From the NCBI RefSeq assembly GCF_005233875.1, contig NZ_SZPZ01000004.1:372001-436000 (forward strand): a stretch of 64,000 nucleotides of DNA, given 5' to 3'. Positions within the stretch are counted from its first letter, which is position 1. Every line of letters starts with the position of its first letter. This document shows, piece after piece, positions 1 through 64,000 of the stretch. The translations under genes and the position numbers were made by a program. The DNA is from Kribbella jiaozuonensis. GTDB lineage: Bacteria > Actinomycetota > Actinomycetes > Propionibacteriales > Kribbellaceae. Under the pieces are notes generated by a model. That model made no database searches, had not been told where the DNA came from, and saw only the letters and a list, made by a program, of their open reading frames with translations.

Positions 1-477
1 CTCCTCGCCAAGGCCGACGATGCAGCCCTGCCGATGCAGCGGGCCGAGGTCGATCTGGACGACCTGGTCGACACCGAAGTACTGCGACTGCGCAGCAACG
101 ACCGACTCAAGGTGCTGGCCGACGTCCATCCGGTCCGCGTCCACGGCGACCCGCTCCGGCTCAGCCAGCTGATCCGCAACCTGGTCGAGAACGCCGCTCT
201 CGCCGCGCACACGACTGTGCGGCTCAGCACCACCGAGCAGGACGGTCGGGCAGTGCTCACGATCGAGGACGACGGCGACGGCATCCCGGAGGCCGACCGC
301 CGCCGCGTGTTCGAGCGCTTCGTCCGCCTCGATGCCAGCCGGGCCCGCTCCAGCGGAGGCTCCGGCCTCGGCCTGTCCATCGTCGAGGAGATCATCAAGG
401 CACACGACGGCACGGTCACCCTGACCGCGGCGCCCGCCGGCGGCACCACCGCGACCGTCACGCTTCCGTTGCCGTGA
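1..477 (+). CDS. Sensor histidine kinase, C-terminal part (5' end outside window)
   Basis: This is the catalytic end of a membrane histidine kinase of a two-component system. The frame is open from base 1, so the sensor, HAMP and most of the dimerisation domain lie upstream. What remains is the HATPase_c domain: an N box (QLIRNLVENA), a G1 box (DDGDGIP), an F box (VFERFVRL) and a G2 box (GGSGLGLSIV). It ends 46 bases before the response regulator at 524, which is very likely its partner. That regulator has its own candidate promoter in the gap, so the two genes may be partly uncoupled. It resembles the complete kinase at 10868-12124 in these motifs. The input signal cannot be judged from this fragment. 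Confidence 0.93.
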   Translation, partial: LLAKADDAALPMQRAEVDLDDLVDTEVLRLRSNDRLKVLADVHPVRVHGDPLRLSQLIRNLVENAALAAHTTVRLSTTEQDGRAVLTIEDDGDGIPEADRRRVFERFVRLDASRARSSGGSGLGLSIVEEIIKAHDGTVTLTAAPAGGTTATVTLPLP

Positions 478-483
478 GTGTCG

Positions 484-517
484 TCTCAGGTTGCTCTCAG
501 CCAGAGGATCGGACACT
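484..517 (+). promoter_or_regulatory. Direct-repeat box and -10 element before response regulator 524
   Basis: TCTCAG occurs at 484-489 and again at 495-500, an 11-base period. Eleven bases later GACACT (512-517) has the A2 and T6 of a -10 hexamer, and the ATG follows after 6 bases at 524. This spacing suits an OmpR/PhoB-type regulator that takes the place of a -35 element, and a nearly leaderless transcript. The same layout recurs at four other promoters in the window. Autoregulation by the product of 524-1201 is the simplest inference. Confidence 0.6.
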
Positions 518-523
518 GGGAAC

Positions 524-1201
524 ATGCGGGTACTGATTGTCGAGGACGAGATCCCCCTGGCCGAGACCGTGCGTCACGGTCTGACCGAGGACGGCTTCGT
601 CGTCGAGGTGGTCCACAACGGCGAGGACGCGGTCTGGGCCGCGACCGAGCACGCGTACGACGTGATCGTGCTCGACATCATGTTGCCCAAGCTCAACGGC
701 TACAAAGTCCTCGAGCAGATCCGCGAACGCGGTGTCTGGACCCCTGTCCTGATGCTGACCGCGAAGGACGGCGAGTACGACCAGACCGACGCGTTCGATC
801 TCGGCGCCGACGACTATCTCACCAAGCCCTTCAGCTTCCTGATCCTCGTCGCCCGCCTCCGCGCCCTGATCCGCCGCGGCGCCCCCGAGCGCCCGGTCGT
901 GCTGACCGCCGGCGACCTCACCCTCGACCCTGTCCGCCGCCGGGTCGAACGCATGGGCCAGGAAGTCACCCTGACCCGCCGCGAGTACGGTCTCCTCGCC
1001 TACCTGATGCGCCACCGCGGCGAGACCGTCAGCAAGACCGAGATCCTCGAGAACGTCTGGGATCCGGCGTTCGATGGTGACCCCAACGTCGTCGAGGTCT
1101 ATATCCGGTATCTACGCCTCAAGCTCGACGCGCCGTTCGACCGCCACGCCATCGAGACCGTCCGCGGCCTCGGCTACCGCATCGACTCCGACGGCGGCTG
1201 A
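524..1201 (+). CDS. OmpR-family response regulator
   Basis: This is a DNA-binding response regulator of 225 residues. It has a receiver domain (about 1-115) with the acidic pair in IVEDE, the phospho-acceptor Asp in VLDIMLP, Thr in MLTAK and Lys in TKPFSF. A winged-helix OmpR/PhoB effector domain follows (about 125-222; VEVYIRYLRLKL is the recognition region). A longer in-frame start exists at 491, but MRVLIVEDE is the normal start of the family and a candidate -10 lies 6 bases before it. The gene follows the kinase ending at 477 and is convergent with the DedA gene. Targets are unknown; the CTCAG repeat box just upstream suggests self-regulation. Confidence 0.95.
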   Translation: MRVLIVEDEIPLAETVRHGLTEDGFVVEVVHNGEDAVWAATEHAYDVIVLDIMLPKLNGYKVLEQIRERGVWTPVLMLTAKDGEYDQTDAFDLGADDYLTKPFSFLILVARLRALIRRGAPERPVVLTAGDLTLDPVRRRVERMGQEVTLTRREYGLLAYLMRHRGETVSKTEILENVWDPAFDGDPNVVEVYIRYLRLKLDAPFDRHAIETVRGLGYRIDSDGG

Positions 1202-1233
1202 GGCCGTTTCCTGAAGTACACGTGATCAAGCCG

Positions 1234-1836
1234 TCAGGCGGCGCGGCGGCGGTGCTTGAGTAGTTCGATTCCGATCGGGATCAGTGAGATCACGACGATC
1301 AGCGCGATGATCGGGAGCAGGTACTTGTCGATGTTCGGGATCCTGCTGCCGAGAGCGTGGCCGGCCAGCACGAGACCGATCGTCCAGACGACGCCGCCGA
1401 CGATCTGCCAGCGGGTGAAGACCTTCGCGTCCACCCGCAGCGCGCCGGCCAGCGGGTTCATCACGGTCCGCACGGCGGGGATGAAGCGAGCAAGGACCAC
1501 GGCACGGCCCACGCCGTACTTCTCGAGCTGATGCCTAGCCCGCGCGGCGGCCTGGGACAGCCGCGGGCGGTCCGGGCGGTCCACGAGCGACGGCCCGGCC
1601 CGCCGTCCGATCAGGTACCCGACCTGCGCCCCGGCCAAGGCTCCGATCGGCGCCAGGACGAGGGTCCACGTCAGCGACAGGTGTACGGCGGTGGTCGTGA
1701 GCAGGCCGGCGGTGAACAGCAGCGAGTCTCCGGGCAGCACGATGCCGATCAGCAGACCGGTCTCGGCGAACATCACCAGCAAGACGGCGAGTGGACCGAG
1801 ATGGGTCAGGAGGCTGTTCGGGTCCAACGGATTCAT
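1234..1836 (-). CDS. DedA-family membrane protein
   Basis: This is an integral membrane protein of 200 residues from the DedA/VTT family. Members are linked to undecaprenyl-phosphate recycling, membrane potential homeostasis and resistance to cationic peptides; the substrate of this one is not proven. The sequence shows the conserved glycine/proline re-entrant region (IGIVLPGDSLLFTAG), the second conserved motif (ARFIPAVRTVMNPLAG) and about four hydrophobic segments. A weak Shine-Dalgarno (CCGGAG) precedes the ATG. A CTCAG direct-repeat box with a matching -10 lies about 40-70 bases upstream, so the gene is probably controlled by one of the local envelope-stress regulators, which suits the known roles of the family. 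Confidence 0.9.
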   Translation of the reverse strand: MNPLDPNSLLTHLGPLAVLLVMFAETGLLIGIVLPGDSLLFTAGLLTTTAVHLSLTWTLVLAPIGALAGAQVGYLIGRRAGPSLVDRPDRPRLSQAAARARHQLEKYGVGRAVVLARFIPAVRTVMNPLAGALRVDAKVFTRWQIVGGVVWTIGLVLAGHALGSRIPNIDKYLLPIIALIVVISLIPIGIELLKHRRRAA

Positions 1837-1873
1837 CGGTACGGCTCCGGATCCAAAGTAGGGATGTCGTTCG

Positions 1874-1906
1874 ACCCTAGGAACCGGCTGCTGAGAGGCA
1901 GCTGAG
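1874..1906 (-). promoter_or_regulatory. Direct-repeat box and -10 element before the DedA gene
   Basis: Read on the minus strand, CTCAG halves occupy 1906-1902 and 1895-1891 (11-base period). Eleven bases further is TAGGGT (1879-1874) as the -10. The leader to the ATG at 1836 is about 30 bases and carries a weak ribosome site. Geometry is the same as at 484-517 and 2639-2671. Confidence 0.6.
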
Positions 1907-1911
1907 CAGAC

Positions 1912-2631
1912 TCAGTCGACGGCCGGCGGGTCCAGGCGGTACCCGTGGCCGCGGAGTGTCACGACGCTCGGAACACGCTCCGGCGGCGTGCCGGTGCGGG
2001 TCGCGGCCGCCTCCAGCTGGCGGCGGAGTGAGGCGATCGTCACGTCGAGCGTCTTCGTCGATCCGAACCAGTTCTCGTCCCAGACGGTGGCCATCAAGTC
2101 TTCGCGCGACACCGCCGTACCCGCGTTGAGGGCAAGGGTTTCGAGCAGCTCGTACTCCTTGGGCCGGAGTACCAGCTCGTTCGTTCCGAGCCTGCAGCGT
2201 CGCGCTGCGGTGTCGACGGTGAGGTCAGCGATCACCACCGGACCGTCGTGCTGGGGAGTCGGCCGGCTGCGCAGGTGCGCGCGCAGCCTCGCGAGCAGCA
2301 CGGTGAGGCTGAACGGTTTGACCAGGTAGTCGTCGGCCCCGGCGTCGAGGCCGGACACGATGTCGATCTCCTCGCCCCGGGCGGTCAGCATCACCAGCAA
2401 CAGGCTCGGCAGGTCCGACCGGAGGCGCCGGGCGAGATCGACGCCGTCGGCGTCGGGCAGGCCGAGGTCCAGGAGGACAACCTCGGCCTGCTCCCGGCGC
2501 GCGAGTGCCAGGCCGGCCCGCCCGGTGCGCGACCAGAACGTCTGATAGCCGTTGCTGGTGAGCGCACGGTCGAGCAGCCGGCCGATGGCCTCGTCGTCCT
2601 CGACCACAACCACGGTTCGCCCGGCCTTCAC
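1912..2631 (-). CDS. OmpR-family response regulator, GTG start
   Basis: This response regulator has 239 residues. The receiver domain carries VVVEDDE, phospho-acceptor Asp in VVLLDLGLP, MLTAR and VKPFS; a winged-helix effector domain with MATVWDENW and a C-terminal TLRGHGYRLD follows. The open frame extends upstream to 2757, but that part overlaps the permease gene and has no family similarity. The GTG at 2631 sits 7 bases after a TACCGT -10 and gives a normal N-terminus. The gene starts 40 bases after the ABC permease stop and can be read through from that operon or from its own CTCAG-box promoter. The partner kinase is probably the divergent one at 7410, because no kinase lies next to this gene. 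Confidence 0.93.
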   Translation of the reverse strand: MKAGRTVVVVEDDEAIGRLLDRALTSNGYQTFWSRTGRAGLALARREQAEVVLLDLGLPDADGVDLARRLRSDLPSLLLVMLTARGEEIDIVSGLDAGADDYLVKPFSLTVLLARLRAHLRSRPTPQHDGPVVIADLTVDTAARRCRLGTNELVLRPKEYELLETLALNAGTAVSREDLMATVWDENWFGSTKTLDVTIASLRRQLEAAATRTGTPPERVPSVVTLRGHGYRLDPPAVD

Positions 2632-2638
2632 GCTTGCG

Positions 2639-2671
2639 ACGGTAGGCGCGGTCGACTGAGAGCCGGCTGAG
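2639..2671 (-). promoter_or_regulatory. Direct-repeat box and -10 element before response regulator 2631
   Basis: On the minus strand CTCAG lies at 2671-2667 and 2660-2656, then 11 bases, then TACCGT (2644-2639), then 7 bases to the GTG. The box begins immediately after the stop codon of the permease gene, so it is an internal promoter of that operon. It is the third copy of the CTCAG type. Confidence 0.6.
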
Positions 2672-5329
2672 TCACAACTGCCGCAACTCCTCGACGGCCG
2701 GTCGGGTCGAACCTTGTGCACTGGCAAGGGCTCCGACTGCGATGGCGACGACGGCAACGATCAAGGTTGCTGCCAGGTAGGTCCAAGGCACCGCCGCCGT
2801 GGAGGGCGGTGGATCGAACACGCCGGTCAGCACCTTGATCAGCATCGCTCCCAGCGCCCATGCCACCACCGCACCGCCGATCACCCCGCCGAGTGTCACC
2901 GCCAGCGCCTCGCTCAGCACCAGCCCGCGCAGTTGCCCACGCCGAGCCCCGAGCACAGCGGCGATCGCAAAGGTACGGCGACGTTCGGCGAGGCCGAGCG
3001 CAAGCACCAGACCGCCGGCGCCGGCTGCGATCAGTACGGCGAAGGCGAGCTCGAACCGGGTCAGGCCGGCCAGGTCGACCGAGGTCAGGCTCGATCCGAC
3101 CTGCGACCTGCTCTGGGTCAGATCGGTGACCTTCGCCGAGTCCCCCAACTGCTTCCGGACGGCAGCTGCGACGGCCGGCTGGTTCTTGCCGCCGGTGTCC
3201 AGCAGGAACGCACCGATCGCGTCGCTGCCGGTCGCCTTGGCAACGTAGTCCGCGTTCGCGACGAAGAAGCTGTCGCGTGGTGCCGTCGGAAACTCCTTCA
3301 CGATGCCCGCGTAGTGGAACGGGATCGTTCGGAAGGTCTTCGTCCGACTGTCCTGCAGCCGCAGGCGAATCAGATCACCGGGCGCGAGCTGGAAGTCCTT
3401 CACGGTTTCGTCGCTGACGAGAATCGAGTCAGGCTGACTCGCCAGCTTCGCCATCAGGCCGTGCGCCGTACCGCCGACGAAGTACGCGTCCTGCAAGGCG
3501 GTCGCGTCGGCGATCGTGCCGGGCCGGACACCGTAGAAGTCCTGCAGGTCGGAGCCGACGTACGCCAGACGGTGTTGCAACGGCTCGACCCGCCGAACGC
3601 CCGGTACGGCGGCCAGCGCACCGCCCGCAGCCGGGCCGACGATCACGCCGGGCGACTCCGTCACGGTCACATCCGCACCGTTGGACAACAGCGCATCCAC
3701 CTCTGCCTGCTGCCGGTACGTCGCGTTGAAGGTCGCCGTGGACGCCGCGAATGAGATCGCCAGCGCAAGCAGTACGACGGAACGCACCAGCGGCGTACGT
3801 TGCCGCGACATGCTCGCCGCTGTGGTCCGCGCCAACCGACCGGTCATTGGCCGCACCAACACCGTGAGTACGCCGCGTCCGTGAGCCAGCGCCAGCGCGG
3901 TGAGACGCCAGAGCAACAATGCCCCGCCGATCCACAGCAGCGCCGGGCCGAAGAACGCCCAGTACGACACCGAGATCGTCGGAACGCCCTCGGGCGCCAG
4001 CACCAACGAGTAGTTGTTGCTACTCGACGCACGGAACACCAGCAGCGAGACAGCCAGGCAGATCAGATCAAGCCCGAGCCGCATCCACAACGGACTTCGC
4101 ACCCGCTCCACCTGCCGCCGTGCCGCGACAACGCTGCTGCTCCGCAGATCCCGCACCGTCGGCAGCAGCACCGTCAGCCCCGCGATCACGAGCCCCACGA
4201 CGAACGCGATCCCGAACCAGATCACCGTCGCCCGGGTCCCGCCGCCGAACGAAGCGCTACCGAACGCAGCCCGCCCGACGATGCCCGCGGCAACCACTCC
4301 AAGCACACCGCCCAAGACACCGACCAGCGCCGCCTCCAGCGCGGCCAGTCCGACCACCCGCCGGATCCCGAATCCGCGCACGCGCAACAGCGCCTGCTCC
4401 CGCCGACGCCGTACGGCGCCCGATCCCGCGACCGCGGCCGTGAGCAAGGCAGCGAGCACCGCGCCCGGCAGCCCGAGGCAGAGGAACAGGATCTGCGCGT
4501 ACGCCGCATCGCTCCGGGCCGCATCAAGCGCGGCCGCGAGATTGTTCCCCACCACAGCCGACCCGGCCGACGCCGCCTCCAGATTGTGGGCCGCACCAAC
4601 GACCGTGGTGTACGCCGACGCCGGGTCGGGCGGCAGGATCGCGTTACGTTTCGCGTGGATCTGCGTGGTGAGTGCCTGCGGATCGACGTTGGCGATCGGC
4701 CCCATCAGCTGGCTGAACCGATCGGTCGCAAGCAGCAGCACGTTGTCCGGCGGAGCGGACGGCTGGGACTGCGGTGGCGCGCCGACCTTCTGGAACAGCG
4801 AATCGGCCTGCGGCAGGTCGATCACCCCGTCGACCCTGACCTGCACCGGCGGCAGACCTGGCCTACCGACCGAGATGGTGTCCCCCGGCGATGCGTGCAG
4901 GTTCGCAGCGGTCTGCTGGGCGAGCAGTACACCCTCCGACTGCCCGGTCAGCTGCCGGACCTCGCCCGGGAACGACGAGCGATAGTTCTTCGGAATCCCC
5001 AGTACGACGCCCGGCCCGGTGGTCTGTGTCGATCCCGCGATCGTCGCCGTGAAGCCGGTCGTACGACCGAACTCGACAGGTACCGCGGTCGCGATCCCCG
5101 GCGTCTGCTGGGCGGCAGTCAGCGCGGCGCCCGGATCGCCTCCCGCCTGCACCTCGATCTGCCAGTCCACGGCGACCGTCGCCACGGCACGGCTGGTCAT
5201 ACTCGCCTTCGACGCGGTCAGAAACGCGCCGATCGCGGCGATCAGCGCCACGGACAGTCCGACCCCCGCAGCCGTGGCCAGCAGCCGCCAGGCCCGCCAT
5301 CGGATCAAGCCACGCAACCACAGTGCCAT
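2672..5329 (-). CDS. FtsX/MacB-like ABC transporter permease
   Basis: This is a large ABC permease of 885 residues of the FtsX superfamily. A first membrane helix lies near residues 12-36, followed by a long extracytoplasmic domain. A bundle of helices sits in the middle (about 270-410), with further helices near 420-530, a second extracytoplasmic part, and a final three-helix FtsX core near 755-875. Such proteins couple cytoplasmic ATPases to work on lipoproteins, peptides or cell-wall enzymes at the outer face of the membrane and do not themselves pump solutes. The gene overlaps the upstream ATPase by one base (TGATG). It is the third membrane-associated component of a lipoprotein/ATPase/ATPase/permease operon. 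Confidence 0.92.
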   Translation of the reverse strand: MALWLRGLIRWRAWRLLATAAGVGLSVALIAAIGAFLTASKASMTSRAVATVAVDWQIEVQAGGDPGAALTAAQQTPGIATAVPVEFGRTTGFTATIAGSTQTTGPGVVLGIPKNYRSSFPGEVRQLTGQSEGVLLAQQTAANLHASPGDTISVGRPGLPPVQVRVDGVIDLPQADSLFQKVGAPPQSQPSAPPDNVLLLATDRFSQLMGPIANVDPQALTTQIHAKRNAILPPDPASAYTTVVGAAHNLEAASAGSAVVGNNLAAALDAARSDAAYAQILFLCLGLPGAVLAALLTAAVAGSGAVRRRREQALLRVRGFGIRRVVGLAALEAALVGVLGGVLGVVAAGIVGRAAFGSASFGGGTRATVIWFGIAFVVGLVIAGLTVLLPTVRDLRSSSVVAARRQVERVRSPLWMRLGLDLICLAVSLLVFRASSSNNYSLVLAPEGVPTISVSYWAFFGPALLWIGGALLLWRLTALALAHGRGVLTVLVRPMTGRLARTTAASMSRQRTPLVRSVVLLALAISFAASTATFNATYRQQAEVDALLSNGADVTVTESPGVIVGPAAGGALAAVPGVRRVEPLQHRLAYVGSDLQDFYGVRPGTIADATALQDAYFVGGTAHGLMAKLASQPDSILVSDETVKDFQLAPGDLIRLRLQDSRTKTFRTIPFHYAGIVKEFPTAPRDSFFVANADYVAKATGSDAIGAFLLDTGGKNQPAVAAAVRKQLGDSAKVTDLTQSRSQVGSSLTSVDLAGLTRFELAFAVLIAAGAGGLVLALGLAERRRTFAIAAVLGARRGQLRGLVLSEALAVTLGGVIGGAVVAWALGAMLIKVLTGVFDPPPSTAAVPWTYLAATLIVAVVAIAVGALASAQGSTRPAVEELRQL

Positions 5330-6000
5330 CAGGCGACACCTTCCCGAGTCGGTACGACGAGACGTCCGTCGTTCATCTGCCAGTGCTCGGCGAGCCGCCG
5401 GGCGACCGCCGCATCGTGCGTCGTCACGACCAGGGCCGCGCCGCTCTCTTCCGCCGCAGCGATCAGTACGTCGAGAACGTGCCCACCGGTCTCGGCATCG
5501 AGCTGACCGGTCGGCTCATCGGCGAGCAGCAGCCGCGGCCGCAGAGCCAATGCCCGTGCGATCGCCACTCGTTGCGACTGCCCGCCGGACAGCGTGTCCG
5601 CAAGCTGATCAGCCAACCCAGCGACGCCGACGGACTCCATCGCGACGACCGCGCGCTCGCCGGCCTCGGCCTCGTCGGTCCCGGTCAGTACGGCGGCAAG
5701 CGCGACGTTCTCCGCCACGGTCAGCGCCGGGAGCAGACTCGGGCCTTGGAACACGACGGCGATGTCACGCGAGCGCTCGACCGGACTGTCACCGAGATCC
5801 GGCCAGGTAACAGCTCCTCCGGTCGGCAGCTCGAGCCCCGCCATCAGATGCAGCAGCGTCGACTTGCCCGAGCCGGACGACCCCATGATTGCGACTCGCG
5901 CGCCGTCCTCGACCTCGCACGTGCACCCGTGGACTGCCACGACCGCCTGATCGCCACGCCCAAACGTCCGCGACGCATCCGCGCATCGAACCAGCGTCAT
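5329..6000 (-). CDS. ABC transporter ATP-binding protein (LolD/MacB type), second of two
   Basis: This ATPase subunit has 223 residues. Walker A is GSSGSGKST, the signature is LSGGQSQRVAIARA, Walker B is LLLADEPTG and the switch His is in TTHD. The proportions match ATPases that energise FtsX-like permeases. It overlaps the neighbouring ATPase by four bases (ATGA) and the permease by one base, so the three are translationally coupled. Two different ATPases with one double-length permease suggests a heteromeric nucleotide-binding pair. The exported or processed substrate is not indicated. Confidence 0.94.
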   Translation of the reverse strand: MTLVRCADASRTFGRGDQAVVAVHGCTCEVEDGARVAIMGSSGSGKSTLLHLMAGLELPTGGAVTWPDLGDSPVERSRDIAVVFQGPSLLPALTVAENVALAAVLTGTDEAEAGERAVVAMESVGVAGLADQLADTLSGGQSQRVAIARALALRPRLLLADEPTGQLDAETGGHVLDVLIAAAEESGAALVVTTHDAAVARRLAEHWQMNDGRLVVPTREGVA

Positions 6001-6653
6001 GCGGCGACCCTCCCGTCGGACAGTGCGATCACTCGATCGGCGATCTCGGTCACCGCGGCGCTGTGTGTGACGAGCAGTACGCCGCGTCCGTCGTACGCCC
6101 GAGCACGGATCAGGTCCAGCACCAGCTGCTCGGTCTGACCGTCGAGTTCGCCGGTCGGCTCGTCCGCCAGCAGAACGTCCGGGTTGTTGCTCAGGGCCAC
6201 AGCAAGTCCGGCGCGGGCGAGCTCGCCGCCGGACAGCTCCCGCGGCAGGGCCGCTGCCCGAGCGCGGAGACCGACCTGCTCGAGAAGCTGATCGGGTGTC
6301 TGCAGCTCCGTACCCTTCTGGACCAGCCGGATGTTGGCGCTCACGGACAGGTGGGTGATCAGGTTCCCGGACTGCAGTACGACGCCGAGTCGCCGGCTCC
6401 GGACCCTCGCCCGCTCCGCCTCGGGCCGATGGCTGATGCGTTCCCCGGAAAGCGTCACGGCACCACCGTCGGGCTCGTCCAGACCCGCCAAACAGGCCAG
6501 CAGCGTCGACTTGCCCGAGCCGGACGGACCGACCACGGCCACGACCTCGCCGCGGGCGACGCTCAGGCTGACTCCGCGCAGCGCCAGCGTCTCTTCGTCA
6601 CCGGATCGGTAGAAGCGGTACAGGTCGCGGCACCACAGCACGTCGTCGGCCAT
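5997..6653 (-). CDS. ABC transporter ATP-binding protein (LolD/MacB type), first of two
   Basis: This ATPase of 218 residues has Walker A GPSGSGKST, signature LSGGELARAGLAVA, Walker B LLADEPTGE and the switch region VTHSAA. The signature is looser than usual (GGELARAG in place of GGQxQRVA), which may mark the degenerate half of a heterodimer with the ATPase at 5329-6000. An upstream in-frame start at 6689 exists, but the ATG at 6653 overlaps the lipoprotein stop as TGATG and gives the usual N-terminal length, so it is preferred. Confidence 0.93.
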   Translation of the reverse strand: MADDVLWCRDLYRFYRSGDEETLALRGVSLSVARGEVVAVVGPSGSGKSTLLACLAGLDEPDGGAVTLSGERISHRPEAERARVRSRRLGVVLQSGNLITHLSVSANIRLVQKGTELQTPDQLLEQVGLRARAAALPRELSGGELARAGLAVALSNNPDVLLADEPTGELDGQTEQLVLDLIRARAYDGRGVLLVTHSAAVTEIADRVIALSDGRVAA

Positions 6654-7306
6654 CAGAGCCACCGGACGGAGTCGGAGACGATCTTCCACGGGTCGACGTT
6701 GTCCGCGTTCACCGGACCGACCAGCGTCAGCGCCAGCTGTTTGCCGCCTTGAGAGAACAGATAGCGCTCGAAGGCGTCGCGGATCACCTTGCCGGTGACC
6801 GGGTCCTGGGCCGAGTCACCCTGATAGGTGATCAGCACGACCTTCCCCGCCGGCCGGGTGATCTCGCTGACCTTGCCCAGAGCGAACCGCGGGACGGTAC
6901 TGCGGAGCGTCGGGACCACCGTGGCCGTCGCGGACTGCGCCGTCGGTGCGGCGGCCGCGGTCGACGGCATCACCTCGATCCGGTTCAGCTTGTCGGTGAA
7001 CGAGGTCGTCGTACCGGACGCGCTGCGCGCCCAGCCCTCCGGAACCTTCACGGTGAAGGTCGTTCCGCGGAACGTGACGAACGCCTGGTTGTCCGGGATG
7101 TCGCCCGGCGGGTTCGACTCCGTCTCGACCGGCTTGGGCGGCTGGGTCGTCGCCGGCTTCGACGACGGCGCAGAGGTCGCAGGCGCCGACGGCGCGTCAG
7201 AAGTCTCGGTCGGACTCGCAGCCGAGCCGGACGAGCCGCCTCCGCTACAGGCCGACAGCAGGACCACAGTCGTCAGGGAGATGGTGAGTACGGACCAGTT
7301 CTTCAT
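6653..7306 (-). CDS. Putative lipoprotein of an ABC/two-component operon
   Basis: This is a secreted lipoprotein of 217 residues. It has a short basic start, a hydrophobic stretch and the lipobox LLSAC, with Cys near residue 20 as the lipid anchor. A Ser/Thr/Pro-rich linker (about 22-70) is followed by a compact domain of unknown family (about 75-217). It is first in the operon, ahead of two ATPases, the FtsX-like permease and a response regulator. It may therefore be the extracytoplasmic partner or sensor of the permease. A candidate -10 (TAGCGT, 7319-7314) lies 7 bases before the ATG, which points to a leaderless message. No enzymatic motif was recognised. Confidence 0.85.
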   Translation of the reverse strand: MKNWSVLTISLTTVVLLSACSGGGSSGSAASPTETSDAPSAPATSAPSSKPATTQPPKPVETESNPPGDIPDNQAFVTFRGTTFTVKVPEGWARSASGTTTSFTDKLNRIEVMPSTAAAAPTAQSATATVVPTLRSTVPRFALGKVSEITRPAGKVVLITYQGDSAQDPVTGKVIRDAFERYLFSQGGKQLALTLVGPVNADNVDPWKIVSDSVRWL

Positions 7307-7409
7307 TGAGTCGACGCTAGAAACGGCCGGGTAACCAGCCGGCCCGACGGAGGTTAGAGGACGGCAAAACCTTCCGGCAGCGCACCTGATCTGCCGTCAT
7401 GATGGCTTC

Positions 7410-8696
7410 ATGCGGCGTCGTGTCAGCAGGGTCGCCCTTGCGGCGGCTCTCGTCTCACTGATCCTCGTCGCCGTGCCGTTGGCGATCGGCATCCGCATCT
7501 CGTTCTTCTCCGACGAACGCACCGAGCTCGAACGCGCAGCGCTGGCCGCCGCCATCCAGGTCGGGCCGGACTTCACCGGCAACGACCCGGTCGAGCTTCC
7601 GGCGCCGAGCACTGACGGGCAGCTGGCCGTCTACGACAGTTCCCTCAGGTTGCGAGCAGGCACCGGTCCTCAGGTGGCCGACGATCCGACACGGGCCGGG
7701 CTGGCCGGGAAGGTGGTCCAGGCCGAGTCGGGTAGCTCCTTGGTCGTCGCCGTACCGGTCGCGTCGTCGGAACGGGTCATCGGCGTGGTCCGGGCCTCGT
7801 CACCGATCAACGCCGTCTGGGCCAGGGTGCTACTCGCCTGGCTGGCCGTGCTCGGGGGTGCCCTCGTGGCCCTCGCGATCGGCGTCGCCGTCGCGACCTG
7901 GCAGGCGAAGCGTTTGAGTGCCCCGCTCGAGTCGTTGGCCCGGATCGCGGACCGGGTCGCGGCGGGCGACCTGTCCGCGCGGGCCGAGCCGAGCGGGATC
8001 GCGGAGGTCGACGCGCTGGCCAACGCCCAGAACACCATGGTCGAACGGCTGGCCCATGTGCTGGATCACGCCCGGAACTTCGCGGCGGACGCCGCGCATC
8101 AACTGCGAACGCCGCTGGCGGGCCTGCGTCTGACCTTGGAGGCAGCGCAGACCGACCCGGCCGCTGATCCTCGGGTCGCCGTCGACGAAGCGTTTCTGCA
8201 GACCGGCGAGCTTCAGCGCACCGTCCAGGACGTCCTCGAACTGTCCCAACTGCCGGCCAAAGAACCCCGCGGCCCACTCGGCACGCTGGATGCGCTCTTC
8301 GCCGAGATCGAACACCGCTGGCACGGCATGCTCGCCGAGCGCGGTCGGCGGATCGTGTTCAGCGTGGAGGATCCGGTCGGTCACCGGTTCCTCCCCCTCG
8401 CCAACTGCCGCCAGATCCTCGACGTCCTCCTCGACAACGCCCGGACCCACGGCCGCGGCACTGTCCGGGTCACCGCCCACGACGTACTCGACACAACCGC
8501 AATCGACGTCGAAGACGAAGGCACGATGCCCGCCGACCCCGCGGACATCTTCGCCCGCGGCACCCGCGGGCCGACCGATCGCGGAGCCGGCATCGGTCTT
8601 GCTCTGGCCCGCAACCTTGCCGAAGCCTGCGGGAGCCGTCTCGTCCTCGCGTCCTCCTCCCCCACGGCCTTCCGCGTGCTGATCCCGGATGAGTGA
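7410..8696 (+). CDS. Sensor histidine kinase, divergent from the lipoprotein/ABC operon
   Basis: This kinase has 428 residues, with a membrane helix near 7-28, an extracytoplasmic sensor, a second helix near 138-160 and a HAMP linker. The HisKA box has the phospho-acceptor His in DAAHQLRTPLAG and is followed by the HATPase domain. The N box (ILDVLLDNARTHG) and G2 box (GAGIGLALARNL) are good, but the G1 region reads VEDEGTMP and lacks the usual DxGxG, so ATP handling may be unusual. It is transcribed away from the lipoprotein operon, whose last gene is a response regulator without an adjacent kinase; the two probably form one system. CATGAT (7398-7403), 6 bases before the ATG, fits a leaderless promoter. 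Confidence 0.92.
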   Translation: MRRRVSRVALAAALVSLILVAVPLAIGIRISFFSDERTELERAALAAAIQVGPDFTGNDPVELPAPSTDGQLAVYDSSLRLRAGTGPQVADDPTRAGLAGKVVQAESGSSLVVAVPVASSERVIGVVRASSPINAVWARVLLAWLAVLGGALVALAIGVAVATWQAKRLSAPLESLARIADRVAAGDLSARAEPSGIAEVDALANAQNTMVERLAHVLDHARNFAADAAHQLRTPLAGLRLTLEAAQTDPAADPRVAVDEAFLQTGELQRTVQDVLELSQLPAKEPRGPLGTLDALFAEIEHRWHGMLAERGRRIVFSVEDPVGHRFLPLANCRQILDVLLDNARTHGRGTVRVTAHDVLDTTAIDVEDEGTMPADPADIFARGTRGPTDRGAGIGLALARNLAEACGSRLVLASSSPTAFRVLIPDE

Positions 8697-8715
8697 AGAC
8701 GCACGCCTGACCGCG

Positions 8716-10776
8716 TCAGCCCGGCAGGCTGCCGAGGACCCGGCTGGGTGGGGCGACGAAGCGCTCGACGGGCAACCCCTGCAAGGCCTCGCGCATGGCG
8801 GACTCCCATAGCGGTCCCGCCGTACCGGAGCCCGTCGGGTCGGCGATGTCCTGGCCGTTCAGTTGGTGGCCGAACATCAGGTTCGTGTACGGCGGGGTCG
8901 CGTCGGCGACCACGGCCGCCGCGGCGAGGTTCGGGGTGTAACCGGAGAACCAGACGGCGAGGTTGTTGTTGATGGTGCCGGTCTTGCCGGCCAGGTCCCA
9001 GTTGCCGAAGGACAGGTTGCCGCCGGTGCCGCCCGGCTGCATGACCGCGCTCAGCACCCGGTTCACACCATCGGCGACCCACGGTTGGAGAACCTGCTTG
9101 CAGGACTCGGCCGGCGTCGCGATCGCCTTTCCGGCCTGATCGGTGATGGACGTGACCAGCAGCGGCTGGCAGTAGACACCGCGGGCGGCGAAGGTCGCGT
9201 ACGCATCGGAGAGCATCAGTGGAGTCACGTAGCCGACTCCGAGCGTGAACGACACCACCTGGTCCAGCGGCTTCAGCGTCTGCGCGTTGTACATCCCGAG
9301 CTTGGCTGCGATCGTCGCAGGTGCGCACAGTCCGGTCTTCTCGGAAAGTTGCAGGAAGTACGTGTTCACGGAGTACCGGGCCGCGTCGACCATGGTGAAG
9401 TCACCGCTCCGGGTCGAGTTCTGCGGCTGGTAGTTCAGGTCCCGGGTGGAGCCGTCGCAGGTCCGGAAGCGGACGCCGCTCAGGTCGATCTGCTGGGGCG
9501 AATTGATCTTGTAGTCGATCGGGATGCCCTGCTGGATCGCGGCGGCGATCGTGAACGCCTTCATCGTCGAGCCGTTCTGGAACCCGCCGTACCCGCCGGC
9601 GTAGGACTTCTCGACGTTGTAGTTGTACGCCGTCTCGTCGCGGCCCTCGCCGTACGGCTTGCTCTGCACCATCGCCTCGACCAGCCCGGTCCCCGGCTGT
9701 ACCACGGTGATCGCGGCGATCGTGTTGTCGGTCGGCTTGGTGTGCTCGTCGACCGAGCGCTGCGCGGCCGCCTGGATCCGCGGGTCCAGCGAGGTCCGGA
9801 TCGTCAGGCCGCCGGTCTTCAGGTCGCGGTCGCGCTCCTGGACGGTGTCGCCGAGCGCCGGATTCTGCAGCAGCTTGGACAGGACGTACTCGCAGTAGAA
9901 GGGGTACGGCGAGTTGGCGCAGCCGTTCGGCACGGTGCGCACCTGCGACAGGTCGATCACTGGCGTTCGCATCGCCGTGTTCGCCTCGGCGACCGAGATC
10001 ACGCCGAGCTGGAGCATCCGCGCGATCACGGTGTCGCGACGGTCCTTGGCCGGCATCGGGTTGCTCACCGGGTCGTAGCCGCTCGGGTTCTTCACGATGC
10101 CGGCCAGCATCGCCGCCTCCGGCAGCGTGAGTTGGGAGGCGTTGACGCCGAAGTAGTGCTGGGCGGCCGACTGGACGCCGTACGTCCCGTCGCCGAAGTT
10201 GGCCAGATTCAGGTACTTGTCGAGGATCTCGTCCTTGGAGAACTGCTGCTCGACAGCGATCGCGTACCGGAGCTCGGTCAGCTTGCGCTGGTACGTCGGC
10301 GCGGTCGCCGCACGCTGCTCGGCCGGCGTACGCGCGTTCTCCAGCAGGGTGAGCTTCACGTACTGCTGGGTGATGCTCGAGCCGCCCTGCTGCGTGCCGT
10401 CGGCGTGGTTGCGGATCATCGCCCGCAGCGTGCCCTGCAGGTCGAGCGCGCCGTGCTGGTAGAACCGCGAGTCTTCGATCGCGACGATCGCCTGCCGCAT
10501 GCTCGGCGCGATCTTGTCCAACCCGACCGGCACCCGGTTCTCGTCGTACAGGGTCGCGATCAGGCTGCCGTCGTCGGCCAGGATCCGCGTCCGCACATCC
10601 GGCGGCTGTGCGGTCAGCTGCTGCGGCAACCCGCGCAGCGAGTCCACCACCTCCTCGCTGCCGAACCCTGTCAACCCTGCTAGCGGTACCACCAGCCCGG
10701 CGACCAGCGCACCAGCCATCGCACTGACGCCGAACAACCTCGCCAGCAACCGGAATCCACCCCGACCGGTGCGCAC
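8716..10776 (-). CDS. Class A penicillin-binding protein (transglycosylase/transpeptidase)
   Basis: This bifunctional peptidoglycan synthase has 686 residues and an N-terminal membrane anchor (about 12-36). The GT51 transglycosylase domain carries the catalytic Glu101 in IEDSRFYQHG and the GGSSITQQYVK motif. The transpeptidase has the nucleophile Ser403 in STMK, an SVN motif (YSVNTYF) and Lys598 in GKTGT. No PASTA repeats follow, so it is a short class A PBP. The start is a GTG that lies 6 bases after TAGCTT, a candidate -10, with no proper ribosome site between, consistent with leaderless expression. It lies between a kinase gene that is convergent with it and the response-regulator/kinase operon on the same strand. 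Confidence 0.95.
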   Translation of the reverse strand: MRTGRGGFRLLARLFGVSAMAGALVAGLVVPLAGLTGFGSEEVVDSLRGLPQQLTAQPPDVRTRILADDGSLIATLYDENRVPVGLDKIAPSMRQAIVAIEDSRFYQHGALDLQGTLRAMIRNHADGTQQGGSSITQQYVKLTLLENARTPAEQRAATAPTYQRKLTELRYAIAVEQQFSKDEILDKYLNLANFGDGTYGVQSAAQHYFGVNASQLTLPEAAMLAGIVKNPSGYDPVSNPMPAKDRRDTVIARMLQLGVISVAEANTAMRTPVIDLSQVRTVPNGCANSPYPFYCEYVLSKLLQNPALGDTVQERDRDLKTGGLTIRTSLDPRIQAAAQRSVDEHTKPTDNTIAAITVVQPGTGLVEAMVQSKPYGEGRDETAYNYNVEKSYAGGYGGFQNGSTMKAFTIAAAIQQGIPIDYKINSPQQIDLSGVRFRTCDGSTRDLNYQPQNSTRSGDFTMVDAARYSVNTYFLQLSEKTGLCAPATIAAKLGMYNAQTLKPLDQVVSFTLGVGYVTPLMLSDAYATFAARGVYCQPLLVTSITDQAGKAIATPAESCKQVLQPWVADGVNRVLSAVMQPGGTGGNLSFGNWDLAGKTGTINNNLAVWFSGYTPNLAAAAVVADATPPYTNLMFGHQLNGQDIADPTGSGTAGPLWESAMREALQGLPVERFVAPPSRVLGSLPG

Positions 10777-10846
10777 TCCCCCAAGCTAGCTCGCGATCCC
10801 AGCCCACACACGGCTCTCTCAGCGCCGTCTCATCCAGCACCAGACT

Positions 10847-10861
10847 GTTGCTTTAAGCAAC
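10847..10861. promoter_or_regulatory. Palindrome upstream of the penicillin-binding protein gene
   Basis: GTTGCTTTAAGCAAC has 7-base perfect arms around one central base. It lies about 70 bases before the PBP start and just after the kinase stop. It could be an operator; the arms are too short and lack a T-tract for a convincing terminator. Confidence 0.3.
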
Positions 10862-10867
10862 GGAGTC

Positions 10868-12124
10868 CTACGAGGGCGCGGCGCTCGGCAGGCGGACCGT
10901 CAACGTCGAGGTTCCGGCGATCGTGACCGTGCCGCGGTGGCGTCGGACGATCTCGGCAACGATGGCCAGGCCGAGACCGGCTCCACCGGTTTCGCGACCG
11001 CGCGCGCCGTCCAGGCGAACGAACCGGTCGAACACCCGGGCGCGCTCGGACGGCGGGATGCCCGGTCCGTCGTCGGCGACCGTGAGTACGACGGTATCGC
11101 CGGCCTCGGCCAGGCCCAGCCTGATCTCGGACCGGGCGTGGCGGGCCGCGTTGCCGGTGAGGTTGCGGATCATCCGGGTCAGCGCCGACTCGTCACCGAG
11201 GACCTGGCCGCCCGACACGCCGGACGTCACCACCGCGAGTCCAGTCGCCGAGCGCAATCGACGAGCTTCGGTGATGAGCAGGTCGTCCAGATCGACCGGT
11301 GTGTGCGGCAGAACGGCGGGCTGCTCGCCTGAGCTGGCCAGCAGAAGCAGGTCGTCGACGAGTTGCTGCATGCGCACGTCCTCGGCCAGAACCGTTTCCG
11401 CCAGCTCTTCCGGTGTTGTTCGCTCGGGATGTGCCGCCGCTACCTCGGCGTGCTGGCGGATCGTGGCGATCGGCGACCGCAGCTCGTGCGCCGCGTCGGA
11501 GACGAAGCGCTGCTGAGCCTCGTGGGTGGTCTGGAGCCGGTCGAGCATCCGGTTCATCGTGGCGCCGAGCCGGCCGATCTCGTCCCGGCGAGTGGCCGGG
11601 ACGCGACGGTGCAGCTCGGTCGCGGAGATCTCGTCGACCTCGCGCCGGATCGCCGTCACGGGCGCGAGCATGCGACCGGTCACGACCCAGGTCACGGCGC
11701 CGACGACCAACATCATCAGCGGTACGCCGATCACCAGCACGCGGCGGACGAACCGGGTCGAGTCGAGCACGTCCACCAGCGGACGGCCAACCACGACCTC
11801 GTCGCCGCTCGAGGCCTTCGCCGCCGCGAACACGAAGTCTTCGCCGTGGCCGGGCGGCTCGACGGAGACACACTGCGAACCCGGCGACGCCAGAGGTGTG
11901 CCGCCGCCCACGAGGCGGCCGGACCGATCTGTCACCTGGACGATCTCGCTGGTGGATGACGACGAGCCTCCACCGGCCACGGCCAGTTGAGCCGCGCGGT
12001 CGCGGGCGTCTTGGCAGACCTGATCTGTGAGCACAGAACCGAGCAGCGCGACGAGTATCAAGGCACCCCCGACCAGGGCCAGACCGACCACGAGGACCGC
12101 GGCCACTGTCACCCGCGCACGCAC
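10868..12124 (-). CDS. Sensor histidine kinase with HAMP domain
   Basis: This is a complete kinase of 418 residues. A signal-anchor helix (about 6-30) is followed by a short extracytoplasmic sensor with a Ser-rich patch and a second helix (about 130-150). HAMP and HisKA come next, with the phospho-acceptor His in DAAHELRSPIATIRQ, and then the HATPase boxes MIRNLTGNAARHA, DDGPGIP, VFDRFVRLDG and GAGLGLAIV. Its first 16 bases overlap the end of the response regulator at 12109-12783, so the two are co-translated and form a cognate pair. No promoter of its own is evident. Confidence 0.95.
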   Translation of the reverse strand: MRARVTVAAVLVVGLALVGGALILVALLGSVLTDQVCQDARDRAAQLAVAGGGSSSSTSEIVQVTDRSGRLVGGGTPLASPGSQCVSVEPPGHGEDFVFAAAKASSGDEVVVGRPLVDVLDSTRFVRRVLVIGVPLMMLVVGAVTWVVTGRMLAPVTAIRREVDEISATELHRRVPATRRDEIGRLGATMNRMLDRLQTTHEAQQRFVSDAAHELRSPIATIRQHAEVAAAHPERTTPEELAETVLAEDVRMQQLVDDLLLLASSGEQPAVLPHTPVDLDDLLITEARRLRSATGLAVVTSGVSGGQVLGDESALTRMIRNLTGNAARHARSEIRLGLAEAGDTVVLTVADDGPGIPPSERARVFDRFVRLDGARGRETGGAGLGLAIVAEIVRRHRGTVTIAGTSTLTVRLPSAAPS

Positions 12125-12783
12125 GGCTGCTCCTCGAGGCGGTACCCCGATCCTCGCAGGGTGGTGATGGAGCCGTCGCCGAGCTTCCGGCGCAGGCGTC
12201 GGACATACACCTCGACGATGTTCGGGTCGCCGTCGAAGTCGTCGTCCCAGAGCTCGGCGAGGATCGTCCGCTTCGACACCACCTGCCCGCGTCGGCGGAT
12301 CAGGAACTCCAGCAACGACAACTCACGCGCGGTCAGCGCCAGTACGTCGGCGCCGAGCCAGGCCGTCCTCGCCGCGGGATCCAGCCGCAGCTCTCCCGCC
12401 TCGATGACACACGGCCGTTCGGCGGCGCCGCGTCGTACCAAGGCTCGCAGCCGGGCGATCAGTACGGCGTACGAGAACGGTTTGGTCAGGTAGTCGTCGG
12501 CGCCGTTGTCGAGGGCACGGACCTGGTCGGTGTCCGCGTTCCTTGCCGTCAGCATCAAGATCGGCGTCCAGACCTGCTCGGCGCGGAGCGTCCGGCAGAT
12601 CGTCAGCCCATCGATCCCGGGCAGCATCAGGTCCAGCAGCACGACGCCGTACGGATGCTCGCGGGCGAGCCACAGCCCGTCCGTGCCGGTCAGCGCGACG
12701 TCGACCGCGTACCCCTCGGCCTCCAGGCCGCTGCGCAACCCGGCCGCCAGCCGCGGCTCGTCCTCGACTACGAGTGCCCGCAT
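12109..12783 (-). CDS. OmpR-family response regulator
   Basis: This response regulator has 224 residues from the ATG; a GTG directly before it could also be used. The receiver has LVVEDEP, phospho-acceptor Asp in VLLDLMLPG, MLTAR and TKPFS; the winged-helix part ends in TLRGSGYRLEE. A clear ribosome site (GGAGG, about 12793-12789) precedes the start. The gene is the first of a regulator/kinase operon and is divergent from an ABC-2 exporter. TTCAG direct repeats lie on both sides of the shared intergenic region, so this regulator probably controls both itself and the exporter. Confidence 0.95.
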   Translation of the reverse strand: MRALVVEDEPRLAAGLRSGLEAEGYAVDVALTGTDGLWLAREHPYGVVLLDLMLPGIDGLTICRTLRAEQVWTPILMLTARNADTDQVRALDNGADDYLTKPFSYAVLIARLRALVRRGAAERPCVIEAGELRLDPAARTAWLGADVLALTARELSLLEFLIRRRGQVVSKRTILAELWDDDFDGDPNIVEVYVRRLRRKLGDGSITTLRGSGYRLEEQPCVRG

Positions 12784-12799
12784 CACCCACCTCCAGGCG

Positions 12800-12832
12800 A
12801 TCCTCCTTCATTCTGGCTGAATCCCGGCTGAA
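12800..12832 (-). promoter_or_regulatory. TTCAG direct-repeat box before response regulator 12783
   Basis: On the minus strand TTCAG lies at 12832-12828 and 12821-12817 (11-base period). Eleven bases later GAGGAT (12805-12800) keeps the A2 and T6 of a -10. A 16-base leader with GGAGG follows. It is the weakest of the five -10 matches but has identical geometry. Confidence 0.5.
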
Positions 12833-12840
12833 TGCAGCGG

Positions 12841-12884
12841 TTCAGCGAGGGTTCAGCGAGGGTTCAGCCGGCCGGACCTACCGT
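12841..12884 (+). promoter_or_regulatory. Triple TTCAG direct-repeat box before the ABC-2 exporter
   Basis: TTCAG occurs three times, at 12841, 12852 and 12863, each 11 bases apart (unit TTCAGCGAGGG). Eleven bases after the last copy is TACCGT (12879-12884), and 6 bases later the ATG at 12891. The three phased half-sites strongly suggest cooperative binding of an OmpR-type regulator as the activator of the exporter. Confidence 0.65.
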
Positions 12885-12890
12885 CGGCCC

Positions 12891-13622
12891 ATGGCTGCCA
12901 TCGAGGCGATCGACCTCACCAAGCGGTACGGCGCACGCATCGCCGTCGATGCGCTCGCCTTCAGCGCCGAGCCGGGCGAGGTGATCGGCCTGCTCGGGCC
13001 GAACGGCGCCGGGAAGACGACCACGATCCGCCTGCTGACGACGATCCTCGAGCCCAGCTCGGGCACCTTCACGGTCGCCGGCACATCAGGCGATCGGCCG
13101 GATCGGATCCGGCAGCGGATCGGCGTACTGCCGGAGAGCGCGGGCTATCCCGCTCGTCAGACCGGCTCGGAGTACCTGCAGTATGCCGCGCGACTCTTCG
13201 GCCGGAACCGTACTGACGCACGCACGGTGGCCGAGCGATTGCTGGGCGAGGTCGGTCTCGCGGATCGCGGCAACAGCCGGATCTCGACGTACAGCCGTGG
13301 GATGCGCCAACGGCTGGGGATCGCCAGGGCTTTGGTCAACGATCCGGTCGTCGTGTTCCTCGACGAACCGACACTCGGCCTGGATCCGGCCGGTCAACGG
13401 GAGATCCTTGCGACGATCAGCGATATCGCGGGCCGCCGCGGCGCGACTGTGGTGCTGTCGACGCACACGCTGACCGAGGTCGAGGAAGTCTGTGGCGCCG
13501 TGATCATCCTCGACCACGGACAGCTCCGCGCCAGCGGCCCGATCGACGAGGTCGTCGCCGGTACGGGCAGCCTGAGGACGACGTTCCTCGCGCTGACCGA
13601 GAACCCCGGCGGCCAGTCATGA
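12891..13622 (+). CDS. ABC-2 type exporter ATP-binding protein
   Basis: This ATPase of 243 residues resembles drug/antibiotic exporters (CcmA/DrrA-like). Walker A is GPNGAGKTT, the signature is YSRGMRQRLGIARA, Walker B is VVFLDEPTLGLD and the switch His is in STHTL. The ATG lies 6 bases after a TACCGT -10 and has no ribosome site, so a leaderless start is likely. It overlaps the permease by four bases. Expression is probably driven by the regulator at 12109-12783 through the triple TTCAG box, so the exporter may protect against the envelope signal sensed by the kinase at 10868. Confidence 0.93.
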   Translation: MAAIEAIDLTKRYGARIAVDALAFSAEPGEVIGLLGPNGAGKTTTIRLLTTILEPSSGTFTVAGTSGDRPDRIRQRIGVLPESAGYPARQTGSEYLQYAARLFGRNRTDARTVAERLLGEVGLADRGNSRISTYSRGMRQRLGIARALVNDPVVVFLDEPTLGLDPAGQREILATISDIAGRRGATVVLSTHTLTEVEEVCGAVIILDHGQLRASGPIDEVVAGTGSLRTTFLALTENPGGQS

Positions 13623-14374
13623 CGGCCTGGCACGTGGTCGCCGAACGCGAGAGCCGGGACCTCTGGATCGGGGGACGCGGTCCGGTCCTGGCGTTCGGGT
13701 TCAGTGTGCTGCTCAGCGCGATGACGTACCTGGCCGCGACCAACCGGGCGATGAACTTCCTCGAACGGCGGGAGGCGGTGAACCTCACGGTCCAGGTCGC
13801 CCTGGCCGTCGGGGTCCTGCTCACCGTCGTGGTCAACGCGGACGCGATCAGCGGCGAACGCGAACGCGGAACCCTGGAAAGCCTCCTCCTGACCCCGGCC
13901 TCCCGGCGGGCGATCGTGCTCGGCAAACTCATGGCCGCGTCGACCATGTGGCTCGCCTGCCTGATCGTCACACTCCCTTACCTGTGGGTCCTCGGCGGCG
14001 CCGGGTCGGCCACCGTTCTCGCCCTCACCGTCGGGACGCTGGTCGCGATCGGGCTCGGCGGTATCGGCCTGCTCTTCAGCGCCTGGTCCAACTCGAACAA
14101 GGCCAGCCTCGCCGGCGGCCTCCTCCTGCTCCTCGTGCTGTTCGCCCCGACCCAGCTTCCCGCGTTGCCGAAGACCGGATTCGGCCAGGCACTGACCCGG
14201 ATCAACCCGATCGGATCAGCTCTGCATTACATGTCGCCGATCATCGTCAACCGCCGCAGCTGGACGCACGATCTCAGCTACCTCGTCGCGCCGACGGTGA
14301 TCGCCATTGTCGTGCTCGCCGCTCTGATCGGCTTCGCCCCACGACTCGTCCGACTGACAGCAGGCTCGCGATGA
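13619..14374 (+). CDS. ABC-2 type permease
   Basis: This membrane subunit of 251 residues has about six hydrophobic helices. The ABC-2 hallmark segment GERERGTLESLLLTPASR in the first cytoplasmic loop is where the ATPase docks. It overlaps the ATPase stop and the next gene by ATGA tetranucleotides, so the three genes form one tightly coupled operon. The substrate is unknown. Confidence 0.9.
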   Translation: MTAWHVVAERESRDLWIGGRGPVLAFGFSVLLSAMTYLAATNRAMNFLERREAVNLTVQVALAVGVLLTVVVNADAISGERERGTLESLLLTPASRRAIVLGKLMAASTMWLACLIVTLPYLWVLGGAGSATVLALTVGTLVAIGLGGIGLLFSAWSNSNKASLAGGLLLLLVLFAPTQLPALPKTGFGQALTRINPIGSALHYMSPIIVNRRSWTHDLSYLVAPTVIAIVVLAALIGFAPRLVRLTAGSR

Positions 14375-14817
14375 ACATCCTCAATCTGCTCGCGACAGTC
14401 CTGCTCGCGAACCCCACCGTGACCATGAACCACGACGAACTCACCGCACGGCTGGGCCAAACCCTCACCGTCGAATCGGTCGTCAACAGCCCCGGCGCGG
14501 CCATCGCCCACCTCAACGTCGTCAGCCTCGACGGCGTGTACGTCGACCTCGAGGACTGGACCCAGGACGTCGCCCAACCCGTACCGGCCGGCGGCGAGAC
14601 CCAGCTCGACTGGGAGTTCCAGGCTGTCAACCCGGGCCACTTCGCGGTCTACGTCGTACTCATCCCCCGGAACGGCGCCCTCGTCGCCGGCCCGGCGGTA
14701 CACGTCACCGTCGCCCCACGCCAGAACCTCGACACCACCGGCGCACTGACGGTCGCCATCGCCGTACCACTCCTCCTCGGCGCCGGCGTCCTGCTCAGCC
14801 ACCGGAGAACCCGATGA
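14371..14817 (+). CDS. Small secreted/membrane protein with an NPCBM-associated-like beta domain
   Basis: This protein of 148 residues has a weak N-terminal signal (about 1-14), a beta-rich extracytoplasmic domain (about 15-112) and a C-terminal membrane helix (about 118-140) ending in basic residues. The spacing of QTLTVESVVNSPG and GGETQLDWEFQ is reminiscent of NEW3/CARDB domains that sit next to ABC-2 permeases; the family assignment is tentative. It overlaps the permease stop by ATGA. An ATG overlapping its own stop (14814) opens only a 33-codon frame, so the operon may once have continued. Confidence 0.75.
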   Translation: MNILNLLATVLLANPTVTMNHDELTARLGQTLTVESVVNSPGAAIAHLNVVSLDGVYVDLEDWTQDVAQPVPAGGETQLDWEFQAVNPGHFAVYVVLIPRNGALVAGPAVHVTVAPRQNLDTTGALTVAIAVPLLLGAGVLLSHRRTR

Positions 14818-14839
14818 ACACCCACGTACTGTCCGTCGA

Positions 14840-15661
14840 TCAGCTGCCGATGGCGTTCTTCAGTTGGGTGGCGAAGAAGCGCTCGACGGTCGGGAGGATC
14901 CTGCGGCCGGAGTGAGCGACGCCGTCGACGAGGTCGAAGGTGATGTCGAGGCCGTGGGAGCGGTAGTTCTGCTCCAAGGTGCGGAGCCGCTCGATCCGGG
15001 TGGTGCCGGTGAGTTCGGCGCCGTCCATCCAGTTCGACTCGCCGCGGTTCATGATCTCCCAGGTCTCGATGTCCTCGGAGCCGACGACGAGCTGGATCGG
15101 GACCCGGCGGAGCGCGTCGAAGTCGATCGACTGACCGAACCGCTCCTCGAAACCCTTCGTACCGAGCCACCACGGCAGGCTGTCGTCCAGTTGGGTGATC
15201 CGGCCGGGTGCGCCGATCGATGCAGCGGCCAGACGGTCCGGATGCAGGTAGAGGAACCGGTGGGCGAACTGCCCGCCGCCGGAGAAGCCGTGCAGGTAGA
15301 ACCGCTCGGCCGCGACCGGGAACCGCTCCGCCACCTCGTCCACGATCGCCAGCAGCATCCGGTCGAAGCGGATCCCCTGGTACTCGATGAACTTGAAGTT
15401 GTGCAGGTCGGCCGGATCGACCAGCCCGGCCGGGAAGATCGGCGTCAGTACGACGACGCCGTACTCCTCGGCGAAGTCCGCCGACTGGTCGCGGTAGTTG
15501 GTCGCGGACCGCGCCGTACCGTGCTGGATCACGACCAGCGGCACGCGCTCGTCGCCGGTCAGCCGGCGTGGAACGTAGAGGCAGTAGTGCAGCCGCGGAT
15601 CGATCCGGGACGCGAAGATCGGGGTCTTGCCGCGTTGGTAGACGGTCGCGGTGTCAGTCAT
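14840..15661 (-). CDS. Alpha/beta hydrolase (esterase/feruloyl-esterase-like), block A
   Basis: This hydrolase has 273 residues. It has an oxyanion region (VVIQHGTARSATN) and the nucleophile Ser127 in GFSGGGQFAHRF, with a late Asp/His pair (VDGVAHSG) completing a Ser-Asp-His triad. No signal peptide is visible, so it acts in the cytoplasm. It closely resembles the hydrolase at 55372-56232, where the family sits beside a C45 hydrolase and a ferric-chelate importer. It is the last gene of the tldD-led operon, 13 bases after the reductase, with GAGGA before the ATG. By context it may cleave an ester in an imported chelate, as Fes/IroE-type enzymes do; that role is inferred. Confidence 0.85.
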   Translation of the reverse strand: MTDTATVYQRGKTPIFASRIDPRLHYCLYVPRRLTGDERVPLVVIQHGTARSATNYRDQSADFAEEYGVVVLTPIFPAGLVDPADLHNFKFIEYQGIRFDRMLLAIVDEVAERFPVAAERFYLHGFSGGGQFAHRFLYLHPDRLAAASIGAPGRITQLDDSLPWWLGTKGFEERFGQSIDFDALRRVPIQLVVGSEDIETWEIMNRGESNWMDGAELTGTTRIERLRTLEQNYRSHGLDITFDLVDGVAHSGRRILPTVERFFATQLKNAIGS

Positions 15662-15674
15662 GGGAGTCCTCGAT

Positions 15675-16499
15675 TCACCGACCTGTCCGGTCGGCCTGCT
15701 CGCTGATCTGGTTGGTTCGGTCGCGGCCGGCTTCGGTCGCGGCCATGACGGCGCCGCGGACACCGGCCTTCTCGAGTTCGCGGATGGCGGTGATGGTGGT
15801 GCCGCCCGGACTGCTCACGGCCGCGCGTAGGTGCACCGGGTCGTCGCCCGAGTCGCGGAGCATGGCCGCGGCACCGACTGCCGTCTGGATCACCATCTCC
15901 TCGGACAACGCGCGGGGCAGTCCGAGGAGTACGCCGGCGTCGATCAGCGCCTCGGCGAAGTAGAAGAAGAACGCCGGGCCGCTGCCGGAGAAGGCTGTGA
16001 TTGCGTTCAGCTGCGTTTCGGGGACGCGGACGACCTTGCCGACTGCTCGGAGGAGGGATTCGGCGCGGTCCAAGTGTGTGTCCTCGGCGTATGCGCCTGC
16101 GCTGATCGCGGTGATGGCTTGGCCGACCGAGGCTGCCGTATTCGGCATCGCGCGTACGACGGGTGTCTTCGGCAGGTCGCTCTCGACGCGCGCCGTGCTG
16201 ACGCCGCCGATGACCGAGATGACGAGGTGGTCGGGCGTCAGGTGCTCGGCGAGCCGGGGCAGCAGGTCCTCGATGTGGTACGGCTTCACCATGAGGACCA
16301 CGGTGTCTGACGCTCGGACGGCCTCGGCCAGCTCGGGGGTCGAGACGCCGAAGCGCTCGCGCAGGTACGCCGCTCTGTCGGGCAGCTGCTCGACCACAGA
16401 GATCTGGTCCCGATCGACGAGCGGGGTATCGCCGTCGAGCAGCCCGGACAGGAGGGCAGCGCAGATGTTGCCGCCGCCAACGATCGCGAGTCCCTTCAT
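15675..16499 (-). CDS. Pyrroline-5-carboxylate reductase-like enzyme
   Basis: This NAD(P)H-dependent oxidoreductase of the ProC family has 274 residues. A Rossmann start (IVGGGNICAALLSGLL) is followed by the family motifs RAMPNTAASVG, FSGSGPAFFF and VSSPGGTT. ProC enzymes reduce pyrroline-5-carboxylate to proline; paralogs act on other cyclic imines such as piperideine-carboxylate. Its place between a racemase/epimerase and an esterase, in an operon with a kinase/phospholyase fusion, suggests a catabolic or interconverting role and not housekeeping proline synthesis. The start overlaps the racemase stop by ATGA. Confidence 0.88.
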   Translation of the reverse strand: MKGLAIVGGGNICAALLSGLLDGDTPLVDRDQISVVEQLPDRAAYLRERFGVSTPELAEAVRASDTVVLMVKPYHIEDLLPRLAEHLTPDHLVISVIGGVSTARVESDLPKTPVVRAMPNTAASVGQAITAISAGAYAEDTHLDRAESLLRAVGKVVRVPETQLNAITAFSGSGPAFFFYFAEALIDAGVLLGLPRALSEEMVIQTAVGAAAMLRDSGDDPVHLRAAVSSPGGTTITAIRELEKAGVRGAVMAATEAGRDRTNQISEQADRTGR

Positions 16500-17506
16500 C
16501 GCAGCACGAACCCGGTGCCGAGCGGATCGCTGGGGTCCAGCGTGAAGGTGGCACGGCCGGTCTCGTAGGCCATACCGGCCACCTCGGTGATCACCGCGTC
16601 ATGCCCGTCCGCCTGGACCTGTTCGAGCACCCGGCCCAGGAACGTCGTACCGACGATCGATTCGTGCCGCAGCGTTCGCCCGATCGGCAGCCGGCCGTCC
16701 GCGGCCAGCAGGGCGATCCGCGCGGACGTACCCGATCCGCAGGGCGAGCGATCGAGCTCGCCGTCCGCGAAGATCGTGACGTTGCGCTGGTGCGGACCGT
16801 CCGCATCGTCGCCGAGATCGTCGTACAAGATCGTGCCGTAGATGCCGTCGAGGCGGCTGTCGCTGGGATGGCGGGCCCACTCGGTGTCGTTCAAGGCCCA
16901 CTTGATCTCGCGCCCGATGCTGATCAGGTCGGCGGTGTGCTCGGGTGCCACGGCAAGGCCGAGCGATCGCGCCGGGACGAAGGCGTACAGGGCGCCTCCG
17001 TAGCTGATGTCGACGTGCACCTCACCCCGGCTGGTCTTCACCTCGACGTCGCGCGCCACGACGTACGACGGGATGTTCTGGAACGCCACCTGCTGCACCT
17101 CGCCGCCCGCACACGTGACCCGTGCGACGACCCGGCCGGAAGGTACGTCGATGACGACGTCCGTGTCGCCGTCCGCCGCGGCCTCCACCTGCCCGGTACG
17201 CACCGCCCAGGCGCCGAGCGCGATCGTGCCGTGTCCGCAAGCCGTGGAGTAGCCGTCCTTGTGCCAGAACAGAACCCCGAGGTCCGCCCCGTCGTCATCG
17301 GCCGGCACCAGGAATCCGCCGTACATGTCGGCGTGGCCACGCGGCTCGTTGACCAGCAGTTGCCGTACGGCGTCGACCTCGGCCGACTGCTGCGCGTACG
17401 ACCGCCGATCCAGCACGCTCACGCCAGGAATCTCAGGCACTCCCGCCGTCACGATCCGGAACGGCTCGCCCGCGGTGTGATAGTCGGTCACGCTGATCAG
17501 GTCCAT
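16496..17506 (-). CDS. Proline racemase / 4-hydroxyproline epimerase family protein
   Basis: This cofactor-independent racemase/epimerase has 336 residues. Both catalytic cysteines are present: Cys90 in TACGHG and Cys256 in DRSPCGSGT. Two Cys residues mark epimerases/racemases, while the related trans-3-hydroxyproline dehydratases have lost the second Cys. The exact substrate (proline, hydroxyproline or another alpha-amino acid) cannot be told. Its first 10 bases overlap the end of the kinase/phospholyase fusion. In context it would interconvert the D and L forms of an amino acid released from the imported compound. Confidence 0.9.
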   Translation of the reverse strand: MDLISVTDYHTAGEPFRIVTAGVPEIPGVSVLDRRSYAQQSAEVDAVRQLLVNEPRGHADMYGGFLVPADDDGADLGVLFWHKDGYSTACGHGTIALGAWAVRTGQVEAAADGDTDVVIDVPSGRVVARVTCAGGEVQQVAFQNIPSYVVARDVEVKTSRGEVHVDISYGGALYAFVPARSLGLAVAPEHTADLISIGREIKWALNDTEWARHPSDSRLDGIYGTILYDDLGDDADGPHQRNVTIFADGELDRSPCGSGTSARIALLAADGRLPIGRTLRHESIVGTTFLGRVLEQVQADGHDAVITEVAGMAYETGRATFTLDPSDPLGTGFVLR

Positions 17507-19752
17507 CGGTCTCTCGCTTTCTGGAACGCCGCAATGAAGTACTCGACCTCGGTAGCAGACCAGATCAGCGGCGGCCGGATCTTCAGCACTCCCCCACCCG
17601 GTCCGGTCGTGCCGACGAGTACGCCGTACTCCCGCAACCGCTCGGCGAAGTCCGGAGCATCCGGCAACTCCACCCCCACGATCAGTCCCTGCCCACGCGC
17701 CGGAGTACCCAGCTCGGCCAGCCCGGCGCGCAGTAAGTCGCCGATCTCACCCGACCGCGCAACCAAGCCCCGCTCCTCGATCACATCGAGCACCGTGAGC
17801 GCCGCGACGCACGACACCGGATTGCCGGCGAACGTGCTGAAGAACTCGTCGACCGCCGCGAAGCGCTCCGCGATCTCCCGGCGCGTGATCAGCGCCGCGA
17901 CCGGATGCCCGTTACCCATCGGCTTGCCCAGCGTGACGAAGTCCGGCGTCAGCCCGAAGTCGAGGAACCGCCACAGATTCCGGCCACCACGCCCGAACCC
18001 GGCCTGCACCTCGTCCGCCAGGAACAACCCGCCGGCTTCTCGTACTTCGTCCTGCAACCCGCGCATGAAGTCGTCGCCGGGCGTCAGGATCCCCGCACTG
18101 CTGAACACACTGTCGACCGCGAGCAACGCGACCTCATGCCCGGCCAGGCGCAGCTCGTCGTACCCGGCGCGCACCCGCTCGCGCGCATCTGCGCCGGTTG
18201 GCTGCTCACCGTCCGCGGACAGCCGCGGTGCCTCGAAGATCCCCACGTGCGTAGGTCGCGCAGACGATGGGTAGGTGTTCGTCGACCAGGCAGCCGTGGC
18301 CTCGCTGACCCCGTGGTACGCGAGGTCTGCGACGAGCACTCCCGACCGGCCGGTCGCGATGCGAGCCATCCGCCAGGCGAGGTCGTTCGCCTCACTGCCC
18401 GAGTTGACGAACACGCAGGTGTCCAGTCCGTCCGGCATCGTCGTGACGAGTCGCTCGGCGAGCTCGACAGCATGTGGATGCAGGTAGCGCGAGTTCAGAT
18501 TGAGTATCGCGGCCTGTCGTGAGATCGCTTGTACGACGGCCGGATGCGCGTGGCCGACGACCGGAACGTTGTTGTAGGCATCGAGATACCGCCGCCCGTC
18601 GGCCGTGGACACCCAGGCCCCGGCCGCCCGCACGACCTGCAGAGGCTCCCGGTAGAACAGCGGCGAGAGATCACCACCGAGGGCTGCGCGCCGTCGCGGC
18701 AGCAGCGTGGGGTCGGCCACGGTCGTGACGCGCGACGTACCGCAGAGATGATGGAAACGGTCGGCGAGGTCGGTCAGCGCCGCCCACTCGTCCAGGATCC
18801 GCCAGCTACCGGTGACGAGGCTGGTCAGGTACTCCTCGTTGTCCGGGTACAGCGGCGCCCGCCAGGCCGAGATCAGGATGCTCGCGGCCGAGCGCGCCAG
18901 CACCAACTCGCCGATCAGCTCGACCTCCGCGGGGTCGAGCGGCAGGACGCGCTGGTACGCGTCCAGGAACTGCCGGGCGTCACCCCAGAGATCGTCGGAC
19001 TCGCGCAGCAACGACGTCAGGCTGATCGCGAGGTCGCAGACCCTGGCGGTGTGGTGCATGTCCCCGAAGTCGATCACGCCGGTGATCCGTCCGTCCCCGA
19101 TCAGGACGTTGCTCAGCGTCAGGTCCCCGTGCAACACCGATGCCGGCAACCCACGGGTCGCGTCCTCGAGCCCGGCGAACCGTTCGAGCAGGTCACGCAA
19201 CTGCGTCCGACGGCTTTCGTCCGGCACACTCTCGACGTATCCGCCCAGATCGACGACCAGCCGGGGATCCCAGTCGAGCTTGCGGTACGCCGCCGGGTGG
19301 CCGAACCCCTGGAGCGCCCGGGCGAACTCCGCACAGACCGTCCCGAACTCAGCCGCGAACCACGACGGAAGTGCGGTCAGATCCGCGTCCGCACCGGGCA
19401 GGACCGTGATGACGCGAACCTGATGGACGCGCCCATCAGCGGCTTCGAGGGTGGCGATCGGTTCGCCGGCGGTCGTGGGCAGGAGCCGGGGTATCGGGAG
19501 GTCCGGAGCGACTGCCTCCACGTGCTGCATCGCGGCGCACTCCATCGCGATCTGGCCGGCGTCGTCGCCCGAGTTGGAGACCTTCACCACCAGGTCCGTA
19601 CCGGCCAGGAAGTTCCGGTCGCGTTCACTCCGCAACTCGGTCAGGCGCGCGGTGACGCCGTACGTCTCGAGTAGCGACTGTGAAACCGTCGGGGTGTCGA
19701 CCGCCGGCGGATCGGCGACCATGCTCGGGGTCCGTTCCGGCGTCACGTCCAC
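17497..19752 (-). CDS. APH-like kinase fused to class III PLP phospholyase/aminotransferase, short form
   Basis: This two-domain enzyme has 751 residues. The N-terminal half (about 20-340) is an aminoglycoside-phosphotransferase-like kinase with catalytic HGDLTLSN (Asp210) and metal-binding IDFGD (Asp228). The C-terminal half (about 355-751) is a fold-I PLP enzyme with Lys610 in GKPMGNGHP. GNGHP and the later VLKIRPP motif are typical of phosphoethanolamine/phosphohydroxylysine phospholyases. The expected chemistry is phosphorylation of a 1-amino-2-hydroxy compound, then loss of ammonia and phosphate to give an aldehyde. It lacks the extra central domain of the two paralogs. The GTG at 19752 is chosen for its AAGGAG ribosome site; a long hairpin separates it from tldE. 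Confidence 0.88.
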   Translation of the reverse strand: MDVTPERTPSMVADPPAVDTPTVSQSLLETYGVTARLTELRSERDRNFLAGTDLVVKVSNSGDDAGQIAMECAAMQHVEAVAPDLPIPRLLPTTAGEPIATLEAADGRVHQVRVITVLPGADADLTALPSWFAAEFGTVCAEFARALQGFGHPAAYRKLDWDPRLVVDLGGYVESVPDESRRTQLRDLLERFAGLEDATRGLPASVLHGDLTLSNVLIGDGRITGVIDFGDMHHTARVCDLAISLTSLLRESDDLWGDARQFLDAYQRVLPLDPAEVELIGELVLARSAASILISAWRAPLYPDNEEYLTSLVTGSWRILDEWAALTDLADRFHHLCGTSRVTTVADPTLLPRRRAALGGDLSPLFYREPLQVVRAAGAWVSTADGRRYLDAYNNVPVVGHAHPAVVQAISRQAAILNLNSRYLHPHAVELAERLVTTMPDGLDTCVFVNSGSEANDLAWRMARIATGRSGVLVADLAYHGVSEATAAWSTNTYPSSARPTHVGIFEAPRLSADGEQPTGADARERVRAGYDELRLAGHEVALLAVDSVFSSAGILTPGDDFMRGLQDEVREAGGLFLADEVQAGFGRGGRNLWRFLDFGLTPDFVTLGKPMGNGHPVAALITRREIAERFAAVDEFFSTFAGNPVSCVAALTVLDVIEERGLVARSGEIGDLLRAGLAELGTPARGQGLIVGVELPDAPDFAERLREYGVLVGTTGPGGGVLKIRPPLIWSATEVEYFIAAFQKARDRWT

Positions 19753-19780
19753 GGCAACTCCTTCGTCCGCGCAGGTGGAA

Positions 19781-19823
19781 CAGCAGCGCCCCGCGGCTTG
19801 AGCACGTACGCGGGGCACTGCTG
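19781..19823 (-). terminator. Long hairpin between tldE and the kinase/phospholyase gene
   Basis: The arms 19781-19795 (CAGCAGCGCCCCGCG) and 19809-19823 pair at 14 of 15 positions around a 13-base loop. It starts right after the tldE stop codon and ends before the ribosome site of the next gene. No T-tract follows on the minus strand, so it may be an attenuator or an RNA-processing/stability element and not a full terminator. Confidence 0.5.
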
Positions 19824-19825
19824 GA

Positions 19826-21208
19826 TCAGGGGAGGACGAGCGGCCCGGCCTCGACCAACAGAGACGGCACGACAACGCTCTCCATGAACGTCTGGTCGCA
19901 GCGCTCGCGGGTCGATCCGATGCCGATGATCGCGTTCATCACGTCGTCCATCCGGAACGTGAACCGCAGCTGCGGATGCCAGCCGACCAGCTCGCCGTCC
20001 TCGGCCCAGTACGTCGCGTCTCGCGTCGTACCGGTGACGAGCGTCTCCTTCGGATGCAGCACCCGCAGGTAGTCGAGCCGGTTCACCACCAGGCCGCTGC
20101 CGGTCTCGGCCAGCAGTTCGTCCTCACTCGACGTACCCGCGTCGAGCAGCAGATGCGACGGGACGGGATCTCCCCCGAACCGCCATCCGTCCGGTACGGC
20201 GTGACCGGTCGGCACTCCGCCCGTGACGCCGGCCCGGCGACGGTCCGACACCAGCCCGACGAGCACGCCCTTCTCGAGCAGCGGTGTCCGCCGCCGAACG
20301 TTGCCTTCAGCATCGAATCCGCTGGGCAGCCCGTCCGGGTCGCAGCCGTCGTCGACGAGGGTCACCAGGTCACTGGCGACCTTCTCGCCGAGCCGGCCGG
20401 AGACGACCGACCGCCCGGTCGCATACGCGTTCGCGCCGAGGACCGCGTAGCCGTAGGTGGCGATCAGCGCGTTGGCGGCTTGTGGCTTGAGCAGCACCCG
20501 GCAGGTGCCGTGCCGGGCGTCGATCGTCGGCAGCGGCCGAAGGGCGGCGCGCAGCCGGTCGGGGATCTCCTCGATCGGGAGCTGGTCGGCGTCGCGGTGC
20601 ATCAGCCTGACGCTCACGGACCGGCCGTCCTGTTTGGCGATCGCCTGGATCGATGCCTTGGTCAACGTCTCGGCGCGGAACAGGCCGTTGGCATCGGCAA
20701 CGACCCGATCGAGGACGTCGTACCGGATGGCGCCGCCGAGCGTGGCCGACGAGTCCAGGCCGTCGCGCACGGTCGTGAACCAGCGGTGCCGGACGGCCGG
20801 ATCCGATTCGAGCACCGACGCAGCCGCCGGGATGACGGGCGTCGCCACCGAGTGATCACCGCCGTCGTGTACGGCGTCTGGGGTTGCCTCGGACGGGATG
20901 GGTGGGAGGTCGGAGATGGCTGCGTTCAGGCGGTCCGCGAGGGAGCGGACCGCGTCGGGGTCCAGCGTCTCCAGCGATCCGGCGACCGATCGGCCGTTCC
21001 GGTCGACGCGGACGCGGACCCGGAGCCGGCGTTCGCTGTGCTGAGCGGTGATCGCGGACTCGGCGTACCGCAGGAGATCTGCATGCTCGCCGAGGATGTC
21101 GAGCCGCGCGCCGTCGCCGAGAATCTCCAGCGCCCGACGGACGTCCGCTTCTTTTACCCCCGCCGAGCGAAGCGAGGCGGGGTCTGTCTCCTTTGTCCTG
21201 TTCTTCAT
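19826..21208 (-). CDS. tldE: TldE/PmbA-like subunit of a TldD-TldE protease
   Basis: This protein has 460 residues and is the non-catalytic partner of TldD. The pair forms a heteromeric metalloprotease that degrades unfolded or modified small peptides and matures some peptide natural products (microcin B17). The PmbA/TldE fold is recognised from the C-terminal region (GSGLVVNRLDYLRVLHPKET, VTGTTRDATYW, IGIGSTRER); no HExxxH motif is present, as expected. It overlaps tldD by ATGA. The first 18 codons include a GC-rich palindrome and look unlike the rest of the family. A peptidase pair inside a chelate-uptake region suggests that the imported compound has peptide bonds. Confidence 0.88.
   Translation of the reverse strand: MKNRTKETDPASLRSAGVKEADVRRALEILGDGARLDILGEHADLLRYAESAITAQHSERRLRVRVRVDRNGRSVAGSLETLDPDAVRSLADRLNAAISDLPPIPSEATPDAVHDGGDHSVATPVIPAAASVLESDPAVRHRWFTTVRDGLDSSATLGGAIRYDVLDRVVADANGLFRAETLTKASIQAIAKQDGRSVSVRLMHRDADQLPIEEIPDRLRAALRPLPTIDARHGTCRVLLKPQAANALIATYGYAVLGANAYATGRSVVSGRLGEKVASDLVTLVDDGCDPDGLPSGFDAEGNVRRRTPLLEKGVLVGLVSDRRRAGVTGGVPTGHAVPDGWRFGGDPVPSHLLLDAGTSSEDELLAETGSGLVVNRLDYLRVLHPKETLVTGTTRDATYWAEDGELVGWHPQLRFTFRMDDVMNAIIGIGSTRERCDQTFMESVVVPSLLVEAGPLVLP
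21158..21182. repeat. GC-rich palindrome inside the 5' end of tldE
   Basis: CCCCGCC (21158-21164) and GGCGGGG (21176-21182) flank an 11-base loop with a GAGCGAAGCGA core. It encodes part of the odd N-terminal extension of TldE. Small palindromes of this look are often dispersed in actinobacterial genomes, so it may be an inserted mobile palindrome; only one copy is in the window. Confidence 0.35.
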
Positions 21209-22662
21209 CGTCCCACCTGCACATTCTGGAAACGGCCCGGCACGGTGCCGTGGCCCACGTGGGCGACCTGCAGCGGCTCACCCTTGTTGCACGACGGGAC
21301 GCCGTGCACCCTCCACTCGTCCGGTCCGCCGAGGGCGTCGAGACTCCCCCAGAAGGTCGGGGTATCGCTCTGGTACGTACAGTTCTTCAGCATCCGCCCG
21401 ACCTTGCCGTCGCGGATCTCCCAGCCGATCTCCGTCTGGAAGCGGAAGTTCATCCGCTGGTCGTCGATCGAGAACCCGCGGTTGGTGTCGACCAAGATGC
21501 CGCGCTTGGTACCGGCGATCATCTCGTCGAGCGACGACTCCCCCGGCTCCAGGCAGATGTTCGTCATCCGCACCAGCGGCAGTCGCTGCCACCCGTCCGC
21601 GCGAGCCTGACCCGTCGACTGGCCGCCAAGAGCGCCGGCGTACTCGCGACTGGACATGTAGCCGGTGAAGATGCCGTCCTTCACCAACTGGGTCCGCTGC
21701 GCCGGCGTCCCCTCGTCGTCGTACTTGAACGAGCCGAGTGCGCCGGGGATTGTCGCGTCCGCGTACGCCGAGACGATCGGCGTACCCCACCGGAAGTTGC
21801 CGCGTCGCTCGGGCGTCGCGTAGGTGCCACCGGCCAGACTCGCCTCGGTCCCGAGCGCGCGGTCCGCCTCCATCGGGTGGCCCGCACACTCGTGCAGCAC
21901 CATCGCGAGTTGGTTGCTGCCAGCAACCAGCGTGGTGATCTCGTCCGGACACTGCGGTGCGGACAGCAGCGCGACCGCCTCGGACGCGACCCGGGCCGCG
22001 TTCTCCGGCAGGCCGAGCGACAAGACATGCTCGAAGCCTGCCGTCGCGAAGTCTCCGCGCTGGCCGCGGATCTGCCGTGGCACTCCCTGCGGGAACGATC
22101 GGCGTTGTACGTCGTTCCCGTCGCCGGCGTTGACCATCAGGCCGCCGCCGCTCTCGGTCAGCGTCTGCTCGATCATCGCGCCCTCGGTGTTCGCGAACAC
22201 CTTCTCGTCGCGGTAGAAGTCCACGGAGGCTTCGATCTGCTGGACCAGCGGCCCGGCCGTCGACGCCTCCTTCACCGTCGCCGACAGCAGGTCGAGCTTG
22301 GTCGACAGCGGAACCGTGAACGGGTCGACGACCATCGGCGACGACCAGGTGTCCCGCGTCGTCACCGGTTCGCCCAGCACGACCCGGCCGCCACCGGCGG
22401 CCCGCGCCTGGCCGACCGCCTGGCCGACAACGGCGTCGAGACCCTGCGGGTCGAGCCGGTGCGTGGCGGCGAACCCCCACTGACCGCCGATCAGGACCCG
22501 CAGTCCGAGTCCGAGCGAGTCGTCGTAGTTCACCTCACCGGGACCGTCGAGCTCCACCAGGACCTGCTCGTGCGTACGCCGGACCACCCGGATGTCGCCG
22601 AACTGAACGTCAGCAGGCAGAAGACCGAGCACCACCTCGGCAAGCTCACGGTAACCAGTCAC
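21205..22662 (-). CDS. tldD: TldD-like metalloprotease, catalytic subunit
   Basis: This protein has 485 residues and is the zinc protease subunit of a TldD/TldE pair. The metal motif HExxxH is at His257-Glu258 to His262 (VLHECAGHPM), and a late Cys in LKNCTYQSDTP fits the third zinc ligand. A GTG start at 22662 is preferred over the upstream 22716 because GGAGGT lies 8 bases before it and the upstream stretch is operator DNA. It heads the operon tldD-tldE-kinase/phospholyase-epimerase-reductase-esterase. Two inverted-repeat operators sit directly upstream (22704-22751), so the operon has its own promoter, probably RpiR-controlled. Confidence 0.9.
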   Translation of the reverse strand: MTGYRELAEVVLGLLPADVQFGDIRVVRRTHEQVLVELDGPGEVNYDDSLGLGLRVLIGGQWGFAATHRLDPQGLDAVVGQAVGQARAAGGGRVVLGEPVTTRDTWSSPMVVDPFTVPLSTKLDLLSATVKEASTAGPLVQQIEASVDFYRDEKVFANTEGAMIEQTLTESGGGLMVNAGDGNDVQRRSFPQGVPRQIRGQRGDFATAGFEHVLSLGLPENAARVASEAVALLSAPQCPDEITTLVAGSNQLAMVLHECAGHPMEADRALGTEASLAGGTYATPERRGNFRWGTPIVSAYADATIPGALGSFKYDDEGTPAQRTQLVKDGIFTGYMSSREYAGALGGQSTGQARADGWQRLPLVRMTNICLEPGESSLDEMIAGTKRGILVDTNRGFSIDDQRMNFRFQTEIGWEIRDGKVGRMLKNCTYQSDTPTFWGSLDALGGPDEWRVHGVPSCNKGEPLQVAHVGHGTVPGRFQNVQVGR

Positions 22663-22703
22663 GAGTCGGACCTCCGATGCACAAGGTTGGGTTGATACCG
22701 ACA

Positions 22704-22751
22704 CTGTAGCAGACACTACAGGATTTCGTCAGTCTGTTGTTTTCACTACAG
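22704..22751. promoter_or_regulatory. Paired CTGTAG-N6-CTACAG operators before tldD
   Basis: CTGTAG-N6-CTACAG occupies 22704-22721 with perfect 6-base arms. A second copy, CTGTTG-N6-CTACAG, occupies 22734-22751. The two are exactly 30 bases apart. A similar pair with the same 30-base offset lies at 28881-28928 beside the RpiR gene, which is therefore the best candidate regulator. Confidence 0.6.
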
Positions 22752-23718
22752 ACGCCAGTGTCGCCGCGGAGATGTTCGCGCCGCACGACACCACCGCGAC
22801 GCGCTTGCCCGCCAATTCGGTCCGTCGTTCCCGCGCGGCCGCGAACGCCAACGCCGCCGACCCCTCGATCAGCTGATGCTCGGTATCGATGACCATCGCG
22901 AGCGCGCTCCCGATCGCGTCCTCCCCGACGACCACCCAGTCGTCGACGAGCTGCCGGCACAGGTCGAACGTGATGCTGCCCGGCTCGACGCTGCCCGCCG
23001 TACCGTCCGAGAGCGTCTCCGCGGCATCGACCTGGACGATCTCGCCGGCCCGCACAGACGCCGACATCGCATCGTCGAGCGCGGGCTGAGCGCCGTACAC
23101 GCGGATGCCCGGCAGGTGTTTCTTCAACACCGATGCGACGCCGCTGATCAGTCCCCCGCCGCCGACGGCGACCACGACCGCGTCGAGTGTCATCCCGTCC
23201 AGCTGCTCGAGGATCTCCACGGCGACCGTGCCCTGCCCGGCAATGACATCGGGGTCGTTGTACGGCGGAACGTAGACCAGGTCGTGCTCGGCGGCGTACG
23301 CCCGCGCCTTGGGTTCGAGTACGCCGGAATCGTTGCCTTCAGCCCGTATTTCGAGACCGACCCGGCGGAGCGCGGCGACCTTGCTCGGCGACGCGTTCTC
23401 CGGCAGGTAGACGATGCCGTGCCCGCCCAGGGTCGCCAGCGCGTTGCCGACCCCGAGGCCGTGATTGCCGGTCGAGGCGGTCACCACGCCCGCGTGCCGC
23501 TGGGCATCGGTGAGCGTGAGGATCTTTGCCATCGAACCGCGTGCTTTGAACGAGCCGGTGCGCTGGAGATGCTCGCACTTCACCAGCACCTCCGCACCCA
23601 GCTCGTCGCTGAACGCACCGAACCGGACGAAGGGTGTCGGCGGCAGATGCGCACGCAGCTTCGGTGCGACAAGCTCGGACCGTTCGGCAACCTCCGCCGG
23701 GCTCAACGTCGCGCTCAT
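22729..23718 (-). CDS. Threonine dehydratase-like PLP enzyme (fold type II)
   Basis: This PLP-dependent ammonia-lyase or racemase of the serine/threonine dehydratase family has 329 residues. The PLP lysine is Lys58 in GSFKARGSM; the phosphate-binding loop is VGGGGLISG; the STGNHG motif is present. There is no C-terminal ACT regulatory domain, so it is the catabolic (TdcB-like) or hydroxyaspartate/serine-racemase-like type. Its ATG overlaps the importer ATPase stop by ATGA, which makes it the last gene of the C45-FecBCDE operon. A related enzyme (EutB) acts in hydroxyectoine breakdown, and diaminopropionate lyases share the fold; the substrate here is open. Confidence 0.87.
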   Translation of the reverse strand: MSATLSPAEVAERSELVAPKLRAHLPPTPFVRFGAFSDELGAEVLVKCEHLQRTGSFKARGSMAKILTLTDAQRHAGVVTASTGNHGLGVGNALATLGGHGIVYLPENASPSKVAALRRVGLEIRAEGNDSGVLEPKARAYAAEHDLVYVPPYNDPDVIAGQGTVAVEILEQLDGMTLDAVVVAVGGGGLISGVASVLKKHLPGIRVYGAQPALDDAMSASVRAGEIVQVDAAETLSDGTAGSVEPGSITFDLCRQLVDDWVVVGEDAIGSALAMVIDTEHQLIEGSAALAFAAARERRTELAGKRVAVVSCGANISAATLASVVKTTD

Positions 23719-24524
23719 CCGGTTGCCACTGACAACTTGGCCCGGAGACCGGCGCGCAACGGGATACACATCGGCTTGCCGCTGACGGGATGCGGCACGA
23801 CCTTCGACTCCACCCCGAACACGTCGCGGATGATCTCGCAGGTGAACACGTCCTCCGGCGTACCTTCGGTGATCAGCGTGCCGGACTTCATCACGAACAC
23901 GTGGTCGGCGTACTCAGCCGCCATGTTGAAGTCGTGCAGCACCATGGCGACGGTCTTGCCCTGCTCCTGGTTGAGCTTGTGGAGCAGGTCGAGGACCTCG
24001 AGCTGGTACGCGACATCCAGGTAGGTGGTCGGCTCGTCCAGCAGGATCAGGTCGGTGCCTTGGGCAAGGCACAGCGCGATCCACACCCGCTGCCGCTGAC
24101 CACCGGAGAGCTGATCGACATGCTGATGACGGAGTTCAGCGGTGGAGGTCACCTCCATGGCCCACTCGACGGCTTCCTTGTCCACCGAGCTCGGGGTCTT
24201 CAGCGACGTACGGTGCGGATGGCGGCCGAACCAGACCAGGTCCTCGACCGAGATCGACTCCGGGGTGACAAGGACCTGCGGCAGGATCGCGAGCAGTCTC
24301 GCGACCTCCTTGGTCGGGGTGTCCTGGATCGACTTGCCGTCCAGGATCACGCTCCCCTTGGCCGGTGGAAGCAGCCGGGCCAGGGCCCGCAATGCCGTGC
24401 TCTTGCCGGAGCCGTTCGGGCCGATCAGCACCGAGACCTTCCCGTCCGGGATGGTCAGGGTCAGATCCTGAGCGACGACGCGCTGGTCGTAGGCGAGCTG
24501 GACGCCTTGTGCCTGCAGACGCAT
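23715..24524 (-). CDS. FecE-type ferric-chelate importer ATPase, block A
   Basis: This ATP-binding subunit of a siderophore/ferric-citrate type ABC importer has 269 residues. Walker A is GPNGSGKST, the signature is LSGGQRQRVWIA, Walker B is LILLDEPTT and the switch His is in VLHDFN. It is more than 90 percent identical by eye to the block B copy at 59344-60159, differing mainly near residues 100-125 and at the C-terminus. It sits after the two permeases and overlaps the dehydratase gene by four bases. The coupling of an importer ATPase to an amino acid-degrading enzyme links uptake with catabolism. Confidence 0.94.
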   Translation of the reverse strand: MRLQAQGVQLAYDQRVVAQDLTLTIPDGKVSVLIGPNGSGKSTALRALARLLPPAKGSVILDGKSIQDTPTKEVARLLAILPQVLVTPESISVEDLVWFGRHPHRTSLKTPSSVDKEAVEWAMEVTSTAELRHQHVDQLSGGQRQRVWIALCLAQGTDLILLDEPTTYLDVAYQLEVLDLLHKLNQEQGKTVAMVLHDFNMAAEYADHVFVMKSGTLITEGTPEDVFTCEIIRDVFGVESKVVPHPVSGKPMCIPLRAGLRAKLSVATG

Positions 24525-24533
24525 GAGGAGGTC

Positions 24534-25562
24534 CTACTTTCCGGTCTTCACGAGCAGGTAGAGGAAGTACGGGCCGCCGACGACCGCGGTGATCAGGCCG
24601 GCCGGGACTTCCAGTGGGGGCGCGATACCGCGGCCGAGCATGTCCGCGAACAGCATCAGCAGCACGCCGAACAGGCCGGCCGCCGGAAGCAGCGCGAGGT
24701 GCCGGCCGCCGAAGACGCGGCGGGCCATGTGCGGGGCGATCAGCCCGACGAATCCGATCGTGCCGGACACCGCGACCGCCGCCGAGGCCAGCGCGACCGC
24801 GAACAGCAGCAGGGTCCGCCGCGTCCGTTCAACCGGTTCCCCCAGTCCAGCGGCGAGGTCGTCGCCGAGGCCGAGCACGTCGAGTTTGCGGGCCCAGACG
24901 ATGATCAGTGGAACGAGTACGGCGACCCAGGGCAGGATCTCCAGGACCGAGCTCATCGTCCGGCCGAACAGGCTGCCGGTCAGCCAGATCAGCGCCGCAC
25001 TCACGTCCAGCGGATTGCGGACGAGCAGGAACCGGATGCCGGCCTCGAACGCCGCCGATACCGCGATGCCGACCAGCGCGATCCGCACCGGAGTAGCACC
25101 TCGCCGGTACGCCAGCAGGTACACCAACGCCGCCGCGATGAGACCGCCGACGAACGCCGCCGGTACTACGGCCACCACGGGGATGCTGGGTATCGCCAGC
25201 AGCAGGAGCATTCCGGCGAAACCCGCGCCCTTGGTGACGCCGACGACGTCCGGAGCCGCGAGCGGGTTGCGGATGACGCCCTGCATCACTCCACCGGACA
25301 CGGCGAGCGCGATGCCGACCAGCCACGCCAGCAACACCCGGGGCAGCTGGAACTGCACCACAATCTGAGCGGCCTGGTCGCTGGTGTCACCAACGATCGC
25401 CTTGAAGACATCGCCCATCGAGACGTCGGTCGCGCCGACGCTCAGGCTGTAGAACGACAGGACGACGGCCAGGACGCCCAGCGAGCCCATCAACACGCCC
25501 GGATGGCGCTGGGCCAGCGTCGTACGTCGGACGCCCTGCGCAATGATCGCTGTGCTGGTCAT
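24534..25562 (-). CDS. FecCD-family permease, second subunit, block A
   Basis: This membrane subunit of 342 residues has about nine to ten helices. The FecCD/BtuC hallmark GGVMQGVIRNPLAAPDVVGV and the ATPase-coupling loop GFVGLIAPHMARR are present. It overlaps the first permease by ATGA, so the two form a heterodimeric channel. The block B counterpart at 58308-59333 has the same length and layout. Confidence 0.94.
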   Translation of the reverse strand: MTSTAIIAQGVRRTTLAQRHPGVLMGSLGVLAVVLSFYSLSVGATDVSMGDVFKAIVGDTSDQAAQIVVQFQLPRVLLAWLVGIALAVSGGVMQGVIRNPLAAPDVVGVTKGAGFAGMLLLLAIPSIPVVAVVPAAFVGGLIAAALVYLLAYRRGATPVRIALVGIAVSAAFEAGIRFLLVRNPLDVSAALIWLTGSLFGRTMSSVLEILPWVAVLVPLIIVWARKLDVLGLGDDLAAGLGEPVERTRRTLLLFAVALASAAVAVSGTIGFVGLIAPHMARRVFGGRHLALLPAAGLFGVLLMLFADMLGRGIAPPLEVPAGLITAVVGGPYFLYLLVKTGK

Positions 25563-26623
25563 GAGGTCACCTTCTGCCTGCGGGCCAGGTACACGAAGAT
25601 CGGTGCACCGATGAGTGCCGTCACCACGCCGGCGGGGACTTCGTACGGCGGTTTGACGTAGCGCGACACGATGTCGGCGTACAGCACGAGGACGGCGCCG
25701 CCCACCGCACACAGCGGTAGCAGGACCGTGTAGCTGGAGCCGACCACCCGCCGCATGATGTGCGGCACGATCAACCCGATGAACGCCACCGGACCGGCCA
25801 CCGACACGGCAGCGCCACACAGGACGATGACCAGCGTCGACCCGAGCAGCCGGGTCCGTTCGATGTTCTGGCCCAGCCCGCGGGCCATGTCGTCGCCCAG
25901 CGCCAGCAGGTTCAGCGGCCGCGCCATCGCGAACGCGCCCAGCAGACCGAGGATCAGCCACGGCAGCAGGTTGCGGACATCGGGCCAGCCCGCGAAGTTC
26001 ACCCCGCCGACCAGCCAGAACAGAACGCTGTCGGCCGAGTTCTCGTTGAAGATGATCAACACCTGCGTCAGCGAGATCAGCAGGCTGCTCGCGGTCACAC
26101 CGGCCAGGGCGAGCCGGATCGGACTGACCCGCCCACGCCCCGAACCGGCCAGCAGCATCACCGACACTCCGGCCGCGGCGGCTCCGCCGAACGACAGCAG
26201 GATCGTCGGTGCGCCGGACAACGACGGCAGGACGGTGATCGCCAGCACGACCACGAAGGCTGCGCCGGCGTTCACCCCCATGATCTCCGGCGCGGCCAAC
26301 GGGTTCGCAGCCACGGCCTGCATCAGCGCACCGGCCACCGCCAGGGCGGCGCCGACGCAGAGCGCCAGCACCACCCGCGGCAACCGGATCGACTGGATGA
26401 TCAGCTGGTCCGGCGTATCCGCCCGGAAGATCGCACCAGGCACCCGCGACAACGGGATGTGCTGACTTCCGATCGACAAGCTCCACAGCACGCCGGCCAA
26501 GACCAGCGCGAGCAGCACCAGCGTCGCCCAGAAGACCCGCTGCTTGCTCGTGACGATCTTCGGACGCTTGTGAGCGGCGTCCTCGACAGGTTGTTTGGGC
26601 ACAGTGCCCACGGACAGCGCCAT
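25559..26623 (-). CDS. FecCD-family permease, first subunit, block A
   Basis: This membrane subunit of 354 residues has a longer cytoplasmic N-terminus (about 30 residues) than its partner. The family motif GALMQAVAANPLAAPEIMG and the coupling segment AFIGLIVPHIMRR are present. It starts one base after the binding-protein stop. Together with 24534-25562 it forms the import channel; the block B copy is 57259-58311. Confidence 0.94.
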   Translation of the reverse strand: MALSVGTVPKQPVEDAAHKRPKIVTSKQRVFWATLVLLALVLAGVLWSLSIGSQHIPLSRVPGAIFRADTPDQLIIQSIRLPRVVLALCVGAALAVAGALMQAVAANPLAAPEIMGVNAGAAFVVVLAITVLPSLSGAPTILLSFGGAAAAGVSVMLLAGSGRGRVSPIRLALAGVTASSLLISLTQVLIIFNENSADSVLFWLVGGVNFAGWPDVRNLLPWLILGLLGAFAMARPLNLLALGDDMARGLGQNIERTRLLGSTLVIVLCGAAVSVAGPVAFIGLIVPHIMRRVVGSSYTVLLPLCAVGGAVLVLYADIVSRYVKPPYEVPAGVVTALIGAPIFVYLARRQKVTS

Positions 26624-26624
26624 G

Positions 26625-27653
26625 TCACTTCCCGTAGAGGAGTTTGACGGCTTCCTTGGCGACCACTTCGGAGGCGATCAGGCCACGCGACCGCGACCAC
26701 TCGTTCGGGTCGACGTCGTACGTCGCGTTGTTCTTCACCGCCGGCAACTGCTTCCACAGCTGGCTCTTCGCCCAGGTGTCGCGCAGGGTCGGTCCGTCGT
26801 TCGGAGCGATGAACATGATGTCCGGCTTGGTGCCGACGAGCGTCTCCAGCGTCAGCGAGACCGACGCGTCGCTGCCACTGTCCGGCAACGCCGACGGAAT
26901 GCCGATCGCGGACAGCACGCCCGGCGTGTAGGCCTTCGGCGGGAACCCGGTGAAGCCCTTCTCGGACGCCCGGACGAACAGCGCCTTGCGGCTCTCGTTC
27001 GCGGTCGCCTCGGCCTTCAGGTCCGACATCGTCTTGGCGTGCTCGGTCAGCCGCTGCTTCATCTGGTCGCACTTGTTCAGCGCGATCGCGGTCGACATCT
27101 CACTGTCCAGCACCTGCTGGTAGTTGCCGTTCAGGCTGGCGTAGGCGATCGTCGGCGCGATCTTCGACAGCTGCGCGTAGATCGCCTTGTGCCGGCCGCT
27201 GTCGGCGATGATCAGGTCCGGCTTCAGCGCGGTGATCACCTGGATGTTCGGCGTCGCCCGCAGGCCGACCGACTTGTAGGCGCTGACCTTCTCCCGCAGC
27301 GCGGGGATGATCCGCTTCGGCTCGTTGTCATCGGCAACACCGATCGGAGACATCCCGACCGCGACCAGGGCGTCGACGAAGGAGTACTCCAGCGCCACCA
27401 CCTTGGTCGGGTTGCCGGTGATCGTCGTGGTGCCGAGATCGTGCTTGATGGTGCGGGTCGGTTTGCCGCACTCGTCCAGGTTCACACCGGGGCCGACGCC
27501 GGGCGCGGCGGCGGCACGGTCAGCATTCGGCGCCGCCCCCGCGGCCGGTGACACTGACGAGGAGGAGTTGCCGCAGGCAGCCAAGGCACCTGCGGCGACG
27601 GTCAGGGCGAGTACGGCGACAGCACGCCGTACCCGGGTGGCGGAGTAAGACAT
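26625..27653 (-). CDS. FecB-type ferric-chelate binding lipoprotein, block A
   Basis: This periplasmic-binding-fold lipoprotein has 342 residues. A signal sequence ends in the lipobox LAAC (Cys near residue 27), followed by a Ser/Ala-rich linker and the two-lobed binding domain. The regions VVALEYSFVDALVAVGMSPIG, LKPDLIIADSGRHKAIY and WSRSRGLIASE resemble FecB/YfmC proteins that bind ferric citrate and related carboxylate chelates. That suggests a citrate or hydroxycarboxylate chelate, but the ligand is inferred. AAGGAG precedes the ATG. The paralog at 56238-57257 is roughly three-quarters identical. Confidence 0.92.
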   Translation of the reverse strand: MSYSATRVRRAVAVLALTVAAGALAACGNSSSSVSPAAGAAPNADRAAAAPGVGPGVNLDECGKPTRTIKHDLGTTTITGNPTKVVALEYSFVDALVAVGMSPIGVADDNEPKRIIPALREKVSAYKSVGLRATPNIQVITALKPDLIIADSGRHKAIYAQLSKIAPTIAYASLNGNYQQVLDSEMSTAIALNKCDQMKQRLTEHAKTMSDLKAEATANESRKALFVRASEKGFTGFPPKAYTPGVLSAIGIPSALPDSGSDASVSLTLETLVGTKPDIMFIAPNDGPTLRDTWAKSQLWKQLPAVKNNATYDVDPNEWSRSRGLIASEVVAKEAVKLLYGK

Positions 27654-27690
27654 GGCACTTGCTCCTTGAGACTAAGGATGCGTGGCGGGG

Positions 27691-28860
27691 TCATCGCTGC
27701 CCGGCGAGGGCGTGGGCCGGGCCGGGTACGTCGGGACGGTCGTCGGGACCGGGACCGTCGTACAGGTTCCAGGGCGCCTGCTGGTAGCTGTTCGCACAGG
27801 GCAGGCCCGGGGTGAGCCGGTAGCTACCGGTGGTCAGGTCGACCAGGCTGGAGGCGATGGTGGCGTAGCGGTCGAGCTCGTGCCGGCGCGGGTCGACGTG
27901 CTGGCAGACGGCATCGGGGTGTCCGAAGTGGTCGCTCATCGTGGTGCGCACGATGGTGCTGACCGCTTCGTCGGTGCTGCCGTCGCGGCGGAGCCGGTGC
28001 AGGCCCGTCTCGACGCGCGGCACACGGTAGAGCGAGTCGACCGAGAACGGGCGGTAGGTGTTCTCGATCTGCGGCGGGACGAACGCCTGGAAGTGGTTGC
28101 CGTGAACCAGCAACCCGTCCGTCGGGTACATCCAGCCGTGCCGGCCGGGGGTGGTCTCGACGTCGATGGCGAAACCGTCCCGGTGGGTGAGCAACAGATT
28201 GCTGGACAGGCTCTGGCGGGCGTCGAAGACCGCCTTGAGCGCGTCGTGGAAGTCCCAGCTCTCCAGGACCTTGCGGCGGACGAGAGCACCCGGGACACCG
28301 GGCCCGCCGCCGAAGCCGGCGCCGAGTCCGTTCGCGTTCAGGGCGATCCCGGCCGAGTTGGCGCCGTGCCGGCCGACCTGGCCGGCCTCGACGTGGCAGA
28401 TGATCGTGGGCTTGCCGGGCTGCGCGATCCGCAGGACCACGAGGGTTTCGGCGACACCGTCCCACAGGTCCCAGTTCTGTCCGGCCCAGGTGTGGCCGAG
28501 CGCGTTGGCCTGCGGCAGTACGGCGAACGACGTACAGCCCTCGTCGTCGTCCTTGGACTCGAACGGGTTGCCGCGGGTCAGTTCGCCGCGGCTGTTCAGC
28601 GCGACGATCTCCGCGAAGCTCCGGCCCGACCCGTCGGCGATCCCGCGCAGTTCGGGCACGATGTCCGGGAGGTAGCCCGCCATGATCGGCACCCAGACGG
28701 CGGCGCGGTCGAGTACGTCGGACCACGCGAGTCCGGTCTTGTGGGCGATCGACTCGGCATAGAAAGCCACCGAGGCAGCGATCTGCTCACGCGCCGCTTC
28801 GCCGTACTGACGGCCACGTTCCCGCGGATCCGCCGCCGAAAGGTCGATAGTGTCGATCAC
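27691..28860 (-). CDS. C45-family Ntn-hydrolase (acyltransferase/amidase-like), block A
   Basis: This protein of 389 residues belongs to the family of penicillin isopenicillin-N acyltransferase. Such precursors cleave themselves before a Cys that becomes the N-terminal nucleophile; here that is Cys109 in EGCTSFAV. Other conserved parts are AGQNWD, GRHGANSAGIALNANGLG and LLVHGNHFQ. No signal peptide is visible. GTG 28860 is preferred because GGGAG lies about 8 bases before it; an upstream GTG at 28893 falls in the operator. It heads the importer operon and is divergent from the RpiR regulator. In context it would hydrolyse an amide bond of the imported compound. Confidence 0.88.
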   Translation of the reverse strand: MIDTIDLSAADPRERGRQYGEAAREQIAASVAFYAESIAHKTGLAWSDVLDRAAVWVPIMAGYLPDIVPELRGIADGSGRSFAEIVALNSRGELTRGNPFESKDDDEGCTSFAVLPQANALGHTWAGQNWDLWDGVAETLVVLRIAQPGKPTIICHVEAGQVGRHGANSAGIALNANGLGAGFGGGPGVPGALVRRKVLESWDFHDALKAVFDARQSLSSNLLLTHRDGFAIDVETTPGRHGWMYPTDGLLVHGNHFQAFVPPQIENTYRPFSVDSLYRVPRVETGLHRLRRDGSTDEAVSTIVRTTMSDHFGHPDAVCQHVDPRRHELDRYATIASSLVDLTTGSYRLTPGLPCANSYQQAPWNLYDGPGPDDRPDVPGPAHALAGQR

Positions 28861-28880
28861 GGAGAGCTCCCTGCACTGGG

Positions 28881-28928
28881 CCGTTGTGTCCACTACGAAT
28901 ATTCACCTGACGGTAGTGATTGCTACAA
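28881..28928. promoter_or_regulatory. Paired inverted-repeat operators between the C45 gene and rpiR
   Basis: CGGTAG-N6-CTACAA (28911-28928) and the weaker CCGTTG-N6-CTACGA (28881-28898) follow the pattern seen before tldD and keep the same 30-base offset. They lie in the divergent region between the block A importer operon and the RpiR gene, so one regulator could control import, breakdown and itself. Confidence 0.55.
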
Positions 28929-28991
28929 TCGCTGTCAACGGATTCGCTGATGAAAAGATCTGCCGGGAGCGAATCGGACGGGAGGGATGTC

Positions 28992-29933
28992 ATGACCACA
29001 GCGGAGGCCAAGCCACCGACCCTGCAGGAGCGCGTCGCGACGCGACTGGGGGATCTGACCGCGACCGAACGCAGGGTCGCCGAGTACCTGTCCGCGCATC
29101 CGCAGGAGGCCGCGTTCTCCTCCGCCGAGGAGCTCGGCCGGGCAACGGGTACCAGCGACGCCAGCATCGTCCGCACCGCCAAAGCCCTCGGGTACGACGG
29201 TCTGCCCGGGCTGAAGCGTTCGCTACAGGGCCACCTGCAGACGCTGCTCTCGCCGGCCAACCGGCTGAGCGCGAGTCTCGAGACCCTCGGCGACGGCCCG
29301 GAGACCGTCCTGCGCGCAACCCTCCGCGATCACATCGAGCACCTGATGATGGCCGAGCAGACCATCGACACGGCGGCGTTCCGGCGCGCCGTGGAGCTCG
29401 TCGACGCCGCCCACGAGACCGTCGTCTGCGGGTTCGCGGGCCTGGACGGCGTGTCGGAGTACATCGCCACCCATCTGACCCGGATCGGGCACCGGGCGCG
29501 TACGGCGACCGAGACCGGCTACCGGCTGGCCGACCGGATCCTGCTGCTCGGGCCGGATGACGTCGTGATCGTGATGGCGCACAACCGGGTGAACCGCGAG
29601 ACGCGCACGATCATCGATCACTGCGCGGGGGCCGGCGTACCGGTGATCCTGCTGACCGACACGCTCGGCGAGGCACTACGCGACGAGGTCGAGGTCGTCC
29701 TGTCCGCGCGGATGAGCCGGCCGGGAGCGTTCACCAGCCAGGCCGTGGTGCTGATCCTGCTCGAGGCGCTGACGATCGCCGTGGCCGCACGCGACCGTGG
29801 CCGGGCGCTCGAGAACACCGAGCGGATGAACCAGCTCCGCGAGGAACTCAACGGCTACCCGCTGGCGGACGAGACCGTCCTCGGCCACCAGCGCACCAAG
29901 GGCGGCGCAAAGCCGAAGTCCCGCGGCCGCTGA
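28992..29933 (+). CDS. RpiR/MurR-family transcriptional regulator
   Basis: This regulator has 313 residues. The N-terminal helix-turn-helix domain (about 10-85; TATERRVAEYL, SDASIVRTAKALGYDG) is followed by a SIS domain (about 115-255). SIS domains usually sense phosphosugars; the canonical SGxT phosphate loop is not clear here (MAHNRVNRET), so the ligand may differ. GGGAGGG lies about 8 bases before the ATG. It is divergent from the block A importer operon and has the paired operators in front of it. The local production of phospho-amino-alcohols by the kinase fusions offers a possible ligand, which is speculative. Confidence 0.9.
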   Translation: MTTAEAKPPTLQERVATRLGDLTATERRVAEYLSAHPQEAAFSSAEELGRATGTSDASIVRTAKALGYDGLPGLKRSLQGHLQTLLSPANRLSASLETLGDGPETVLRATLRDHIEHLMMAEQTIDTAAFRRAVELVDAAHETVVCGFAGLDGVSEYIATHLTRIGHRARTATETGYRLADRILLLGPDDVVIVMAHNRVNRETRTIIDHCAGAGVPVILLTDTLGEALRDEVEVVLSARMSRPGAFTSQAVVLILLEALTIAVAARDRGRALENTERMNQLREELNGYPLADETVLGHQRTKGGAKPKSRGR

Positions 29934-29934
29934 C

Positions 29935-30504
29935 TCAGACGGTGCCTTCGGTGCGTTCGTAGACGTCTGCTTCGAACTCCTCGAGCAGGCGTTCGCAGTC
30001 CGCGACCTTGGACCGGGCGAGGTCCTTGCCGTCGGCATCCATCCAGTCGCGGTCCTCGACCTTGGTCAGCCAGCGGCGGAGCTTCTCCAGGTCCTGACGG
30101 ATCTCCTCGGCCTCCTCGAACGTGTAGTTCTCCCGGAACCGCTCGAACTCGATCTCCTTGACGAACTTCGTCTCGCACTCCTCGACGATCTCGGCGTACT
30201 CCTTGGCCGACTGGGTCCGGAAGCCCTCGACGAACTGCTCGCGGGCGTCGTCGTCGACCTCGGTCAGGGTCAGGAACACGCTCGAGCCGCCGAGCTCGGT
30301 GACCCGCTCGCGCACCTTCTCCATGCCGGTCCGCAGGTCGTCGCGGTCCGGCAGCACGCACACGGCCTGCTGCACGTAGAACCCGCCGAGTCGCTTCAGC
30401 TCCCGCCACACCGCCACCCGGGCCCGCGAGGACTCGCTGGGAACCTTGTAGATGAGCAGCAGCCAGCTCTCGGGGCTCTTGGCCTTGGTACGTCGGGTCG
30501 CCAT
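29935..30504 (-). CDS. ChrB N-terminal-domain-like protein
   Basis: This protein has 189 residues and resembles the N-terminal domain of ChrB, the chromate-resistance regulator, a fold also related to PaaX. The recognised part is WLLLIYKVPSESSRARVAVW and the following region to about residue 90; the rest is a charged, probably coiled-coil helix (about 100-185). The ATG at 30504 is preferred over 30528. It is the last gene of the VIT/electron-transfer-flavoprotein operon and convergent with rpiR, with one base between stops. No membrane segment is present. A metal- or stress-related regulatory role is possible but not proven. Confidence 0.8.
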   Translation of the reverse strand: MATRRTKAKSPESWLLLIYKVPSESSRARVAVWRELKRLGGFYVQQAVCVLPDRDDLRTGMEKVRERVTELGGSSVFLTLTEVDDDAREQFVEGFRTQSAKEYAEIVEECETKFVKEIEFERFRENYTFEEAEEIRQDLEKLRRWLTKVEDRDWMDADGKDLARSKVADCERLLEEFEADVYERTEGTV

Positions 30505-30514
30505 GCCGGACAGG

Positions 30515-32272
30515 TTATCGGCTGACACGACTTCGCAGCCCGTCGACGAGGAACGGCATCACCTCCTGCCAGTCCGCGACCAGGCCGACATCGCAGTGCG
30601 CGAAGACCTCGGCGGCCGGATCGGTGTTGATCGCCAGTACGGTCCCGGCGCGGCTCGCACCGGCCAGGTGGTTCAGGTTCCCGGACAGACCGACCGCGAC
30701 ATACATTCGGGGTGCGACGCTGCGGCCGGTGATGCCGATCTGACGACCATGCGGGAGCCAGCCCTCGTCGGTGACCTTCCGGGTGGCACCGAGCTCGGCA
30801 CCGAGCAGGAGACGCATCGCCTCGAGCTCGTTGTACTTGTCCGGCGGTACGCCGCGGCCGACCCCGATCACCACTTCAGCACGATCCAGGGCGTCGCCGT
30901 CGTCACCGGTACGACGTTCGGCACGGGCGATGGCGGGATCCGTCGCGACGGCCAGGACATGCTCGGTGAGTTGCCGGCCGGCGCGCGGCGTACGGAGTGG
31001 CAGGAGTCCCGTCCGCAGGGTCGCGATCTGGGGTGTGCCGTGACTGACGATCTCCGCCAGCGTGCCGCCGCCGGACGGCTTCAGACCGGCCAAGCGACCG
31101 TCCTTCGCAGTCAGGCTCACCAAGTCGGACATCAGCCCGGCGCCGAACACGACCGCCAGCCGGGCAAGTACTTCGCGGTCCCACGGCAGGGCCGCGCCGA
31201 GCACGGCCCACGGCTCCCACTCGCGGATCCACCGTGCCAATGCGTGTGCCACGGGTCGCGGTTCGTCGCCGCTCAACGTAATGACCTCGTCGGCGCCCCA
31301 CTGCGCGAGGTCGGCACTGCTCTGTTCTGTACGCACCGCGACGACGGCACCGCCGGCCTCCGCGGCGAGCGCGGCGGCAGTTCCCAGCAGCGCCCGCGTC
31401 CCGGCAGCAGGCCCAGGGCCAACCAAGGCGACAACGTCCGGGCCGTGCCGTTGCGGGGTCGGCACAGGTTCGGCCGACAGAGCGACGGGTGCGTCGAAGC
31501 AGCCCCGGGCGATCAGCTCGGTGATGGCCCGGCTCACCTGCGTTTCGGGTCGACCCCGGAAGATCACCGGGTCCCGGGTCAGCGGGGCCGGGTGGACCTG
31601 GGCGACCTTGGTCGGGCTGCCGGGCAGACCCCAGGCGCCGGCGGCGAGGTCGGTCGTGCTGACTCGCCGAACGGTGTCGGCCGACGGCCAGGACTCGGCC
31701 GGGACCTTGGCCGGCGGGCAGGACCGCTCGGCCACGGCGACCACGGCCGGGAGATCAATAAGAACAGACTCGGTGCCGGAGTCGTACTGGACTGTGGTGC
31801 GCAGCCGCCCGCCCTCAGCCTCCAGGGTGAGGACGGGACCGGTGAAGGGGAGGCCGAGGAGCTCGGCAAGCATCGCGCCGACAGCTCCGGTGCTGCCGTC
31901 GACCGAGCTCGAGCCGACCAGGATCAGGTCGGGTGGCTCGTCCAGCACCGCGATCGTCGAGGCGAGCGCGCGTGCGGTGACCAGGCAGTCCGACCCGGCC
32001 AGCGCGGGATCCGACAGATGTACTGCGTCGTCGACACCCCAGCCCAGAGCTTCCCGCAGTACGTCGACAGCGGCGGGCGGACCCATGGTGATCGCCGTAC
32101 TGCGACCACCCGTCTCCCCCGCGAGCCGGACCGCCTGGGCCACGGCCCGACGGCACCACGGGTTCATCTCGGTGATCGCACCGGCCCGTTCGAGCCGTCC
32201 GTCGGCGTCGAGGCGTCCGCTGTGGTCGCCCTTGGGCACCTGCTTCACCAGGGCCGTGACGAGGAGGTTCAT
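30515..32272 (-). CDS. Electron transfer flavoprotein, beta and alpha subunits fused
   Basis: This protein of 585 residues carries an EtfB-like half (about 1-245) followed by an EtfA-like half (about 260-585). The alpha part has the FAD signature region ITGRSVAPRMYVAVG, then SGNLNHLAGA and INTDPAAEVF. ETFs pass electrons from flavin dehydrogenases to the quinone pool; separate subunits are the rule, so a single chain is unusual. It overlaps the VIT gene by ATGA and precedes the ChrB-like gene by 10 bases. No acyl-CoA dehydrogenase is nearby, so the electron donor is unclear; a link with metal handling through the operon partner is inference. Confidence 0.9.
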   Translation of the reverse strand: MNLLVTALVKQVPKGDHSGRLDADGRLERAGAITEMNPWCRRAVAQAVRLAGETGGRSTAITMGPPAAVDVLREALGWGVDDAVHLSDPALAGSDCLVTARALASTIAVLDEPPDLILVGSSSVDGSTGAVGAMLAELLGLPFTGPVLTLEAEGGRLRTTVQYDSGTESVLIDLPAVVAVAERSCPPAKVPAESWPSADTVRRVSTTDLAAGAWGLPGSPTKVAQVHPAPLTRDPVIFRGRPETQVSRAITELIARGCFDAPVALSAEPVPTPQRHGPDVVALVGPGPAAGTRALLGTAAALAAEAGGAVVAVRTEQSSADLAQWGADEVITLSGDEPRPVAHALARWIREWEPWAVLGAALPWDREVLARLAVVFGAGLMSDLVSLTAKDGRLAGLKPSGGGTLAEIVSHGTPQIATLRTGLLPLRTPRAGRQLTEHVLAVATDPAIARAERRTGDDGDALDRAEVVIGVGRGVPPDKYNELEAMRLLLGAELGATRKVTDEGWLPHGRQIGITGRSVAPRMYVAVGLSGNLNHLAGASRAGTVLAINTDPAAEVFAHCDVGLVADWQEVMPFLVDGLRSRVSR

Positions 32273-32985
32273 GACAATCCTGTGCCGACGGCCAGGCCGA
32301 TCGCGAAGGTGACCGCGGCCGACAGCCCACCGAGCAGCAGTTGGCGGCCGCCGCCGTACCAGAAGGGACGACCGGTGATCTTGCCGACGATGCCGCCGGT
32401 GATGACGAGGCCGAGTGCGCTCAGCAGGAGCGCAGGCAGCACACTGCCGGCGCCGAAGAGGAACGGGACGAGCGGGATCAGCGCGCCGACCGCGAAGGCC
32501 GCGAACGACGAACCCGCCGCCACCCAGGGCGAGGGCAGGTCGTTGGGGTCGACGCCGAGCTCCTCGCGGACGTGGACGTCGAGCGCGACCGCGGGGTTGA
32601 CGGTCAACTCACGGGCGACCTCGGCGGCGAGCTCGGGGCGCAGGCCCTTGGCTTCGTACATCAGCGCGAGCTCGCGCTCCTCTTCTACCGGATGGATCTC
32701 GAGCTCGCGTTTCTCGACCGCGATCTCGGCCTGCATCAGCTCGGTCTGGGACGAGACCGAGGTGAACTCGCCGGAGGCCATCGAGCAGGCACCGGCGACC
32801 AGGCCGGCCAGTCCGGTCATGATCACGACCTTGCCGGTCGCACCGCCGCCGACCACACCGGCGACGAGGGCGAAGTTCGAGACCAGACCATCCATCACAC
32901 CGAACGTCGCGGGCCGCAGCCAGCCGCCGGTGACATCGCGATGGGAGTGGTGGATCTCAGGGGTTTCCGCAACTTCTGCGGTCAT
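32269..32985 (-). CDS. VIT/CCC1-family iron/manganese transporter
   Basis: This membrane protein of 238 residues belongs to the vacuolar iron transporter family. The first helix region holds FGVMDGLVSNFALVAG, and MASGEFTSVSSQTE is the conserved second motif. A cytoplasmic helical domain rich in Glu/Met (about 85-145) is where divalent metals bind in this family. Three more helices follow. Bacterial members export or detoxify ferrous iron and manganese. It is first in the operon with the fused ETF and ChrB-like genes. An 8-base perfect inverted repeat lies about 40 bases upstream. Confidence 0.9.
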   Translation of the reverse strand: MTAEVAETPEIHHSHRDVTGGWLRPATFGVMDGLVSNFALVAGVVGGGATGKVVIMTGLAGLVAGACSMASGEFTSVSSQTELMQAEIAVEKRELEIHPVEEERELALMYEAKGLRPELAAEVARELTVNPAVALDVHVREELGVDPNDLPSPWVAAGSSFAAFAVGALIPLVPFLFGAGSVLPALLLSALGLVITGGIVGKITGRPFWYGGGRQLLLGGLSAAVTFAIGLAVGTGLS

Positions 32986-33023
32986 TTCGAGGATGTCCTT
33001 CCGCAGTGAGGTGAGCCTTCCCG

Positions 33024-33048
33024 AACTGAGGATTGCGTAACCTCAGTT
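33024..33048. promoter_or_regulatory. Inverted repeat upstream of the VIT operon
   Basis: AACTGAGG (33024-33031) and CCTCAGTT (33041-33048) are perfect inverted arms 9 bases apart. The repeat lies 39 bases before the VIT start in an A/T-richer stretch. It does not match the IdeR/DtxR consensus. It could be an operator of a metal-responsive regulator or a transcript hairpin. Confidence 0.4.
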
Positions 33049-33080
33049 AATCTGCATCACCTGTTACATAAGTCTATTCG

Positions 33081-34853
33081 TTACGATCCAGCGGCCGCAA
33101 CGGCTCCGCGGTCGGAGGCCGAGAGATGTGCCACAGTCACCCCGGTGGCGGTCATCGTGCGGGTCACCTCGCGGCCGCCGTACACCCAGTAGATGGTCAG
33201 CTCGCCGGCGCCGCGGTTGATGAACTGATGCGGTACGCCGGCCGGCACCCAGGTCGCGTCACCGGCCTCCAGGTCGACCCGTTCACCGTCGATCACCGCG
33301 GTGGCCTGGCCGGAGAAGACCAGCACCGACTCCTCGACGTTGTGCGAGTGCATCGGGATCTCGGTGCCGACGGCAAAGATCGTCGTACCGGTGGTGATCT
33401 TGTTCGAGGCACTGTTCCACGCGCCGACGTACGGAACCGTGCGTACGCCGCTGCCGCGGTCGAACACCTCAACGTCGTCGGGCCGGATCACCAATCGCGG
33501 GGCGGGATCCGCGGACCACACGGTCTTCACGTTCATGAACTCGCGCATCCCGTCCGCGCCGAGCTCGCGGCCGTACCCGGACTGCTTGATCCCGCCGAAC
33601 GGCAACCGCGGATCCGACGCGACGATCGCGTTGACGAACACCGCACCGGCGTCGATCCGCCCGACCAGCTCGGCGGCCCGTTCCTGCGCCGTCCACAACG
33701 ACGAGCCCAGACCGAACTCGGTCCGGTTGGCCAGCTCGATCGCCTCGTCGGCGTCGCGGGCGCGGACGATCGCAGCGACCGGTCCGAACGTCTCCTCGTC
33801 GAACGCGGCCATCCCCGGTTGCACGTGATCCAGCACCGTCGGCCGGTAGTAGAAGCCGGGCTCCACCGCTTCCCCACCGCGCAGGAGACTCGCTCCGGCG
33901 TCGACGGTACGACGTACTTGATCGTCGAGCGTGTCGCGCAGACCGTCGCGCGCCAGCGGGCCGAGCGACGTCGCGCGGTCCAGCGGATCACCCATCACGA
34001 GTCGATCGAGTGCTGCACAGAACAGCGTGACGAACCGATCGGCGACCGACGCCTCGACGATCATCCGCTTGGCGTTGACGCAGCTCTGCCCGGCGTTGAT
34101 GAACCGGCTCGTGACGGCCGCGGTGGCAGCCGCTTCGAGGTCGGCGTCGGCGAGCACGATGAACGGGTCGGATCCGCCGAGCTCGAGGACCTGCTTCTTC
34201 AAGGCCTGACCGGCTTGTGCGGCGATGATCCGGCCGACCTCGGTCGAGCCGGTGAATGTCACGGCTGCGATCCGGTCGTCCGCGATCAGGCCGGCGACCT
34301 GTTCGGTCTCGACCAGTACGACGCCGATCAGTCCGGCCGGCATGCCGGCGTCCGCGAGCACCGACTCGATGGCCAGCGCGCAACGCGGCACGGTGTTCGC
34401 GTGTTTGAGGATCGCGCCGTTCCCGGCCGCGACGGCGGGTGCCGCGAAGCGGAAGAACTGCCAGAACGGGAAGTTCCACGGCATCACGGCGAGGACGACG
34501 CCGAGCGGCTCGTACTCGATCCGGCCTTCCCTGGTGACCGCCTGCGCGGCGAGGAAGCCTTCCGCGTGGGTGGCGTAGTACTCGCAGGTGACCGCACACT
34601 TCTCGATCTCTGCCATCGCTTCGGTCAGCGGTTTGCCCATCTCGGTGGTGATCAGGGCGGCGAGCTCGGACTTGCGGGCGCGCAGCGTGCTCGCGATCGT
34701 CCGGAGCAGTTCGGCGCGTTCGCCGACCTCGGTGTGCTGCCAGTTGCTCTGGGCAACCGCTGCGGCGCCGAGCAGCCGGTCGACCCGGTCGGAGTCGTAG
34801 GGTTCGTAGCCGGCGAGCTGCTCGCCGGTGGCTGGATTGATCGAGGCGATCAC
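33081..34853 (-). CDS. Succinate-semialdehyde-type aldehyde dehydrogenase fused to a cupin
   Basis: This fused enzyme has 590 residues. The first 455 or so form an NAD(P)-dependent aldehyde dehydrogenase of the Sad/GabD class, with MPWNFPFWQFFR, FTGSTEVGR, the catalytic Glu region LELGGSDPFIV and the catalytic Cys in NAGQSCVNAKR. The last 120 or so form a cupin with an intact metal set (HSH...E in MHSHNVEES and His in AGVPHQFIN). Such a fusion is uncommon. It overlaps the aconitase gene by ATGA and ends the dehydrogenase/aconitase operon. A product-steering or metal-dependent role for the cupin is unknown. Confidence 0.9.
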   Translation of the reverse strand: MIASINPATGEQLAGYEPYDSDRVDRLLGAAAVAQSNWQHTEVGERAELLRTIASTLRARKSELAALITTEMGKPLTEAMAEIEKCAVTCEYYATHAEGFLAAQAVTREGRIEYEPLGVVLAVMPWNFPFWQFFRFAAPAVAAGNGAILKHANTVPRCALAIESVLADAGMPAGLIGVVLVETEQVAGLIADDRIAAVTFTGSTEVGRIIAAQAGQALKKQVLELGGSDPFIVLADADLEAAATAAVTSRFINAGQSCVNAKRMIVEASVADRFVTLFCAALDRLVMGDPLDRATSLGPLARDGLRDTLDDQVRRTVDAGASLLRGGEAVEPGFYYRPTVLDHVQPGMAAFDEETFGPVAAIVRARDADEAIELANRTEFGLGSSLWTAQERAAELVGRIDAGAVFVNAIVASDPRLPFGGIKQSGYGRELGADGMREFMNVKTVWSADPAPRLVIRPDDVEVFDRGSGVRTVPYVGAWNSASNKITTGTTIFAVGTEIPMHSHNVEESVLVFSGQATAVIDGERVDLEAGDATWVPAGVPHQFINRGAGELTIYWVYGGREVTRTMTATGVTVAHLSASDRGAVAAAGS

Positions 34854-37282
34854 TGGGGTTGCCCTTCGCTGAGGCGATGCAGGACGTACGGCAGGACGCC
34901 GCCGTGGCGGTAGTAGTCGTGTTCGCGCGGCGTGTCCAGGCGGATCCGCAGGCGGTAGGTCCGGCCCGCGGACCGGGCGGTGGCCAGGCCGTCGTCGTGG
35001 AGTTCGATGTCGATGGGTTCCTCGCCGGTGAGATCGTCGCCCTCCCCGGGCAGGAACTCGAGCGGCAGGATGCCGAGCCCGACGAGGTTGGACCGGTGGA
35101 TCCGTTCGAAGGACTGCGCGAGGACCGCGCGTACTCCGAGCAGTGCCGGGCCCTTCGCGGCCCAGTCGCGAGACGAGCCGGTGCCGTACTCCTTGCCGGC
35201 GACAACGACCAGCGGTACGCCGGCCGCGCGGTAGGCCATCGCGGCGTCGTAGATCGGGGCCGGCTCGCCGTCCGGTCCTCGGGTAACCGGTCCCTCGGTG
35301 TCGACGAGCTGGTTGCGGAGCCGGAGGTTGCCGAAGGCACCACGGACCATCACCTGGTGGTTGCCACGACGGGACGCGTAGGTGTTCAGCTCGGTCACCC
35401 CGAGACCGGTCAGGTATCGGCCGGCCACGCTGTCCCGCGGGATCGCGCCGGCCGGTGAGATGTGGTCCGTCGTGACGGAGTCACCGAGCCGTAGGAGTGC
35501 GCGGGCACCGGTCAGATCGGTTGGCTGGACATCGAAGTAGTTGGGTTGCTGCAGGTACGTCGAATCGCCCCACTCGAAGGTCTCCCCCGCCGGCGCGTCC
35601 AGCGTCTGCCAGCGGTTGTCGCCGGCGAACAGGTCGTCGTACGCGTGGTCGAAGAGCTCGGGCTTGAGCACCTGCGCGAGAACCGCCTCGATCTCGGCCG
35701 GCTGCGGCCAGATGTCTTTGAGGTAGACATCTCCGTCGAGGGGCTCGGCGAGGAGGTCGATGTCCATCCGGCCGGCGATCGCGTACGCGACCACGAGCGG
35801 CGGCGAGGCGAGGTAGTTCAGCCGTACGTCGGGCTGGATCCGGCCCTCGAAGTTCCGGTTGCCGGAGAGCACCGCGGCCACCGTCAGGTCCTTGGCGTCG
35901 ACGGCCAGCTCGCCGGACGCGCCGATGCACGTCATACAACCGAACCCGGTCAGATGGAACCCCAGCTTCTCCAGATGCGGCGTGAGGCCGGCCGCGCCGA
36001 GGTAGTCCATCACCACCCGCGATCCCGGCGACAGCGTCGTCTTCACCCAGGGCTTGCTCACCAGCCCTCGCTCGACCGCGTTCTTCGCCACCAGCCCGGC
36101 CGCGACCATGACCGCCGGGTTGGACGTGTTCGTGCAGGACGTGATCGCGGCAACGACGACCGCTCCGTGCCCGGGTGAGTCGGTCGTGCGGGGTCCGGGT
36201 GGGAGTTCGCCTTCGACGGCCTGCTTCGCGGTCGAGAGCGGGACCCGCTGGTTGGGGCGGCGGGGGCCGGCGATCGTCGGGACGACGGCGGACAGGTCGA
36301 TGTCGACGTACTCGTCATATAAGAGGTCGGCCGATGGGTCGTGCCAGAGGCCTTGCTCGCGGGCGTACGACTCGACCAGGGCGACCTTCTCCGCTGGGCG
36401 ATTGGTGAAGCGGAGGTAGTCGAGGCTGCGGTCGTCGATCGGGAAGTACGCCGCGGTGGAGCCGAACTCCGGGCTCATGTTGGCGATCGTCGCGCGGTCC
36501 GGCACCGCGAGCCCGGCCAGCGCGGGGCCGGTGAACTCGACCAGCTTGCCAACGACACCGTGCGCACGCAGCGTCTCGGTGATCGTGAGGACCAGATCTG
36601 TCGCCGTCGTCCCGGCCTCGAGAGCGCCGCTGAGCCGTACGCCGACGACCGGCGGCAGGATCATCGACACCGACTGGCCGAGCATCGCGGCCTCGGCCTC
36701 GATACCGCCGATCCCCCAGCCGAGCACGCCGAGACCGTTGACCATCGTGGTGTGCGAATCCGTGCCCAGGCAGAGATCCGGGAATACCCATCCGTCCCGC
36801 TCCTCGACCACCCGGGCCAGGTGTTCGAGGTTGATCTGATGCATGATCCCGGACCCCGGCGGTACGACCTTGAGCCGCTCGAACGTCTGCTGGCCCCAGC
36901 GCAGGAACCGGTAGCGCTCGGCGTTCCGCTCGTACTCGCGGTCGACGTTCACGCGCAGTGCGTCCGGCCGGCCGTACACGTCCGCGATCACCGAGTGGTC
37001 CACGACCAGCTCGGCCGGGATCACCGGATCGACCAGCCGCGGCTCCTTGCCGCGGGCAACCATGGCGTCCCGCATCGCGGCCAGGTCGACCAGCACGGGT
37101 ACGCCGTTCGTGTCGTGCAGGAACACCCGCGAGGGGTAGACCTCCAGCTCGCCGGTCGCGCCGGGCTTCCACTCCCGCAGGGCGTCGGCAGCCGTCCCGT
37201 GCCGGAGTGCGTTCTCCAGCAGAATGCGTAGCGTCCTGGGCAGATGGTCGGGTGCAATGCCCTTCAGGGGCTGCAGCTTCAT
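34850..37282 (-). CDS. Aconitase-family hydratase (AcnA/IRP type)
   Basis: This 4Fe-4S hydro-lyase of 810 residues is shorter than usual AcnA proteins (about 890-940). The cluster cysteines are in ITSCTNTSNP and GFGCMTCIGASG. Other conserved parts are LGTDSHTTMVNGLGVLGWG near residue 165 and KEYGTGSSRDWAAKG. The reduced length and the change from the usual GNSG to GASG after the cluster motif suggest a specialised paralog. It is coupled on both sides by ATGA overlaps to an isocitrate/isopropylmalate-dehydrogenase-like gene and to the aldehyde dehydrogenase-cupin gene. Citrate, homologues or another tricarboxylate are possible substrates. Confidence 0.92.
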   Translation of the reverse strand: MKLQPLKGIAPDHLPRTLRILLENALRHGTAADALREWKPGATGELEVYPSRVFLHDTNGVPVLVDLAAMRDAMVARGKEPRLVDPVIPAELVVDHSVIADVYGRPDALRVNVDREYERNAERYRFLRWGQQTFERLKVVPPGSGIMHQINLEHLARVVEERDGWVFPDLCLGTDSHTTMVNGLGVLGWGIGGIEAEAAMLGQSVSMILPPVVGVRLSGALEAGTTATDLVLTITETLRAHGVVGKLVEFTGPALAGLAVPDRATIANMSPEFGSTAAYFPIDDRSLDYLRFTNRPAEKVALVESYAREQGLWHDPSADLLYDEYVDIDLSAVVPTIAGPRRPNQRVPLSTAKQAVEGELPPGPRTTDSPGHGAVVVAAITSCTNTSNPAVMVAAGLVAKNAVERGLVSKPWVKTTLSPGSRVVMDYLGAAGLTPHLEKLGFHLTGFGCMTCIGASGELAVDAKDLTVAAVLSGNRNFEGRIQPDVRLNYLASPPLVVAYAIAGRMDIDLLAEPLDGDVYLKDIWPQPAEIEAVLAQVLKPELFDHAYDDLFAGDNRWQTLDAPAGETFEWGDSTYLQQPNYFDVQPTDLTGARALLRLGDSVTTDHISPAGAIPRDSVAGRYLTGLGVTELNTYASRRGNHQVMVRGAFGNLRLRNQLVDTEGPVTRGPDGEPAPIYDAAMAYRAAGVPLVVVAGKEYGTGSSRDWAAKGPALLGVRAVLAQSFERIHRSNLVGLGILPLEFLPGEGDDLTGEEPIDIELHDDGLATARSAGRTYRLRIRLDTPREHDYYRHGGVLPYVLHRLSEGQPQ

Positions 37283-38325
37283 GCAAGTCCCTTGATCACG
37301 GCGGCGGTGAACTCCGTCGTACTCGCGGTGCCGCCGAGGTCCGCCGTACGGATGCCTTGGGCAACCGTCTCGCGCAGGCCGAGGTCGATGCGTTCGGCGA
37401 CCTCCGGGAGGCCGAGCCAGTCCAGGAGCATCGCGCCGGAGGCGATCATCGCGGTCGGGTTGGCCAGACCGCGCCCGGCGATGTCCGGCGCCGACCCGTG
37501 CGCCGCCTGGGCCATCGCCCGGTCGTGCGACGCGTTGATGGACGGCGCAATCCCGAGCGAGCCCGCCAGCTCACCGGTCAGGTCGGACAGGATGTCGCCG
37601 AACATGTTCTCGGTGACCAGCACATCGAAGTCCGCGCCGCGCCGGACCAGGTGCACCGTCATCGCGTCGATGTGGAAGTCGTCGACCTCGAGCTGCGGGT
37701 AGTCGGCAGCGATCTCGCGGCAGATCTCCAGGAAGAACCCGGTCGTGGTCCGCAGCACGTTCGCCTTGTGCACGATCGTCAGGTGCCGGCGCCGGCGGAG
37801 GGCCAGCTCACAGGCCTGCCGCGCGATCCGCTCGATCGCCGGCCGGGTGAAGATCCCCATCGCGATCGCCACGTCCGCGGTCGGCATGAACTCGCCGGTG
37901 CCGCGGTAGGTACTGCGATCGGTGTAGAAGCCTTCGGTGTTCTCCCGGGCGACGACCAGGTCCATCCCGGGCACGAGCGCCGGCGTACCGTCGAAGGCCT
38001 TCGCCGGCCTGATGTTCGCGAACAGGTCGAAGTGCTTGCGCAGATAGCCGCTCGGGTTGAGCTTCCGCCGATGTTCCTCCGGGTACGCGGCGCTGTCGTG
38101 CGGACCGAGCAGCCAGCCGTCGAGCCCGCGGAGCGTCTCGACCGTCACCTCCGGGAGCGCGTCGCCGTGGGACTCGATCGCGGCCGCGCCGACCGGCAGC
38201 GGCACCCACTCGACCGCTGCGGTGTCGGTGGCGGCGACTGCTGCGTCAATCACCTCGACGGCGGCGGGCACGATCTCCGGCCCGATGCCGTCACCGGTCA
38301 GTACTCCGAGGCGGAAGGTTCTCAT
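37279..38325 (-). CDS. Isocitrate/isopropylmalate dehydrogenase-family beta-decarboxylating dehydrogenase
   Basis: This enzyme of 348 residues oxidises and decarboxylates a 2-hydroxyacid. Family landmarks are LTGDGIGPEIVP, RENTEGFYTD, the active-site Lys in VHKANVLR and the metal/cofactor region HGSAPDIAGRGLANP. It could be an isocitrate, homoisocitrate, tartrate or isopropylmalate dehydrogenase; the aconitase partner favours an isocitrate-like substrate. The ATG lies 7 bases after GACACT (38338-38333), a candidate -10 with no ribosome site, so a leaderless start is likely. A 16-base perfect palindrome abuts that -10 and should control the operon. Confidence 0.9.
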   Translation of the reverse strand: MRTFRLGVLTGDGIGPEIVPAAVEVIDAAVAATDTAAVEWVPLPVGAAAIESHGDALPEVTVETLRGLDGWLLGPHDSAAYPEEHRRKLNPSGYLRKHFDLFANIRPAKAFDGTPALVPGMDLVVARENTEGFYTDRSTYRGTGEFMPTADVAIAMGIFTRPAIERIARQACELALRRRRHLTIVHKANVLRTTTGFFLEICREIAADYPQLEVDDFHIDAMTVHLVRRGADFDVLVTENMFGDILSDLTGELAGSLGIAPSINASHDRAMAQAAHGSAPDIAGRGLANPTAMIASGAMLLDWLGLPEVAERIDLGLRETVAQGIRTADLGGTASTTEFTAAVIKGLA

Positions 38326-38338
38326 GATGAGGAGTGTC

Positions 38339-38354
38339 AGTCGTTATAACGACT
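38339..38354. promoter_or_regulatory. Perfect 16-base palindrome, operator of the dehydrogenase/aconitase operon
   Basis: AGTCGTTATAACGACT is fully self-complementary and lies next to the -10 of the dehydrogenase gene, in the divergent region with a GntR regulator. A related sequence at 38416-38431 matches 11 of 16 positions and lies just before the GntR ribosome site. The adjacent GntR protein is the likely binder. Confidence 0.6.
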
Positions 38355-38445
38355 CACGTCAAGACCGCACCTCCTATCGTCTCAAGGCTTGATCTCAAGG
38401 TATTCTCGACGCATCGGTTGCTATAACTTCTCGAAGGAGACCGCG

Positions 38446-39141
38446 TTGACGAAGGCCGAAGTGGCCTACGAGCTGGTGCGGGAGCGGGTGCTCCGGGGTG
38501 ATCTCACGCCGGGCGCCGTCATCCCCCAGGCCTCGCTGGCCCACGAGCTCGGGATCAGCACGACGCCGTTGCGTGAAGCGCTCCGGCGGCTGATGACCGA
38601 GGGACTGGTCGAGCTGGACGCCCACCGGGACGCACGCGTCACGAGGCTGACTGTCGAGGAGGCGCGGGACCTGATCGAGATCCGCCGGTCCCTCGACCCG
38701 TTGGCGGCCGGGCTGGCGGCAGAACGCCGTACCCGCGATGACCTCGCGCTGATCCGGGAGACGGCCCACGAACTGCTGCCGTTGCGCACCGATCCTGGTA
38801 CGGCGGAGCTGCTGACGCACCGCAGGTTCCATGTCGCGATCTACTCGGCCTCGCACAACCAGGTACTGGTCCAAACGCTCGACTCGCTCTGGGACAAGGC
38901 CGACCGCTACCGCAGGCTCGCCCTGGAGACCGGCCGGACCGAGGCGGATCTGGACCGCACCCACACCGAGCACCTCGAGCTGGTCGACGCGATCGCGGCC
39001 GGCGACTCCGGCACCGCGACCTCGGTAATGCTCGCCCACGTCGAGGCCAGCCTCGGTGCACGCGCCGTCGCCCGCCTCTCGTCCGATGCCGCTCAGCCCG
39101 CCGCCCGGTCGTTGCGGGGCATCCGGGGAGCGCGCGTATGA
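38446..39141 (+). CDS. GntR-family regulator (FadR-type C-terminal domain), TTG start
   Basis: This regulator has 231 residues. The winged helix-turn-helix (about 1-70; AYELVRERVLRGDLTPG, GISTTPLREALRRL) is followed by an all-helical FCD ligand-binding domain (about 80-215), which in this family binds carboxylates, often through a metal. The TTG at 38446 is chosen because AAGGAG lies 8 bases before it; the upstream ATG at 38389 would add 19 unrelated residues. It is divergent from the dehydrogenase/aconitase/aldehyde dehydrogenase operon and overlaps the SGNH hydrolase by ATGA. A tricarboxylate inducer is a reasonable guess. Confidence 0.9.
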   Translation: MTKAEVAYELVRERVLRGDLTPGAVIPQASLAHELGISTTPLREALRRLMTEGLVELDAHRDARVTRLTVEEARDLIEIRRSLDPLAAGLAAERRTRDDLALIRETAHELLPLRTDPGTAELLTHRRFHVAIYSASHNQVLVQTLDSLWDKADRYRRLALETGRTEADLDRTHTEHLELVDAIAAGDSGTATSVMLAHVEASLGARAVARLSSDAAQPAARSLRGIRGARV

Positions 39142-40124
39142 CCTGGACCGGCTTCCGGCACCACGAGCCCGACGCGGATGGTTGGACGACGTTCTGGCGG
39201 CTCGACCCGCGCGGTCAGGACTTCCGGCTGACGGAGTGGACCGGACGCCCACATCGCCAGGGTGACCACCTCTGGGCACGAGCCGCCACCCCGGCAGGCG
39301 TCCGCGGAGCCTGGCATACGGCGGCAACCTCGGTGCAACTGGACATCCGGGCAGCCCTCGGGATCTACAACCGGATCGCGCCCGTCGACGTACTGCTCAA
39401 CGGCGTACTGCACCGTCGCTGTGAGGTCGGCGACGGCGAGCAGCAGCTGACCGTCGATCTCCCCGGCCGCGAGGCGGAGGTGGAGATCTGGCTTCCGCAG
39501 GCCGGCGCGATCGCGATCCGAGAGCCTCGCTTCGACGGCGCAGCCGAGGAACTCGCGCCGACCGGACCGCGATGGATCACGTACGGCAGTTCCATCACCC
39601 AATGCAGCGGTGCGTACGGGCCGTCGGAGACGTGGCCCGCCGTCGTCGCCCGGCGCCACGGCTGGGACGGCGTCAATCTCGGTTTCGGTGGTGAGTGTCA
39701 CCTCGATCCGGTCGCGGCCCGTACGATCCGCGATCTCCCGGCCGACCTCATCTCGTTGTGCCTCGGGATCAACATCCACGGCGGCGAGACCTTCAACGGG
39801 CGCACCTTGCCCGGCCAGGTCGAGGCCTTCGTTGCAACCGTCCGCCAGGGGCACCCGGAGACGCCGCTCGCCGTAATCACTCCGCTCCCGGCCCCCAACC
39901 GCGAAGGCACACCGAACGCGGTCGGCCTGACGCTGGACGACGTACGCAGGCTCGTCGAGCTGGGCGCCCGCAACGACCCGGCCGTCGAGGTCATCGACGG
40001 CCGCGACCTCCTCACCGCGGATGAGGCCCGCGCCCTGTACGCCGACGACGTCCACCCCGGTCCCGAGGGCTATCTCCTGATCGCCGACCGCCTTGCTCCG
40101 CTACTCCTGCGGGTAGCGACGTAG
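39138..40124 (+). CDS. SGNH/GDSL-family hydrolase
   Basis: This protein of 328 residues has an N-terminal beta-sandwich (about 1-140) and a C-terminal SGNH hydrolase domain. The nucleophile Ser is in TYGSSIT, the oxyanion Gly and Asn lie in FGGE and LGINIH, and the Asp-His pair is in DDVHPGPEGY. No signal peptide is present, so it is intracellular. It is coupled to the GntR gene by ATGA and overlaps the end of the LysR gene by 24 bases in a convergent way. It is likely an esterase or deacetylase on a small molecule; the substrate is unknown. Confidence 0.87.
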   Translation: MTWTGFRHHEPDADGWTTFWRLDPRGQDFRLTEWTGRPHRQGDHLWARAATPAGVRGAWHTAATSVQLDIRAALGIYNRIAPVDVLLNGVLHRRCEVGDGEQQLTVDLPGREAEVEIWLPQAGAIAIREPRFDGAAEELAPTGPRWITYGSSITQCSGAYGPSETWPAVVARRHGWDGVNLGFGGECHLDPVAARTIRDLPADLISLCLGINIHGGETFNGRTLPGQVEAFVATVRQGHPETPLAVITPLPAPNREGTPNAVGLTLDDVRRLVELGARNDPAVEVIDGRDLLTADEARALYADDVHPGPEGYLLIADRLAPLLLRVAT

Positions 40125-40985
40125 CACCCAGGTCGCGAGGCGGTCGGCGAGGGACTCGAGCTCGGCGGCCGCGACGGTGCGGGAGTCCCAGCCCGCGACG
40201 AGGTTGATGCTGAGGACGCCGGTGCCGGTGCCGGTGCTGATCGCGAGAGGGACGAGGTCGAAGCGGGCGTCGTCGGAGACCACGGCGACACCGCGACCGG
40301 CTGCGGCCAAGGCCTGTGCGATGGTGCCGTTCGCAGCTTCGGTGAAGTGTGCGATCCCGGCACCGGCGGCAGCCACCGCAGAGTCGAGGGCTTCTCGCGC
40401 CGTGTACGTCGGCGGCAGACCGATGACGTGCCGCTCGAGCACCTCGGCCAGCTCCACCCGCCCACGCGACGACCACGGATCGTCCGCCGGGACGTACGCC
40501 CAGACCGGGAGCACCGCGAGCGGTCGCGACGCGTACGGCGCCTGCGCGCGCTGGATCCCGATCGCCAGATCCGCGCCGGACCGCAGCATCTCGGTCGTGG
40601 TCGACCCGTCGGCGGGACGGACGTCGAGGAGCGGATCGTCAGGAGCCATCGTCGCAACGAACGGCGAGACGACATCGGTGAGCGTCACGGTCGGCGCCGC
40701 CACGGTGATCCGGTCCAGGCGGCCTTGCGCGTGGAACGCCGCGGCGGCCTTGAGGTCATCGGCCGCGGCGAGCAGGTCCTTCGCGGTCGGCAGCAGCGCA
40801 CGCCCGGTCCGGTTGAGCGTGAGCCGTCCGGCGCCGCGGTCGAACAGCGCGACGCCGAGGTCGTGCTCCAGCTGCCGCAGCTGCCGGGACAGGGCGGGCT
40901 GCGCGACGTGGACCGCGAGCGCGGCCGCGCTCACACTGCCAGCTTCCGCGGTCGCCACGAAGTAGCGGACATGCCGGAGCTGCAT
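40101..40985 (-). CDS. LysR-family transcriptional regulator
   Basis: This regulator has 294 residues. The N-terminal winged helix-turn-helix (about 1-60; MQLRHVRYFVATAEAGS, AQPALSRQLRQLE) is followed by a periplasmic-binding-like effector domain (about 88-290). The ATG at 40985 has a good AGGAGG site. It is divergent from the GabT-type aminotransferase gene, the classic arrangement for LysR control of a catabolic enzyme. ATAACGAGTAT (41012-41022) in the shared region is a possible half of its binding site. Confidence 0.9.
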   Translation of the reverse strand: MQLRHVRYFVATAEAGSVSAAALAVHVAQPALSRQLRQLEHDLGVALFDRGAGRLTLNRTGRALLPTAKDLLAAADDLKAAAAFHAQGRLDRITVAAPTVTLTDVVSPFVATMAPDDPLLDVRPADGSTTTEMLRSGADLAIGIQRAQAPYASRPLAVLPVWAYVPADDPWSSRGRVELAEVLERHVIGLPPTYTAREALDSAVAAAGAGIAHFTEAANGTIAQALAAAGRGVAVVSDDARFDLVPLAISTGTGTGVLSINLVAGWDSRTVAAAELESLADRLATWVLRRYPQE

Positions 40986-41077
40986 ATGCCTCCTAGGCAT
41001 GGATTCTGCCGATAACGAGTATTGGACAGCATAGCTACGGCGTCTCACACTGGCGATGGTCGAGCCGAGGAGGACCC

Positions 41078-42430
41078 ATGACCATCGCCGAGACTGCCGC
41101 GGGTGTCGAGCAACGACGACGACTGGTGACCGCGATCCCCGGGCCCGCGTCGCAAGCGCTGATGGACCGGAAGGCAGCGGCAGTCGCGGGCGGCGTCGGG
41201 ACCACCCTGCCGGTGTTCGCGGTCCGGGCCGGCGGCGGCATCGTGGTCGATGCTGACGGCAACCACTTGATCGATCTCGGTTCCGGGATCGCGGTGACGA
41301 CGGTCGGGAACAGCGCGCCGCGGGTGGTCGCCGCCGTACAGGCCCAGGTGGCCGACTTCACCCACACCTGCTTCATGATCACGCCGTACGAGTCGTACGT
41401 CGCGGTCGCGGAGGCGCTCAATCGCCTGACCCCGGGCGATCATGCCAAGCGCACCGCGTTGTTCAACTCCGGCGCCGAGGCGGTCGAGAACGCGGTCAAG
41501 ATCGCGCGCTCGTTCACCGGGCGACCGGCGGTCGTGGTGTTCGACCACGCCTACCACGGCCGGACGAACCTGACGATGGCGATGACCGCGAAGAACATGC
41601 CGTACAAGAACGGCTTCGGACCGTTCGCGCCCGAGGTCTATCGCGCTCCGTTGTCGTATCCGTTCCGCGACGGCGGACTCGACGGTGCGGAAGCCGCGCG
41701 CCGGGCGATCGAGCTCATCTCGGTACAGGTTGGTGCGACGAACCTCGCGGCGATGGTGATCGAGCCGATCCAGGGTGAGGGCGGATTCGTCGAGCCGGCA
41801 CCCGGGTTCCTGAGCACGCTGGCCGCGTGGTGCCGCGAGTCCGGCGTGGTCTTCGTGGCCGACGAAGTACAGACCGGCTTCGCTCGCACCGGCGACCTGT
41901 TCGCCTGCGAGCACGAAGGCGTCGTACCGGATCTGATCGCGACGGCGAAGGGGATTGCCGGCGGTCTGCCGCTCTCGGCGGTGACCGGGCGGGCGGAGAT
42001 CATGGATGCGCCGCACGTGGGCGGTCTCGGCGGGACCTACGGCGGCAACCCGCTCGCCTGCGTCGCCGCGCTGGCCGCCATCGAGACGATCGAGGCCGAC
42101 GGGCTGGTCGAGCGGGCCCGGCAGATCGAGCAACGAATGAAGAGCCGGCTGGAGGACCTGGCCAGGAGCGACCCCAGGATCGGGGACGTCCGGGGCCGCG
42201 GGGCGATGCTCGCCGTCGAACTCGTTGTCCCGGGCACCACGCAACCAGACGCCGTACTGACCCGGGCCGTCGCCGCCGCGGCGCACCGGGCCGGAGTGAT
42301 CGTCCTGACCTGCGGGACCGACGGGAACGTACTGCGTTTCCTCCCGCCGTTGAGCATCTCCGACGAACTGATCGACGACGCGCTGGACGTCCTCGCCGAG
42401 ACATTTCGCACCACGACCGTAACGTCCTGA
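41078..42430 (+). CDS. 4-aminobutyrate aminotransferase-like enzyme
   Basis: This class III PLP aminotransferase has 450 residues and resembles GabT. Landmarks are LFNSGAEAVENAVKIAR, the substrate-site DEVQTGFARTG, the PLP Lys in TAKGIAGGLPLSAV and GGTYGGNPLACVAA. It lacks the GNGHP motif of the phospholyases elsewhere in the region, so it should be a true omega-aminotransferase that turns 4-aminobutyrate or a similar amine into its semialdehyde with 2-oxoglutarate. GAGGAGG precedes the ATG. With the aminobutyraldehyde dehydrogenase (47104) and the semialdehyde dehydrogenase (33081) it can complete a path to succinate. Confidence 0.9.
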   Translation: MTIAETAAGVEQRRRLVTAIPGPASQALMDRKAAAVAGGVGTTLPVFAVRAGGGIVVDADGNHLIDLGSGIAVTTVGNSAPRVVAAVQAQVADFTHTCFMITPYESYVAVAEALNRLTPGDHAKRTALFNSGAEAVENAVKIARSFTGRPAVVVFDHAYHGRTNLTMAMTAKNMPYKNGFGPFAPEVYRAPLSYPFRDGGLDGAEAARRAIELISVQVGATNLAAMVIEPIQGEGGFVEPAPGFLSTLAAWCRESGVVFVADEVQTGFARTGDLFACEHEGVVPDLIATAKGIAGGLPLSAVTGRAEIMDAPHVGGLGGTYGGNPLACVAALAAIETIEADGLVERARQIEQRMKSRLEDLARSDPRIGDVRGRGAMLAVELVVPGTTQPDAVLTRAVAAAAHRAGVIVLTCGTDGNVLRFLPPLSISDELIDDALDVLAETFRTTTVTS

Positions 42431-42456
42431 TCACCGCACGGCGGGTGGGCTCGTAC

Positions 42457-42473
42457 CATCCATTACATGGATG
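42457..42473. promoter_or_regulatory. Inverted repeat over the start codon of the second RpiR gene
   Basis: CATCCAT (42457-42463) and ATGGATG (42467-42473) are perfect arms around TAC. The repeat spans the candidate -10, the transcription start and the ATG, so it could be an autoregulatory operator or a hairpin that limits translation. Confidence 0.4.
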
Positions 42474-43375
42474 AGCCCCGCGATGCTTCCACCAACGCCG
42501 TCACCGCCGCGACCAAGGACGACGTGATCACCGAACTGCGGACGCGGATCCGCGAGCGCTGGGAGGGTTTCTCGCCGGCTGCCCGGGCCGTCAGCCGGTC
42601 GCTGGCCGAGCGGACGCCCGAGGAGCTGCTGTTCCTGTCGGCAGCCGACCTCGGCGCCGAGACCAAGACCAGCAACGCGACGGTCATCCGTACCGTCCAG
42701 GCGCTCGGGTACTCGGGCCTGGCCGAGCTGAAGGCGAAGATCGCGGCGCCGTTCACGCAGGCGAACCGGCCGGTGGTGCGCGCCCGCAAGCGGGTCGAGT
42801 CGACCGGCGGGGATCTGGAGAGCGTCTGGCAGCAGGTGCTGGCGGAGTCACTCGAGCGGCTCGAGCTGATGCAGCCGACGTTCGAGCTCGACACGTATCA
42901 GCACGCCGTACACCTACTGCTCGATGCGAGGCACACGCTCACCTACGGCTTCGGTGCCTCGTTCGTGGCCGCGGATCATCTGGCCCTGGTCCTGCGGCGG
43001 GTCGGACTCCGGGTGACTCCGCTGCACGCCGGGGGCTTCCGGCTCGCCGATGATCTGCTCGCGATCGGGCCCGGTGACGTCGTCGTCCTGTTCGCGCCGG
43101 GCCGCTCGGTCATCGAGGTCGAGGTCCTGGTCGATCGCGCGCGCGACGTCGGCGCCGCGACCATCCTGGTGACCGAGGACCCGGACAGCAAGCTCTCCCG
43201 CGCGGTCACGGTCACGCTCCACTCGCCGACGACCCCCACCGGCCTGACCGGCGAACCGCTGACCTCGATCGTCGTCGGGGACGTTCTCGCCCAGGGCGTC
43301 GCGACCCTGGCGGCCGAGCGCTCGGTGGATGCCTCCCAACGACTCACAGGGCTGCGCCGGAGGCTGGGTTTCTGA
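42467..43375 (+). CDS. RpiR/MurR-family transcriptional regulator, second copy
   Basis: This regulator has 302 residues with an N-terminal helix-turn-helix (about 18-95; TSNATVIRTVQALGYSG) and a SIS domain (about 130-270). The phosphate-binding loop reads LFAPGRSVIEV, not the usual SGxT. TACCAT (42454-42459) lies 7 bases before the ATG as a candidate -10, and a CATCCAT-TAC-ATGGATG inverted repeat covers the start codon. It lies directly upstream of the SDR/kinase-phospholyase/dehydrogenase operon and may control that operon or the block B genes. Confidence 0.9.
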   Translation: MDEPRDASTNAVTAATKDDVITELRTRIRERWEGFSPAARAVSRSLAERTPEELLFLSAADLGAETKTSNATVIRTVQALGYSGLAELKAKIAAPFTQANRPVVRARKRVESTGGDLESVWQQVLAESLERLELMQPTFELDTYQHAVHLLLDARHTLTYGFGASFVAADHLALVLRRVGLRVTPLHAGGFRLADDLLAIGPGDVVVLFAPGRSVIEVEVLVDRARDVGAATILVTEDPDSKLSRAVTVTLHSPTTPTGLTGEPLTSIVVGDVLAQGVATLAAERSVDASQRLTGLRRRLGF

Positions 43376-43386
43376 GCACTAACCAG

Positions 43387-43428
43387 GATTGCTCACCAAT
43401 TACGTAGCTGCTAGATTGGTCACCAATC
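43387..43428. promoter_or_regulatory. Two GATTGNTCACCAAT operators before the SDR operon
   Basis: GATTGCTCACCAATT (43387-43401) and the perfect palindrome GATTGGTCACCAATC (43414-43428) lie 27 bases apart upstream of the SDR gene. A third copy lies before the kinase/phospholyase gene at 51432. The core TTGGT-N-ACCAA resembles FadR-type GntR operators, so the GntR protein at 51534 is the likely binder. Confidence 0.6.
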
Positions 43429-43446
43429 TTCGGAAGGTGGCTATGC

Positions 43447-44217
43447 GTGGGCGACCTCGATCTGGCGGGCCGGGCTGCGGTGGTGACCGGGGTCGGCGGA
43501 CCGCGTGGCATCGGCTTCGCGGTGGCCAGAGCGCTGAGCGCCCGCGGTGCTTCACTCGTCATCTCTGCGGCCGGAGACCGGGTCCACCAACGCGCGGCCG
43601 AGCTGCCGGCCGGCACCCTTGCCATCCCGGGTGATCTGACCCAGGCAGGCACCACCGTGGAACTGGCCCGAGCCGCCAAGTCGCGGTTCGGCCGGCTCGA
43701 CATCGCCGTCAACTGTGCGGGGATGACGTCGACCACCCGTCCGGAGCCGGAATCGGGGGCGGTCGGGCAGCTGTCGTTGGAGACCTGGCGAGCGAGCCTG
43801 TCCCGCAACCTGGACGCGGCCTTCCTGTTCGCGCGCGCCGTCATGCCGGCGCTCGAGGAGTCCGGCGCCGGCCGCCTGGTGATGGTCGCCAGCCTCACCG
43901 GACCGGTGATGAGCATGCGCGGCGAGATCGCATACTCCGCTGCGAAGGCCGGCGTGGTCGGGCTGGTCCGCGGACTCGCGCTCGACTCCGCGGCCGCCGG
44001 GGTGACGGTGAACGCCGTAGCTCCGGGGTGGATCGCCACCGACTCGCAGACGCCGGACGAGCACCGGCAGGGGTTGCGGACGCCGGTCGGCCGGAGCGGT
44101 ACGCCGGACGAGGTCGCCGGCCTCATTGCCTATCTGTGTTCGCCGTCGTCGTCCTATCTCACCGGCCAGTGCATCGTCGTCGACGGCGGCAACTCGATCG
44201 CGGAGGAACGCGCATGA
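43447..44217 (+). CDS. Short-chain dehydrogenase/reductase
   Basis: This classical SDR has 256 residues. The cofactor loop is [12 protein letters not shown], followed by NCAG, catalytic Ser in MVASLTGP and the YSAAK motif. NAVAPGWI and a C-terminal VVDGGNS are typical. The GTG start follows a GGAAGG site. It is the first gene of an operon with a kinase/phospholyase fusion (ATGA overlap) and an aldehyde dehydrogenase. It may oxidise or reduce an alcohol or ketone on the substrate before phosphorylation; the step is not known. Confidence 0.9.
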
Positions 44218-47099
44218 CCCAGACCTTCAACTTCTTCGAACAAGCAGCCCTCCCCGCGCCCGAGATCACCGTGGCGCAGGCGGCTGAGTACGTGCGGGCG
44301 ACGTACGGCATCGAGGGCGAGGCCACCGAGCTCGGCAGCCAGCAGGATGCGAACTTCCTGGTCTCCGCGGCCGATGCGCAGTACGTCCTGAAGGTGTCCA
44401 ACGCCGCGTTCACCCGCGAGGACCTGGCGGCACAGGACCTCGCGGCCGCCCACGTCGCCCGGCACGAGGCTGACATCCAGGTGCCGGGGGCGGTGCCGGG
44501 GCCGGATGGCTCGACGGTGCAGCCGATCGCGTTCGGCGGCCGGCCGACGTACGCGCGGCTGGTGACCTTCGTGGCCGGAGATGTTCTGAGCGACAGCGCG
44601 TACCTCGCGCCCGAGATCGTCGCCGCCCTGGGCGATCTCGCCGCGCGTACGTCGCGTGCGCTGGCCGGACTCGGCGGCGAGGTCCCGGCCCGCTCGCTCC
44701 AGTGGGATCTGCGGAACGCGGCCGAGGTGGTGACCCGGCTCGCCGATTTCGTGACCGTGCCCGGCGGACCCGACGCCGCCCGCGCCGCGGCCTCGACCGC
44801 CGCGAAGGCGCTCGCGCCGTACGCCGGGAACCTGCCGCTGCAGGTGATCCACGGCGACCTGACCGACGACAACGTGATCGCGACCGTCGACGCCGACGGT
44901 CGCCGCCGGCCGGTCGGGGTGATCGACTTCGGCGACCTGACCGAGAGCTGGTCGATCGCCGAGCTCGCTGTGACGTGTACGTCGCTGCTGTACCACTCCC
45001 CCGATCTCTCGACGATGCTGCCGGCAATCGTCGCGTACGACCGGATCCGGCCGATCTCCGACGACGAACTCGCGGCGCTCGGCCCACTCGTCGTACTACG
45101 GGCCGCCGCGCTGATGGTGAGTGGTCAGCAGCAGACGCAGGTCGACCGCGACAACCGGTACGCGTCGGAGAACCTCGCGCGCGAGTGGGCCATCTTCGAG
45201 CAGGCGACGTCGGTTCCGCTCGAGGTCCTGACCGAGCTGATCCGCGCGTCGGTGCGGCCGCGGAACGAGGGTCGGACGATCGACGGCTCGGCCCTGCTGT
45301 GGATCGGCGACGAGCCCGTAGTTCCGGCGCAACTGGACCTGTCGACGACGAGCGTCGACCTGCACGACGGTGGCTTCCTGCTGGACGAGGCGGAGGAAGC
45401 CGTGGCCAAGCGGGACGAATCGGCGGCTGTCGCGGTGCCGTTCCTTCAGCCGCGGCTGACGCGGACTCGGCTGAACTCGTTCGAGGCGCCGGCATCTGTC
45501 GGTCTCGGTGTCGAGGTGTTTGCCGTGCAAGAGCTGGAGCTGCGTGCGCCCTGGGCCGGGGTCATCCAGCGGCACGATGATGCCGTCGCACTCAAAGGTC
45601 GGGATGGGGTGACCCTGTGGCTCAGCGGTGCGTCCGTTGATGCCGAAGGTGCGCTCGAGACCGGTGACGCACTCGGGCAACTCACACCTGGAGCGGCGCT
45701 GCGGGTGCAGCTGACTGACCTCGAGACCCGGCCACCGTTCTTCATTCAGGCCAGTCTGGCCGACGCCTGGGCCGGGTCGTGTCCGGACCCGACCGGTCTC
45801 ATCGATGCGGTCGCCACTCCCCCGACCGTCGATCACCTGCTGGAACGCCGTGAGTCTGCGTTCGCGCCGGTTCAGGAGCACTACTTCCGGGAGCCGCCGC
45901 AGATCGAGCGTGGCTGGCGGAACCACCTGTTCGACACCGAGGGCCGTTCGTACCTCGACATGGTCAACAACGTGTCGATCCTCGGCCACGGTCACCCGCG
46001 CCTCGCGGCCGCGGTCGAGCAGCAGTGGCGGCTGCTCAATACCAACTCGCGTTTCCACTACCGCGCGGTCGTCGAGTTCTCCGAGCGTCTGTCCGAGCTC
46101 CTGCCCGAACCACTGGACGCCGTGTTCCTGGTCAACAGCGGCACCGAGGCCGACGACCTCGCGCTTCGGCTCGCCTGGGCGAACACCGGCCGGCGTGACG
46201 TCATCGCCGTACGGGAGGCATATCACGGCTGGTCCGACGCAACCGACGCCATCTCGACCTCGGTCGCCGACAATCCCAACGCCCTGCATTCCCGGCCGTC
46301 CTGGGTCCACACGGTCGCCGCGCCGAACGCCTATCGAGGGCAGTACCGCGGGCCCGACGCCTACCGATACGCCGAGGATGCCGTTGCCTACATCAACAAA
46401 CTGAGCCCTCCGCCGGCCGCGTTCCTGTCCGAGTCGTTCTACGGCAACGCCGGCGGCATGGCTCTCCCCGACGGCTACCTGCAGGCCGTCTATGCCGCAG
46501 TACGGCGGGCCGGCGGGCTGTGCATCGCCGACGAGGTCCAGGTCGGATACGGCCGTCTGGGCAACCACTTCTGGGGCTTCGAGCAACAAGGCGTCGTACC
46601 GGATATCGTCACGGTGGCGAAGGCGATGGGCAACGGGCATCCGCTCGGCGCGGTGATCACGACGGCCGCGATCGCCGCGGGCTACCGCAGCCAGGGGTAC
46701 TTCTTCTCGTCGGCCGGCGGCAGTCCGGTCAGTTGCGTGGCCGGTACGACGGTTCTCGACGTACTCCGCGACGAACAACTGCAGGAGAACGCGCGCGTGG
46801 TCGGCGACCATCTGCGGATGCGGCTGCTCGAGCTCGCCGACCGCCATCCGATCATCGGCGCCGTCCACGGGATGGGGCTGTACGTCGGCGTCGAGCTCGT
46901 CCGCGATCGCATCACGCTGGAGCCCGCGGCGGCGGAGACCGCCGCGATCTGCGAGCGGATGCGCGAGCTCGGCGTGATCATGCAGCCGACGTCGGATCGC
47001 CTGTGTGTACTGAAGATCAAGCCGCCGCTGGGCGTGACGATCACCGATGCCGATTTCTTCGCGGACGCACTCGACCGCGTACTGACCGAAGGGTGGTAA
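44214..47099 (+). CDS. APH-like kinase / middle domain / class III PLP phospholyase fusion
   Basis: This three-part enzyme has 961 residues. The kinase (about 20-345) has HGDLTDDN (Asp215) and VIDFGD (Asp238). A beta-rich middle domain follows (about 375-540) with a lipoyl/M23-like look ([18 protein letters not shown]). The C-terminal PLP enzyme (about 550-961) has Lys803 in [23 protein letters not shown] and VLKIKPPLG. The GNGHP motif and the fused kinase point to phosphorylation of a hydroxy-amine, then elimination of ammonia and phosphate to an aldehyde, which the next gene's dehydrogenase could oxidise. GGAGGA precedes the ATG, which overlaps the SDR stop by four bases. A longer upstream frame is not used. 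Confidence 0.88.
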
Positions 47100-47103
47100 A
47101 GCT

Positions 47104-48537
47104 GTGACGACCGTCCAGAACTTCATCAACGGAGAGCTCGTCGACTCCGTCCACGGCGAGACGATGCCGATCATCGACCCGTCGACCGGCGAGCAGTACG
47201 GCACGGCGCCGAACTCGACCGAGGCAGACGTCGAAACGGCGTACGGCGCCGCATCGTCCGCATTCGCCGACTGGCGACGCAGTACGCCGTCGGCCCGTCA
47301 GAAGGCACTGCTCGACTTCGCCGACGAGGTCGAACGGGCCGCGGACGACCTGATCGCGGCGGAGGGCCGCAACACCGGCAAACCCGGTCACATCACCAAG
47401 GCCGAAGAGATCCCGCCGATGGTCGACCAGATCCGCTTCTTCGCCGGCGCCGCGCGTCTGCTCGAAGGCCGCTCGGCCGGCGAGTACATGGAGGGTCATA
47501 CCTCGTGGCTGCGGCGTGAGCCGATCGGCGTGGTCGGACAGGTCACGCCGTGGAACTACCCGATGATGATGGCGATCTGGAAGTTCGTGCCCGCGGTCGC
47601 GGCCGGGAACACCGTCGTACTCAAGCCCAGCGACACCACGCCCGTCACGACGGTGATGCTGGCCGAGCTCGCTGCGAAGCATCTGCCGCCGGGCGTGTTC
47701 AACGTGGTCACCGGCGATCGGGACACCGGCGCCGCGCTGGTCGCGCACCCGGCCCCGCAGATGGTGTCGGTGACCGGATCGGTCGCCGCCGGACGGGCCG
47801 TCGCCGCGAGCGCGGGCGAGCGTCTCAAGCGCACCCACCTCGAGCTCGGCGGCAAGGCGCCGGTGATCGTCTTCGCCGACGCCGACCTCGAGGCCGCAGC
47901 CGAATGCATCGCGATGGCCGGCTACTTCAACGCCGGCCAGGACTGCACCGCGGCCACCCGGGTGCTGGTGCAGGCACCGGCCGCCGCAGACTTCATCGCC
48001 GCGCTGAAGGCATGCACCGGGCAGGCTACGACGACCGCGGGTCGCTCCCCCGACGATCAGGACGCCTGGGTGCCGCCGGTCAACAATGCGGTCCAGTTGG
48101 AGCGCGTGCTCGACGCCATCTCCCGCGTCCCGGCGCACGGCTCGGTCGTGACCGGCGGCGAGCGTCAGGGCGACACCGGGTACTACGTGGCTCCGACGGT
48201 CATCGGTGGTCTGCGCCAGGACGACTGGCTGTCGCAGCACGAGATCTTCGGGCCGGTCATCACCGTGCAGACGTTCGAGGACGAGGACGAGGCGCTGCGG
48301 TCCGCGAACGGCGTCGAGTACGGCCTCGCATCCTCGGTGTGGACCAAGGACGTGGGCCGCGCACTCCGTCTGTCGGCGGCGCTCGACTTCGGCTGTGTGT
48401 GGATCAACACCCACATCCCTCTGGTGGCCGAGATGCCCCACGGCGGCTTCAAGTCCTCGGGCCACGGCAAGGACCTGTCCGTGTACGGCCTCGAGGACTA
48501 CACCCGCATCAAGCACGTGATGGCCGCCCTGACCTGA
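47104..48537 (+). CDS. Aminobutyraldehyde-type NAD-dependent dehydrogenase
   Basis: This aldehyde dehydrogenase has 477 residues. It has TPWNYPMMMAIWK, VTGSVAAGR, the Glu region LELGGKAPVIVF and catalytic Cys in NAGQDCTAATR. The C-terminal PHGGFKSSGHGKDLSVYGLE is typical of 4-aminobutyraldehyde dehydrogenases (PatD-like). It begins 4 bases after the kinase/phospholyase stop (GTG start), so it should oxidise the aldehyde that the fusion makes. It is convergent with the third fusion gene. If the aldehyde is 4-aminobutanal, the product is 4-aminobutyrate, a substrate of the GabT-like enzyme at 41078. Confidence 0.9.
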   Translation: MTTVQNFINGELVDSVHGETMPIIDPSTGEQYGTAPNSTEADVETAYGAASSAFADWRRSTPSARQKALLDFADEVERAADDLIAAEGRNTGKPGHITKAEEIPPMVDQIRFFAGAARLLEGRSAGEYMEGHTSWLRREPIGVVGQVTPWNYPMMMAIWKFVPAVAAGNTVVLKPSDTTPVTTVMLAELAAKHLPPGVFNVVTGDRDTGAALVAHPAPQMVSVTGSVAAGRAVAASAGERLKRTHLELGGKAPVIVFADADLEAAAECIAMAGYFNAGQDCTAATRVLVQAPAAADFIAALKACTGQATTTAGRSPDDQDAWVPPVNNAVQLERVLDAISRVPAHGSVVTGGERQGDTGYYVAPTVIGGLRQDDWLSQHEIFGPVITVQTFEDEDEALRSANGVEYGLASSVWTKDVGRALRLSAALDFGCVWINTHIPLVAEMPHGGFKSSGHGKDLSVYGLEDYTRIKHVMAALT

Positions 48538-48558
48538 TGTCAGGGCGGCCCCGCCCGC

Positions 48559-51432
48559 TCACCAGTCCCGGGTCAGTACCTCGTCCAGAACCTCGGTGAA
48601 CAGTTCGGCGTCGGCCGGCGTGAACGCGAGCGGCGGCTTGATCTTCAGCACGTTCTCGGCCGCGCCGGTCGGATAGACCAGCATTCCCTCGTCCTTCATC
48701 AGCTCGCTGATCAGCAGCGCCTCCTGCGGCGCAGGTTCCTTGCCGGCCCGATCACGGACGAGCTCGATACCGAGGTACATGCCGTGGGCGCGTACGTCGC
48801 CGATCAGTGCGTGCCGGCCGGCGAGCTCGTCGAGCCGGTCCTTGAGCACCCGCCCGGTCCCGGCCGCGTGCGCCTGCAGGCCTTGCTCGGCGATCTCGTC
48901 GAGTACGGCGGTCCCGATCGCGCAGGAGACCGGATTGCCGCCGAAGGTGTTGAAGTACCGCATGCCGGTGTCGAAGGCGTCGGCGATCTCCCGGGTGGTG
49001 ACCACGGCCGCCATCGGATGCCCGTTGCCGATCGGCTTGCCCATCGTGACGATGTCCGGGACAACGCCCTGGCTCTCGAATCCCCAGAACACGTCGCCGA
49101 ACCGGCCGAAGCCGACCTGGACCTCGTCGGCGATGCAGAGTGCGCCGGCCGCCCGGGCTGCGGCGTGGGCCTTTGCGAGATAGCCGTCGGGGTAGAAGAT
49201 GCTGCCCGCCGTGCCCATCGCCGATTCCGCGATGAAGGCGGCCGGCGGCGTACCTCGTTGGCTGAGTCGATCGACTTGCCGCTGGACGTCGGCGGCGTAC
49301 TTGCTGCCCGCGTCGGGATCGTCGTACCCGAAGGGGCCGCGGTAGCGGTTGGGTTGCTGCACCTCGTGGGTGGTCGGATCGGGGCCGGTGCCGCCGGGGC
49401 CTTTGTAGCGGTTCGGGCTGAGGCCGGTGAGGACGGAGGTGTTGCCGTGGTAGGCGCCGTCGACCACGAGTACGTCGGAGCGTCCGGTGACGGTGCGTGC
49501 GATCCGGACCGCCAGGTCGTTGGCCTCGCTGCCGCTGCAGACGAGGAAGACGACCTCGAGGGGATCGGGCAGGAGCGCGGTCAGGCGTTCGGCGTACTCG
49601 GCGATGCCTCGGTAGAGGAACCGGCTGTTCGTGTTGAGCTGCCGCAGTTGTGCGGTCGCGGCCTCGACGACGCGGGGATTGGTGTGGCCGACGTGGCTGA
49701 CGTTGTTCATCACGTCGAGGTAGCCGCGGCCGAATTCGTCGTACAGCCAGGCGCCGCGGCCGCCGACGAGCTGCATCGGCCGGTCGTAGTACGAGCGTTG
49801 CGACCGGGCGAACCGGACGTTTCTGGTTGCGAGGACCTTGTCGGCGGTCCAGTCGGTGGCGTTGGGCGGGGCGTCCAGTCCGAGGAACTCGGACGGGTCG
49901 GGTGAGACGATCGCCCACGCGGCGGCCTCGGAGGGTGGGATCGACTGCCTGCCCGCGCGAGCTGTCTCGAGGGAACGGAAGACCGCCACGCGGAGGGTGG
50001 ACTGTGCGACACCGATCGGGTCACCTGCGTCCGCCGAGTTGCCCGTCGACAGTGATGAGTCGAGCCCGGTCCAGCGGGACCAGATGGTCTCCGGGCCCTC
50101 GTGCCGCAGGATCAGGTACGCCGTGCCGCACTCCTCGACCATGGCCGCCCGCGGGGCGACGACCTCGAACGGCTTCGGCGACGCAATCTCCACGCCGAGC
50201 CTGAGCGTTGCCGTCTCACCGGACTGCGTGGTTCGCCGTGCGACGGTGCCAACATCGGCCTGCAGGTGATGGCCCAGTCGGGCGTGGTGGTCGCCGGTCG
50301 CGTCTTCGTGCGCGGGCTCGAACGGCGCGAGGTCGAGGCCGGGCACGGCCAGGCGGGCGCCGGCGGCTGGTAGCGGCCGCGCCGGTTCGATCGCGGCACC
50401 GGCGGCCTCGCGAACCACGAGTTCGCCGACTTCCGGCGGGGTGGTCGCGAGGAGGGCGATCGCCGGCCAGGTGTACTTCATCCGCTCGTGGCCGTACGAC
50501 GTGCCGGTCTCTGCGCACCGCTTGGTCCAGGTGACGGCGTTGACGCACAGCCTGGCGGCGGCGAGCGGGTACAGCACGGCGAGTTCGTCCTCGGTGAGGT
50601 CCAGCTCGGCGGCGTACCCGCGGATCACGGCTGCTGCGGCGGTGAGCGGATTCGGCTTGCGCAGCATGGAGTAGGCGACCGCGACGGCCAGCTCGCCGAT
50701 CCGCGCGGTGTGCAGCGCGTCGGCGAAGTCCAGTACGGCGTGTATGTGGTGGCGGCCGTTCGCGTCAGGGCGGGCGAGGACGTTGAAGTCGTTGAGGTCC
50801 TGGTGGACGACGGACCTGGGCAGCCCGGCGCCGTGGCTGTCGATCGCTTGGTCGAACCAACCGACGATCCGTCGTACCTGCCCCTGCCGCGTCGGGTCGT
50901 CGATCGCGTCGATGCCTTCGGCAATCGCCTGCGCAGATCGCAGAATGTCCCAGAATTGAGTTGTTGCCCCGGGCATCGCGGGGGCCGGCGCGAGCGCCTG
51001 GACCATCCGGGCGGCGGTCCGGCCGAGTTCGCCGAGGAGTTGGGGGGAATGGCTGTTCAACTCGGACAAGGTCCGGCCGGGCAGCCATCGCTGGACCGTG
51101 ACGATCCGGCGCGATCCGTCGCGGTCGATCGGGACGGCGGTGTCTCCGTTGCGCGCGGCGATCGCGGTCGTGACTTCCACCGGTTCCAGGGCGCCGGCGG
51201 CGAGCGCCTGCAGTGAATGCCGCCAGCGGATCTCGTCGGCATCGGCTCCCGGCGCCGAGACCTTGACGACGACACGGGATCCGTCGGAGAGATCGACGGC
51301 CACGTTCTGATCGACCTCGCCGCCCAACGGGGACTGTGCGACTGCCCGGAGACCGAACTCCTGGGCGAGGATTTCAGCGATGCTCGCCTGGTTCCACTGC
51401 TCCACGGGCGAACTGGACTCGAGAATGCTCAT
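48559..51432 (-). CDS. APH-like kinase / middle domain / class III PLP phospholyase fusion, second long form
   Basis: This enzyme has 957 residues and the same three-part plan as 44214-47099. The kinase has HQDLNDFN (Asp212) and LDFAD (Asp235), both slightly altered from the usual HGD and DFGD but with the catalytic aspartates kept. The PLP domain has Lys799 in [22 protein letters not shown] and VLKIKPPL, very close to eukaryotic phosphoethanolamine phospholyase motifs. The ATG at 51432 is preferred over 51474 because the latter lies inside the operator. It is convergent with the dehydrogenase and divergent from a GntR gene. The substrate probably differs from that of the other long form. Confidence 0.88.
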
Positions 51433-51444
51433 TACACCCCACAG

Positions 51445-51459
51445 GATTGGTGAACAATG
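51445..51459. promoter_or_regulatory. GntR-type operator before the second long fusion gene
   Basis: Read on the minus strand this is CATTGTTCACCAATC, matching the two operators at 43387-43428 at 12 or more of 15 positions. An overlapping half-site ACCAATG follows at 51461-51467. It lies 13 bases before the ATG at 51432, in the divergent region with the GntR gene. Confidence 0.55.
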
Positions 51460-51533
51460 CACCAATGCTACCATGGTCGCAGAGCGCGATAGAGTGCGCT
51501 GGGAGCTTCACGCAGGGTGAGAGAGGGGGCCGC

Positions 51534-52235
51534 ATGCCGGTCGAGGGACGGGTCTCGGCGCTGAATCGCGGGACGACGGCCGAGGAAGTCGCGACGCTGC
51601 TGCGCGAGACGATCATGGACGGCCGGCTGAAGCCGGGCGAGCAGCTGCGGGAGGAAGGGCTGTCGGCCCAGTTCGACGTCTCCCGCCGTACGATCCGGGA
51701 CGCGCTCGGCATCCTGGCGCGGGAGCGGATCGTGCGGCACTACCGGCACAAGGGCTCCCGGGTCGTGCTGTTCACCGAGGAGGACATCCGCGACCTGTAC
51801 CGCGTCCGGACGACGCTGGAGGGCAGCGCCGCCGCGCGGGCGGCCACGCTCACCGATGCACAACTGCGGCAGCTGAGCGAGGCTTTCGATCGGCTCGCCG
51901 AGGCAACCGACTCGGGCCAGGCCCAGGCGATCGTGCAGCGGGATCTGGAGTTCCACCAGGCCGTGGTCGGCCTGATCGGCAGCACCCGCGTCGACGACTT
52001 CTTCGCCGGCATCGCGGTCGAGATGCGCTTCGCACTGTCGATCCTGGAGACCACCTACCAGGAGTCCACCCACCGCCCCGCCGAGGCCCTCGCCGAACAC
52101 CGCGCCATCCTCGAGGCCTTCCTACACCGCGACACCCCCGAAGCCGCCCGCCTCGTCCAAGAACACGCCGACTCCAACGAACGCCTCCTGGTAGAAGTAG
52201 TAGCCTCCACCGACATAACAGCCCTCGCCCGCTAA
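51534..52235 (+). CDS. GntR-family regulator (FadR-type C-terminal domain)
   Basis: This regulator has 233 residues. The winged helix (about 8-78; LRETIMDGRLKPGEQL, VSRRTIRDALGIL) is followed by an FCD ligand-binding domain (about 85-215) with the His/Asp positions typical of metal-bound carboxylate sensors (DLEFHQAVV). GAGAGGGGG lies about 6 bases before the ATG. It is divergent from a kinase/phospholyase gene and shares with it the TTGGT-N-ACCAA operator that also occurs twice before the SDR operon. It is the best candidate to control both phospholyase transcripts. Confidence 0.9.
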   Translation: MPVEGRVSALNRGTTAEEVATLLRETIMDGRLKPGEQLREEGLSAQFDVSRRTIRDALGILARERIVRHYRHKGSRVVLFTEEDIRDLYRVRTTLEGSAAARAATLTDAQLRQLSEAFDRLAEATDSGQAQAIVQRDLEFHQAVVGLIGSTRVDDFFAGIAVEMRFALSILETTYQESTHRPAEALAEHRAILEAFLHRDTPEAARLVQEHADSNERLLVEVVASTDITALAR

Positions 52236-52258
52236 CCGTCGTACCCCGCCTTCAGTTG

Positions 52259-52365
52259 GTGGGGTGGACCTGGCGGCCTCCGAGGGTTGATGGGGTGGAT
52301 CTGGCGGCCGCCGAGGTAGGTGCGCTCGGCGCGCGCGGAGTAGGACCTCGGGGCCGCCGCTCCGC
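52259..52365 (-). pseudogene. Degenerate duplicate of the amidohydrolase 3' end
   Basis: On the minus strand this 208-base gap (52236-52443) contains a frameshifted copy of the last coding bases of the amidohydrolase that ends at 52444. The stretch 52298-52345 matches 52456-52505 at roughly four of five bases, with a short indel that breaks the frame. A shorter third copy of the terminal part lies at 52260-52284. No full gene remains. This looks like the scar of a tandem duplication followed by deletion. Confidence 0.5.
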
Positions 52366-52443
52366 GTAACTCTCGCGCGCGGCACGGGCGCGGAGCGGGA
52401 GCTTGGGGCCACTCCCCCGCTGTCCCGCTCCACCTCGCCGACG

Positions 52444-54132
52444 TCAGTCGGCTGTGTGGACGAGGCGGCCTGCGAGGTACGTGCGGTCGACGCGGGCGCG
52501 GAGTAGGACTTCTGGGGGGCCGGTGCGGATGTTTTCGGTGAGGATTATGAAGTCGGCCAGTTTGCCGGGGGTGATGGTGCCCTTTACGTCCTCCTCGTGG
52601 GAGGAGTAAGCGGGGTTGGCGGTGTAGGCGAGGAGGGCCTCGTCGATGGTGATTGCCTGGTCGGGGTGGAACGGCTCGCCGTCCGCCGCATCGCAGGCGG
52701 TGCGGGTGATGGCGGCGTACATGTTGCGGAGCGGATCGATCTCGGCGACGTGGGACTTGTTGAACGCGCCGGGGAGGTCCGAGACGAGGTTGACTGTGAT
52801 GTCGCTGTCGATCATCCGGCGCCAGGCGAACGCATTCGCCGAGCGGGCGGCGCCGAGCGCCGCGTCGAGGTTCGTGGAGTAGAGCAGAAGCTGGTCCGAC
52901 GTCACGTCGGCGACCAGCCCCAGCTTGCCGGCGCGCGCGAAATCACCGGCCGCTAGATGCCACGCATGGATGAGCCGATGCCGCCGGTCCCGCGGTCCGT
53001 TCAACAGCGCCGCCCGCTCGAACGCGTCGATCGCGATCCGGCACCCACGATCACCCTGCACATGTACGCCGATGTCGAATCCAGCCGCATCCCCCGCCAG
53101 CACCAGCTCGGCCAACCGTTCCTCCCCGACGAAGCGGTACGACCAGCCGTCGGTCAGCCCGGTGCCCGGCGCATCAGCGGGATCGAACGGCGGCAACATC
53201 GCACCGCTGTCGACGAAGATCTTGAGCGCCCCGAACCGCAGCCAATCGTCCCCCGTCTTCGGTGTAACGCCGTGACCAGCCAACCGATCATGCGTGTCGA
53301 GCGGGAGGAACGCATAAACCCGCACCGACAGCTCGCCGCGGTCCGCAAGCGTCTGGAAGATCTGCGCGTTCGAGAAACTCCGCTCGAGAAACACCGGCGG
53401 GATCGTCTCCTCGGTCACCGACGGCAGCCGCGCGATGTCATGGATCGAGGTGATCCCGACCGCGTTCAATCGCGCCATCACCCCACGAGCACCAATCAGC
53501 TTCTGCTCGAGCGACATCGGCGTAACCAGTCGGTGCACGAACTCGCCGGCCTGCCCGTACAGCATCCCGGTGAGCTCTCCCCCCGCATCCCGGCCGAACC
53601 TGCCGCCACGCGGATCCGGCGTACCGCGGTCAATGTTCGCGACCCCCAGCGCCTTCGAATTGGCAAAGTACTGGTGATCTGCCCGGCGGATCAGCAGCGG
53701 ATTGTCCGGCGTCAGCGCATCAATCGCGGCCAGATCCGGCTCGAGCAGCGTGACCTCGTCCTCGCGAGTGGACGCGAAGTCCCCGAGGTCTCCCCCGGTG
53801 ATCCACACCCCAGGCGTCAGTCGCGCGGCCGTGGCCGCTACGCGTTCCTCGAGCCGGGCCTGGTCGTTGACGTCGGTCAGCGCGACCTGGAAGTGCCAGT
53901 CGACGGCGTTCTCGAAATGCGTATGCGCATCGTTGAACCCCGGGCACACCATCCGCCCGGCCAGGTCGAGCACCTCGGTGCCCTCGCCCGCCAGGGACAG
54001 GATCTCGGCGTCCTCGCCGACTTGGACGATCCGGTCCCCCGCGACGGCGAAGGCGGACGCGAGCGGGCGGTTCGGATCGGCTGTCCAGACGGTTCCGCCG
54101 TACACGATCAGGTCCAGCGATGGGGTGGTCAT
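52444..54132 (-). CDS. YtcJ-like amidohydrolase
   Basis: This metal-dependent amidohydrolase has 562 residues and belongs to the amidohydrolase 3 family. The first metal motif is HTHFEN near residue 70, an N-terminal beta domain (VYGGTVWTADPNRP) and its C-terminal return (GKLADFIIL) frame the barrel, and later His ligands lie in HVQGDRG and HAWHL. Members hydrolyse amides, carbamates or ureas on small molecules. GAGGAG precedes the ATG. It is divergent from block B and shares with it an intergenic region with inverted repeats, so it may take part in breaking the same compound. Confidence 0.88.
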   Translation of the reverse strand: MTTPSLDLIVYGGTVWTADPNRPLASAFAVAGDRIVQVGEDAEILSLAGEGTEVLDLAGRMVCPGFNDAHTHFENAVDWHFQVALTDVNDQARLEERVAATAARLTPGVWITGGDLGDFASTREDEVTLLEPDLAAIDALTPDNPLLIRRADHQYFANSKALGVANIDRGTPDPRGGRFGRDAGGELTGMLYGQAGEFVHRLVTPMSLEQKLIGARGVMARLNAVGITSIHDIARLPSVTEETIPPVFLERSFSNAQIFQTLADRGELSVRVYAFLPLDTHDRLAGHGVTPKTGDDWLRFGALKIFVDSGAMLPPFDPADAPGTGLTDGWSYRFVGEERLAELVLAGDAAGFDIGVHVQGDRGCRIAIDAFERAALLNGPRDRRHRLIHAWHLAAGDFARAGKLGLVADVTSDQLLLYSTNLDAALGAARSANAFAWRRMIDSDITVNLVSDLPGAFNKSHVAEIDPLRNMYAAITRTACDAADGEPFHPDQAITIDEALLAYTANPAYSSHEEDVKGTITPGKLADFIILTENIRTGPPEVLLRARVDRTYLAGRLVHTAD

Positions 54133-54174
54133 CGGGTGGGCTCCTCACCTGGATTGCAGGTCGGTTGTCCGTAA

Positions 54175-54204
54175 GGTCTGGACAGACCGTAATAGTCGTT
54201 ACAG
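54175..54204. promoter_or_regulatory. Inverted repeats between the amidohydrolase and block B
   Basis: GGTCTG-GA-CAGACC (54175-54188) is directly followed by CCGTAA-N6-TTACAG (54187-54204). The second keeps the GTAR-N6-YTAC layout of the operators before tldD and the first rpiR, with A/T in place of G/C at one position. It is a candidate site for an RpiR paralog controlling block B and the amidohydrolase. Confidence 0.45.
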
Positions 54205-54256
54205 TATTGCGTCAATGTTCCCTTCCTGACCAAGACTGTTCACCCGAGGAGAGCGT

Positions 54257-55375
54257 GTGCCGAGTCTCCGAGTCATCGAGATAGCCAGCCCGTCGGCCCT
54301 GGAACGCGGCCGGCAGTACGGGACTGCCGCGGCGGAGCTGATCGCCGACGCGATCGCCTACTACCGGGAGGCCTTCGCGTACCAGGCCGGTCTGACCTGG
54401 GACCAGGCGCTCGATCACACCCGTCCGTGGCAGCGCCTCGTCGAGCGGGACCACCCCGAGTTGCTGGCCGAGATGGCCGGGATCGCCGAAGGCGCCGGTG
54501 TCACGCTGCCGGAGGTCCTCGCCCTGAACTGCCGCGGCGAGATCATCTACGACAACTGGTTCCCGGACTCCCCCGCCGACGGCTGTACGTCGTTCTCCCT
54601 GATCGACGGCGCCGCGGGCGACGGCCACGTGTACGCCGGCCAGAACTGGGACTGGCGCGAAGCGGTCCGCGGCACCGTCGTGATCCTCCGCGTCGTGCAG
54701 CCGCCGAAGCCGACGCTGATCATGCAGGTCGAGGCCGGGCAGATCGGCCGCCACGGCGCGAACTCCGCCGGCCTCGCACTGAACGCGAACGGGCTGGGCG
54801 GACGGTTCGACGACTCGGCCGGGATGCCGCAGACGTTCATCCGCCGCGCGGTCCTCGACGCGGCGAACATCGCCGACGCGGTCAAGATCCTCACCTCGAC
54901 CACCGCCCACATCCCGAGCAACGCGCTCCTCACCCACCGGGACGGCTTCTCGATCGACATCGAGACCACGCCGGGCGGCCACGGCTGGGAGTACGGCGAG
55001 AACGGACTGCTTGTGCACGGCAACCATTACCAGGTGCTCAGCCCACGGGAGGTCGGCAGCTCCGGCCGGCTGATCTCACCCGACTCGCTGATCCGCGTAC
55101 CGCGCGCCCGCCGCGGGCTGGTGAAGGCCGCCGAAGCGACCACGCCCGACGACGTCCGGAACACCGTCCACACAGCGATGTCGGACCACCTCGGCCACCC
55201 GGACTCGCTCTGCGCGCACCCGGACGAGCGTCTTCCCGCCGTCGAGCAATGGTCCACAACCTTGTCCAGCTGCGTCGACCTCACCACCGGCGAGTACTAC
55301 GTGGCCGCGGGACCGCCGTGCGAGAACAAGTACGAACTCGTCCCGTTCAACCTGTACAACGAGGTGCGCCCATGA
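54257..55375 (+). CDS. C45-family Ntn-hydrolase (acyltransferase/amidase-like), block B
   Basis: This protein of 372 residues is the paralog of 27691-28860, about half identical. The predicted self-cleavage site lies before Cys110 in DGCTSFSL; AGQNWDW, GRHGANSAGLALNANGLG and LLVHGNHYQ are conserved. It has a GTG start with GAGGA about 8 bases upstream and no signal peptide. It heads block B and overlaps the hydrolase gene by ATGA, so amide and ester hydrolysis are directly coupled here. The larger divergence of the hydrolases than of the transporter ATPases suggests that the two blocks handle related but different chelates. Confidence 0.9.
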   Translation: MPSLRVIEIASPSALERGRQYGTAAAELIADAIAYYREAFAYQAGLTWDQALDHTRPWQRLVERDHPELLAEMAGIAEGAGVTLPEVLALNCRGEIIYDNWFPDSPADGCTSFSLIDGAAGDGHVYAGQNWDWREAVRGTVVILRVVQPPKPTLIMQVEAGQIGRHGANSAGLALNANGLGGRFDDSAGMPQTFIRRAVLDAANIADAVKILTSTTAHIPSNALLTHRDGFSIDIETTPGGHGWEYGENGLLVHGNHYQVLSPREVGSSGRLISPDSLIRVPRARRGLVKAAEATTPDDVRNTVHTAMSDHLGHPDSLCAHPDERLPAVEQWSTTLSSCVDLTTGEYYVAAGPPCENKYELVPFNLYNEVRP

Positions 55376-56232
55376 TCGCGGGGACCTCCGCCCACTTCGC
55401 GTGCGGCAAGACGCCGATCTTCGCCTCGCAGTACGACCAGCGACTCGGCTACTGCCTCTACGTGCCGGAGAACCTGCGCACCGACCGGGCCCCGCTGCTC
55501 GTCATGCAGCACGGCACCGAGCGCAACGCGTCGTTGTACCGCGACCACATGGCGGAGTTCGCCGACGAGCACCAGGTCGTCGTACTCGCGCCGCTCTTCC
55601 CGGCCGGGATCATCGATCCGGAGGATCTGCACAACTTCAAGTTCATCGAGTACCAAGGCATCCGGTACGACCAGGCGTTGCTCGCGATGGTCGACGAAGT
55701 CAGCCGCCGGTACCCGGTCGACCCGGATGTCTTTTATCTGCACGGCTTCTCCGGCGGCGGCCAGTTCGCGCACCGCTTCCTCTATCTGCATCCCGATCGG
55801 CTCGCCGGAGTCTCGATCGGCGCTCCCGGCCGGATCACCCAACTCGACGACAGCCTGCCGTGGTGGCTCGGTACGAAGGATCTCGAGCAGCGCTTCGGCC
55901 GTGCCGTCGACCTAGAGTCCCTGCGCCGGGTGCCGATCCTGATGGTTGTCGGCGACAACGACGTCGAGACCTGGGAGATCGACAACCCCGGCGAGGCTAA
56001 CTGGATGGACGGCGTCGAGAAGACCGGCAGCACCCGGATCGAACGCCTGCGCACACTCGAGCGCGACTTCCTTGCCCAGGGCATCGATGTCCGGTTCGAG
56101 CTGGTCCCCGGAGTCGCCCACCGCGGCTCATTGATCCTCCCGGCCGTCCGGGACTTCTTCGCCGGACTGCTGCGGTCCCGGCCCGAGATTCACCGCCCCA
56201 CCCCTGTAACGCATCTTCGACACCAGGAGTGA
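55372..56232 (+). CDS. Alpha/beta hydrolase (esterase-like), block B
   Basis: This hydrolase has 286 residues and is the close paralog of 14840-15661. The nucleophile is Ser127 in GFSGGGQFAHRF, with VMQHGTERNASLY as the oxyanion region and a late VPGVAHRG His. It has no signal peptide. It lies between the C45 gene (ATGA overlap) and the binding-protein gene. A cytoplasmic esterase inside a ferric-chelate import operon is the usual place for an enzyme that releases metal by opening the chelator; this is inferred from context. Confidence 0.88.
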   Translation: MIAGTSAHFACGKTPIFASQYDQRLGYCLYVPENLRTDRAPLLVMQHGTERNASLYRDHMAEFADEHQVVVLAPLFPAGIIDPEDLHNFKFIEYQGIRYDQALLAMVDEVSRRYPVDPDVFYLHGFSGGGQFAHRFLYLHPDRLAGVSIGAPGRITQLDDSLPWWLGTKDLEQRFGRAVDLESLRRVPILMVVGDNDVETWEIDNPGEANWMDGVEKTGSTRIERLRTLERDFLAQGIDVRFELVPGVAHRGSLILPAVRDFFAGLLRSRPEIHRPTPVTHLRHQE

Positions 56233-56237
56233 TTGCC

Positions 56238-57257
56238 ATGTCCAACACCGCTTCGAGGCTGCGGCGGTCGATCGCCCTCCTCACCTTGACCGTCGCGGCG
56301 GTCGGCCTGGCCGGGTGCAACACGTCCGGGTCGCCGGCCACCGGCGGCGCACCGAACGCCAACCGGGCCGCGGCCGCACAGGGGATCAGTTCGGACGTCA
56401 ATCTCGAGCAGTGCGGCAAGACGACCAGGACGATCAAGCACGACCTCGGTACGACGACTGTCACCGGCGACCCGAAGCGGGTCGTCGCGCTCGAGTTCTC
56501 GTTCGTCGACGCGCTGGTCGCGGTCGGGATGGCACCGGTCGGGGTCGCCGACGACGACAAGCCGGAACGGATCATCCCCGGTCTGAAGGAGAAGGTCGGC
56601 AACTACAAGTCGGTCGGTCTACGCGCGACCCCGAACATCCAGGTGCTGACCGCGCTCAAACCGGACCTGATCCTGGCCGACAGCGGCCGGCACAAGGCGA
56701 TCTACGCCCAGCTGTCGAAGATCGCTCCGACCGTGGCCTACGCCAGCCTGAACGGCAACTACCAGCAGGTGCTCGACAGCGAGATGTCGACCGCGATCGC
56801 CTTGAACAAGTGCGACCAGATGAAGACCCGGCTGGCCGAGCACGACAAGATCCTGACCGATCTGAAGGCCAAGGCGAAGTCCGGTGAGACGCGCAAGGCG
56901 TTGTTCGCGGTGTCGTCCGACAAGGAGTTCACCGGGTTCCCGCCGAAGGCCTACACCCCCGGCGTACTGGCCCTGCTCGGGATCAAGTCCCCGCTGGCCG
57001 ACGACAGCGGCGACGCGACGGTCTCGCTCACGCTGGAGACCGTGGTCAGCACCAAGCCCGACATCATGTTCATCGCCGGTCAGAACGGCGACACCCTGGC
57101 CGACACGTGGGAGAAAAGTCCACTCTGGAAGCAGATTCCGGCGGTCAAGGACAACGCGACGTACAAGGTCGACCAGAACGTCTGGTCCCGCTCGCGCGGT
57201 CTGGTCGCCTCGGAGATGATCGCCCAGGAAGCGGTCAAGAACCTCTACGGGAGCTGA
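56238..57257 (+). CDS. FecB-type ferric-chelate binding lipoprotein, block B
   Basis: This binding lipoprotein has 339 residues. The signal ends with the lipobox LAGC (Cys near 29), followed by a Gly/Ala-rich linker and the two-lobe binding domain with VVALEFSFVDALVAVGMAP, LKPDLILADSGRHKAIY and WSRSRGLVASE. The ATG at 56238 has AGGAG about 8 bases upstream; a GTG at 56229 is less likely. Its ligand-contact halves differ more from block A than the ATPases do, which fits a different but related ligand. Confidence 0.92.
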   Translation: MSNTASRLRRSIALLTLTVAAVGLAGCNTSGSPATGGAPNANRAAAAQGISSDVNLEQCGKTTRTIKHDLGTTTVTGDPKRVVALEFSFVDALVAVGMAPVGVADDDKPERIIPGLKEKVGNYKSVGLRATPNIQVLTALKPDLILADSGRHKAIYAQLSKIAPTVAYASLNGNYQQVLDSEMSTAIALNKCDQMKTRLAEHDKILTDLKAKAKSGETRKALFAVSSDKEFTGFPPKAYTPGVLALLGIKSPLADDSGDATVSLTLETVVSTKPDIMFIAGQNGDTLADTWEKSPLWKQIPAVKDNATYKVDQNVWSRSRGLVASEMIAQEAVKNLYGS

Positions 57258-57258
57258 C

Positions 57259-58311
57259 ATGGTCCAGACAGAGGTCGCGCCTCTACCCACCGACCACCGG
57301 CGCCCGAAGATCGTCACCAGCAAGCAGCGGGTCACCTGGGTGGCCCTGGTCCTGCTGGCCCTGCTGGTGATCGGCGTCGTCTGGGGTCTGTCGATCGGCA
57401 GTCAGCACATCTCGCTGTCGCGGTTGCCCGGAGCAATCTTCAAGGCCGATGATTCGGACGAGTTGATCCTCCAGTCGATCCGGATGCCGCGAGTCGTGCT
57501 GGGCTTGCTGGTCGGTGCCGCACTGGCGGTCGCGGGCGCGCTGATGCAGGCGGTTGCCGCCAACCCGCTGGCGGCGCCGGAGATCATGGGCGTCAACGCA
57601 GGTGCGGTGTTCGTGGTGGTGCTCGCGGTGACCGTCGTACCGTCGCTGTCCGGCGCGCCCACGATTCTCCTGGCGTTCGGCGGCGCCGCCGTGGCAGGCG
57701 TGTCGGTGATGCTGCTGGCAGGGTCAGGGCGCGGGCGGGTGAGTCCGGTCCGGTTGGCCCTGGCCGGCGTCACGGCGAGCAGTCTGCTGATCTCGCTCAC
57801 CCAGGTGCTGATCATCTTCGACGAGAACTCCGCGGACAGCGTGCTGTTCTGGCTCGTCGGCGGCGTGAACTTCGCCGGCTGGGGCGACATCCGCAACCTG
57901 CTCCCCTGGCTCGCCATCGGGCTGGTCGGCGCGTTCTCGATGTCCCGCTCGCTCAACCTGCTCGCTCTCGGCGACGACATGGCGCGCGGCCTCGGTCAGA
58001 ACGTCGAACGGACCCGCCTGCTCGGTTCGGCGTTCGTCGTGGTGCTGTGCGGTTCGGCCGTCTCCGTTGCCGGTCCGGTCGCGTTCATCGGCCTGATCGT
58101 GCCGCACATCATCCGACGGCTGGCCGGCTCCAACTACACCGTGCTGCTCCCCCTGTGCGCGGCCGCCGGGAGTGTCCTCGTCCTGTACGCCGACATCCTG
58201 TCCCGCTACGTCAAACCGCCGTACGAGGTCCCGGCCGGCGTGGTGACCGCACTCATCGGTGCACCGATCTTCGTGTACTTGGCCCGTCGACAGAAGGTGA
58301 CTTCATCGTGA
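57259..58311 (+). CDS. FecCD-family permease, first subunit, block B
   Basis: This membrane subunit of 350 residues corresponds to 25559-26623. It has GALMQAVAANPLAAPEIMG and the coupling loop AFIGLIVPHIIRR, and about nine helices after a 30-residue cytoplasmic start. It begins one base after the binding-protein stop and overlaps the second permease by GTGA, the same spacing plan as block A. Confidence 0.94.
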   Translation: MVQTEVAPLPTDHRRPKIVTSKQRVTWVALVLLALLVIGVVWGLSIGSQHISLSRLPGAIFKADDSDELILQSIRMPRVVLGLLVGAALAVAGALMQAVAANPLAAPEIMGVNAGAVFVVVLAVTVVPSLSGAPTILLAFGGAAVAGVSVMLLAGSGRGRVSPVRLALAGVTASSLLISLTQVLIIFDENSADSVLFWLVGGVNFAGWGDIRNLLPWLAIGLVGAFSMSRSLNLLALGDDMARGLGQNVERTRLLGSAFVVVLCGSAVSVAGPVAFIGLIVPHIIRRLAGSNYTVLLPLCAAAGSVLVLYADILSRYVKPPYEVPAGVVTALIGAPIFVYLARRQKVTSS

Positions 58312-59333
58312 GTACTGCGATCGTCGCGCAGCACGTCCGGCGGACGACGCTGGCCCAGCGGTATCCGCATGTCCTGATGGGATCGCTCGGCGTGCTGGCC
58401 GTCGTGCTCAGCTTCTACAGCCTCAGCGTCGGCGCCACCGACGTGTCGATGCACGACGTGTTCAACGCCCTCACCGGCAACACCAGCGATCAGGCCGCGC
58501 AGATCGTGGTCGACTTCGAGTTGCCGCGAGTGATTCTCGCCTGGCTGGTCGGCATCGCGCTGGCTGTCTCCGGTGGGGTGATGCAGGGCGTCATCCGTAA
58601 CCCGCTGGCCGCTCCCGATGTCGTTGGTGTGACCAAGGGTGCCGGGTTCGCGGGCATGCTGTTGCTGCTCGCGATCCCGGGCGTTCCGGTGCTGGCCGTC
58701 GTACCGGCGGCCTTCCTCGGTGGGCTGCTCGCCGCGGCGCTGGTGTACCTGCTGGCGTACCGGCGTGGCGCGACGCCGGTACGGATAGCGCTTGTCGGTG
58801 TCGCGGTGAGCGCGGCGTTCGAGGCGGGCATCCGGTTCCTGCTGGTTCGGAATCCGCTCGATGTCAGTGCGGCGCTGATCTGGCTGACCGGCAGTCTGTT
58901 CGGCCGGTCGATGAGCTCGGTGTACGAGATTCTCCCGTGGGTCGTGGTGCTGGTGCCGTTGGTGCTGATCTGGGCCCGGAAGCTCGACGTACTCGGACTC
59001 GGCGACGACCTGGCCGCCGGACTCGGCGAGCCGGTCGAGAAGACCCGGCGGCTACTGCTGCTGTTCGCGGTCGCACTTGCCTCGTCGGCCGTCGCAGTGT
59101 CCGGGACCATCGGGTTCATCGGGTTGATCGCGCCGCACATGGCCCGCCGCGTCTTCGGCGGCCGGCACCTCGCGTCGCTGCCGTCGGCCGCGCTGTTCGG
59201 CGTACTGCTGATGCTGTTCGCCGACATGCTCGGCCGCGGTCTCGCGCCGCCACTCGAGATCCCGGCCGGCCTGGTGACCGCGGTCATCGGCGGTCCGTAC
59301 TTCCTGTACCTGCTCGTGAAGACCGGAAAGTAG
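58308..59333 (+). CDS. FecCD-family permease, second subunit, block B
   Basis: This membrane subunit of 341 residues corresponds to 24534-25562 and has a GTG start overlapping the first permease. GGVMQGVIRNPLAAPDVVGV and GFIGLIAPHMARR are conserved, and most of the sequence is shared with the block A copy. It pairs with 57259-58311 to form the channel. Confidence 0.94.
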   Translation: MSTAIVAQHVRRTTLAQRYPHVLMGSLGVLAVVLSFYSLSVGATDVSMHDVFNALTGNTSDQAAQIVVDFELPRVILAWLVGIALAVSGGVMQGVIRNPLAAPDVVGVTKGAGFAGMLLLLAIPGVPVLAVVPAAFLGGLLAAALVYLLAYRRGATPVRIALVGVAVSAAFEAGIRFLLVRNPLDVSAALIWLTGSLFGRSMSSVYEILPWVVVLVPLVLIWARKLDVLGLGDDLAAGLGEPVEKTRRLLLLFAVALASSAVAVSGTIGFIGLIAPHMARRVFGGRHLASLPSAALFGVLLMLFADMLGRGLAPPLEIPAGLVTAVIGGPYFLYLLVKTGK

Positions 59334-59343
59334 GAGACCCATC

Positions 59344-60159
59344 ATGCGACTGCAGGCACAGGGCGTCCAGCTCGCCTATGACCAGCACGTCATCGCCAAG
59401 GATCTGACGCTCACCATTCCCGACGGGAAGGTCAGCGTGCTGATCGGGCCGAACGGTTCGGGCAAGAGTACGGCGCTGCGGGCGCTGGCCCGGCTGCTCC
59501 CGCCGTCCAAGGGAAGCGTGATCCTGGACGGCAAGTCGATCCAGGACACGTCGACCAAGGAGGTGGCCCGGCTGCTCGCGATCCTGCCGCAGGTCCTGGT
59601 CGCGCCCGAGTCGATCTCGGTCGAGGATCTGGTCTGGTTCGGACGGCACCCGCACCGGGTCTCGCTCAAGGTGCCCAGTGCGGCCGACAAGGAAGCCGTC
59701 GAGTGGGCGATGGCGGTGACGCGTACGGCGGAGCTGCGGCACCAGCACGTGGATCAGCTCTCGGGTGGTCAGCGGCAGCGGGTGTGGATCGCGCTGTGCC
59801 TCGCGCAGGGTACGGATCTGATCCTCCTCGACGAGCCCACGACGTACCTGGATGTGGCTTATCAGCTCGAAGTACTCGACCTGCTGCACCAGCTGAACCA
59901 GGAGCAGGGCAAGACGGTGGCGATGGTGCTGCACGACTTCAACATGGCCGCGGAGTACGCCGACCACGTGTTCGTGATGAAGTCCGGCAAGCTCGTCACC
60001 GAGGGCACGCCGGAGGATGTGTTCACCTGCGAGATCATCCGCGACGTGTTCGGGGTCGAGTCGAAGGTCGTCCCGCACCCGGTCAGCGGCAAGCCGATGT
60101 GTATCCCGCTCCGGGCCGGTCTGCGGACCCAGCCCCAGGTGGCGGTGGTGAACTGCTGA
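59344..60159 (+). CDS. FecE-type ferric-chelate importer ATPase, block B
   Basis: This ATPase subunit has 271 residues. Walker A is GPNGSGKST, the signature is LSGGQRQRVWIA, Walker B is LILLDEPTT and the switch is VLHDFN. By eye it differs from the block A copy at only about 15 positions before a divergent C-terminal tail. Block B ends here, without the dehydratase gene that follows the ATPase in block A. A GAF-ANTAR gene starts 20 bases later. Confidence 0.94.
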   Translation: MRLQAQGVQLAYDQHVIAKDLTLTIPDGKVSVLIGPNGSGKSTALRALARLLPPSKGSVILDGKSIQDTSTKEVARLLAILPQVLVAPESISVEDLVWFGRHPHRVSLKVPSAADKEAVEWAMAVTRTAELRHQHVDQLSGGQRQRVWIALCLAQGTDLILLDEPTTYLDVAYQLEVLDLLHQLNQEQGKTVAMVLHDFNMAAEYADHVFVMKSGKLVTEGTPEDVFTCEIIRDVFGVESKVVPHPVSGKPMCIPLRAGLRTQPQVAVVNC

Positions 60160-60179
60160 CGCGGTGAGAGTATGGCCGC

Positions 60180-60944
60180 ATGGCGGAGGGGATTCTGGAG
60201 CTGGCCCAGGAGTTGGCCGAGATCAGTCGACTGGTCGAGGACGACGATGTCAGTACGACGCTGTCCCGGTTCGTCCGGCGGATGGTGCAGACCGTTCCGG
60301 ACTGTGACGAGTCGTCGCTCACAGTCCTCGCGAATGGTCAGCCGGAGATCGTGGCGAGGTATCACCGGACCACGGACCCGATCTCGGAACCGCCTCGGGC
60401 GGCGCTGGACGCCGAGCTGACCACGAAGAGCGGTCCGGTCTACGACACGCTGATGTACGGCGAGCCGCGCCGGATCGCCGACCTGGCCGTGGACTACCGC
60501 TGGCCGGAGTTCGCGGCGGCCGGGATCAACGCCGGGTACCGCAGCTGCCTGTTCCTGCCGCTGCCGGCGGCGAACGACGATGTCGCGACGTTCAGCCTGT
60601 TCTCCGGCAAGCCGAACGCGTTCGGCGGCACGTCGTACGACCTCGTCCTGCTGCTCGCGCTGCACGCCGGTGCCGCCTTCGACAACGTGCAGCTGTACAA
60701 CGACAGCACGCAGCTCGTGTCCCAGCTGCAGTCGGCGCTCGCCAACCGGACCGTGATCGGGCAAGCGCAAGGGATCCTCATGCATCGCTACGATCTCTCC
60801 GCCGACACCGCCTTCACCGTGCTCAAACGCGGCTCTCAGGACGGCAACCTGAAGCTCCGCGCCCTGGCCCTCGAGCTCGTCGAAGCCCAGAGCAACGGCA
60901 CTCTCACCCAGACCCTGACCAACCGCGGCCTGATCTCCGGCTGA
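60180..60944 (+). CDS. GAF-ANTAR domain regulator
   Basis: This protein of 254 residues has a GAF sensor domain (about 20-165) and a C-terminal ANTAR RNA-binding domain (about 175-235; QLQSALANRTVIGQAQGILMH, then a helix). ANTAR proteins act by binding paired hairpins in nascent RNA to prevent termination. GAGTAT (60168-60173) lies 6 bases before the ATG as a candidate -10, so it may be expressed on its own as a leaderless message, although it is only 20 bases after the importer operon. Its RNA targets are unknown. Confidence 0.9.
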   Translation: MAEGILELAQELAEISRLVEDDDVSTTLSRFVRRMVQTVPDCDESSLTVLANGQPEIVARYHRTTDPISEPPRAALDAELTTKSGPVYDTLMYGEPRRIADLAVDYRWPEFAAAGINAGYRSCLFLPLPAANDDVATFSLFSGKPNAFGGTSYDLVLLLALHAGAAFDNVQLYNDSTQLVSQLQSALANRTVIGQAQGILMHRYDLSADTAFTVLKRGSQDGNLKLRALALELVEAQSNGTLTQTLTNRGLISG

Positions 60945-60953
60945 ATCCGCCGC

Positions 60954-61649
60954 TCATGAGCCGAGCAGCCCGATCGCGAACGAGACGACCAGGATCGACA
61001 CCATCAGCGCCGAGACCGATTCGACGGCCATCAACAGCTTGGCCCGAACCGACAGCGGCATGGTGTCGGTGGGGCTGAAGGCCGAGGAGTTGGTGACGGA
61101 GACGTACAGGTAGTCGATGAACCCGGGAGCCCAGCCGGACTTGGCCGACGACCGCTGCGCCACTTCGCTGATCGCGTCGTGGTCCTCGTCCTGCGGGAAG
61201 CGGAAATCGGCATCGGGCAGTCCCGGTCTCTCGACCCGGAAGCGGGTGACGGGTCCGCCCCGATCGAGTTCCCAATAGGCGAGCGCGAAGACGAGCACGT
61301 TCGTCAGCCACACCTGTCCCGCGGCTGCCAGCAACTGTGCGCCCGCGGTCGCCTGGCCCGTCACCAGCGATCGGATCAGCAGCACCAACGCGGTCGTGTT
61401 GGACAACGCGATCAGCAGCACGAGGCCGATCGACAACCGCCGCAGCAACCGGTTCTCCTTGCTCATCCGGCGCGGGTTGGCCAGGACCAGCGGGATGAAC
61501 AACAGCAGCTCCAGCGCCGGGATCACGAACCGCGGGCCGATCTGCAGCGTGCTGGGCAGCACGGCGTACAGCCCGATGGCCACGATCACTCCGATTGCGG
61601 CCGGCAGCCGCGGCTCGCCCGAATGGGATTGCTTGGCTTCGTCAGGCAC
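60954..61649 (-). CDS. DUF1345-like membrane protein
   Basis: This membrane protein of 231 residues has about five to six helices. A loop near residue 180 reads YLYVSVTNSSAFSPTDTMP, which resembles the pore-like segment of DUF1345 and two-TM channels. The GTG at 61649 is the most sensible start (VPDEAKQ); longer frames reach into poorly coding sequence. Convergent with the ANTAR gene and divergent from the secreted-protein gene. Function is unknown. Confidence 0.8.
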   Translation of the reverse strand: MPDEAKQSHSGEPRLPAAIGVIVAIGLYAVLPSTLQIGPRFVIPALELLLFIPLVLANPRRMSKENRLLRRLSIGLVLLIALSNTTALVLLIRSLVTGQATAGAQLLAAAGQVWLTNVLVFALAYWELDRGGPVTRFRVERPGLPDADFRFPQDEDHDAISEVAQRSSAKSGWAPGFIDYLYVSVTNSSAFSPTDTMPLSVRAKLLMAVESVSALMVSILVVSFAIGLLGS

Positions 61650-61747
61650 GCGAGACACCCTGCCACAGCCCTTCACAACTTTCCGGCACCCGTTGGTATC
61701 GAGGTAGGCAGAAGGCTTACTTCGTACGGCGACCTGAGGGGCTGGCC

Positions 61748-62662
61748 ATGTACGGTCGATTGAGTGCTGCGGCAGCGACTGCACTTCTGCTGACAGGGAT
61801 CGCTCCAGGAGTCGCGGACGCGGGGACGACGGGTGCCGACGCGGGAGCCTGCCAACTGTTGGTCGGCTCTGTCACGCCGGGCGGTGACCACCCGTCCCTG
61901 CGCGTGACCGCCACCTCGCCGCCGACGGTGCTGCTGATGCGTAGCTACCCGGACATCTACCCTGACGGTCAGGTGCGGCTGAGCGGGACCTTTGCGAACG
62001 ATCCGGACATCACCGGCACCGGCGGGTTGTACTGGGGCAATGTGGTGATCGGCTCGACGATGTACGCCAGCGCGTACTACCTGACCGAGAACAACGAGGT
62101 CGACCGGTCCCGGGTCTACCTCAGCAGGGTCGGCGGCGGCTGGGGTGACGCGACCTTCACCGACACGACGAGGTACTGGAACTATCCCGATCCGCCCGTG
62201 TTCACCACGCAGTACTCGCTGCGCAGCAACGGCACGATCACGCGGTGGGACGGGAACTGGGGTAACAAGCAGACGGCGACCGGTTTCGCGGCGGTGAAGA
62301 CGATGGCGCTGATCAGCCAGACCGCGACGTACGACACCTTCCTCGCGAACACCCGCGGCGGCGCGCTCTACACGATCCGGATCCCCCGGACCTCGCCGCT
62401 GAAGCCGGTTGTGAAGAAGGTCCGCGACTCGACCTGGCAGGGCTTCGAGGCGCTGATCATCAGCAAGTGCGGCGTGTACGGAACCCTGCTGCTCGGCATC
62501 GACAAGGACACCCATTCCGGCTACCTGTACGCCGTTGGTCACGCCAACGGCACCGCTACCGTCATCAAAGGACTCGGCAGGGTGCCGTCGACGTTCGCCG
62601 ACCCCGTCTACTTCCGGCACGTCCTCCGTCCGGGCGACGACCAGATGCTCTTCGGCGAGTGA
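61748..62662 (+). CDS. Secreted protein of unknown function
   Basis: This protein of 304 residues has a Sec signal peptide (about 1-25, cleavage likely after VADA). The mature part is beta-rich with many aromatic and Thr residues and no recognised catalytic motif; repeated blades of the kind YLSRVGGGWGDA and YSLRSNGTITRW hint at a beta-propeller-like fold. GAGGGG lies about 7 bases before the ATG. It is convergent with the small gene at 62664, with one base between the stops. Confidence 0.75.
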   Translation: MYGRLSAAAATALLLTGIAPGVADAGTTGADAGACQLLVGSVTPGGDHPSLRVTATSPPTVLLMRSYPDIYPDGQVRLSGTFANDPDITGTGGLYWGNVVIGSTMYASAYYLTENNEVDRSRVYLSRVGGGWGDATFTDTTRYWNYPDPPVFTTQYSLRSNGTITRWDGNWGNKQTATGFAAVKTMALISQTATYDTFLANTRGGALYTIRIPRTSPLKPVVKKVRDSTWQGFEALIISKCGVYGTLLLGIDKDTHSGYLYAVGHANGTATVIKGLGRVPSTFADPVYFRHVLRPGDDQMLFGE

Positions 62663-62663
62663 C

Positions 62664-63014
62664 TCAGGACGGCCAGGTCGCCTCGGTGACCTCGCCCCCG
62701 ATGACTTCGACGCTGAGGCGGGCCGGACCGTCCGGAATGACGTGCAGGTTGTAGCGACCTTCCGGTACATCGAAGAAGACCGCGGAGTAGTTCGTCGTAC
62801 CGTCAGGTGTCGCACGCGGAACGACCGCTATGTGAGGAAAATGCGTGTGCCCGGGGTGGTGCTCGCCGGCCGGGCGGCGTTCGATCTCGGCGTCCTCGAG
62901 GTCGGCGGGCAGCGTGAGAACGATCGCGCCGACCCCGTCGCCGATGTCGAGCAGCACCGAGGAACCCTTGCCGGCGTGCGGGTTCTCCTCGGCGTTGGTC
63001 AGCGGCCTGCTCAT
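62664..63014 (-). CDS. Small hypothetical protein coupled to the DUF4331 gene
   Basis: This protein of 116 residues has no signal peptide or membrane helix. It has a beta-rich composition with GDGVGAIVLTLPADLEDAEI and a His-rich stretch (GEHHPGHTHFPH), which could bind metal. The family was not recognised. It overlaps the DUF4331 gene by ATGA, so the two are co-translated. Confidence 0.75.
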   Translation of the reverse strand: MSRPLTNAEENPHAGKGSSVLLDIGDGVGAIVLTLPADLEDAEIERRPAGEHHPGHTHFPHIAVVPRATPDGTTNYSAVFFDVPEGRYNLHVIPDGPARLSVEVIGGEVTEATWPS

Positions 63015-64000
63015 GAGACCGCGGGCATGCCGGGCTTGGAGGAGTAGCCTCCGGCCGGAGTGCCGAGGTAGGGGAACCACTTGAGGTAGTCGGAGTTGGT
63101 GTTCGACGTACCGTCCTTGATCGCACCGGCGGCGTCGTCCGGCGTGAAGGCAGGGTCGACGAGCGGGATCGTGAGACCGGCCACGGCGCGCAGTTCGACC
63201 GTGACGACGTCGTCGAAGACCCGCCGTCCGTTCGGGAACCCGGCCGCGTCGCCCGCGACCAGTCCGAGCGGGTTCGGCGACTTGGCCGGCGGTACGGCGA
63301 CGTTCAGCCGCAGCATGTCCGCCTGCACCGGCCCGGTGTAGTTCTGGAACCCGGGCACCACACCCTTCGGGATGCCGGTCAGCAGGATCGCAGCCAGGTC
63401 CGCACGCGGTTTCTTGTACGCCGCGAGCCGCGGGAACACCCCGGGGTACAGCACCGGAAGCAGCCCGGCGAGCTCCGGCTTCGTCACGTACCCGGCGAAC
63501 CGCTTGTCCCCCGACGGGGGCAGGCTGTTCCACTTGTCCTTCTCGGCCATCGGCACGATGACCTCGTTGAACAGCGGGTTGCCCAGCCGCGACACCTGCT
63601 TGTACGGGCCGTGCCAGACCGGGACGCCGCCGTCCAGGATCTTGGACTGCTGACGGCTCGCGCTCGCATAGACGCCGATCACGGATTTCGCGTCCAGGAC
63701 GTCCTTGGGCCGCCGGCCGTCGCGGGTCAGATCGCTGATCGGGACCTGGAGCGCGATCGTGTGGACGTTCGAGCCTTGCAGCCCGTTCACGCCCATCGCC
63801 GCGGCCGACGGGATCAGGTGCGCCATCTGGAACGGTCGCAGCGTGCCGAGGTCGAAGATGCTGCCGAGGTCGGCGAAGAACCCGTCGGCGCGCTGGCCGG
63901 CGAACACCTTCCGGTTGGTCCCGATCGTGTGGATCGCCTGACCGGCTAGCTTGGCGTAGTTCGGCGTACTGCGGATGCCGACGTTGACCGGCGGCGCGGC
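63011..64000 (-). CDS. DUF4331-family protein, C-terminal part (5' end outside window)
   Basis: The frame is open to base 64000, so only the last 329 codons are seen. The segment IHTIGTNRKVFAGQRADGFF and FADLGSIFDLGTLRP is typical of DUF4331, a family of secreted beta-rich proteins of unknown function found in actinobacteria. The C-terminal region SDYLKWFPYLGTPAGGYSS is also conserved. It is followed by the small gene at 62664. Confidence 0.85.
   Translation of the reverse strand, partial: AAPPVNVGIRSTPNYAKLAGQAIHTIGTNRKVFAGQRADGFFADLGSIFDLGTLRPFQMAHLIPSAAAMGVNGLQGSNVHTIALQVPISDLTRDGRRPKDVLDAKSVIGVYASASRQQSKILDGGVPVWHGPYKQVSRLGNPLFNEVIVPMAEKDKWNSLPPSGDKRFAGYVTKPELAGLLPVLYPGVFPRLAAYKKPRADLAAILLTGIPKGVVPGFQNYTGPVQADMLRLNVAVPPAKSPNPLGLVAGDAAGFPNGRRVFDDVVTVELRAVAGLTIPLVDPAFTPDDAAGAIKDGTSNTNSDYLKWFPYLGTPAGGYSSKPGMPAVS

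Follow-up and report, generated by a model that had tools for sequence, protein, structure and literature searches.

The consumers of siderophores in soil, and the genes that they use, are for the most part still to be identified, and the environmental fate of these compounds is called little known in the excerpted text of PMC12364333. The window analysed here, a 64,000-nucleotide stretch of the Kribbella jiaozuonensis genome, raises one form of this question: is a metal chelate imported for its iron, or as food? The preliminary description had proposed a single two-block region that uses a chelator as carbon and nitrogen source, not only as iron source. Using ORFs, gene calls, Pfam and NCBIfam, we found all the gene classes that it named within 14840-60159: two FecBCDE sets (FecE1-B1, 23715-27653, minus strand; FecB2-E2, 56229-60159, plus strand) with one C45 Ntn-hydrolase directly upstream of each, two paralogous alpha/beta hydrolases (67% identity), three kinase-aminotransferase-III proteins, TldE/TldD, a PALP dehydratase, a proline-racemase-family protein, ProC, Amidohydro_3, GabT, AcnA, an IDH/LeuB-family dehydrogenase, and two aldehyde dehydrogenases, one of which is a cupin fusion. 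Genes absent from that description were VIT1, the beta-alpha ETF fusion, the ChrB_N protein, the GDSL hydrolase and two RpiR regulators. The gene set of this soil actinobacterium is conserved, seems jointly controlled and appears to import, dismantle and feed on a citrate-built iron chelator and to cope with excess iron. The features are listed below with the basis of each assignment; start positions are mostly longest-ORF starts and may be too far upstream.

Block 1
14840..15763, minus: abH1, alpha/beta hydrolase (Pfam); best solved relative is the poly(aspartic acid) hydrolase PahZ1
15675..16499, minus: ProC-like pyrroline-5-carboxylate reductase (Pfam, NCBIfam), only in 3 Kribbella loci
16496..17506, minus: ProRac, proline-racemase-family enzyme (Pfam, NCBIfam)
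17497..19875, minus: KinPL1, fusion of APH kinase and class-III PLP domain (Pfam)
19826..21208, minus: TldE (Pfam)
21205..22716, minus: TldD, carrying an H-E-x-x-x-H sequence (Pfam)
22706..22719, no strand: RpiR1-type operator GTAGCAGACACTAC at the TldD start (motif match)
22729..23769, minus: PALP, serine/threonine-dehydratase-like enzyme (Pfam, NCBIfam)
23715..24524, minus: FecE1, ATPase (Pfam)
24534..25562, minus: FecD1, permease (Pfam)
25559..26623, minus: FecC1, permease (Pfam)
26625..27653, minus: FecB1, substrate-binding protein, HtsA group (Pfam, sequence comparison)
27691..28893, minus: C45_1, autoproteolytic Ntn amidase/acyltransferase family (Pfam, NCBIfam)
28913..28926, no strand: RpiR1-type operator GTAGTGATTGCTAC between C45_1 and RpiR1 (motif match)
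28920..29933, plus: RpiR1 regulator, HTH_6 and SIS (Pfam)
29935..30528, minus: ChrB_N protein (Pfam)
30515..32272, minus: ETF beta-alpha fusion (Pfam, NCBIfam)
32269..32985, minus: VIT1-family iron/manganese transporter (Pfam)
33081..34853, minus: ALDHcup, aldehyde dehydrogenase-cupin fusion (Pfam, NCBIfam)
34850..37282, minus: AcnA, the genome's second aconitase (Pfam, NCBIfam)
37279..38325, minus: IDH/LeuB-family beta-decarboxylating dehydrogenase (Pfam, NCBIfam search)
38389..39141, plus: GntR1 (FCD) regulator (Pfam)
39138..40124, plus: GDSL hydrolase (Pfam)
Block 2
42467..43375, plus: RpiR2 regulator (Pfam)
43447..44217, plus: SDR oxidoreductase (Pfam)
44214..47099, plus: KinPL2 (Pfam, NCBIfam); PLP half nearest the solved ethanolamine-phosphate phospho-lyase 6tor
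47104..48537, plus: ALDH2, aminobutyraldehyde-dehydrogenase subfamily (Pfam, NCBIfam)
48559..51474, minus: KinPL3 (Pfam, NCBIfam, alignment to KinPL2)
51336..52235, plus: GntR2 (FCD) regulator (Pfam)
52444..54132, minus: AmidoH, Amidohydro_3 (Pfam)
54187..54204, no strand: RpiR2-type operator CCGTAATAGTCGTTACAG between AmidoH and C45_2 (motif match)
54257..55375, plus: C45_2 (Pfam, NCBIfam)
55372..56232, plus: abH2 (sequence comparison)
56229..57257, plus: FecB2, substrate-binding protein, HtsA group (Pfam)
57259..58311, plus: FecC2 (Pfam)
58308..59333, plus: FecD2 (Pfam)
59344..60159, plus: FecE2 (Pfam)

Lack of co-conservation in other genomes had been named beforehand as a ground for refutation, and the comparison showed that the genes of block 1 are conserved together. 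C45_1 occurred in 15 of the 38 genomes of the genus, and TldD (14 genomes) and ALDHcup (11) were found only within those 15. AcnA, IDH, PALP, KinPL1 and C45 were present in all 14 Kribbella block-1 loci examined, and FecBCDE, VIT1, ETF, ChrB, RpiR1 and TldDE jointly in 13. The G060 locus lacks Fec, VIT1, ETF, ChrB, RpiR1 and TldDE and retains C45, AcnA, IDH, ALDHcup, PALP and KinPL1. These distributions suggest a metal module (FecBCDE, VIT1, ETF, a ChrB-like regulator, RpiR1 and TldD/TldE; in most relatives also an iron-permease-like protein of OFeT/FTR1 type, which the window lacks) and a carbon module (C45 amidase, aconitase, IDH, aldehyde dehydrogenase, PALP dehydratase and kinase/phospholyase), found together in 13 of the 14 loci. 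Parts of the set recur in two Streptomyces loci, Nakamurella and Micromonospora; the core seen in Streptomyces does not include PALP, ProC, the proline racemase or the kinase/phospholyases, which are all present as described earlier but are Kribbella additions. GabT is also present, but among the loci examined it occurred only in the window and G105, and it was rejected as a core gene; LysR and GabT are common to only one close relative, and GabT-like genes lie near C45 in four Chloroflexi loci. Of 394 genomes of the class, 9 others had TldD relatives (40-46%, E 1e-100), and the surroundings fetched for seven of these nine showed no C45 or Fec gene.

The idea of one joint 45-kb pathway did not survive this comparison. 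Among the seven fetched Kribbella genomes for which both C45 types were fetched, the blocks lie apart in four (G075, G111, G060 and G020) and together in the remaining three: the window, G105 and G093. Block 1 stood as a conserved unit, whereas block 2 is a separate C45 module, elsewhere usually accompanied by a Dpp-type transporter, which here has its own RpiR2-type operator and an acquired copy of the Fec importer. The block 2 Fec genes branch as a copy inside Kribbella, and identities between the blocks are 74% for FecB, 86% for FecC, 90% for FecD and 93% for FecE. Since C45 is accompanied in most other loci by a Dpp-type transporter, and metal genes are lacking there, what it acts on may in some organisms be something other than a metal chelate. 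It is in our judgement unlikely, but worth weighing, that the importer and C45/abH serve another amide here, a peptide-like or N-acyl compound, with Fec merely the carrier and metal binding incidental. C45 with RpiR2 and DppABCDF is indeed the usual arrangement in Streptomyces, Nonomuraea and others, C45-Dpp-abH is also found in Rhizobiaceae, and in Myceligenerans IDH/AcnA/ALDH are joined to C45-Dpp-abH, the 21 kb seen there being free of metal genes; however, Fec-type loci conserve VIT1, the OFeT/FTR1-like permease and an HtsA-group receptor with the set, and C45_1 and C45_2 are only 47% identical. The RpiR-C45-DppABCDF operons share homologous C45 and RpiR with the present region, and CCGTAATAGTCGTTACAG agrees with the motif derived from them in Streptomyces and others, but their transporter is of Dpp type and most stretches seen have no aconitase/IDH/ALDH set.

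Control of the genes bears on the choice between feeding on the chelate and acquiring iron. Each of the 13 metal-bearing Kribbella loci has the palindrome GTAGYNNNNRCTAC at C45_1/RpiR1, and 12 of them also have it at TldD; G060, the locus without the metal module, lacks it. Its chance expectation is 0.03 per 64 kb, and the whole genome has six matches, one of which, at 4010 in the window, fits no known target. Both Streptomyces loci carry the operator at abH/IDH and at TldD/C45. It also occurs in two C45 loci of Streptomyces that have no Fec genes (L102 and L107), so the operator tracks RpiR1 paired with C45 rather than the metal genes alone. C45 is the first gene of the fec operon and shares its operator, and RpiR1 may govern block 1 through this conserved site. 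The window has no match to the 19-bp DtxR/IdeR consensus at up to three mismatches, and an iron-regulated siderophore uptake operon was rejected on this ground. Plain iron acquisition, in which the cell would take up a xenosiderophore and hydrolyse the ligand for no other purpose than to release iron, as Fes does with enterobactin, is quite improbable: FecBCDE does come with hydrolases, and 5 of the 14 loci have EfeUOB next to block 1, but besides the missing box, the set includes aconitase, IDH and aldehyde dehydrogenases, the Streptomyces operator precedes abH/IDH, G060 retains the carbon genes without the importer, and VIT1 is present, whose type moves iron out of the cytosol. The regulation looks catabolic rather than iron-governed, as the claim of carbon and nitrogen use implies.

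The receptors point to the kind of chelate. FecB1 and FecB2 scored 185.2 and 193.9 bits against HtsA, the staphyloferrin A receptor, while five other FecB-family proteins of the genome scored 35.5, 70.6, 47.9, 31.6 and 30.4 bits and three further PF01497 loci of the genome gave no HtsA match. By sequence comparison, both belong to the HtsA group, to which the other FecB-family proteins of the genome do not, and this agrees with the carboxylate-chelate type claimed for them. The arginine at HtsA position 126, a residue named in the excerpted text of PMC10553834, is common to HtsA, SirA and YfiY, and the alignment showed it kept in FecB1, FecB2 and 11 other cluster FecB rows. Five HtsA arginines are kept in FecB1/FecB2 (R86, R104, R126, R304 and R306), whereas R299 is replaced by P or Q, K203 by E or D and H209 by F, with a gap at Y239. 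These four positions set both proteins apart from the full HtsA pocket of a staphyloferrin A receptor proper, so the ligand may be something other than staphyloferrin A. Among solved chains, 8y4v is the nearest. In HtsABC, which takes up staphyloferrin A in Staphylococcus aureus, the binding protein is homologous over its length (186.5 bits), but the importer here is joined to catabolic genes and has no iron box in the window. That ferric dicitrate itself is used, with C45 and the amine enzymes neighbours by chance that serve something else, is very unlikely. FecB1 and FecB2 match the Fe(3+)-dicitrate family PRK11411 (286.6 and 287.5 bits, below the cut-off of 320), and AcnA and IDH would suffice; against this, C45 heads the fec operon under a shared operator and is kept in G060 with AcnA and IDH. 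That the organism recycles or feeds on a siderophore of its own making is hardly credible. The genome has three IucA/IucC genes, and two share a cluster with genes that resemble, when read by eye, a decarboxylase, an acetyltransferase and an N-monooxygenase; but this cluster looks like the citrate-hydroxamate type, and the FecB-family protein of this genome that approaches the schizokinen receptor YfiY is a different one (L233, 184 bits).

The enzymes bear on how such a compound would be broken down. C45_1 and C45_2 reached 211.5 and 213.3 bits against NCBIfam C45_proenzyme (cut-off 85), they are the only two PF03417 matches in the 8.66-Mb genome, and the Gly-Cys at the processing site is invariant in a 13-row alignment. 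They are thus assigned to the C45 Ntn-hydrolase family, with self-processing and amide hydrolysis predicted; their best solved relatives are 2x1d/2x1e/2x1c, acyl-CoA:6-APA acyltransferase. KinPL1 is present in 14 of 14 Kribbella block-1 loci, and its PLP half scored 304 bits with phospholyase 5g4i (next non-phospholyase 162); that of KinPL2 scored 336 bits with 6tor (next 204), so both halves are nearer to proven phospholyases than to transaminases. The kinase half of KinPL3 did not reach Pfam E 0.001, and KinPL3 aligned with KinPL2 over 978 columns at 35% identity. AcnA passes the aconitase cut-offs, with 1034.1 bits for the equivalog TIGR01341 (cut-off 945), while IDH passes no NCBIfam cut-off. 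Hydroxyectoine/ectoine breakdown was rejected, since PALP reached only 242.8 with the EutB model NF005680 (cut-off 413), and no other eut genes were seen in the window by Pfam. Rhizoferrin is built from two citrates and putrescine, and it was rejected as a tidy match for all enzymes because PALP, KinPL1, TldDE and ETF do not fit. Vibrioferrin and achromobactin contain citrate and ethanolamine; the phospholyases fit them, but the Streptomyces loci do not, having no KinPL1 counterpart in the cluster.

The reading that we favour over the others, though at no better than even odds, is a substrate-induced regulon by which a Kribbella-type actinobacterium would turn a carboxylate-type siderophore, citrate-based and amide-linked and taken in as its ferric complex, into carbon and nitrogen source. 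In such a scheme, an HtsA-like FecB would hold the ferric chelate and FecCDE would carry it inward. Iron would be freed, perhaps with reductant from ETF, and the excess shifted by VIT1, in relatives also by the second iron-permease-like protein. C45, abH and perhaps TldDE would cleave the amide links, and esterases any ester links. Citrate would pass through the dedicated AcnA and IDH to 2-oxoglutarate, and the amine parts to kinase/phospholyases, transaminases and aldehyde dehydrogenases. The scheme leaves TldDE, ETF and ChrB without an evident function, which counts against it, as do the lack of ALDHcup in 3 of the 14 block-1 loci and the operator match at 4010. A bolder version, which we offer only tentatively, is a siderophore-eating regulon: the ferric citrate-amide siderophores of neighbours might be food, with uptake and breakdown induced by substrate and not by iron hunger, incoming iron exported, and metal and carbon handling being two modules joined and parted by evolution. 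Candidate chelates would then be, for example, rhizoferrin of soil fungi and staphyloferrin A-like or vibrioferrin/achromobactin-like compounds. If this is true, C45_1, HtsA-type FecB, TldD and the GTAG-N6-CTAC operator become marker genes and sites, which with named strains and a short list of chelates would make siderophore turnover testable, and a hydrolase adjoining an iron importer would no longer mean iron acquisition by default.

In the open-licence papers searched, no gene cluster for citrate-type siderophore catabolism was found. Mesorhizobium loti LU likewise uses a siderophore, deferrioxamine B, as sole carbon source (PMC5805875), but this is a hydroxamate, the enzyme is probably serine peptidase-like, and the paper names no gene cluster. 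Fes/IroE, bacillibactin and fusarinine esterases also hydrolyse imported siderophores, according to the excerpted text of PMC11800396; the goal there is iron release, whereas here aconitase, IDH and aldehyde dehydrogenases follow. The Rhizobiaceae tricarboxylate loci resemble block 1 in another part: in Agrobacterium larrymoorei (plasmid pAlCFBP5477), ALDH-cupin pairs adjoin acnA, citrate:proton symporter and tricarboxylate transporter genes, and a Shinella pair adjoins tricarboxylate transporter genes (both 63-65% in the ALDH part), but C45, FecBCDE, VIT1 and TldDE are not annotated in the stretches seen. In a Sinorhizobium stretch, IDH (46%) and ALDH-cupin have an ABC transporter between them; this was not counted as iron evidence because its binding protein scores weakly, to phosphonate-type models. 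The IDH variant also occurs in Mycobacteriales-like genomes, where the rest of the set was not seen in the stretches examined. In one genome (G591), two IDH-variant copies lie beside PrpD-like and tricarboxylate-transporter-like genes (read by eye).

The genes listed in the preliminary description of this region were borne out by ORF and gene calls and by Pfam and NCBIfam matches, and five further kinds were found: VIT1, an ETF fusion, a ChrB_N protein, a GDSL hydrolase, and two RpiR regulators. The genome with the window is 8.66 Mb. A search of 391 genomes of the order with C45_2 (54257-55375), the Ntn-hydrolase of block 2, as query detected C45 in 28. TldD and ALDHcup (an aldehyde dehydrogenase-cupin fusion) were searched in 38 genomes of the genus, and carriers of C45_1 (27691-28893), the enzyme of block 1, were told apart by identity to the C45_2 query. 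The results showed that C45_1 was present in 15 of the 38 genomes, TldD in 14 (E 1e-150) and ALDHcup in 11 (E 1e-200), every TldD or ALDHcup carrier also being a C45_1 carrier. Co-conservation in other genomes, whose absence the preliminary description had named as refuting, was found for block 1. Kribbella kalugense VKM Ac-2570 is a named strain with block 1.

The surroundings of C45_1 were fetched for 14 of the 15 carriers (G043 was left out), and the window proteins were mapped on them by tblastn. The counts, which are not independent trials because the genomes are related and the genes linked, were 14/14 for AcnA, IDH, PALP, the kinase/phospholyase fusion KinPL1, GntR1 and C45_1, 13/14 for FecBCDE, VIT1, ETF, ChrB, RpiR1, TldD, TldE and, separately, for GDSL, 11/14 for ALDHcup, 8/14 for a metallo-beta-lactamase-fold protein at the threshold used, and 3/14 for proline racemase and ProC. 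The iron-permease-like protein X266 was mapped in 11/14 loci and not in the window; it is weakly similar to the OFeT_1, GDT1 and FTR1 families and above the cut-off for OFeT_1 and GDT1. EfeU/EfeO/EfeB-like genes, identified by eye in G075 and by similarity mapping across the 14 loci, adjoin block 1 in five (G093, G075_C1, G057, G114, and G096).

The comparison divides the set into a metal module and a carbon module. Of the 14 Kribbella block 1 loci, only that of G060 was without the metal genes. Within the 35 kb fetched, it retains C45_1, PALP, KinPL1, ALDHcup, AcnA, IDH, GntR1, and GDSL, and tblastn detected no FecBCDE, VIT1, ETF, ChrB, RpiR1, X266, TldD, or TldE there; TldD was absent from the whole genome at E 1e-150. 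In Myceligenerans pegani, IDH (63%), AcnA (54%) and ALDH (58%) adjoin a C45_2-type C45 (70%) in a stretch with an alpha/beta hydrolase, abH (68%), and a Dpp transporter, and no metal-module gene was found in the 21 kb seen. Streptomyces flaveolus NRRL B-1589 has FecBCDE, VIT1, ETF, ChrB, RpiR1, X266 and TldDE together with C45, AcnA, IDH, abH, and ALDH plus a separate cupin; PALP and KinPL1 were not found at this locus. The set of Streptomyces sp. NRRL F-5122 is much like it in the shorter stretch seen, and only parts of the set were found in Nakamurella and on a short Micromonospora contig.

We found that the motif GTAGYNNNNRCTAC occurs three times in the window, compared with 0.03 expected:
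22706, site at TldD
28913, site between C45_1 and RpiR1
4010-4023, match inside an unrelated flanking ORF (2672-5329), near no gene of the set

The whole genome holds six such places, two of them the TldD and C45_1/RpiR1 promoters, and 53 for the reversed control pattern. Among the 13 metal-bearing Kribbella loci, the C45_1/RpiR1 site was present in all and the site at the TldD start in 12 (exception G020), with an extra match inside the KinPL1 coding sequence of G111. No match was found at the G060 locus or in six C45_2-type loci (Myceligenerans, G075_C5, G111_C2, G060_4.17, G020_.83, and G009). In both Streptomyces loci the motif lies at abH/IDH, twice in the interval from TldD to C45, and once at RpiR1; single sites were found at TldD in Nakamurella and at C45 in Micromonospora. 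The motif was matched in 43 of the 217 loci scanned. Since two sites are also present at each of two Streptomyces C45 loci with no Fec in the stretch seen (L102 and L107), GTAGYNNNNRCTAC tracks the RpiR1-like regulator plus C45.

Of 80 named loci with C45_2 relatives, 62 have clustered RpiR-type proteins, 50 have DppB, and 48 have DppA, and C45_2 stands with abH and Dpp in Kribbella G009, G020, G060, and G111. In the FecB and FecC trees, the block 2 copies fall inside the radiation of Kribbella Fec proteins, where they form a trio with those of G105 and G075 (100/100); the FecE trees were weaker. In G093, block 2 is present without a Fec copy. The Fec branching and the C45_2/Dpp association elsewhere indicate that block 2 is, as judged from sequence comparison, a C45_2 module here served by a copied block 1 importer. 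The single two-block region of the preliminary description gives way to this reading, with block 1 as a conserved unit and block 2 as a separate module.

A matrix for the RpiR2-type operator was built from 51 of 66 TTACA sites from 63 upstream regions of C45 loci (consensus TTGAAATCAACATTACAG). Its best match in the window, 23.8 at 54187, lies between AmidoH and C45_2 and also occurs in G105 and G075; the top score over 20 first-order shuffled windows was 13.1. A weaker match upstream of RpiR2 (42451, 11.1) scores no higher than shuffled windows do. The window gave no match to the 19-bp DtxR/IdeR box consensus at up to 3 mismatches. RpiR-C45-DppABCDF operons are frequent in Streptomyces, Nonomuraea, and others (loci L085-L152, about position 10001 of each), and many carry a pair of CTGAAAT-N4-ATTACAG-like sites spaced by about 80 bases, with a TTGACT-like box immediately after the first; we know of no description of this arrangement. 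On a Shinella sp. WSC3-e plasmid (L249), two C45 genes flank a Dpp-type transporter together with an alpha/beta hydrolase that shares 45% identity with abH1.

The solved chains nearest to FecB1 were 8y4v (213.6 bits) and 8y4y (213.4 bits), followed by the staphyloferrin A receptor HtsA (185.2-186.5 bits), YfiY (94.7 bits), SirA (84.5 bits), and others; FecB2 matched HtsA at 193.9 bits. The genome has 10 FecB-family matches, 8 of them above cut-off, and only these two were HtsA-like; five others scored 30-71 bits and three gave no hit. In the alignment, both have arginine at HtsA positions 86, 104, 126, 304, and 306, and differ from HtsA at 299, 203, 209, and 239; these are positions of the HtsA pocket. 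Both proteins keep the arginine at 126 that passages of PMC10553834 give as common to HtsA, SirA, and YfiY; the same passages term 104 and 209 critical in HtsA. According to PMC7857480, staphyloferrin A, corynebactin, and rhizoferrin are each built from two citrates joined to a diamine or an amino acid. Elsewhere in the genome, an NIS siderophore cluster (C5, 889000-896000; L244) has two IucA/IucC genes, together with what on visual inspection are genes for a PLP decarboxylase, an acetyltransferase, and an N-monooxygenase; the third IucA/IucC gene is on C8.

Taken together, the gene content, the exchange of modules between loci, the operator, and the grouping of the receptors make uptake and degradation of a citrate-type chelate the best account of the region, one to which we give an even chance of being right. 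Such a gene cluster was not found described in the accessible portions of the open-licence papers searched. Growth with a siderophore as sole carbon source has already been documented (PMC5805875).

Of the carbon-side enzymes, AcnA scores above the AcnA equivalog cut-off; it is the genome's second aconitase copy, 60-62% identical in two pieces to the other on C5. IDH (37279-38325) belongs to the IDH/LeuB family, below every NCBIfam cut-off, with homoisocitrate and isocitrate dehydrogenases as the nearest solved chains; it carries N-P-S where isocitrate dehydrogenases have S-x-N. Stand-alone copies of this variant occur in several Mycobacteriales-like genomes. The nearest solved chains of KinPL1 and KinPL2 are phospholyases, and the best solved relative of abH1 is a poly(aspartic acid) hydrolase, at just 40.7 bits. 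ALDH-cupin relatives (63% and 47% in the two parts) adjoin acnA, citrate:proton symporters, and TctABC in Agrobacterium larrymoorei, and TctABC in Shinella. On Agrobacterium and Shinella plasmids (L247, L248, and L252), the ALDH and cupin pair lies in tricarboxylate loci, and the Agrobacterium locus also has an ABC transporter annotated as an iron permease.

Follow-up and report, generated by a model that had tools for sequence, protein, structure and literature searches.

Palindrome pairs spaced 30 bp apart as predicted operators of the RpiR-family regulator RpiR1 in Kribbella

Two pairs of palindromes, one upstream of tldD and the other upstream of rpiR1, are very probably the operators of RpiR1, a regulator that, as read from the sequence, is likely an autoregulating repressor of three transcription units whose dimers are probably bridged as a tetramer. 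The window analysed here comprises 64,000 nt of Kribbella jiaozuonensis NZ_SZPZ01000004.1 (372,001-436,000, forward strand), and all site coordinates are window positions. The regulator gene and the four predicted operators are:

28992-29933, plus strand: rpiR1, MurR/RpiR regulator (Pfam HTH_6, PF01418, 1.2e-13; SIS, PF01380, 3.9e-07)
22704-22721, no strand: predicted operator T1, tldD side, CTGTAG-N6-CTACAG, CTGTAGCAGACACTACAG; conserved in 14/14 RpiR1 genomes
22734-22751, no strand: predicted operator T2, tldD side, CTGTTG-N6-CTACAG, CTGTTGTTTTCACTACAG; 30 bp from T1
28881-28898, no strand: predicted operator R1, rpiR side, CCGTTG-N6-CTACGA, CCGTTGTGTCCACTACGA; conserved upstream of 14 rpiR orthologues
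28911-28928, no strand: predicted operator R2, rpiR side, CGGTAG-N6-CTACAA, CGGTAGTGATTGCTACAA; 30 bp from R1 and conserved like it

These four 18-mers had been pointed out in an earlier sequence-only reading, which placed them correctly to the base, and the offset of 30 that it gave is exact in both T1/T2 and R1/R2. Its description of the offset as about three helix turns, leaving both dimers on the same face, holds roughly, but 30 bp corresponds to 2.86 turns of 10.5 bp, about 50 degrees short. The named sites account for four of the five GTWG-N6-CWAC matches in the window, and R2 obtains the top PWM score in it (24.2). The fifth palindrome, GAGTAG-N6-CTACTC at 4008, is isolated and has a PWM score <8. 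A further site at 29211 (PWM 14.7) lies in coding sequence, within rpiR1, and was discounted as an operator.

The paired arrangement is rare at every scale considered. GTWG-N6-CTAC was observed 5 times, versus 0.32 per 64 kb per strand in first-order Markov copies of the window, and 19.2 Mb of window sequence simulated in this way yielded no 30-offset pair, so the pattern is not equally common in shuffled DNA, the outcome that would have spoken against the sequence-only reading. Whole genomes were scanned by pattern searches, PWM scoring being applied to individual loci. The genome-wide search for the paired motif that had been suggested earlier found both pairs to be unique, T1/T2 and R1/R2 being the only CTAC/CTAC pairs (gap 1-30) in the 8.66-Mb genome. 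Two palindromes with a gap of 2-30 occur at four places genome-wide, including both named pairs; the remaining two have CAAC arms and different spacings. When the single GTWG-N6-CTAC sites elsewhere in the genome were PWM-scored at available loci, only L003 (15.3) came close, and this site is unpaired and has no known target. The 38 Kribbella genomes searched contain 24 strict pairs; 21 of these have an offset of 30, all of them at the rpiR1/tldD loci, and the other three (offsets 17, 19 and 23) are located elsewhere. With the pattern read backwards as a control, 15 matches turned up, scattered across the genus.

Fourteen of these 38 genomes carry RpiR1 and 24 do not, and offset-30 pairs are absent from all 24 that lack it. 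The 30-bp offset is retained at both blocks in 14/14 RpiR1 genomes, some relatives being near-identical at the sites and hence not independent. Some arms have drifted: the left arm of T2 reads GTTG, GTCG or GTCA among relatives with the offset unchanged, and in the fourteenth RpiR1 genome (G006) the spacing is retained with bases substituted. Identity per 12-bp bin is 89-98% within the rpiR-side 48-bp block, versus 43-47% upstream of it, and 73-90% within the tldD-side 48-bp block, versus 41-62% around it. In one relative, rpiR1, tldDE and the importer are gone from the locus, and the pair is absent there too. The co-occurrence of sites and RpiR1 is confounded with that of the whole locus, and another regulator universal in Kribbella could read the sites. 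Short palindromes can arise by chance; however, that chance or a common intergenic repeat explains the pairs has a negligible probability, and this candidate was ruled out by their uniqueness genome-wide, by the simulation and by their retention across 14 species of the genus.

The genes placed under the two pairs form two operons on the minus strand. The importer operon consists of:

27691-28860, minus strand: C45 autoproteolytic hydrolase/acyltransferase, first gene (NCBIfam NF040521, 1.7e-62; start codon inferred)
26625-27653, minus strand: FecB-like substrate-binding lipoprotein (NCBIfam NF008501, 1.7e-85; 286.6 bits, below the cut-off of 320)
25559-26623, minus strand: FecC-type permease (ORF named by translation resemblance and operon place; conserved in relatives)
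24534-25570, minus strand: FecD-type permease (ORF, start approximate; conserved in relatives via the block B copy)
23715-24524, minus strand: FecE-type ATPase (Pfam ABC_tran, 1.4e-29)
22729-23769, minus strand: PALP enzyme, serine/threonine (hydroxyamino acid) dehydratase-like (Pfam PALP, 2.6e-73; NCBIfam NF005292, 368 bits, just below the cut-off of 371)

The tldD operon consists of:

21205-22662, minus strand: tldD, first gene (Pfam PmbA_TldD; start GTG at 22662 inferred from the RBS)
19826-21208, minus strand: tldE/pmbA (Pfam PF19289)
17497-19875, minus strand: APH kinase domain fused to a class III aminotransferase/phospho-lyase-like domain (Pfam APH, Aminotran_3)
16496-17506, minus strand: proline racemase family enzyme (Pfam, 2.8e-98)
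15675-16499, minus strand: pyrroline-5-carboxylate reductase-like protein, ProC (NCBIfam TIGR00112, above cut-off)
14840-15763, minus strand: alpha/beta hydrolase, PHB-depolymerase-like esterase (weak NCBIfam match, below cut-off)

T2 lies within the final codons of the PALP gene, whose stop is at 22729, because a membrane-protein gene present there in most relatives is missing here. From gene content, the pathway might begin with the import and hydrolysis of an amide resembling a peptide or siderophore and continue with hydroxyamino acid/amine catabolism; no clear match for this gene set was found in the literature.

Predicted promoter elements, read from the sequence, lie under both pairs:

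28910-28938, minus strand: predicted C45/importer operon promoter, -35 TTGACA (28938-28933), 17 bp, -10 TACCGT (28915-28910)
28902-28929, plus strand: predicted rpiR promoter, TTCACC-16-TACAAT, with an extended -10 TG
22703-22708, minus strand: predicted tldD -10, TACAGT after TGC (extended -10), overlapping T1

R2 occupies the -35/-10 spacer of the predicted C45/importer promoter and contains its -10, and the TTGACA, which is outside the operator, does not vary among 14 genomes. The predicted rpiR -10 coincides with the right arm of R2 and is kept in relatives (as TACAGT in two of them), and on the tldD side CTGCTAC.GTG, on the minus strand, is conserved in nearly all relatives. Since the operators cover promoter elements, RpiR1 is most likely a repressor. 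In the mechanism that we propose, each GTAGYR-NN-YRCTAC palindrome would be read by one RpiR1 dimer, and the 30-bp offset would set two dimers side by side on approximately one face of the helix, probably as one SIS-domain tetramer. At the R1/R2 block, bound RpiR1 would cover both divergent promoters, that of rpiR itself, which would amount to autoregulation, and that of the C45-FecBCDE importer-PALP operon. At the T1/T2 block it would cover the extended -10 of the tldD-tldE-kinase/aminotransferase-racemase-ProC-hydrolase operon; a metabolite derived from the imported compound may lift the repression. The sign of the regulation is read from promoter overlap only, and RpiR proteins can also activate, as does SpNanR, the NanR of Streptococcus pneumoniae. 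The earlier proposal that rpiR, the C45/importer operon and the tldD operon form one regulon gains support, at the sequence level, from footprinting, presence and absence in the genus, promoter overlap and distant homologues.

RpiR1 belongs to the MurR/RpiR family by its domains, its N-terminal HTH_6 and C-terminal SIS both being above the Pfam cut-offs. Phosphosugar-binding serines are usual, although not universal, in this family. In RpiR1 they are absent from the SIS domain: the phosphate-contacting serines among the KDPG-binding residues of Pseudomonas RccR (S139, S183, S185 and S188) align with L151, A196, N198 and N201, and the usual phosphosugar ligand class is not supported by the sequence. 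Palindromic sites upstream of rpiR1 and its predicted target operons are found in the 14 species, and distant homologues extend the association: proteins 38-39% identical to RpiR1, from other families and from an Acidimicrobiales MAG, have GTAG-N6-CTAC adjoining their own genes. The site is single beside L217, paired with an offset of 28 in L218, and paired with an offset of 31 in L200 (Acidimicrobiales), where the second left arm has one mismatch; some D-type homologues (L216, L220) have degenerate sites only.

The window also holds a paralogue of the regulator and a related site:

42467-43375, plus strand: rpiR2, 30% identical to RpiR1, recognition helix TSNATVIRT, assigned with a tree
54187-54204, no strand: GTAA-class site before C45_B, CCGTAA-N6-TTACAG, CCGTAATAGTCGTTACAG; RpiR2-type, outside this regulon on present evidence

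The sequence-only reading had taken this block B site as a variant of the same operator. The motif is indeed present at 54187, but on present evidence block B is not counted in this regulon because the site is unpaired (nothing scores at +/-30) and its class goes with RpiR2, GTAA-N6-TTAC sites adjoining RpiR2/C45_B in relatives. With the RpiR1 PWM the site scores 15.0, higher than a few sites that have drifted in relatives. The reading of it as a weak RpiR1 operator was rejected as the default, the site being unpaired and of the GTAA class typical of RpiR2 relatives. No paired GTAA-N6-TTAC (gap 1-30) for RpiR2 was found anywhere in the genus. It is possible, and we suggest it tentatively, that the two regulators reflect a split in operator specificity, in which an ancestral Asp (TSDA[ST]) reads GTAG-N6-CTAC and the Asn of a derived clade (TSNAT) reads GTAA-N6-TTAC, leaving two importer/C45 copies under insulated regulators, RpiR1 being without a classical phosphosugar site. 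The RpiR1/RpiR2 locus offers a compact natural test of the G versus A choice in RpiR operators.

The bridging of dimers is the part of the proposal with the most serious competitor, namely that RpiR1 binds each palindrome independently and that the offset stems from the presence of two promoters or from the geometry of RNA polymerase, with no dimer cooperation. We consider this rather unlikely. The rpiR-side block does pack two divergent predicted promoters, and among distant homologues the sites are single (L217, L043) or offset by 28 (L218) and 31 (L200); however, the tldD side, with one known promoter, still keeps its second site at exactly 30 bp despite the drift of the left arm, and the 28-31 offsets of remote homologues suggest that spacing is constrained to about three turns. 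Less probable still is an activating or dual role of RpiR1 at one or more of the three promoters. SpNanR activates (PMC12713135), and RccR acts as a repressor at some targets while derepressing others (PMC5489143), but the operator arms fall here on -10 hexamers and on a -35/-10 spacer, a position typical of repression.

That a different transcription factor reads the paired motif, RpiR1 being a mere neighbour, appears very improbable. A related motif is the predicted target of RpiR2, and the score of the 54187 site makes cross-binding conceivable. Nevertheless, the motif accompanies RpiR1-type genes into other families and another order-level group where the neighbours are unrelated, RpiR2 loci have GTAA-N6-TTAC instead, and four genomes (G029, G031, G010 and G037) keep the pairs with RpiR1 and without an RpiR2 orthologue above ordinary family similarity.

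Repression by RpiR1 through paired operators would give an uncharacterised clade of RpiR proteins in Kribbella a first, well-supported predicted regulon; the literature search found no paper naming both Kribbella and RpiR. It would also join a FecBCDE-type importer, a C45 hydrolase and a TldD/TldE protease pair as one controlled unit, whose substrate could be found by growth or expression screens. In E. coli, MurR binds two inverted repeats that lie next to each other between murR and murQP, with the regulator divergent from its target; sequence and pathway there are unlike those of the Kribbella system, and it serves as a lead only. HexR of Pseudomonas, also of the RpiR family, binds as a dimer to a pseudo-palindrome that precedes both its own gene and its target operons, and represses in the apo form (PMC5489143), but its consensus is TTGT-N7-8-ACAA, its ligand KDPG and its targets glucose genes. 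SpNanR binds one 18-bp near-palindrome per dimer, is in dimer-tetramer equilibrium and has been proposed to link, as a tetramer, a site with a half-site that lies 23 bp downstream (PMC12713135); it differs in its AT-rich sites with another core, in being an activator and in controlling sialic acid genes. The RpiR-family KDPG sensor RccR has two 15-bp sites upstream of aceE (PMC5489143), which are 68 bp apart, an arm linker of 3 or 16 bp versus the equivalent 4 bp in all Kribbella sites, a regulon of central carbon metabolism and the serines that RpiR1 lacks. Nonetheless, it shares with RpiR1 the HTH-SIS architecture, a site preceding its own gene and a half-site, TGTAGT/ACTACA, almost the same as the GTAGTG/CACTAC found here (PMC5489143), and it is a tetramer (PMC10810197), as is proposed for RpiR1.

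The four palindromes that a sequence-only reading had picked out as operators were found on the sequence exactly where it had placed them, and the fixed 30-bp offset that it had described proved true of both pairs. The elements concerned are the following:

22704 and 22734: putative operators T1 and T2, tldD side
28881 and 28911: putative operators R1 and R2, rpiR side
28992-29933 (+): rpiR1, encoding the MurR/RpiR regulator RpiR1
42467-43375 (+): gene of the paralogue RpiR2

In the 64-kb window, which spans bases 372001-436000 of its contig, GTWG-N6-CWAC has five matches, four of them the named sites, and GTWG-N6-CTAC was observed five times in the window against 0.32 expected per 64 kb per strand (first-order Markov model); 19.2 Mb of DNA simulated with a first-order Markov model contained no pair at offset 30. 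The genome-wide scan suggested by the same reading revealed four two-palindrome places (gap 2-30) in the 8.66-Mb genome, two of which are these pairs, the other two having CAAC arms and other spacings. These other two, at loci L072 and L075, are paired GTTG-N6-CAAC palindromes and possibly operators of another regulator. An isolated perfect palindrome, GAGTAG-N6-CTACTC, apparently lies within coding sequence at 4008-4025, and an operator-like CTGAAGCGTTCGCTACAG (score 14.7 with the position weight matrix, PWM, of the RpiR1 operator) lies inside the rpiR1 coding sequence at 29211-29228.

An RpiR1 orthologue (71-100% identity) was present in 14 of 38 Kribbella genomes, with best matches of at most 35% in the remainder, and all close RpiR relatives of RpiR1 come from Kribbella species. 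Scanning the 38 genomes for strict pairs at any gap from 1 to 30 gave 24, of which 21 have an offset of exactly 30; all 21 lie upstream of rpiR1 or tldD, spread over 13 of the 14 orthologue-bearing genomes, and the other three (offsets 17, 19 and 23) are located elsewhere. The 24 genomes lacking an orthologue contained no strict pair (gap 1-30), and the fourteenth RpiR1 genome (G006) keeps both blocks with identical spacing and some bases substituted. In gap-free alignments of species that are partly non-independent, some being almost identical at the sites, the rpiR-side 48-bp block showed 89-98% identity per 12-bp bin, compared to 43-47% in the DNA upstream; on the tldD side, the values were 83-90% for the sites, 73% for the middle and 41-62% for the flanks. 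The site pairs keep their position despite an inter-block distance that varies, from 6.2 kb in this genome to about 7.5 kb in most species; the difference comes from a membrane-protein gene and a small gene that the majority of relatives have between PALP and tldD. In one genome (G035), rpiR1, tldD, tldE and the importer have been lost from the locus, and its C45 gene has a single hybrid site and no operator pair.

These two genes, encoding a membrane protein and a protein of about 70 residues, are absent in K. jiaozuonensis. Such genes occur at:

L060:7862-8671
L064:7485-8491
L200:9069-9892

The last, in an Acidimicrobiales MAG, holds a relative of the Kribbella membrane protein as a divergent gene beside an RpiR homologue. 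A GTAA-type palindrome (ACGTAACGATAGTTACGT) precedes the membrane-protein gene in some relatives (L064:8526, L066:8558, L060:8704).

Four lines of evidence point to RpiR1 as the predicted reader of the pairs: a pair lies upstream of rpiR1 itself, as in autoregulation; pairs and rpiR1 are present or absent together across the genus; homologues 38-39% identical carry GTAG-N6-CTAC beside their own gene, at L217 and L218 in other actinobacterial families and at L200; and a member of the RpiR family, RccR of Pseudomonas, is known to recognize TGTAGT/ACTACA arms (PMC5489143). The L218 pair has an offset of 28 and that of L200 an offset of 31, its second site bearing one left-arm mismatch. The proposal of a single regulon uniting the importer operon, the tldD operon and the RpiR gene is well supported by comparative evidence. 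In another Kribbella, two neighboring RpiR-family genes, whose products share 33-36% identity with RpiR1, flank a perfect CTGTAG-N6-CTACAG (L203:9224).

It had also been proposed that two dimers would occupy the same face of the helix; the offset is indeed near three turns, but 30 bp amounts to 2.86 turns, about 50 degrees short, and the remote homologues, with their offsets of 28-31, are consistent with a loosely enforced spacing of roughly three turns. In Streptococcus pneumoniae, each NanR dimer occupies one 18-bp palindrome, and the protein also assembles into tetramers, for which bridging to a second half-site has been proposed (PMC12713135); RccR is a tetramer in the crystal (PMC10810197), so a reasonable model is that one RpiR1 tetramer would bridge two dimer sites 30 bp apart.

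From 56 sites, the half-site was refined to GTAGYR (consensus YYGTAGYR-WW-YRCTACRR). Leftward on the rpiR side, TTGACA (28938-28933) is followed after 17 bp by TACCGT (28915-28910); this TTGACA is invariant in 14 genomes and outside the operator, which is good evidence for a C45/importer operon promoter with R2 in its spacer. Rightward, TTCACC-16-TACAAT with an extended TG was the sole promoter-like match in 6.6 kb scanned (shuffles average 0.5), and its -10 coincides with R2's right arm. On the tldD side, a conserved minus-strand TGC-TACNGT makes an extended -10 formed by an arm of T1, and no conserved -35 was seen. From the sequence, C45/importer, rpiR and tldD promoters are predicted at these positions, and the placement of the operators on them argues for RpiR1 being a repressor.

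The window holds a second related gene set, composed of RpiR2 (from 42467) and a C45/importer set (block B, from 54257). The C45-SBP-FecC-FecD-FecE set plus esterase occurs twice (14840-28860 and 54257-60159) in different gene order, and the two C45 proteins are 48% identical. The variant motif noticed before block B does exist, at 54187, but as a single GTAA-N6-TTAC site rather than a pair: nothing 30 bp away has a useful PWM score. Ten of the 15 regions examined (window included) have GTAA-N6-TTAC upstream of RpiR2 or C45_B, and no paired GTAA palindromes were found in the genus. The recognition helix reads TSDAS in all RpiR1 proteins versus TSNAT in RpiR2 proteins. The tree places the Asn proteins together as a single clade within the Asp proteins. 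Sister to that clade is L208, the regulator encoded at locus L218, which itself has Asp and a GTAG pair. This arrangement suggests that Asp/GTAG came first and that Asn/GTAA arose from it one time, a hypothesis that draws on a single event. HexR carries Glu there and recognizes GTAA, so more than this one residue must set the operator preference. What might surprise specialists is that the RpiR1/RpiR2 pair appears insulated, with a difference of one residue and one base.

The predicted regulon comprises:

Importer side: C45 autoproteolytic hydrolase, FecB-like binding protein, FecCD-type permeases, ATPase, hydroxyamino acid dehydratase-like PALP enzyme
tldD side: TldD/TldE, kinase/aminotransferase fusion, proline-racemase-family enzyme, ProC, esterase

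Our best guess, held with low confidence, is a pathway that takes up a peptide- or siderophore-like amide, hydrolyzes it and then catabolizes its parts. RpiR2/C45 loci in other families adjoin two weakly FecE-like ABC ATPases, possibly of a peptide-type importer, which would be compatible with this guess. Downstream near rpiR1, genes for an aconitase and an isocitrate/tartrate-type dehydrogenase (34850-38325) form a neighborhood kept in relatives, without RpiR1 operators.

As for the signal, the RccR serines that hold the KDPG phosphate, S139, S183, S185 and S188 (PMC10810197), align with L151, A196, N198 and N201 in RpiR1, L151 and N198 being invariant among orthologues; given these replacements, a sugar phosphate held in the customary manner is an unlikely inducer. 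The pattern first noticed is genuine, and the predicted RpiR1 regulon is new and belongs to a known type.
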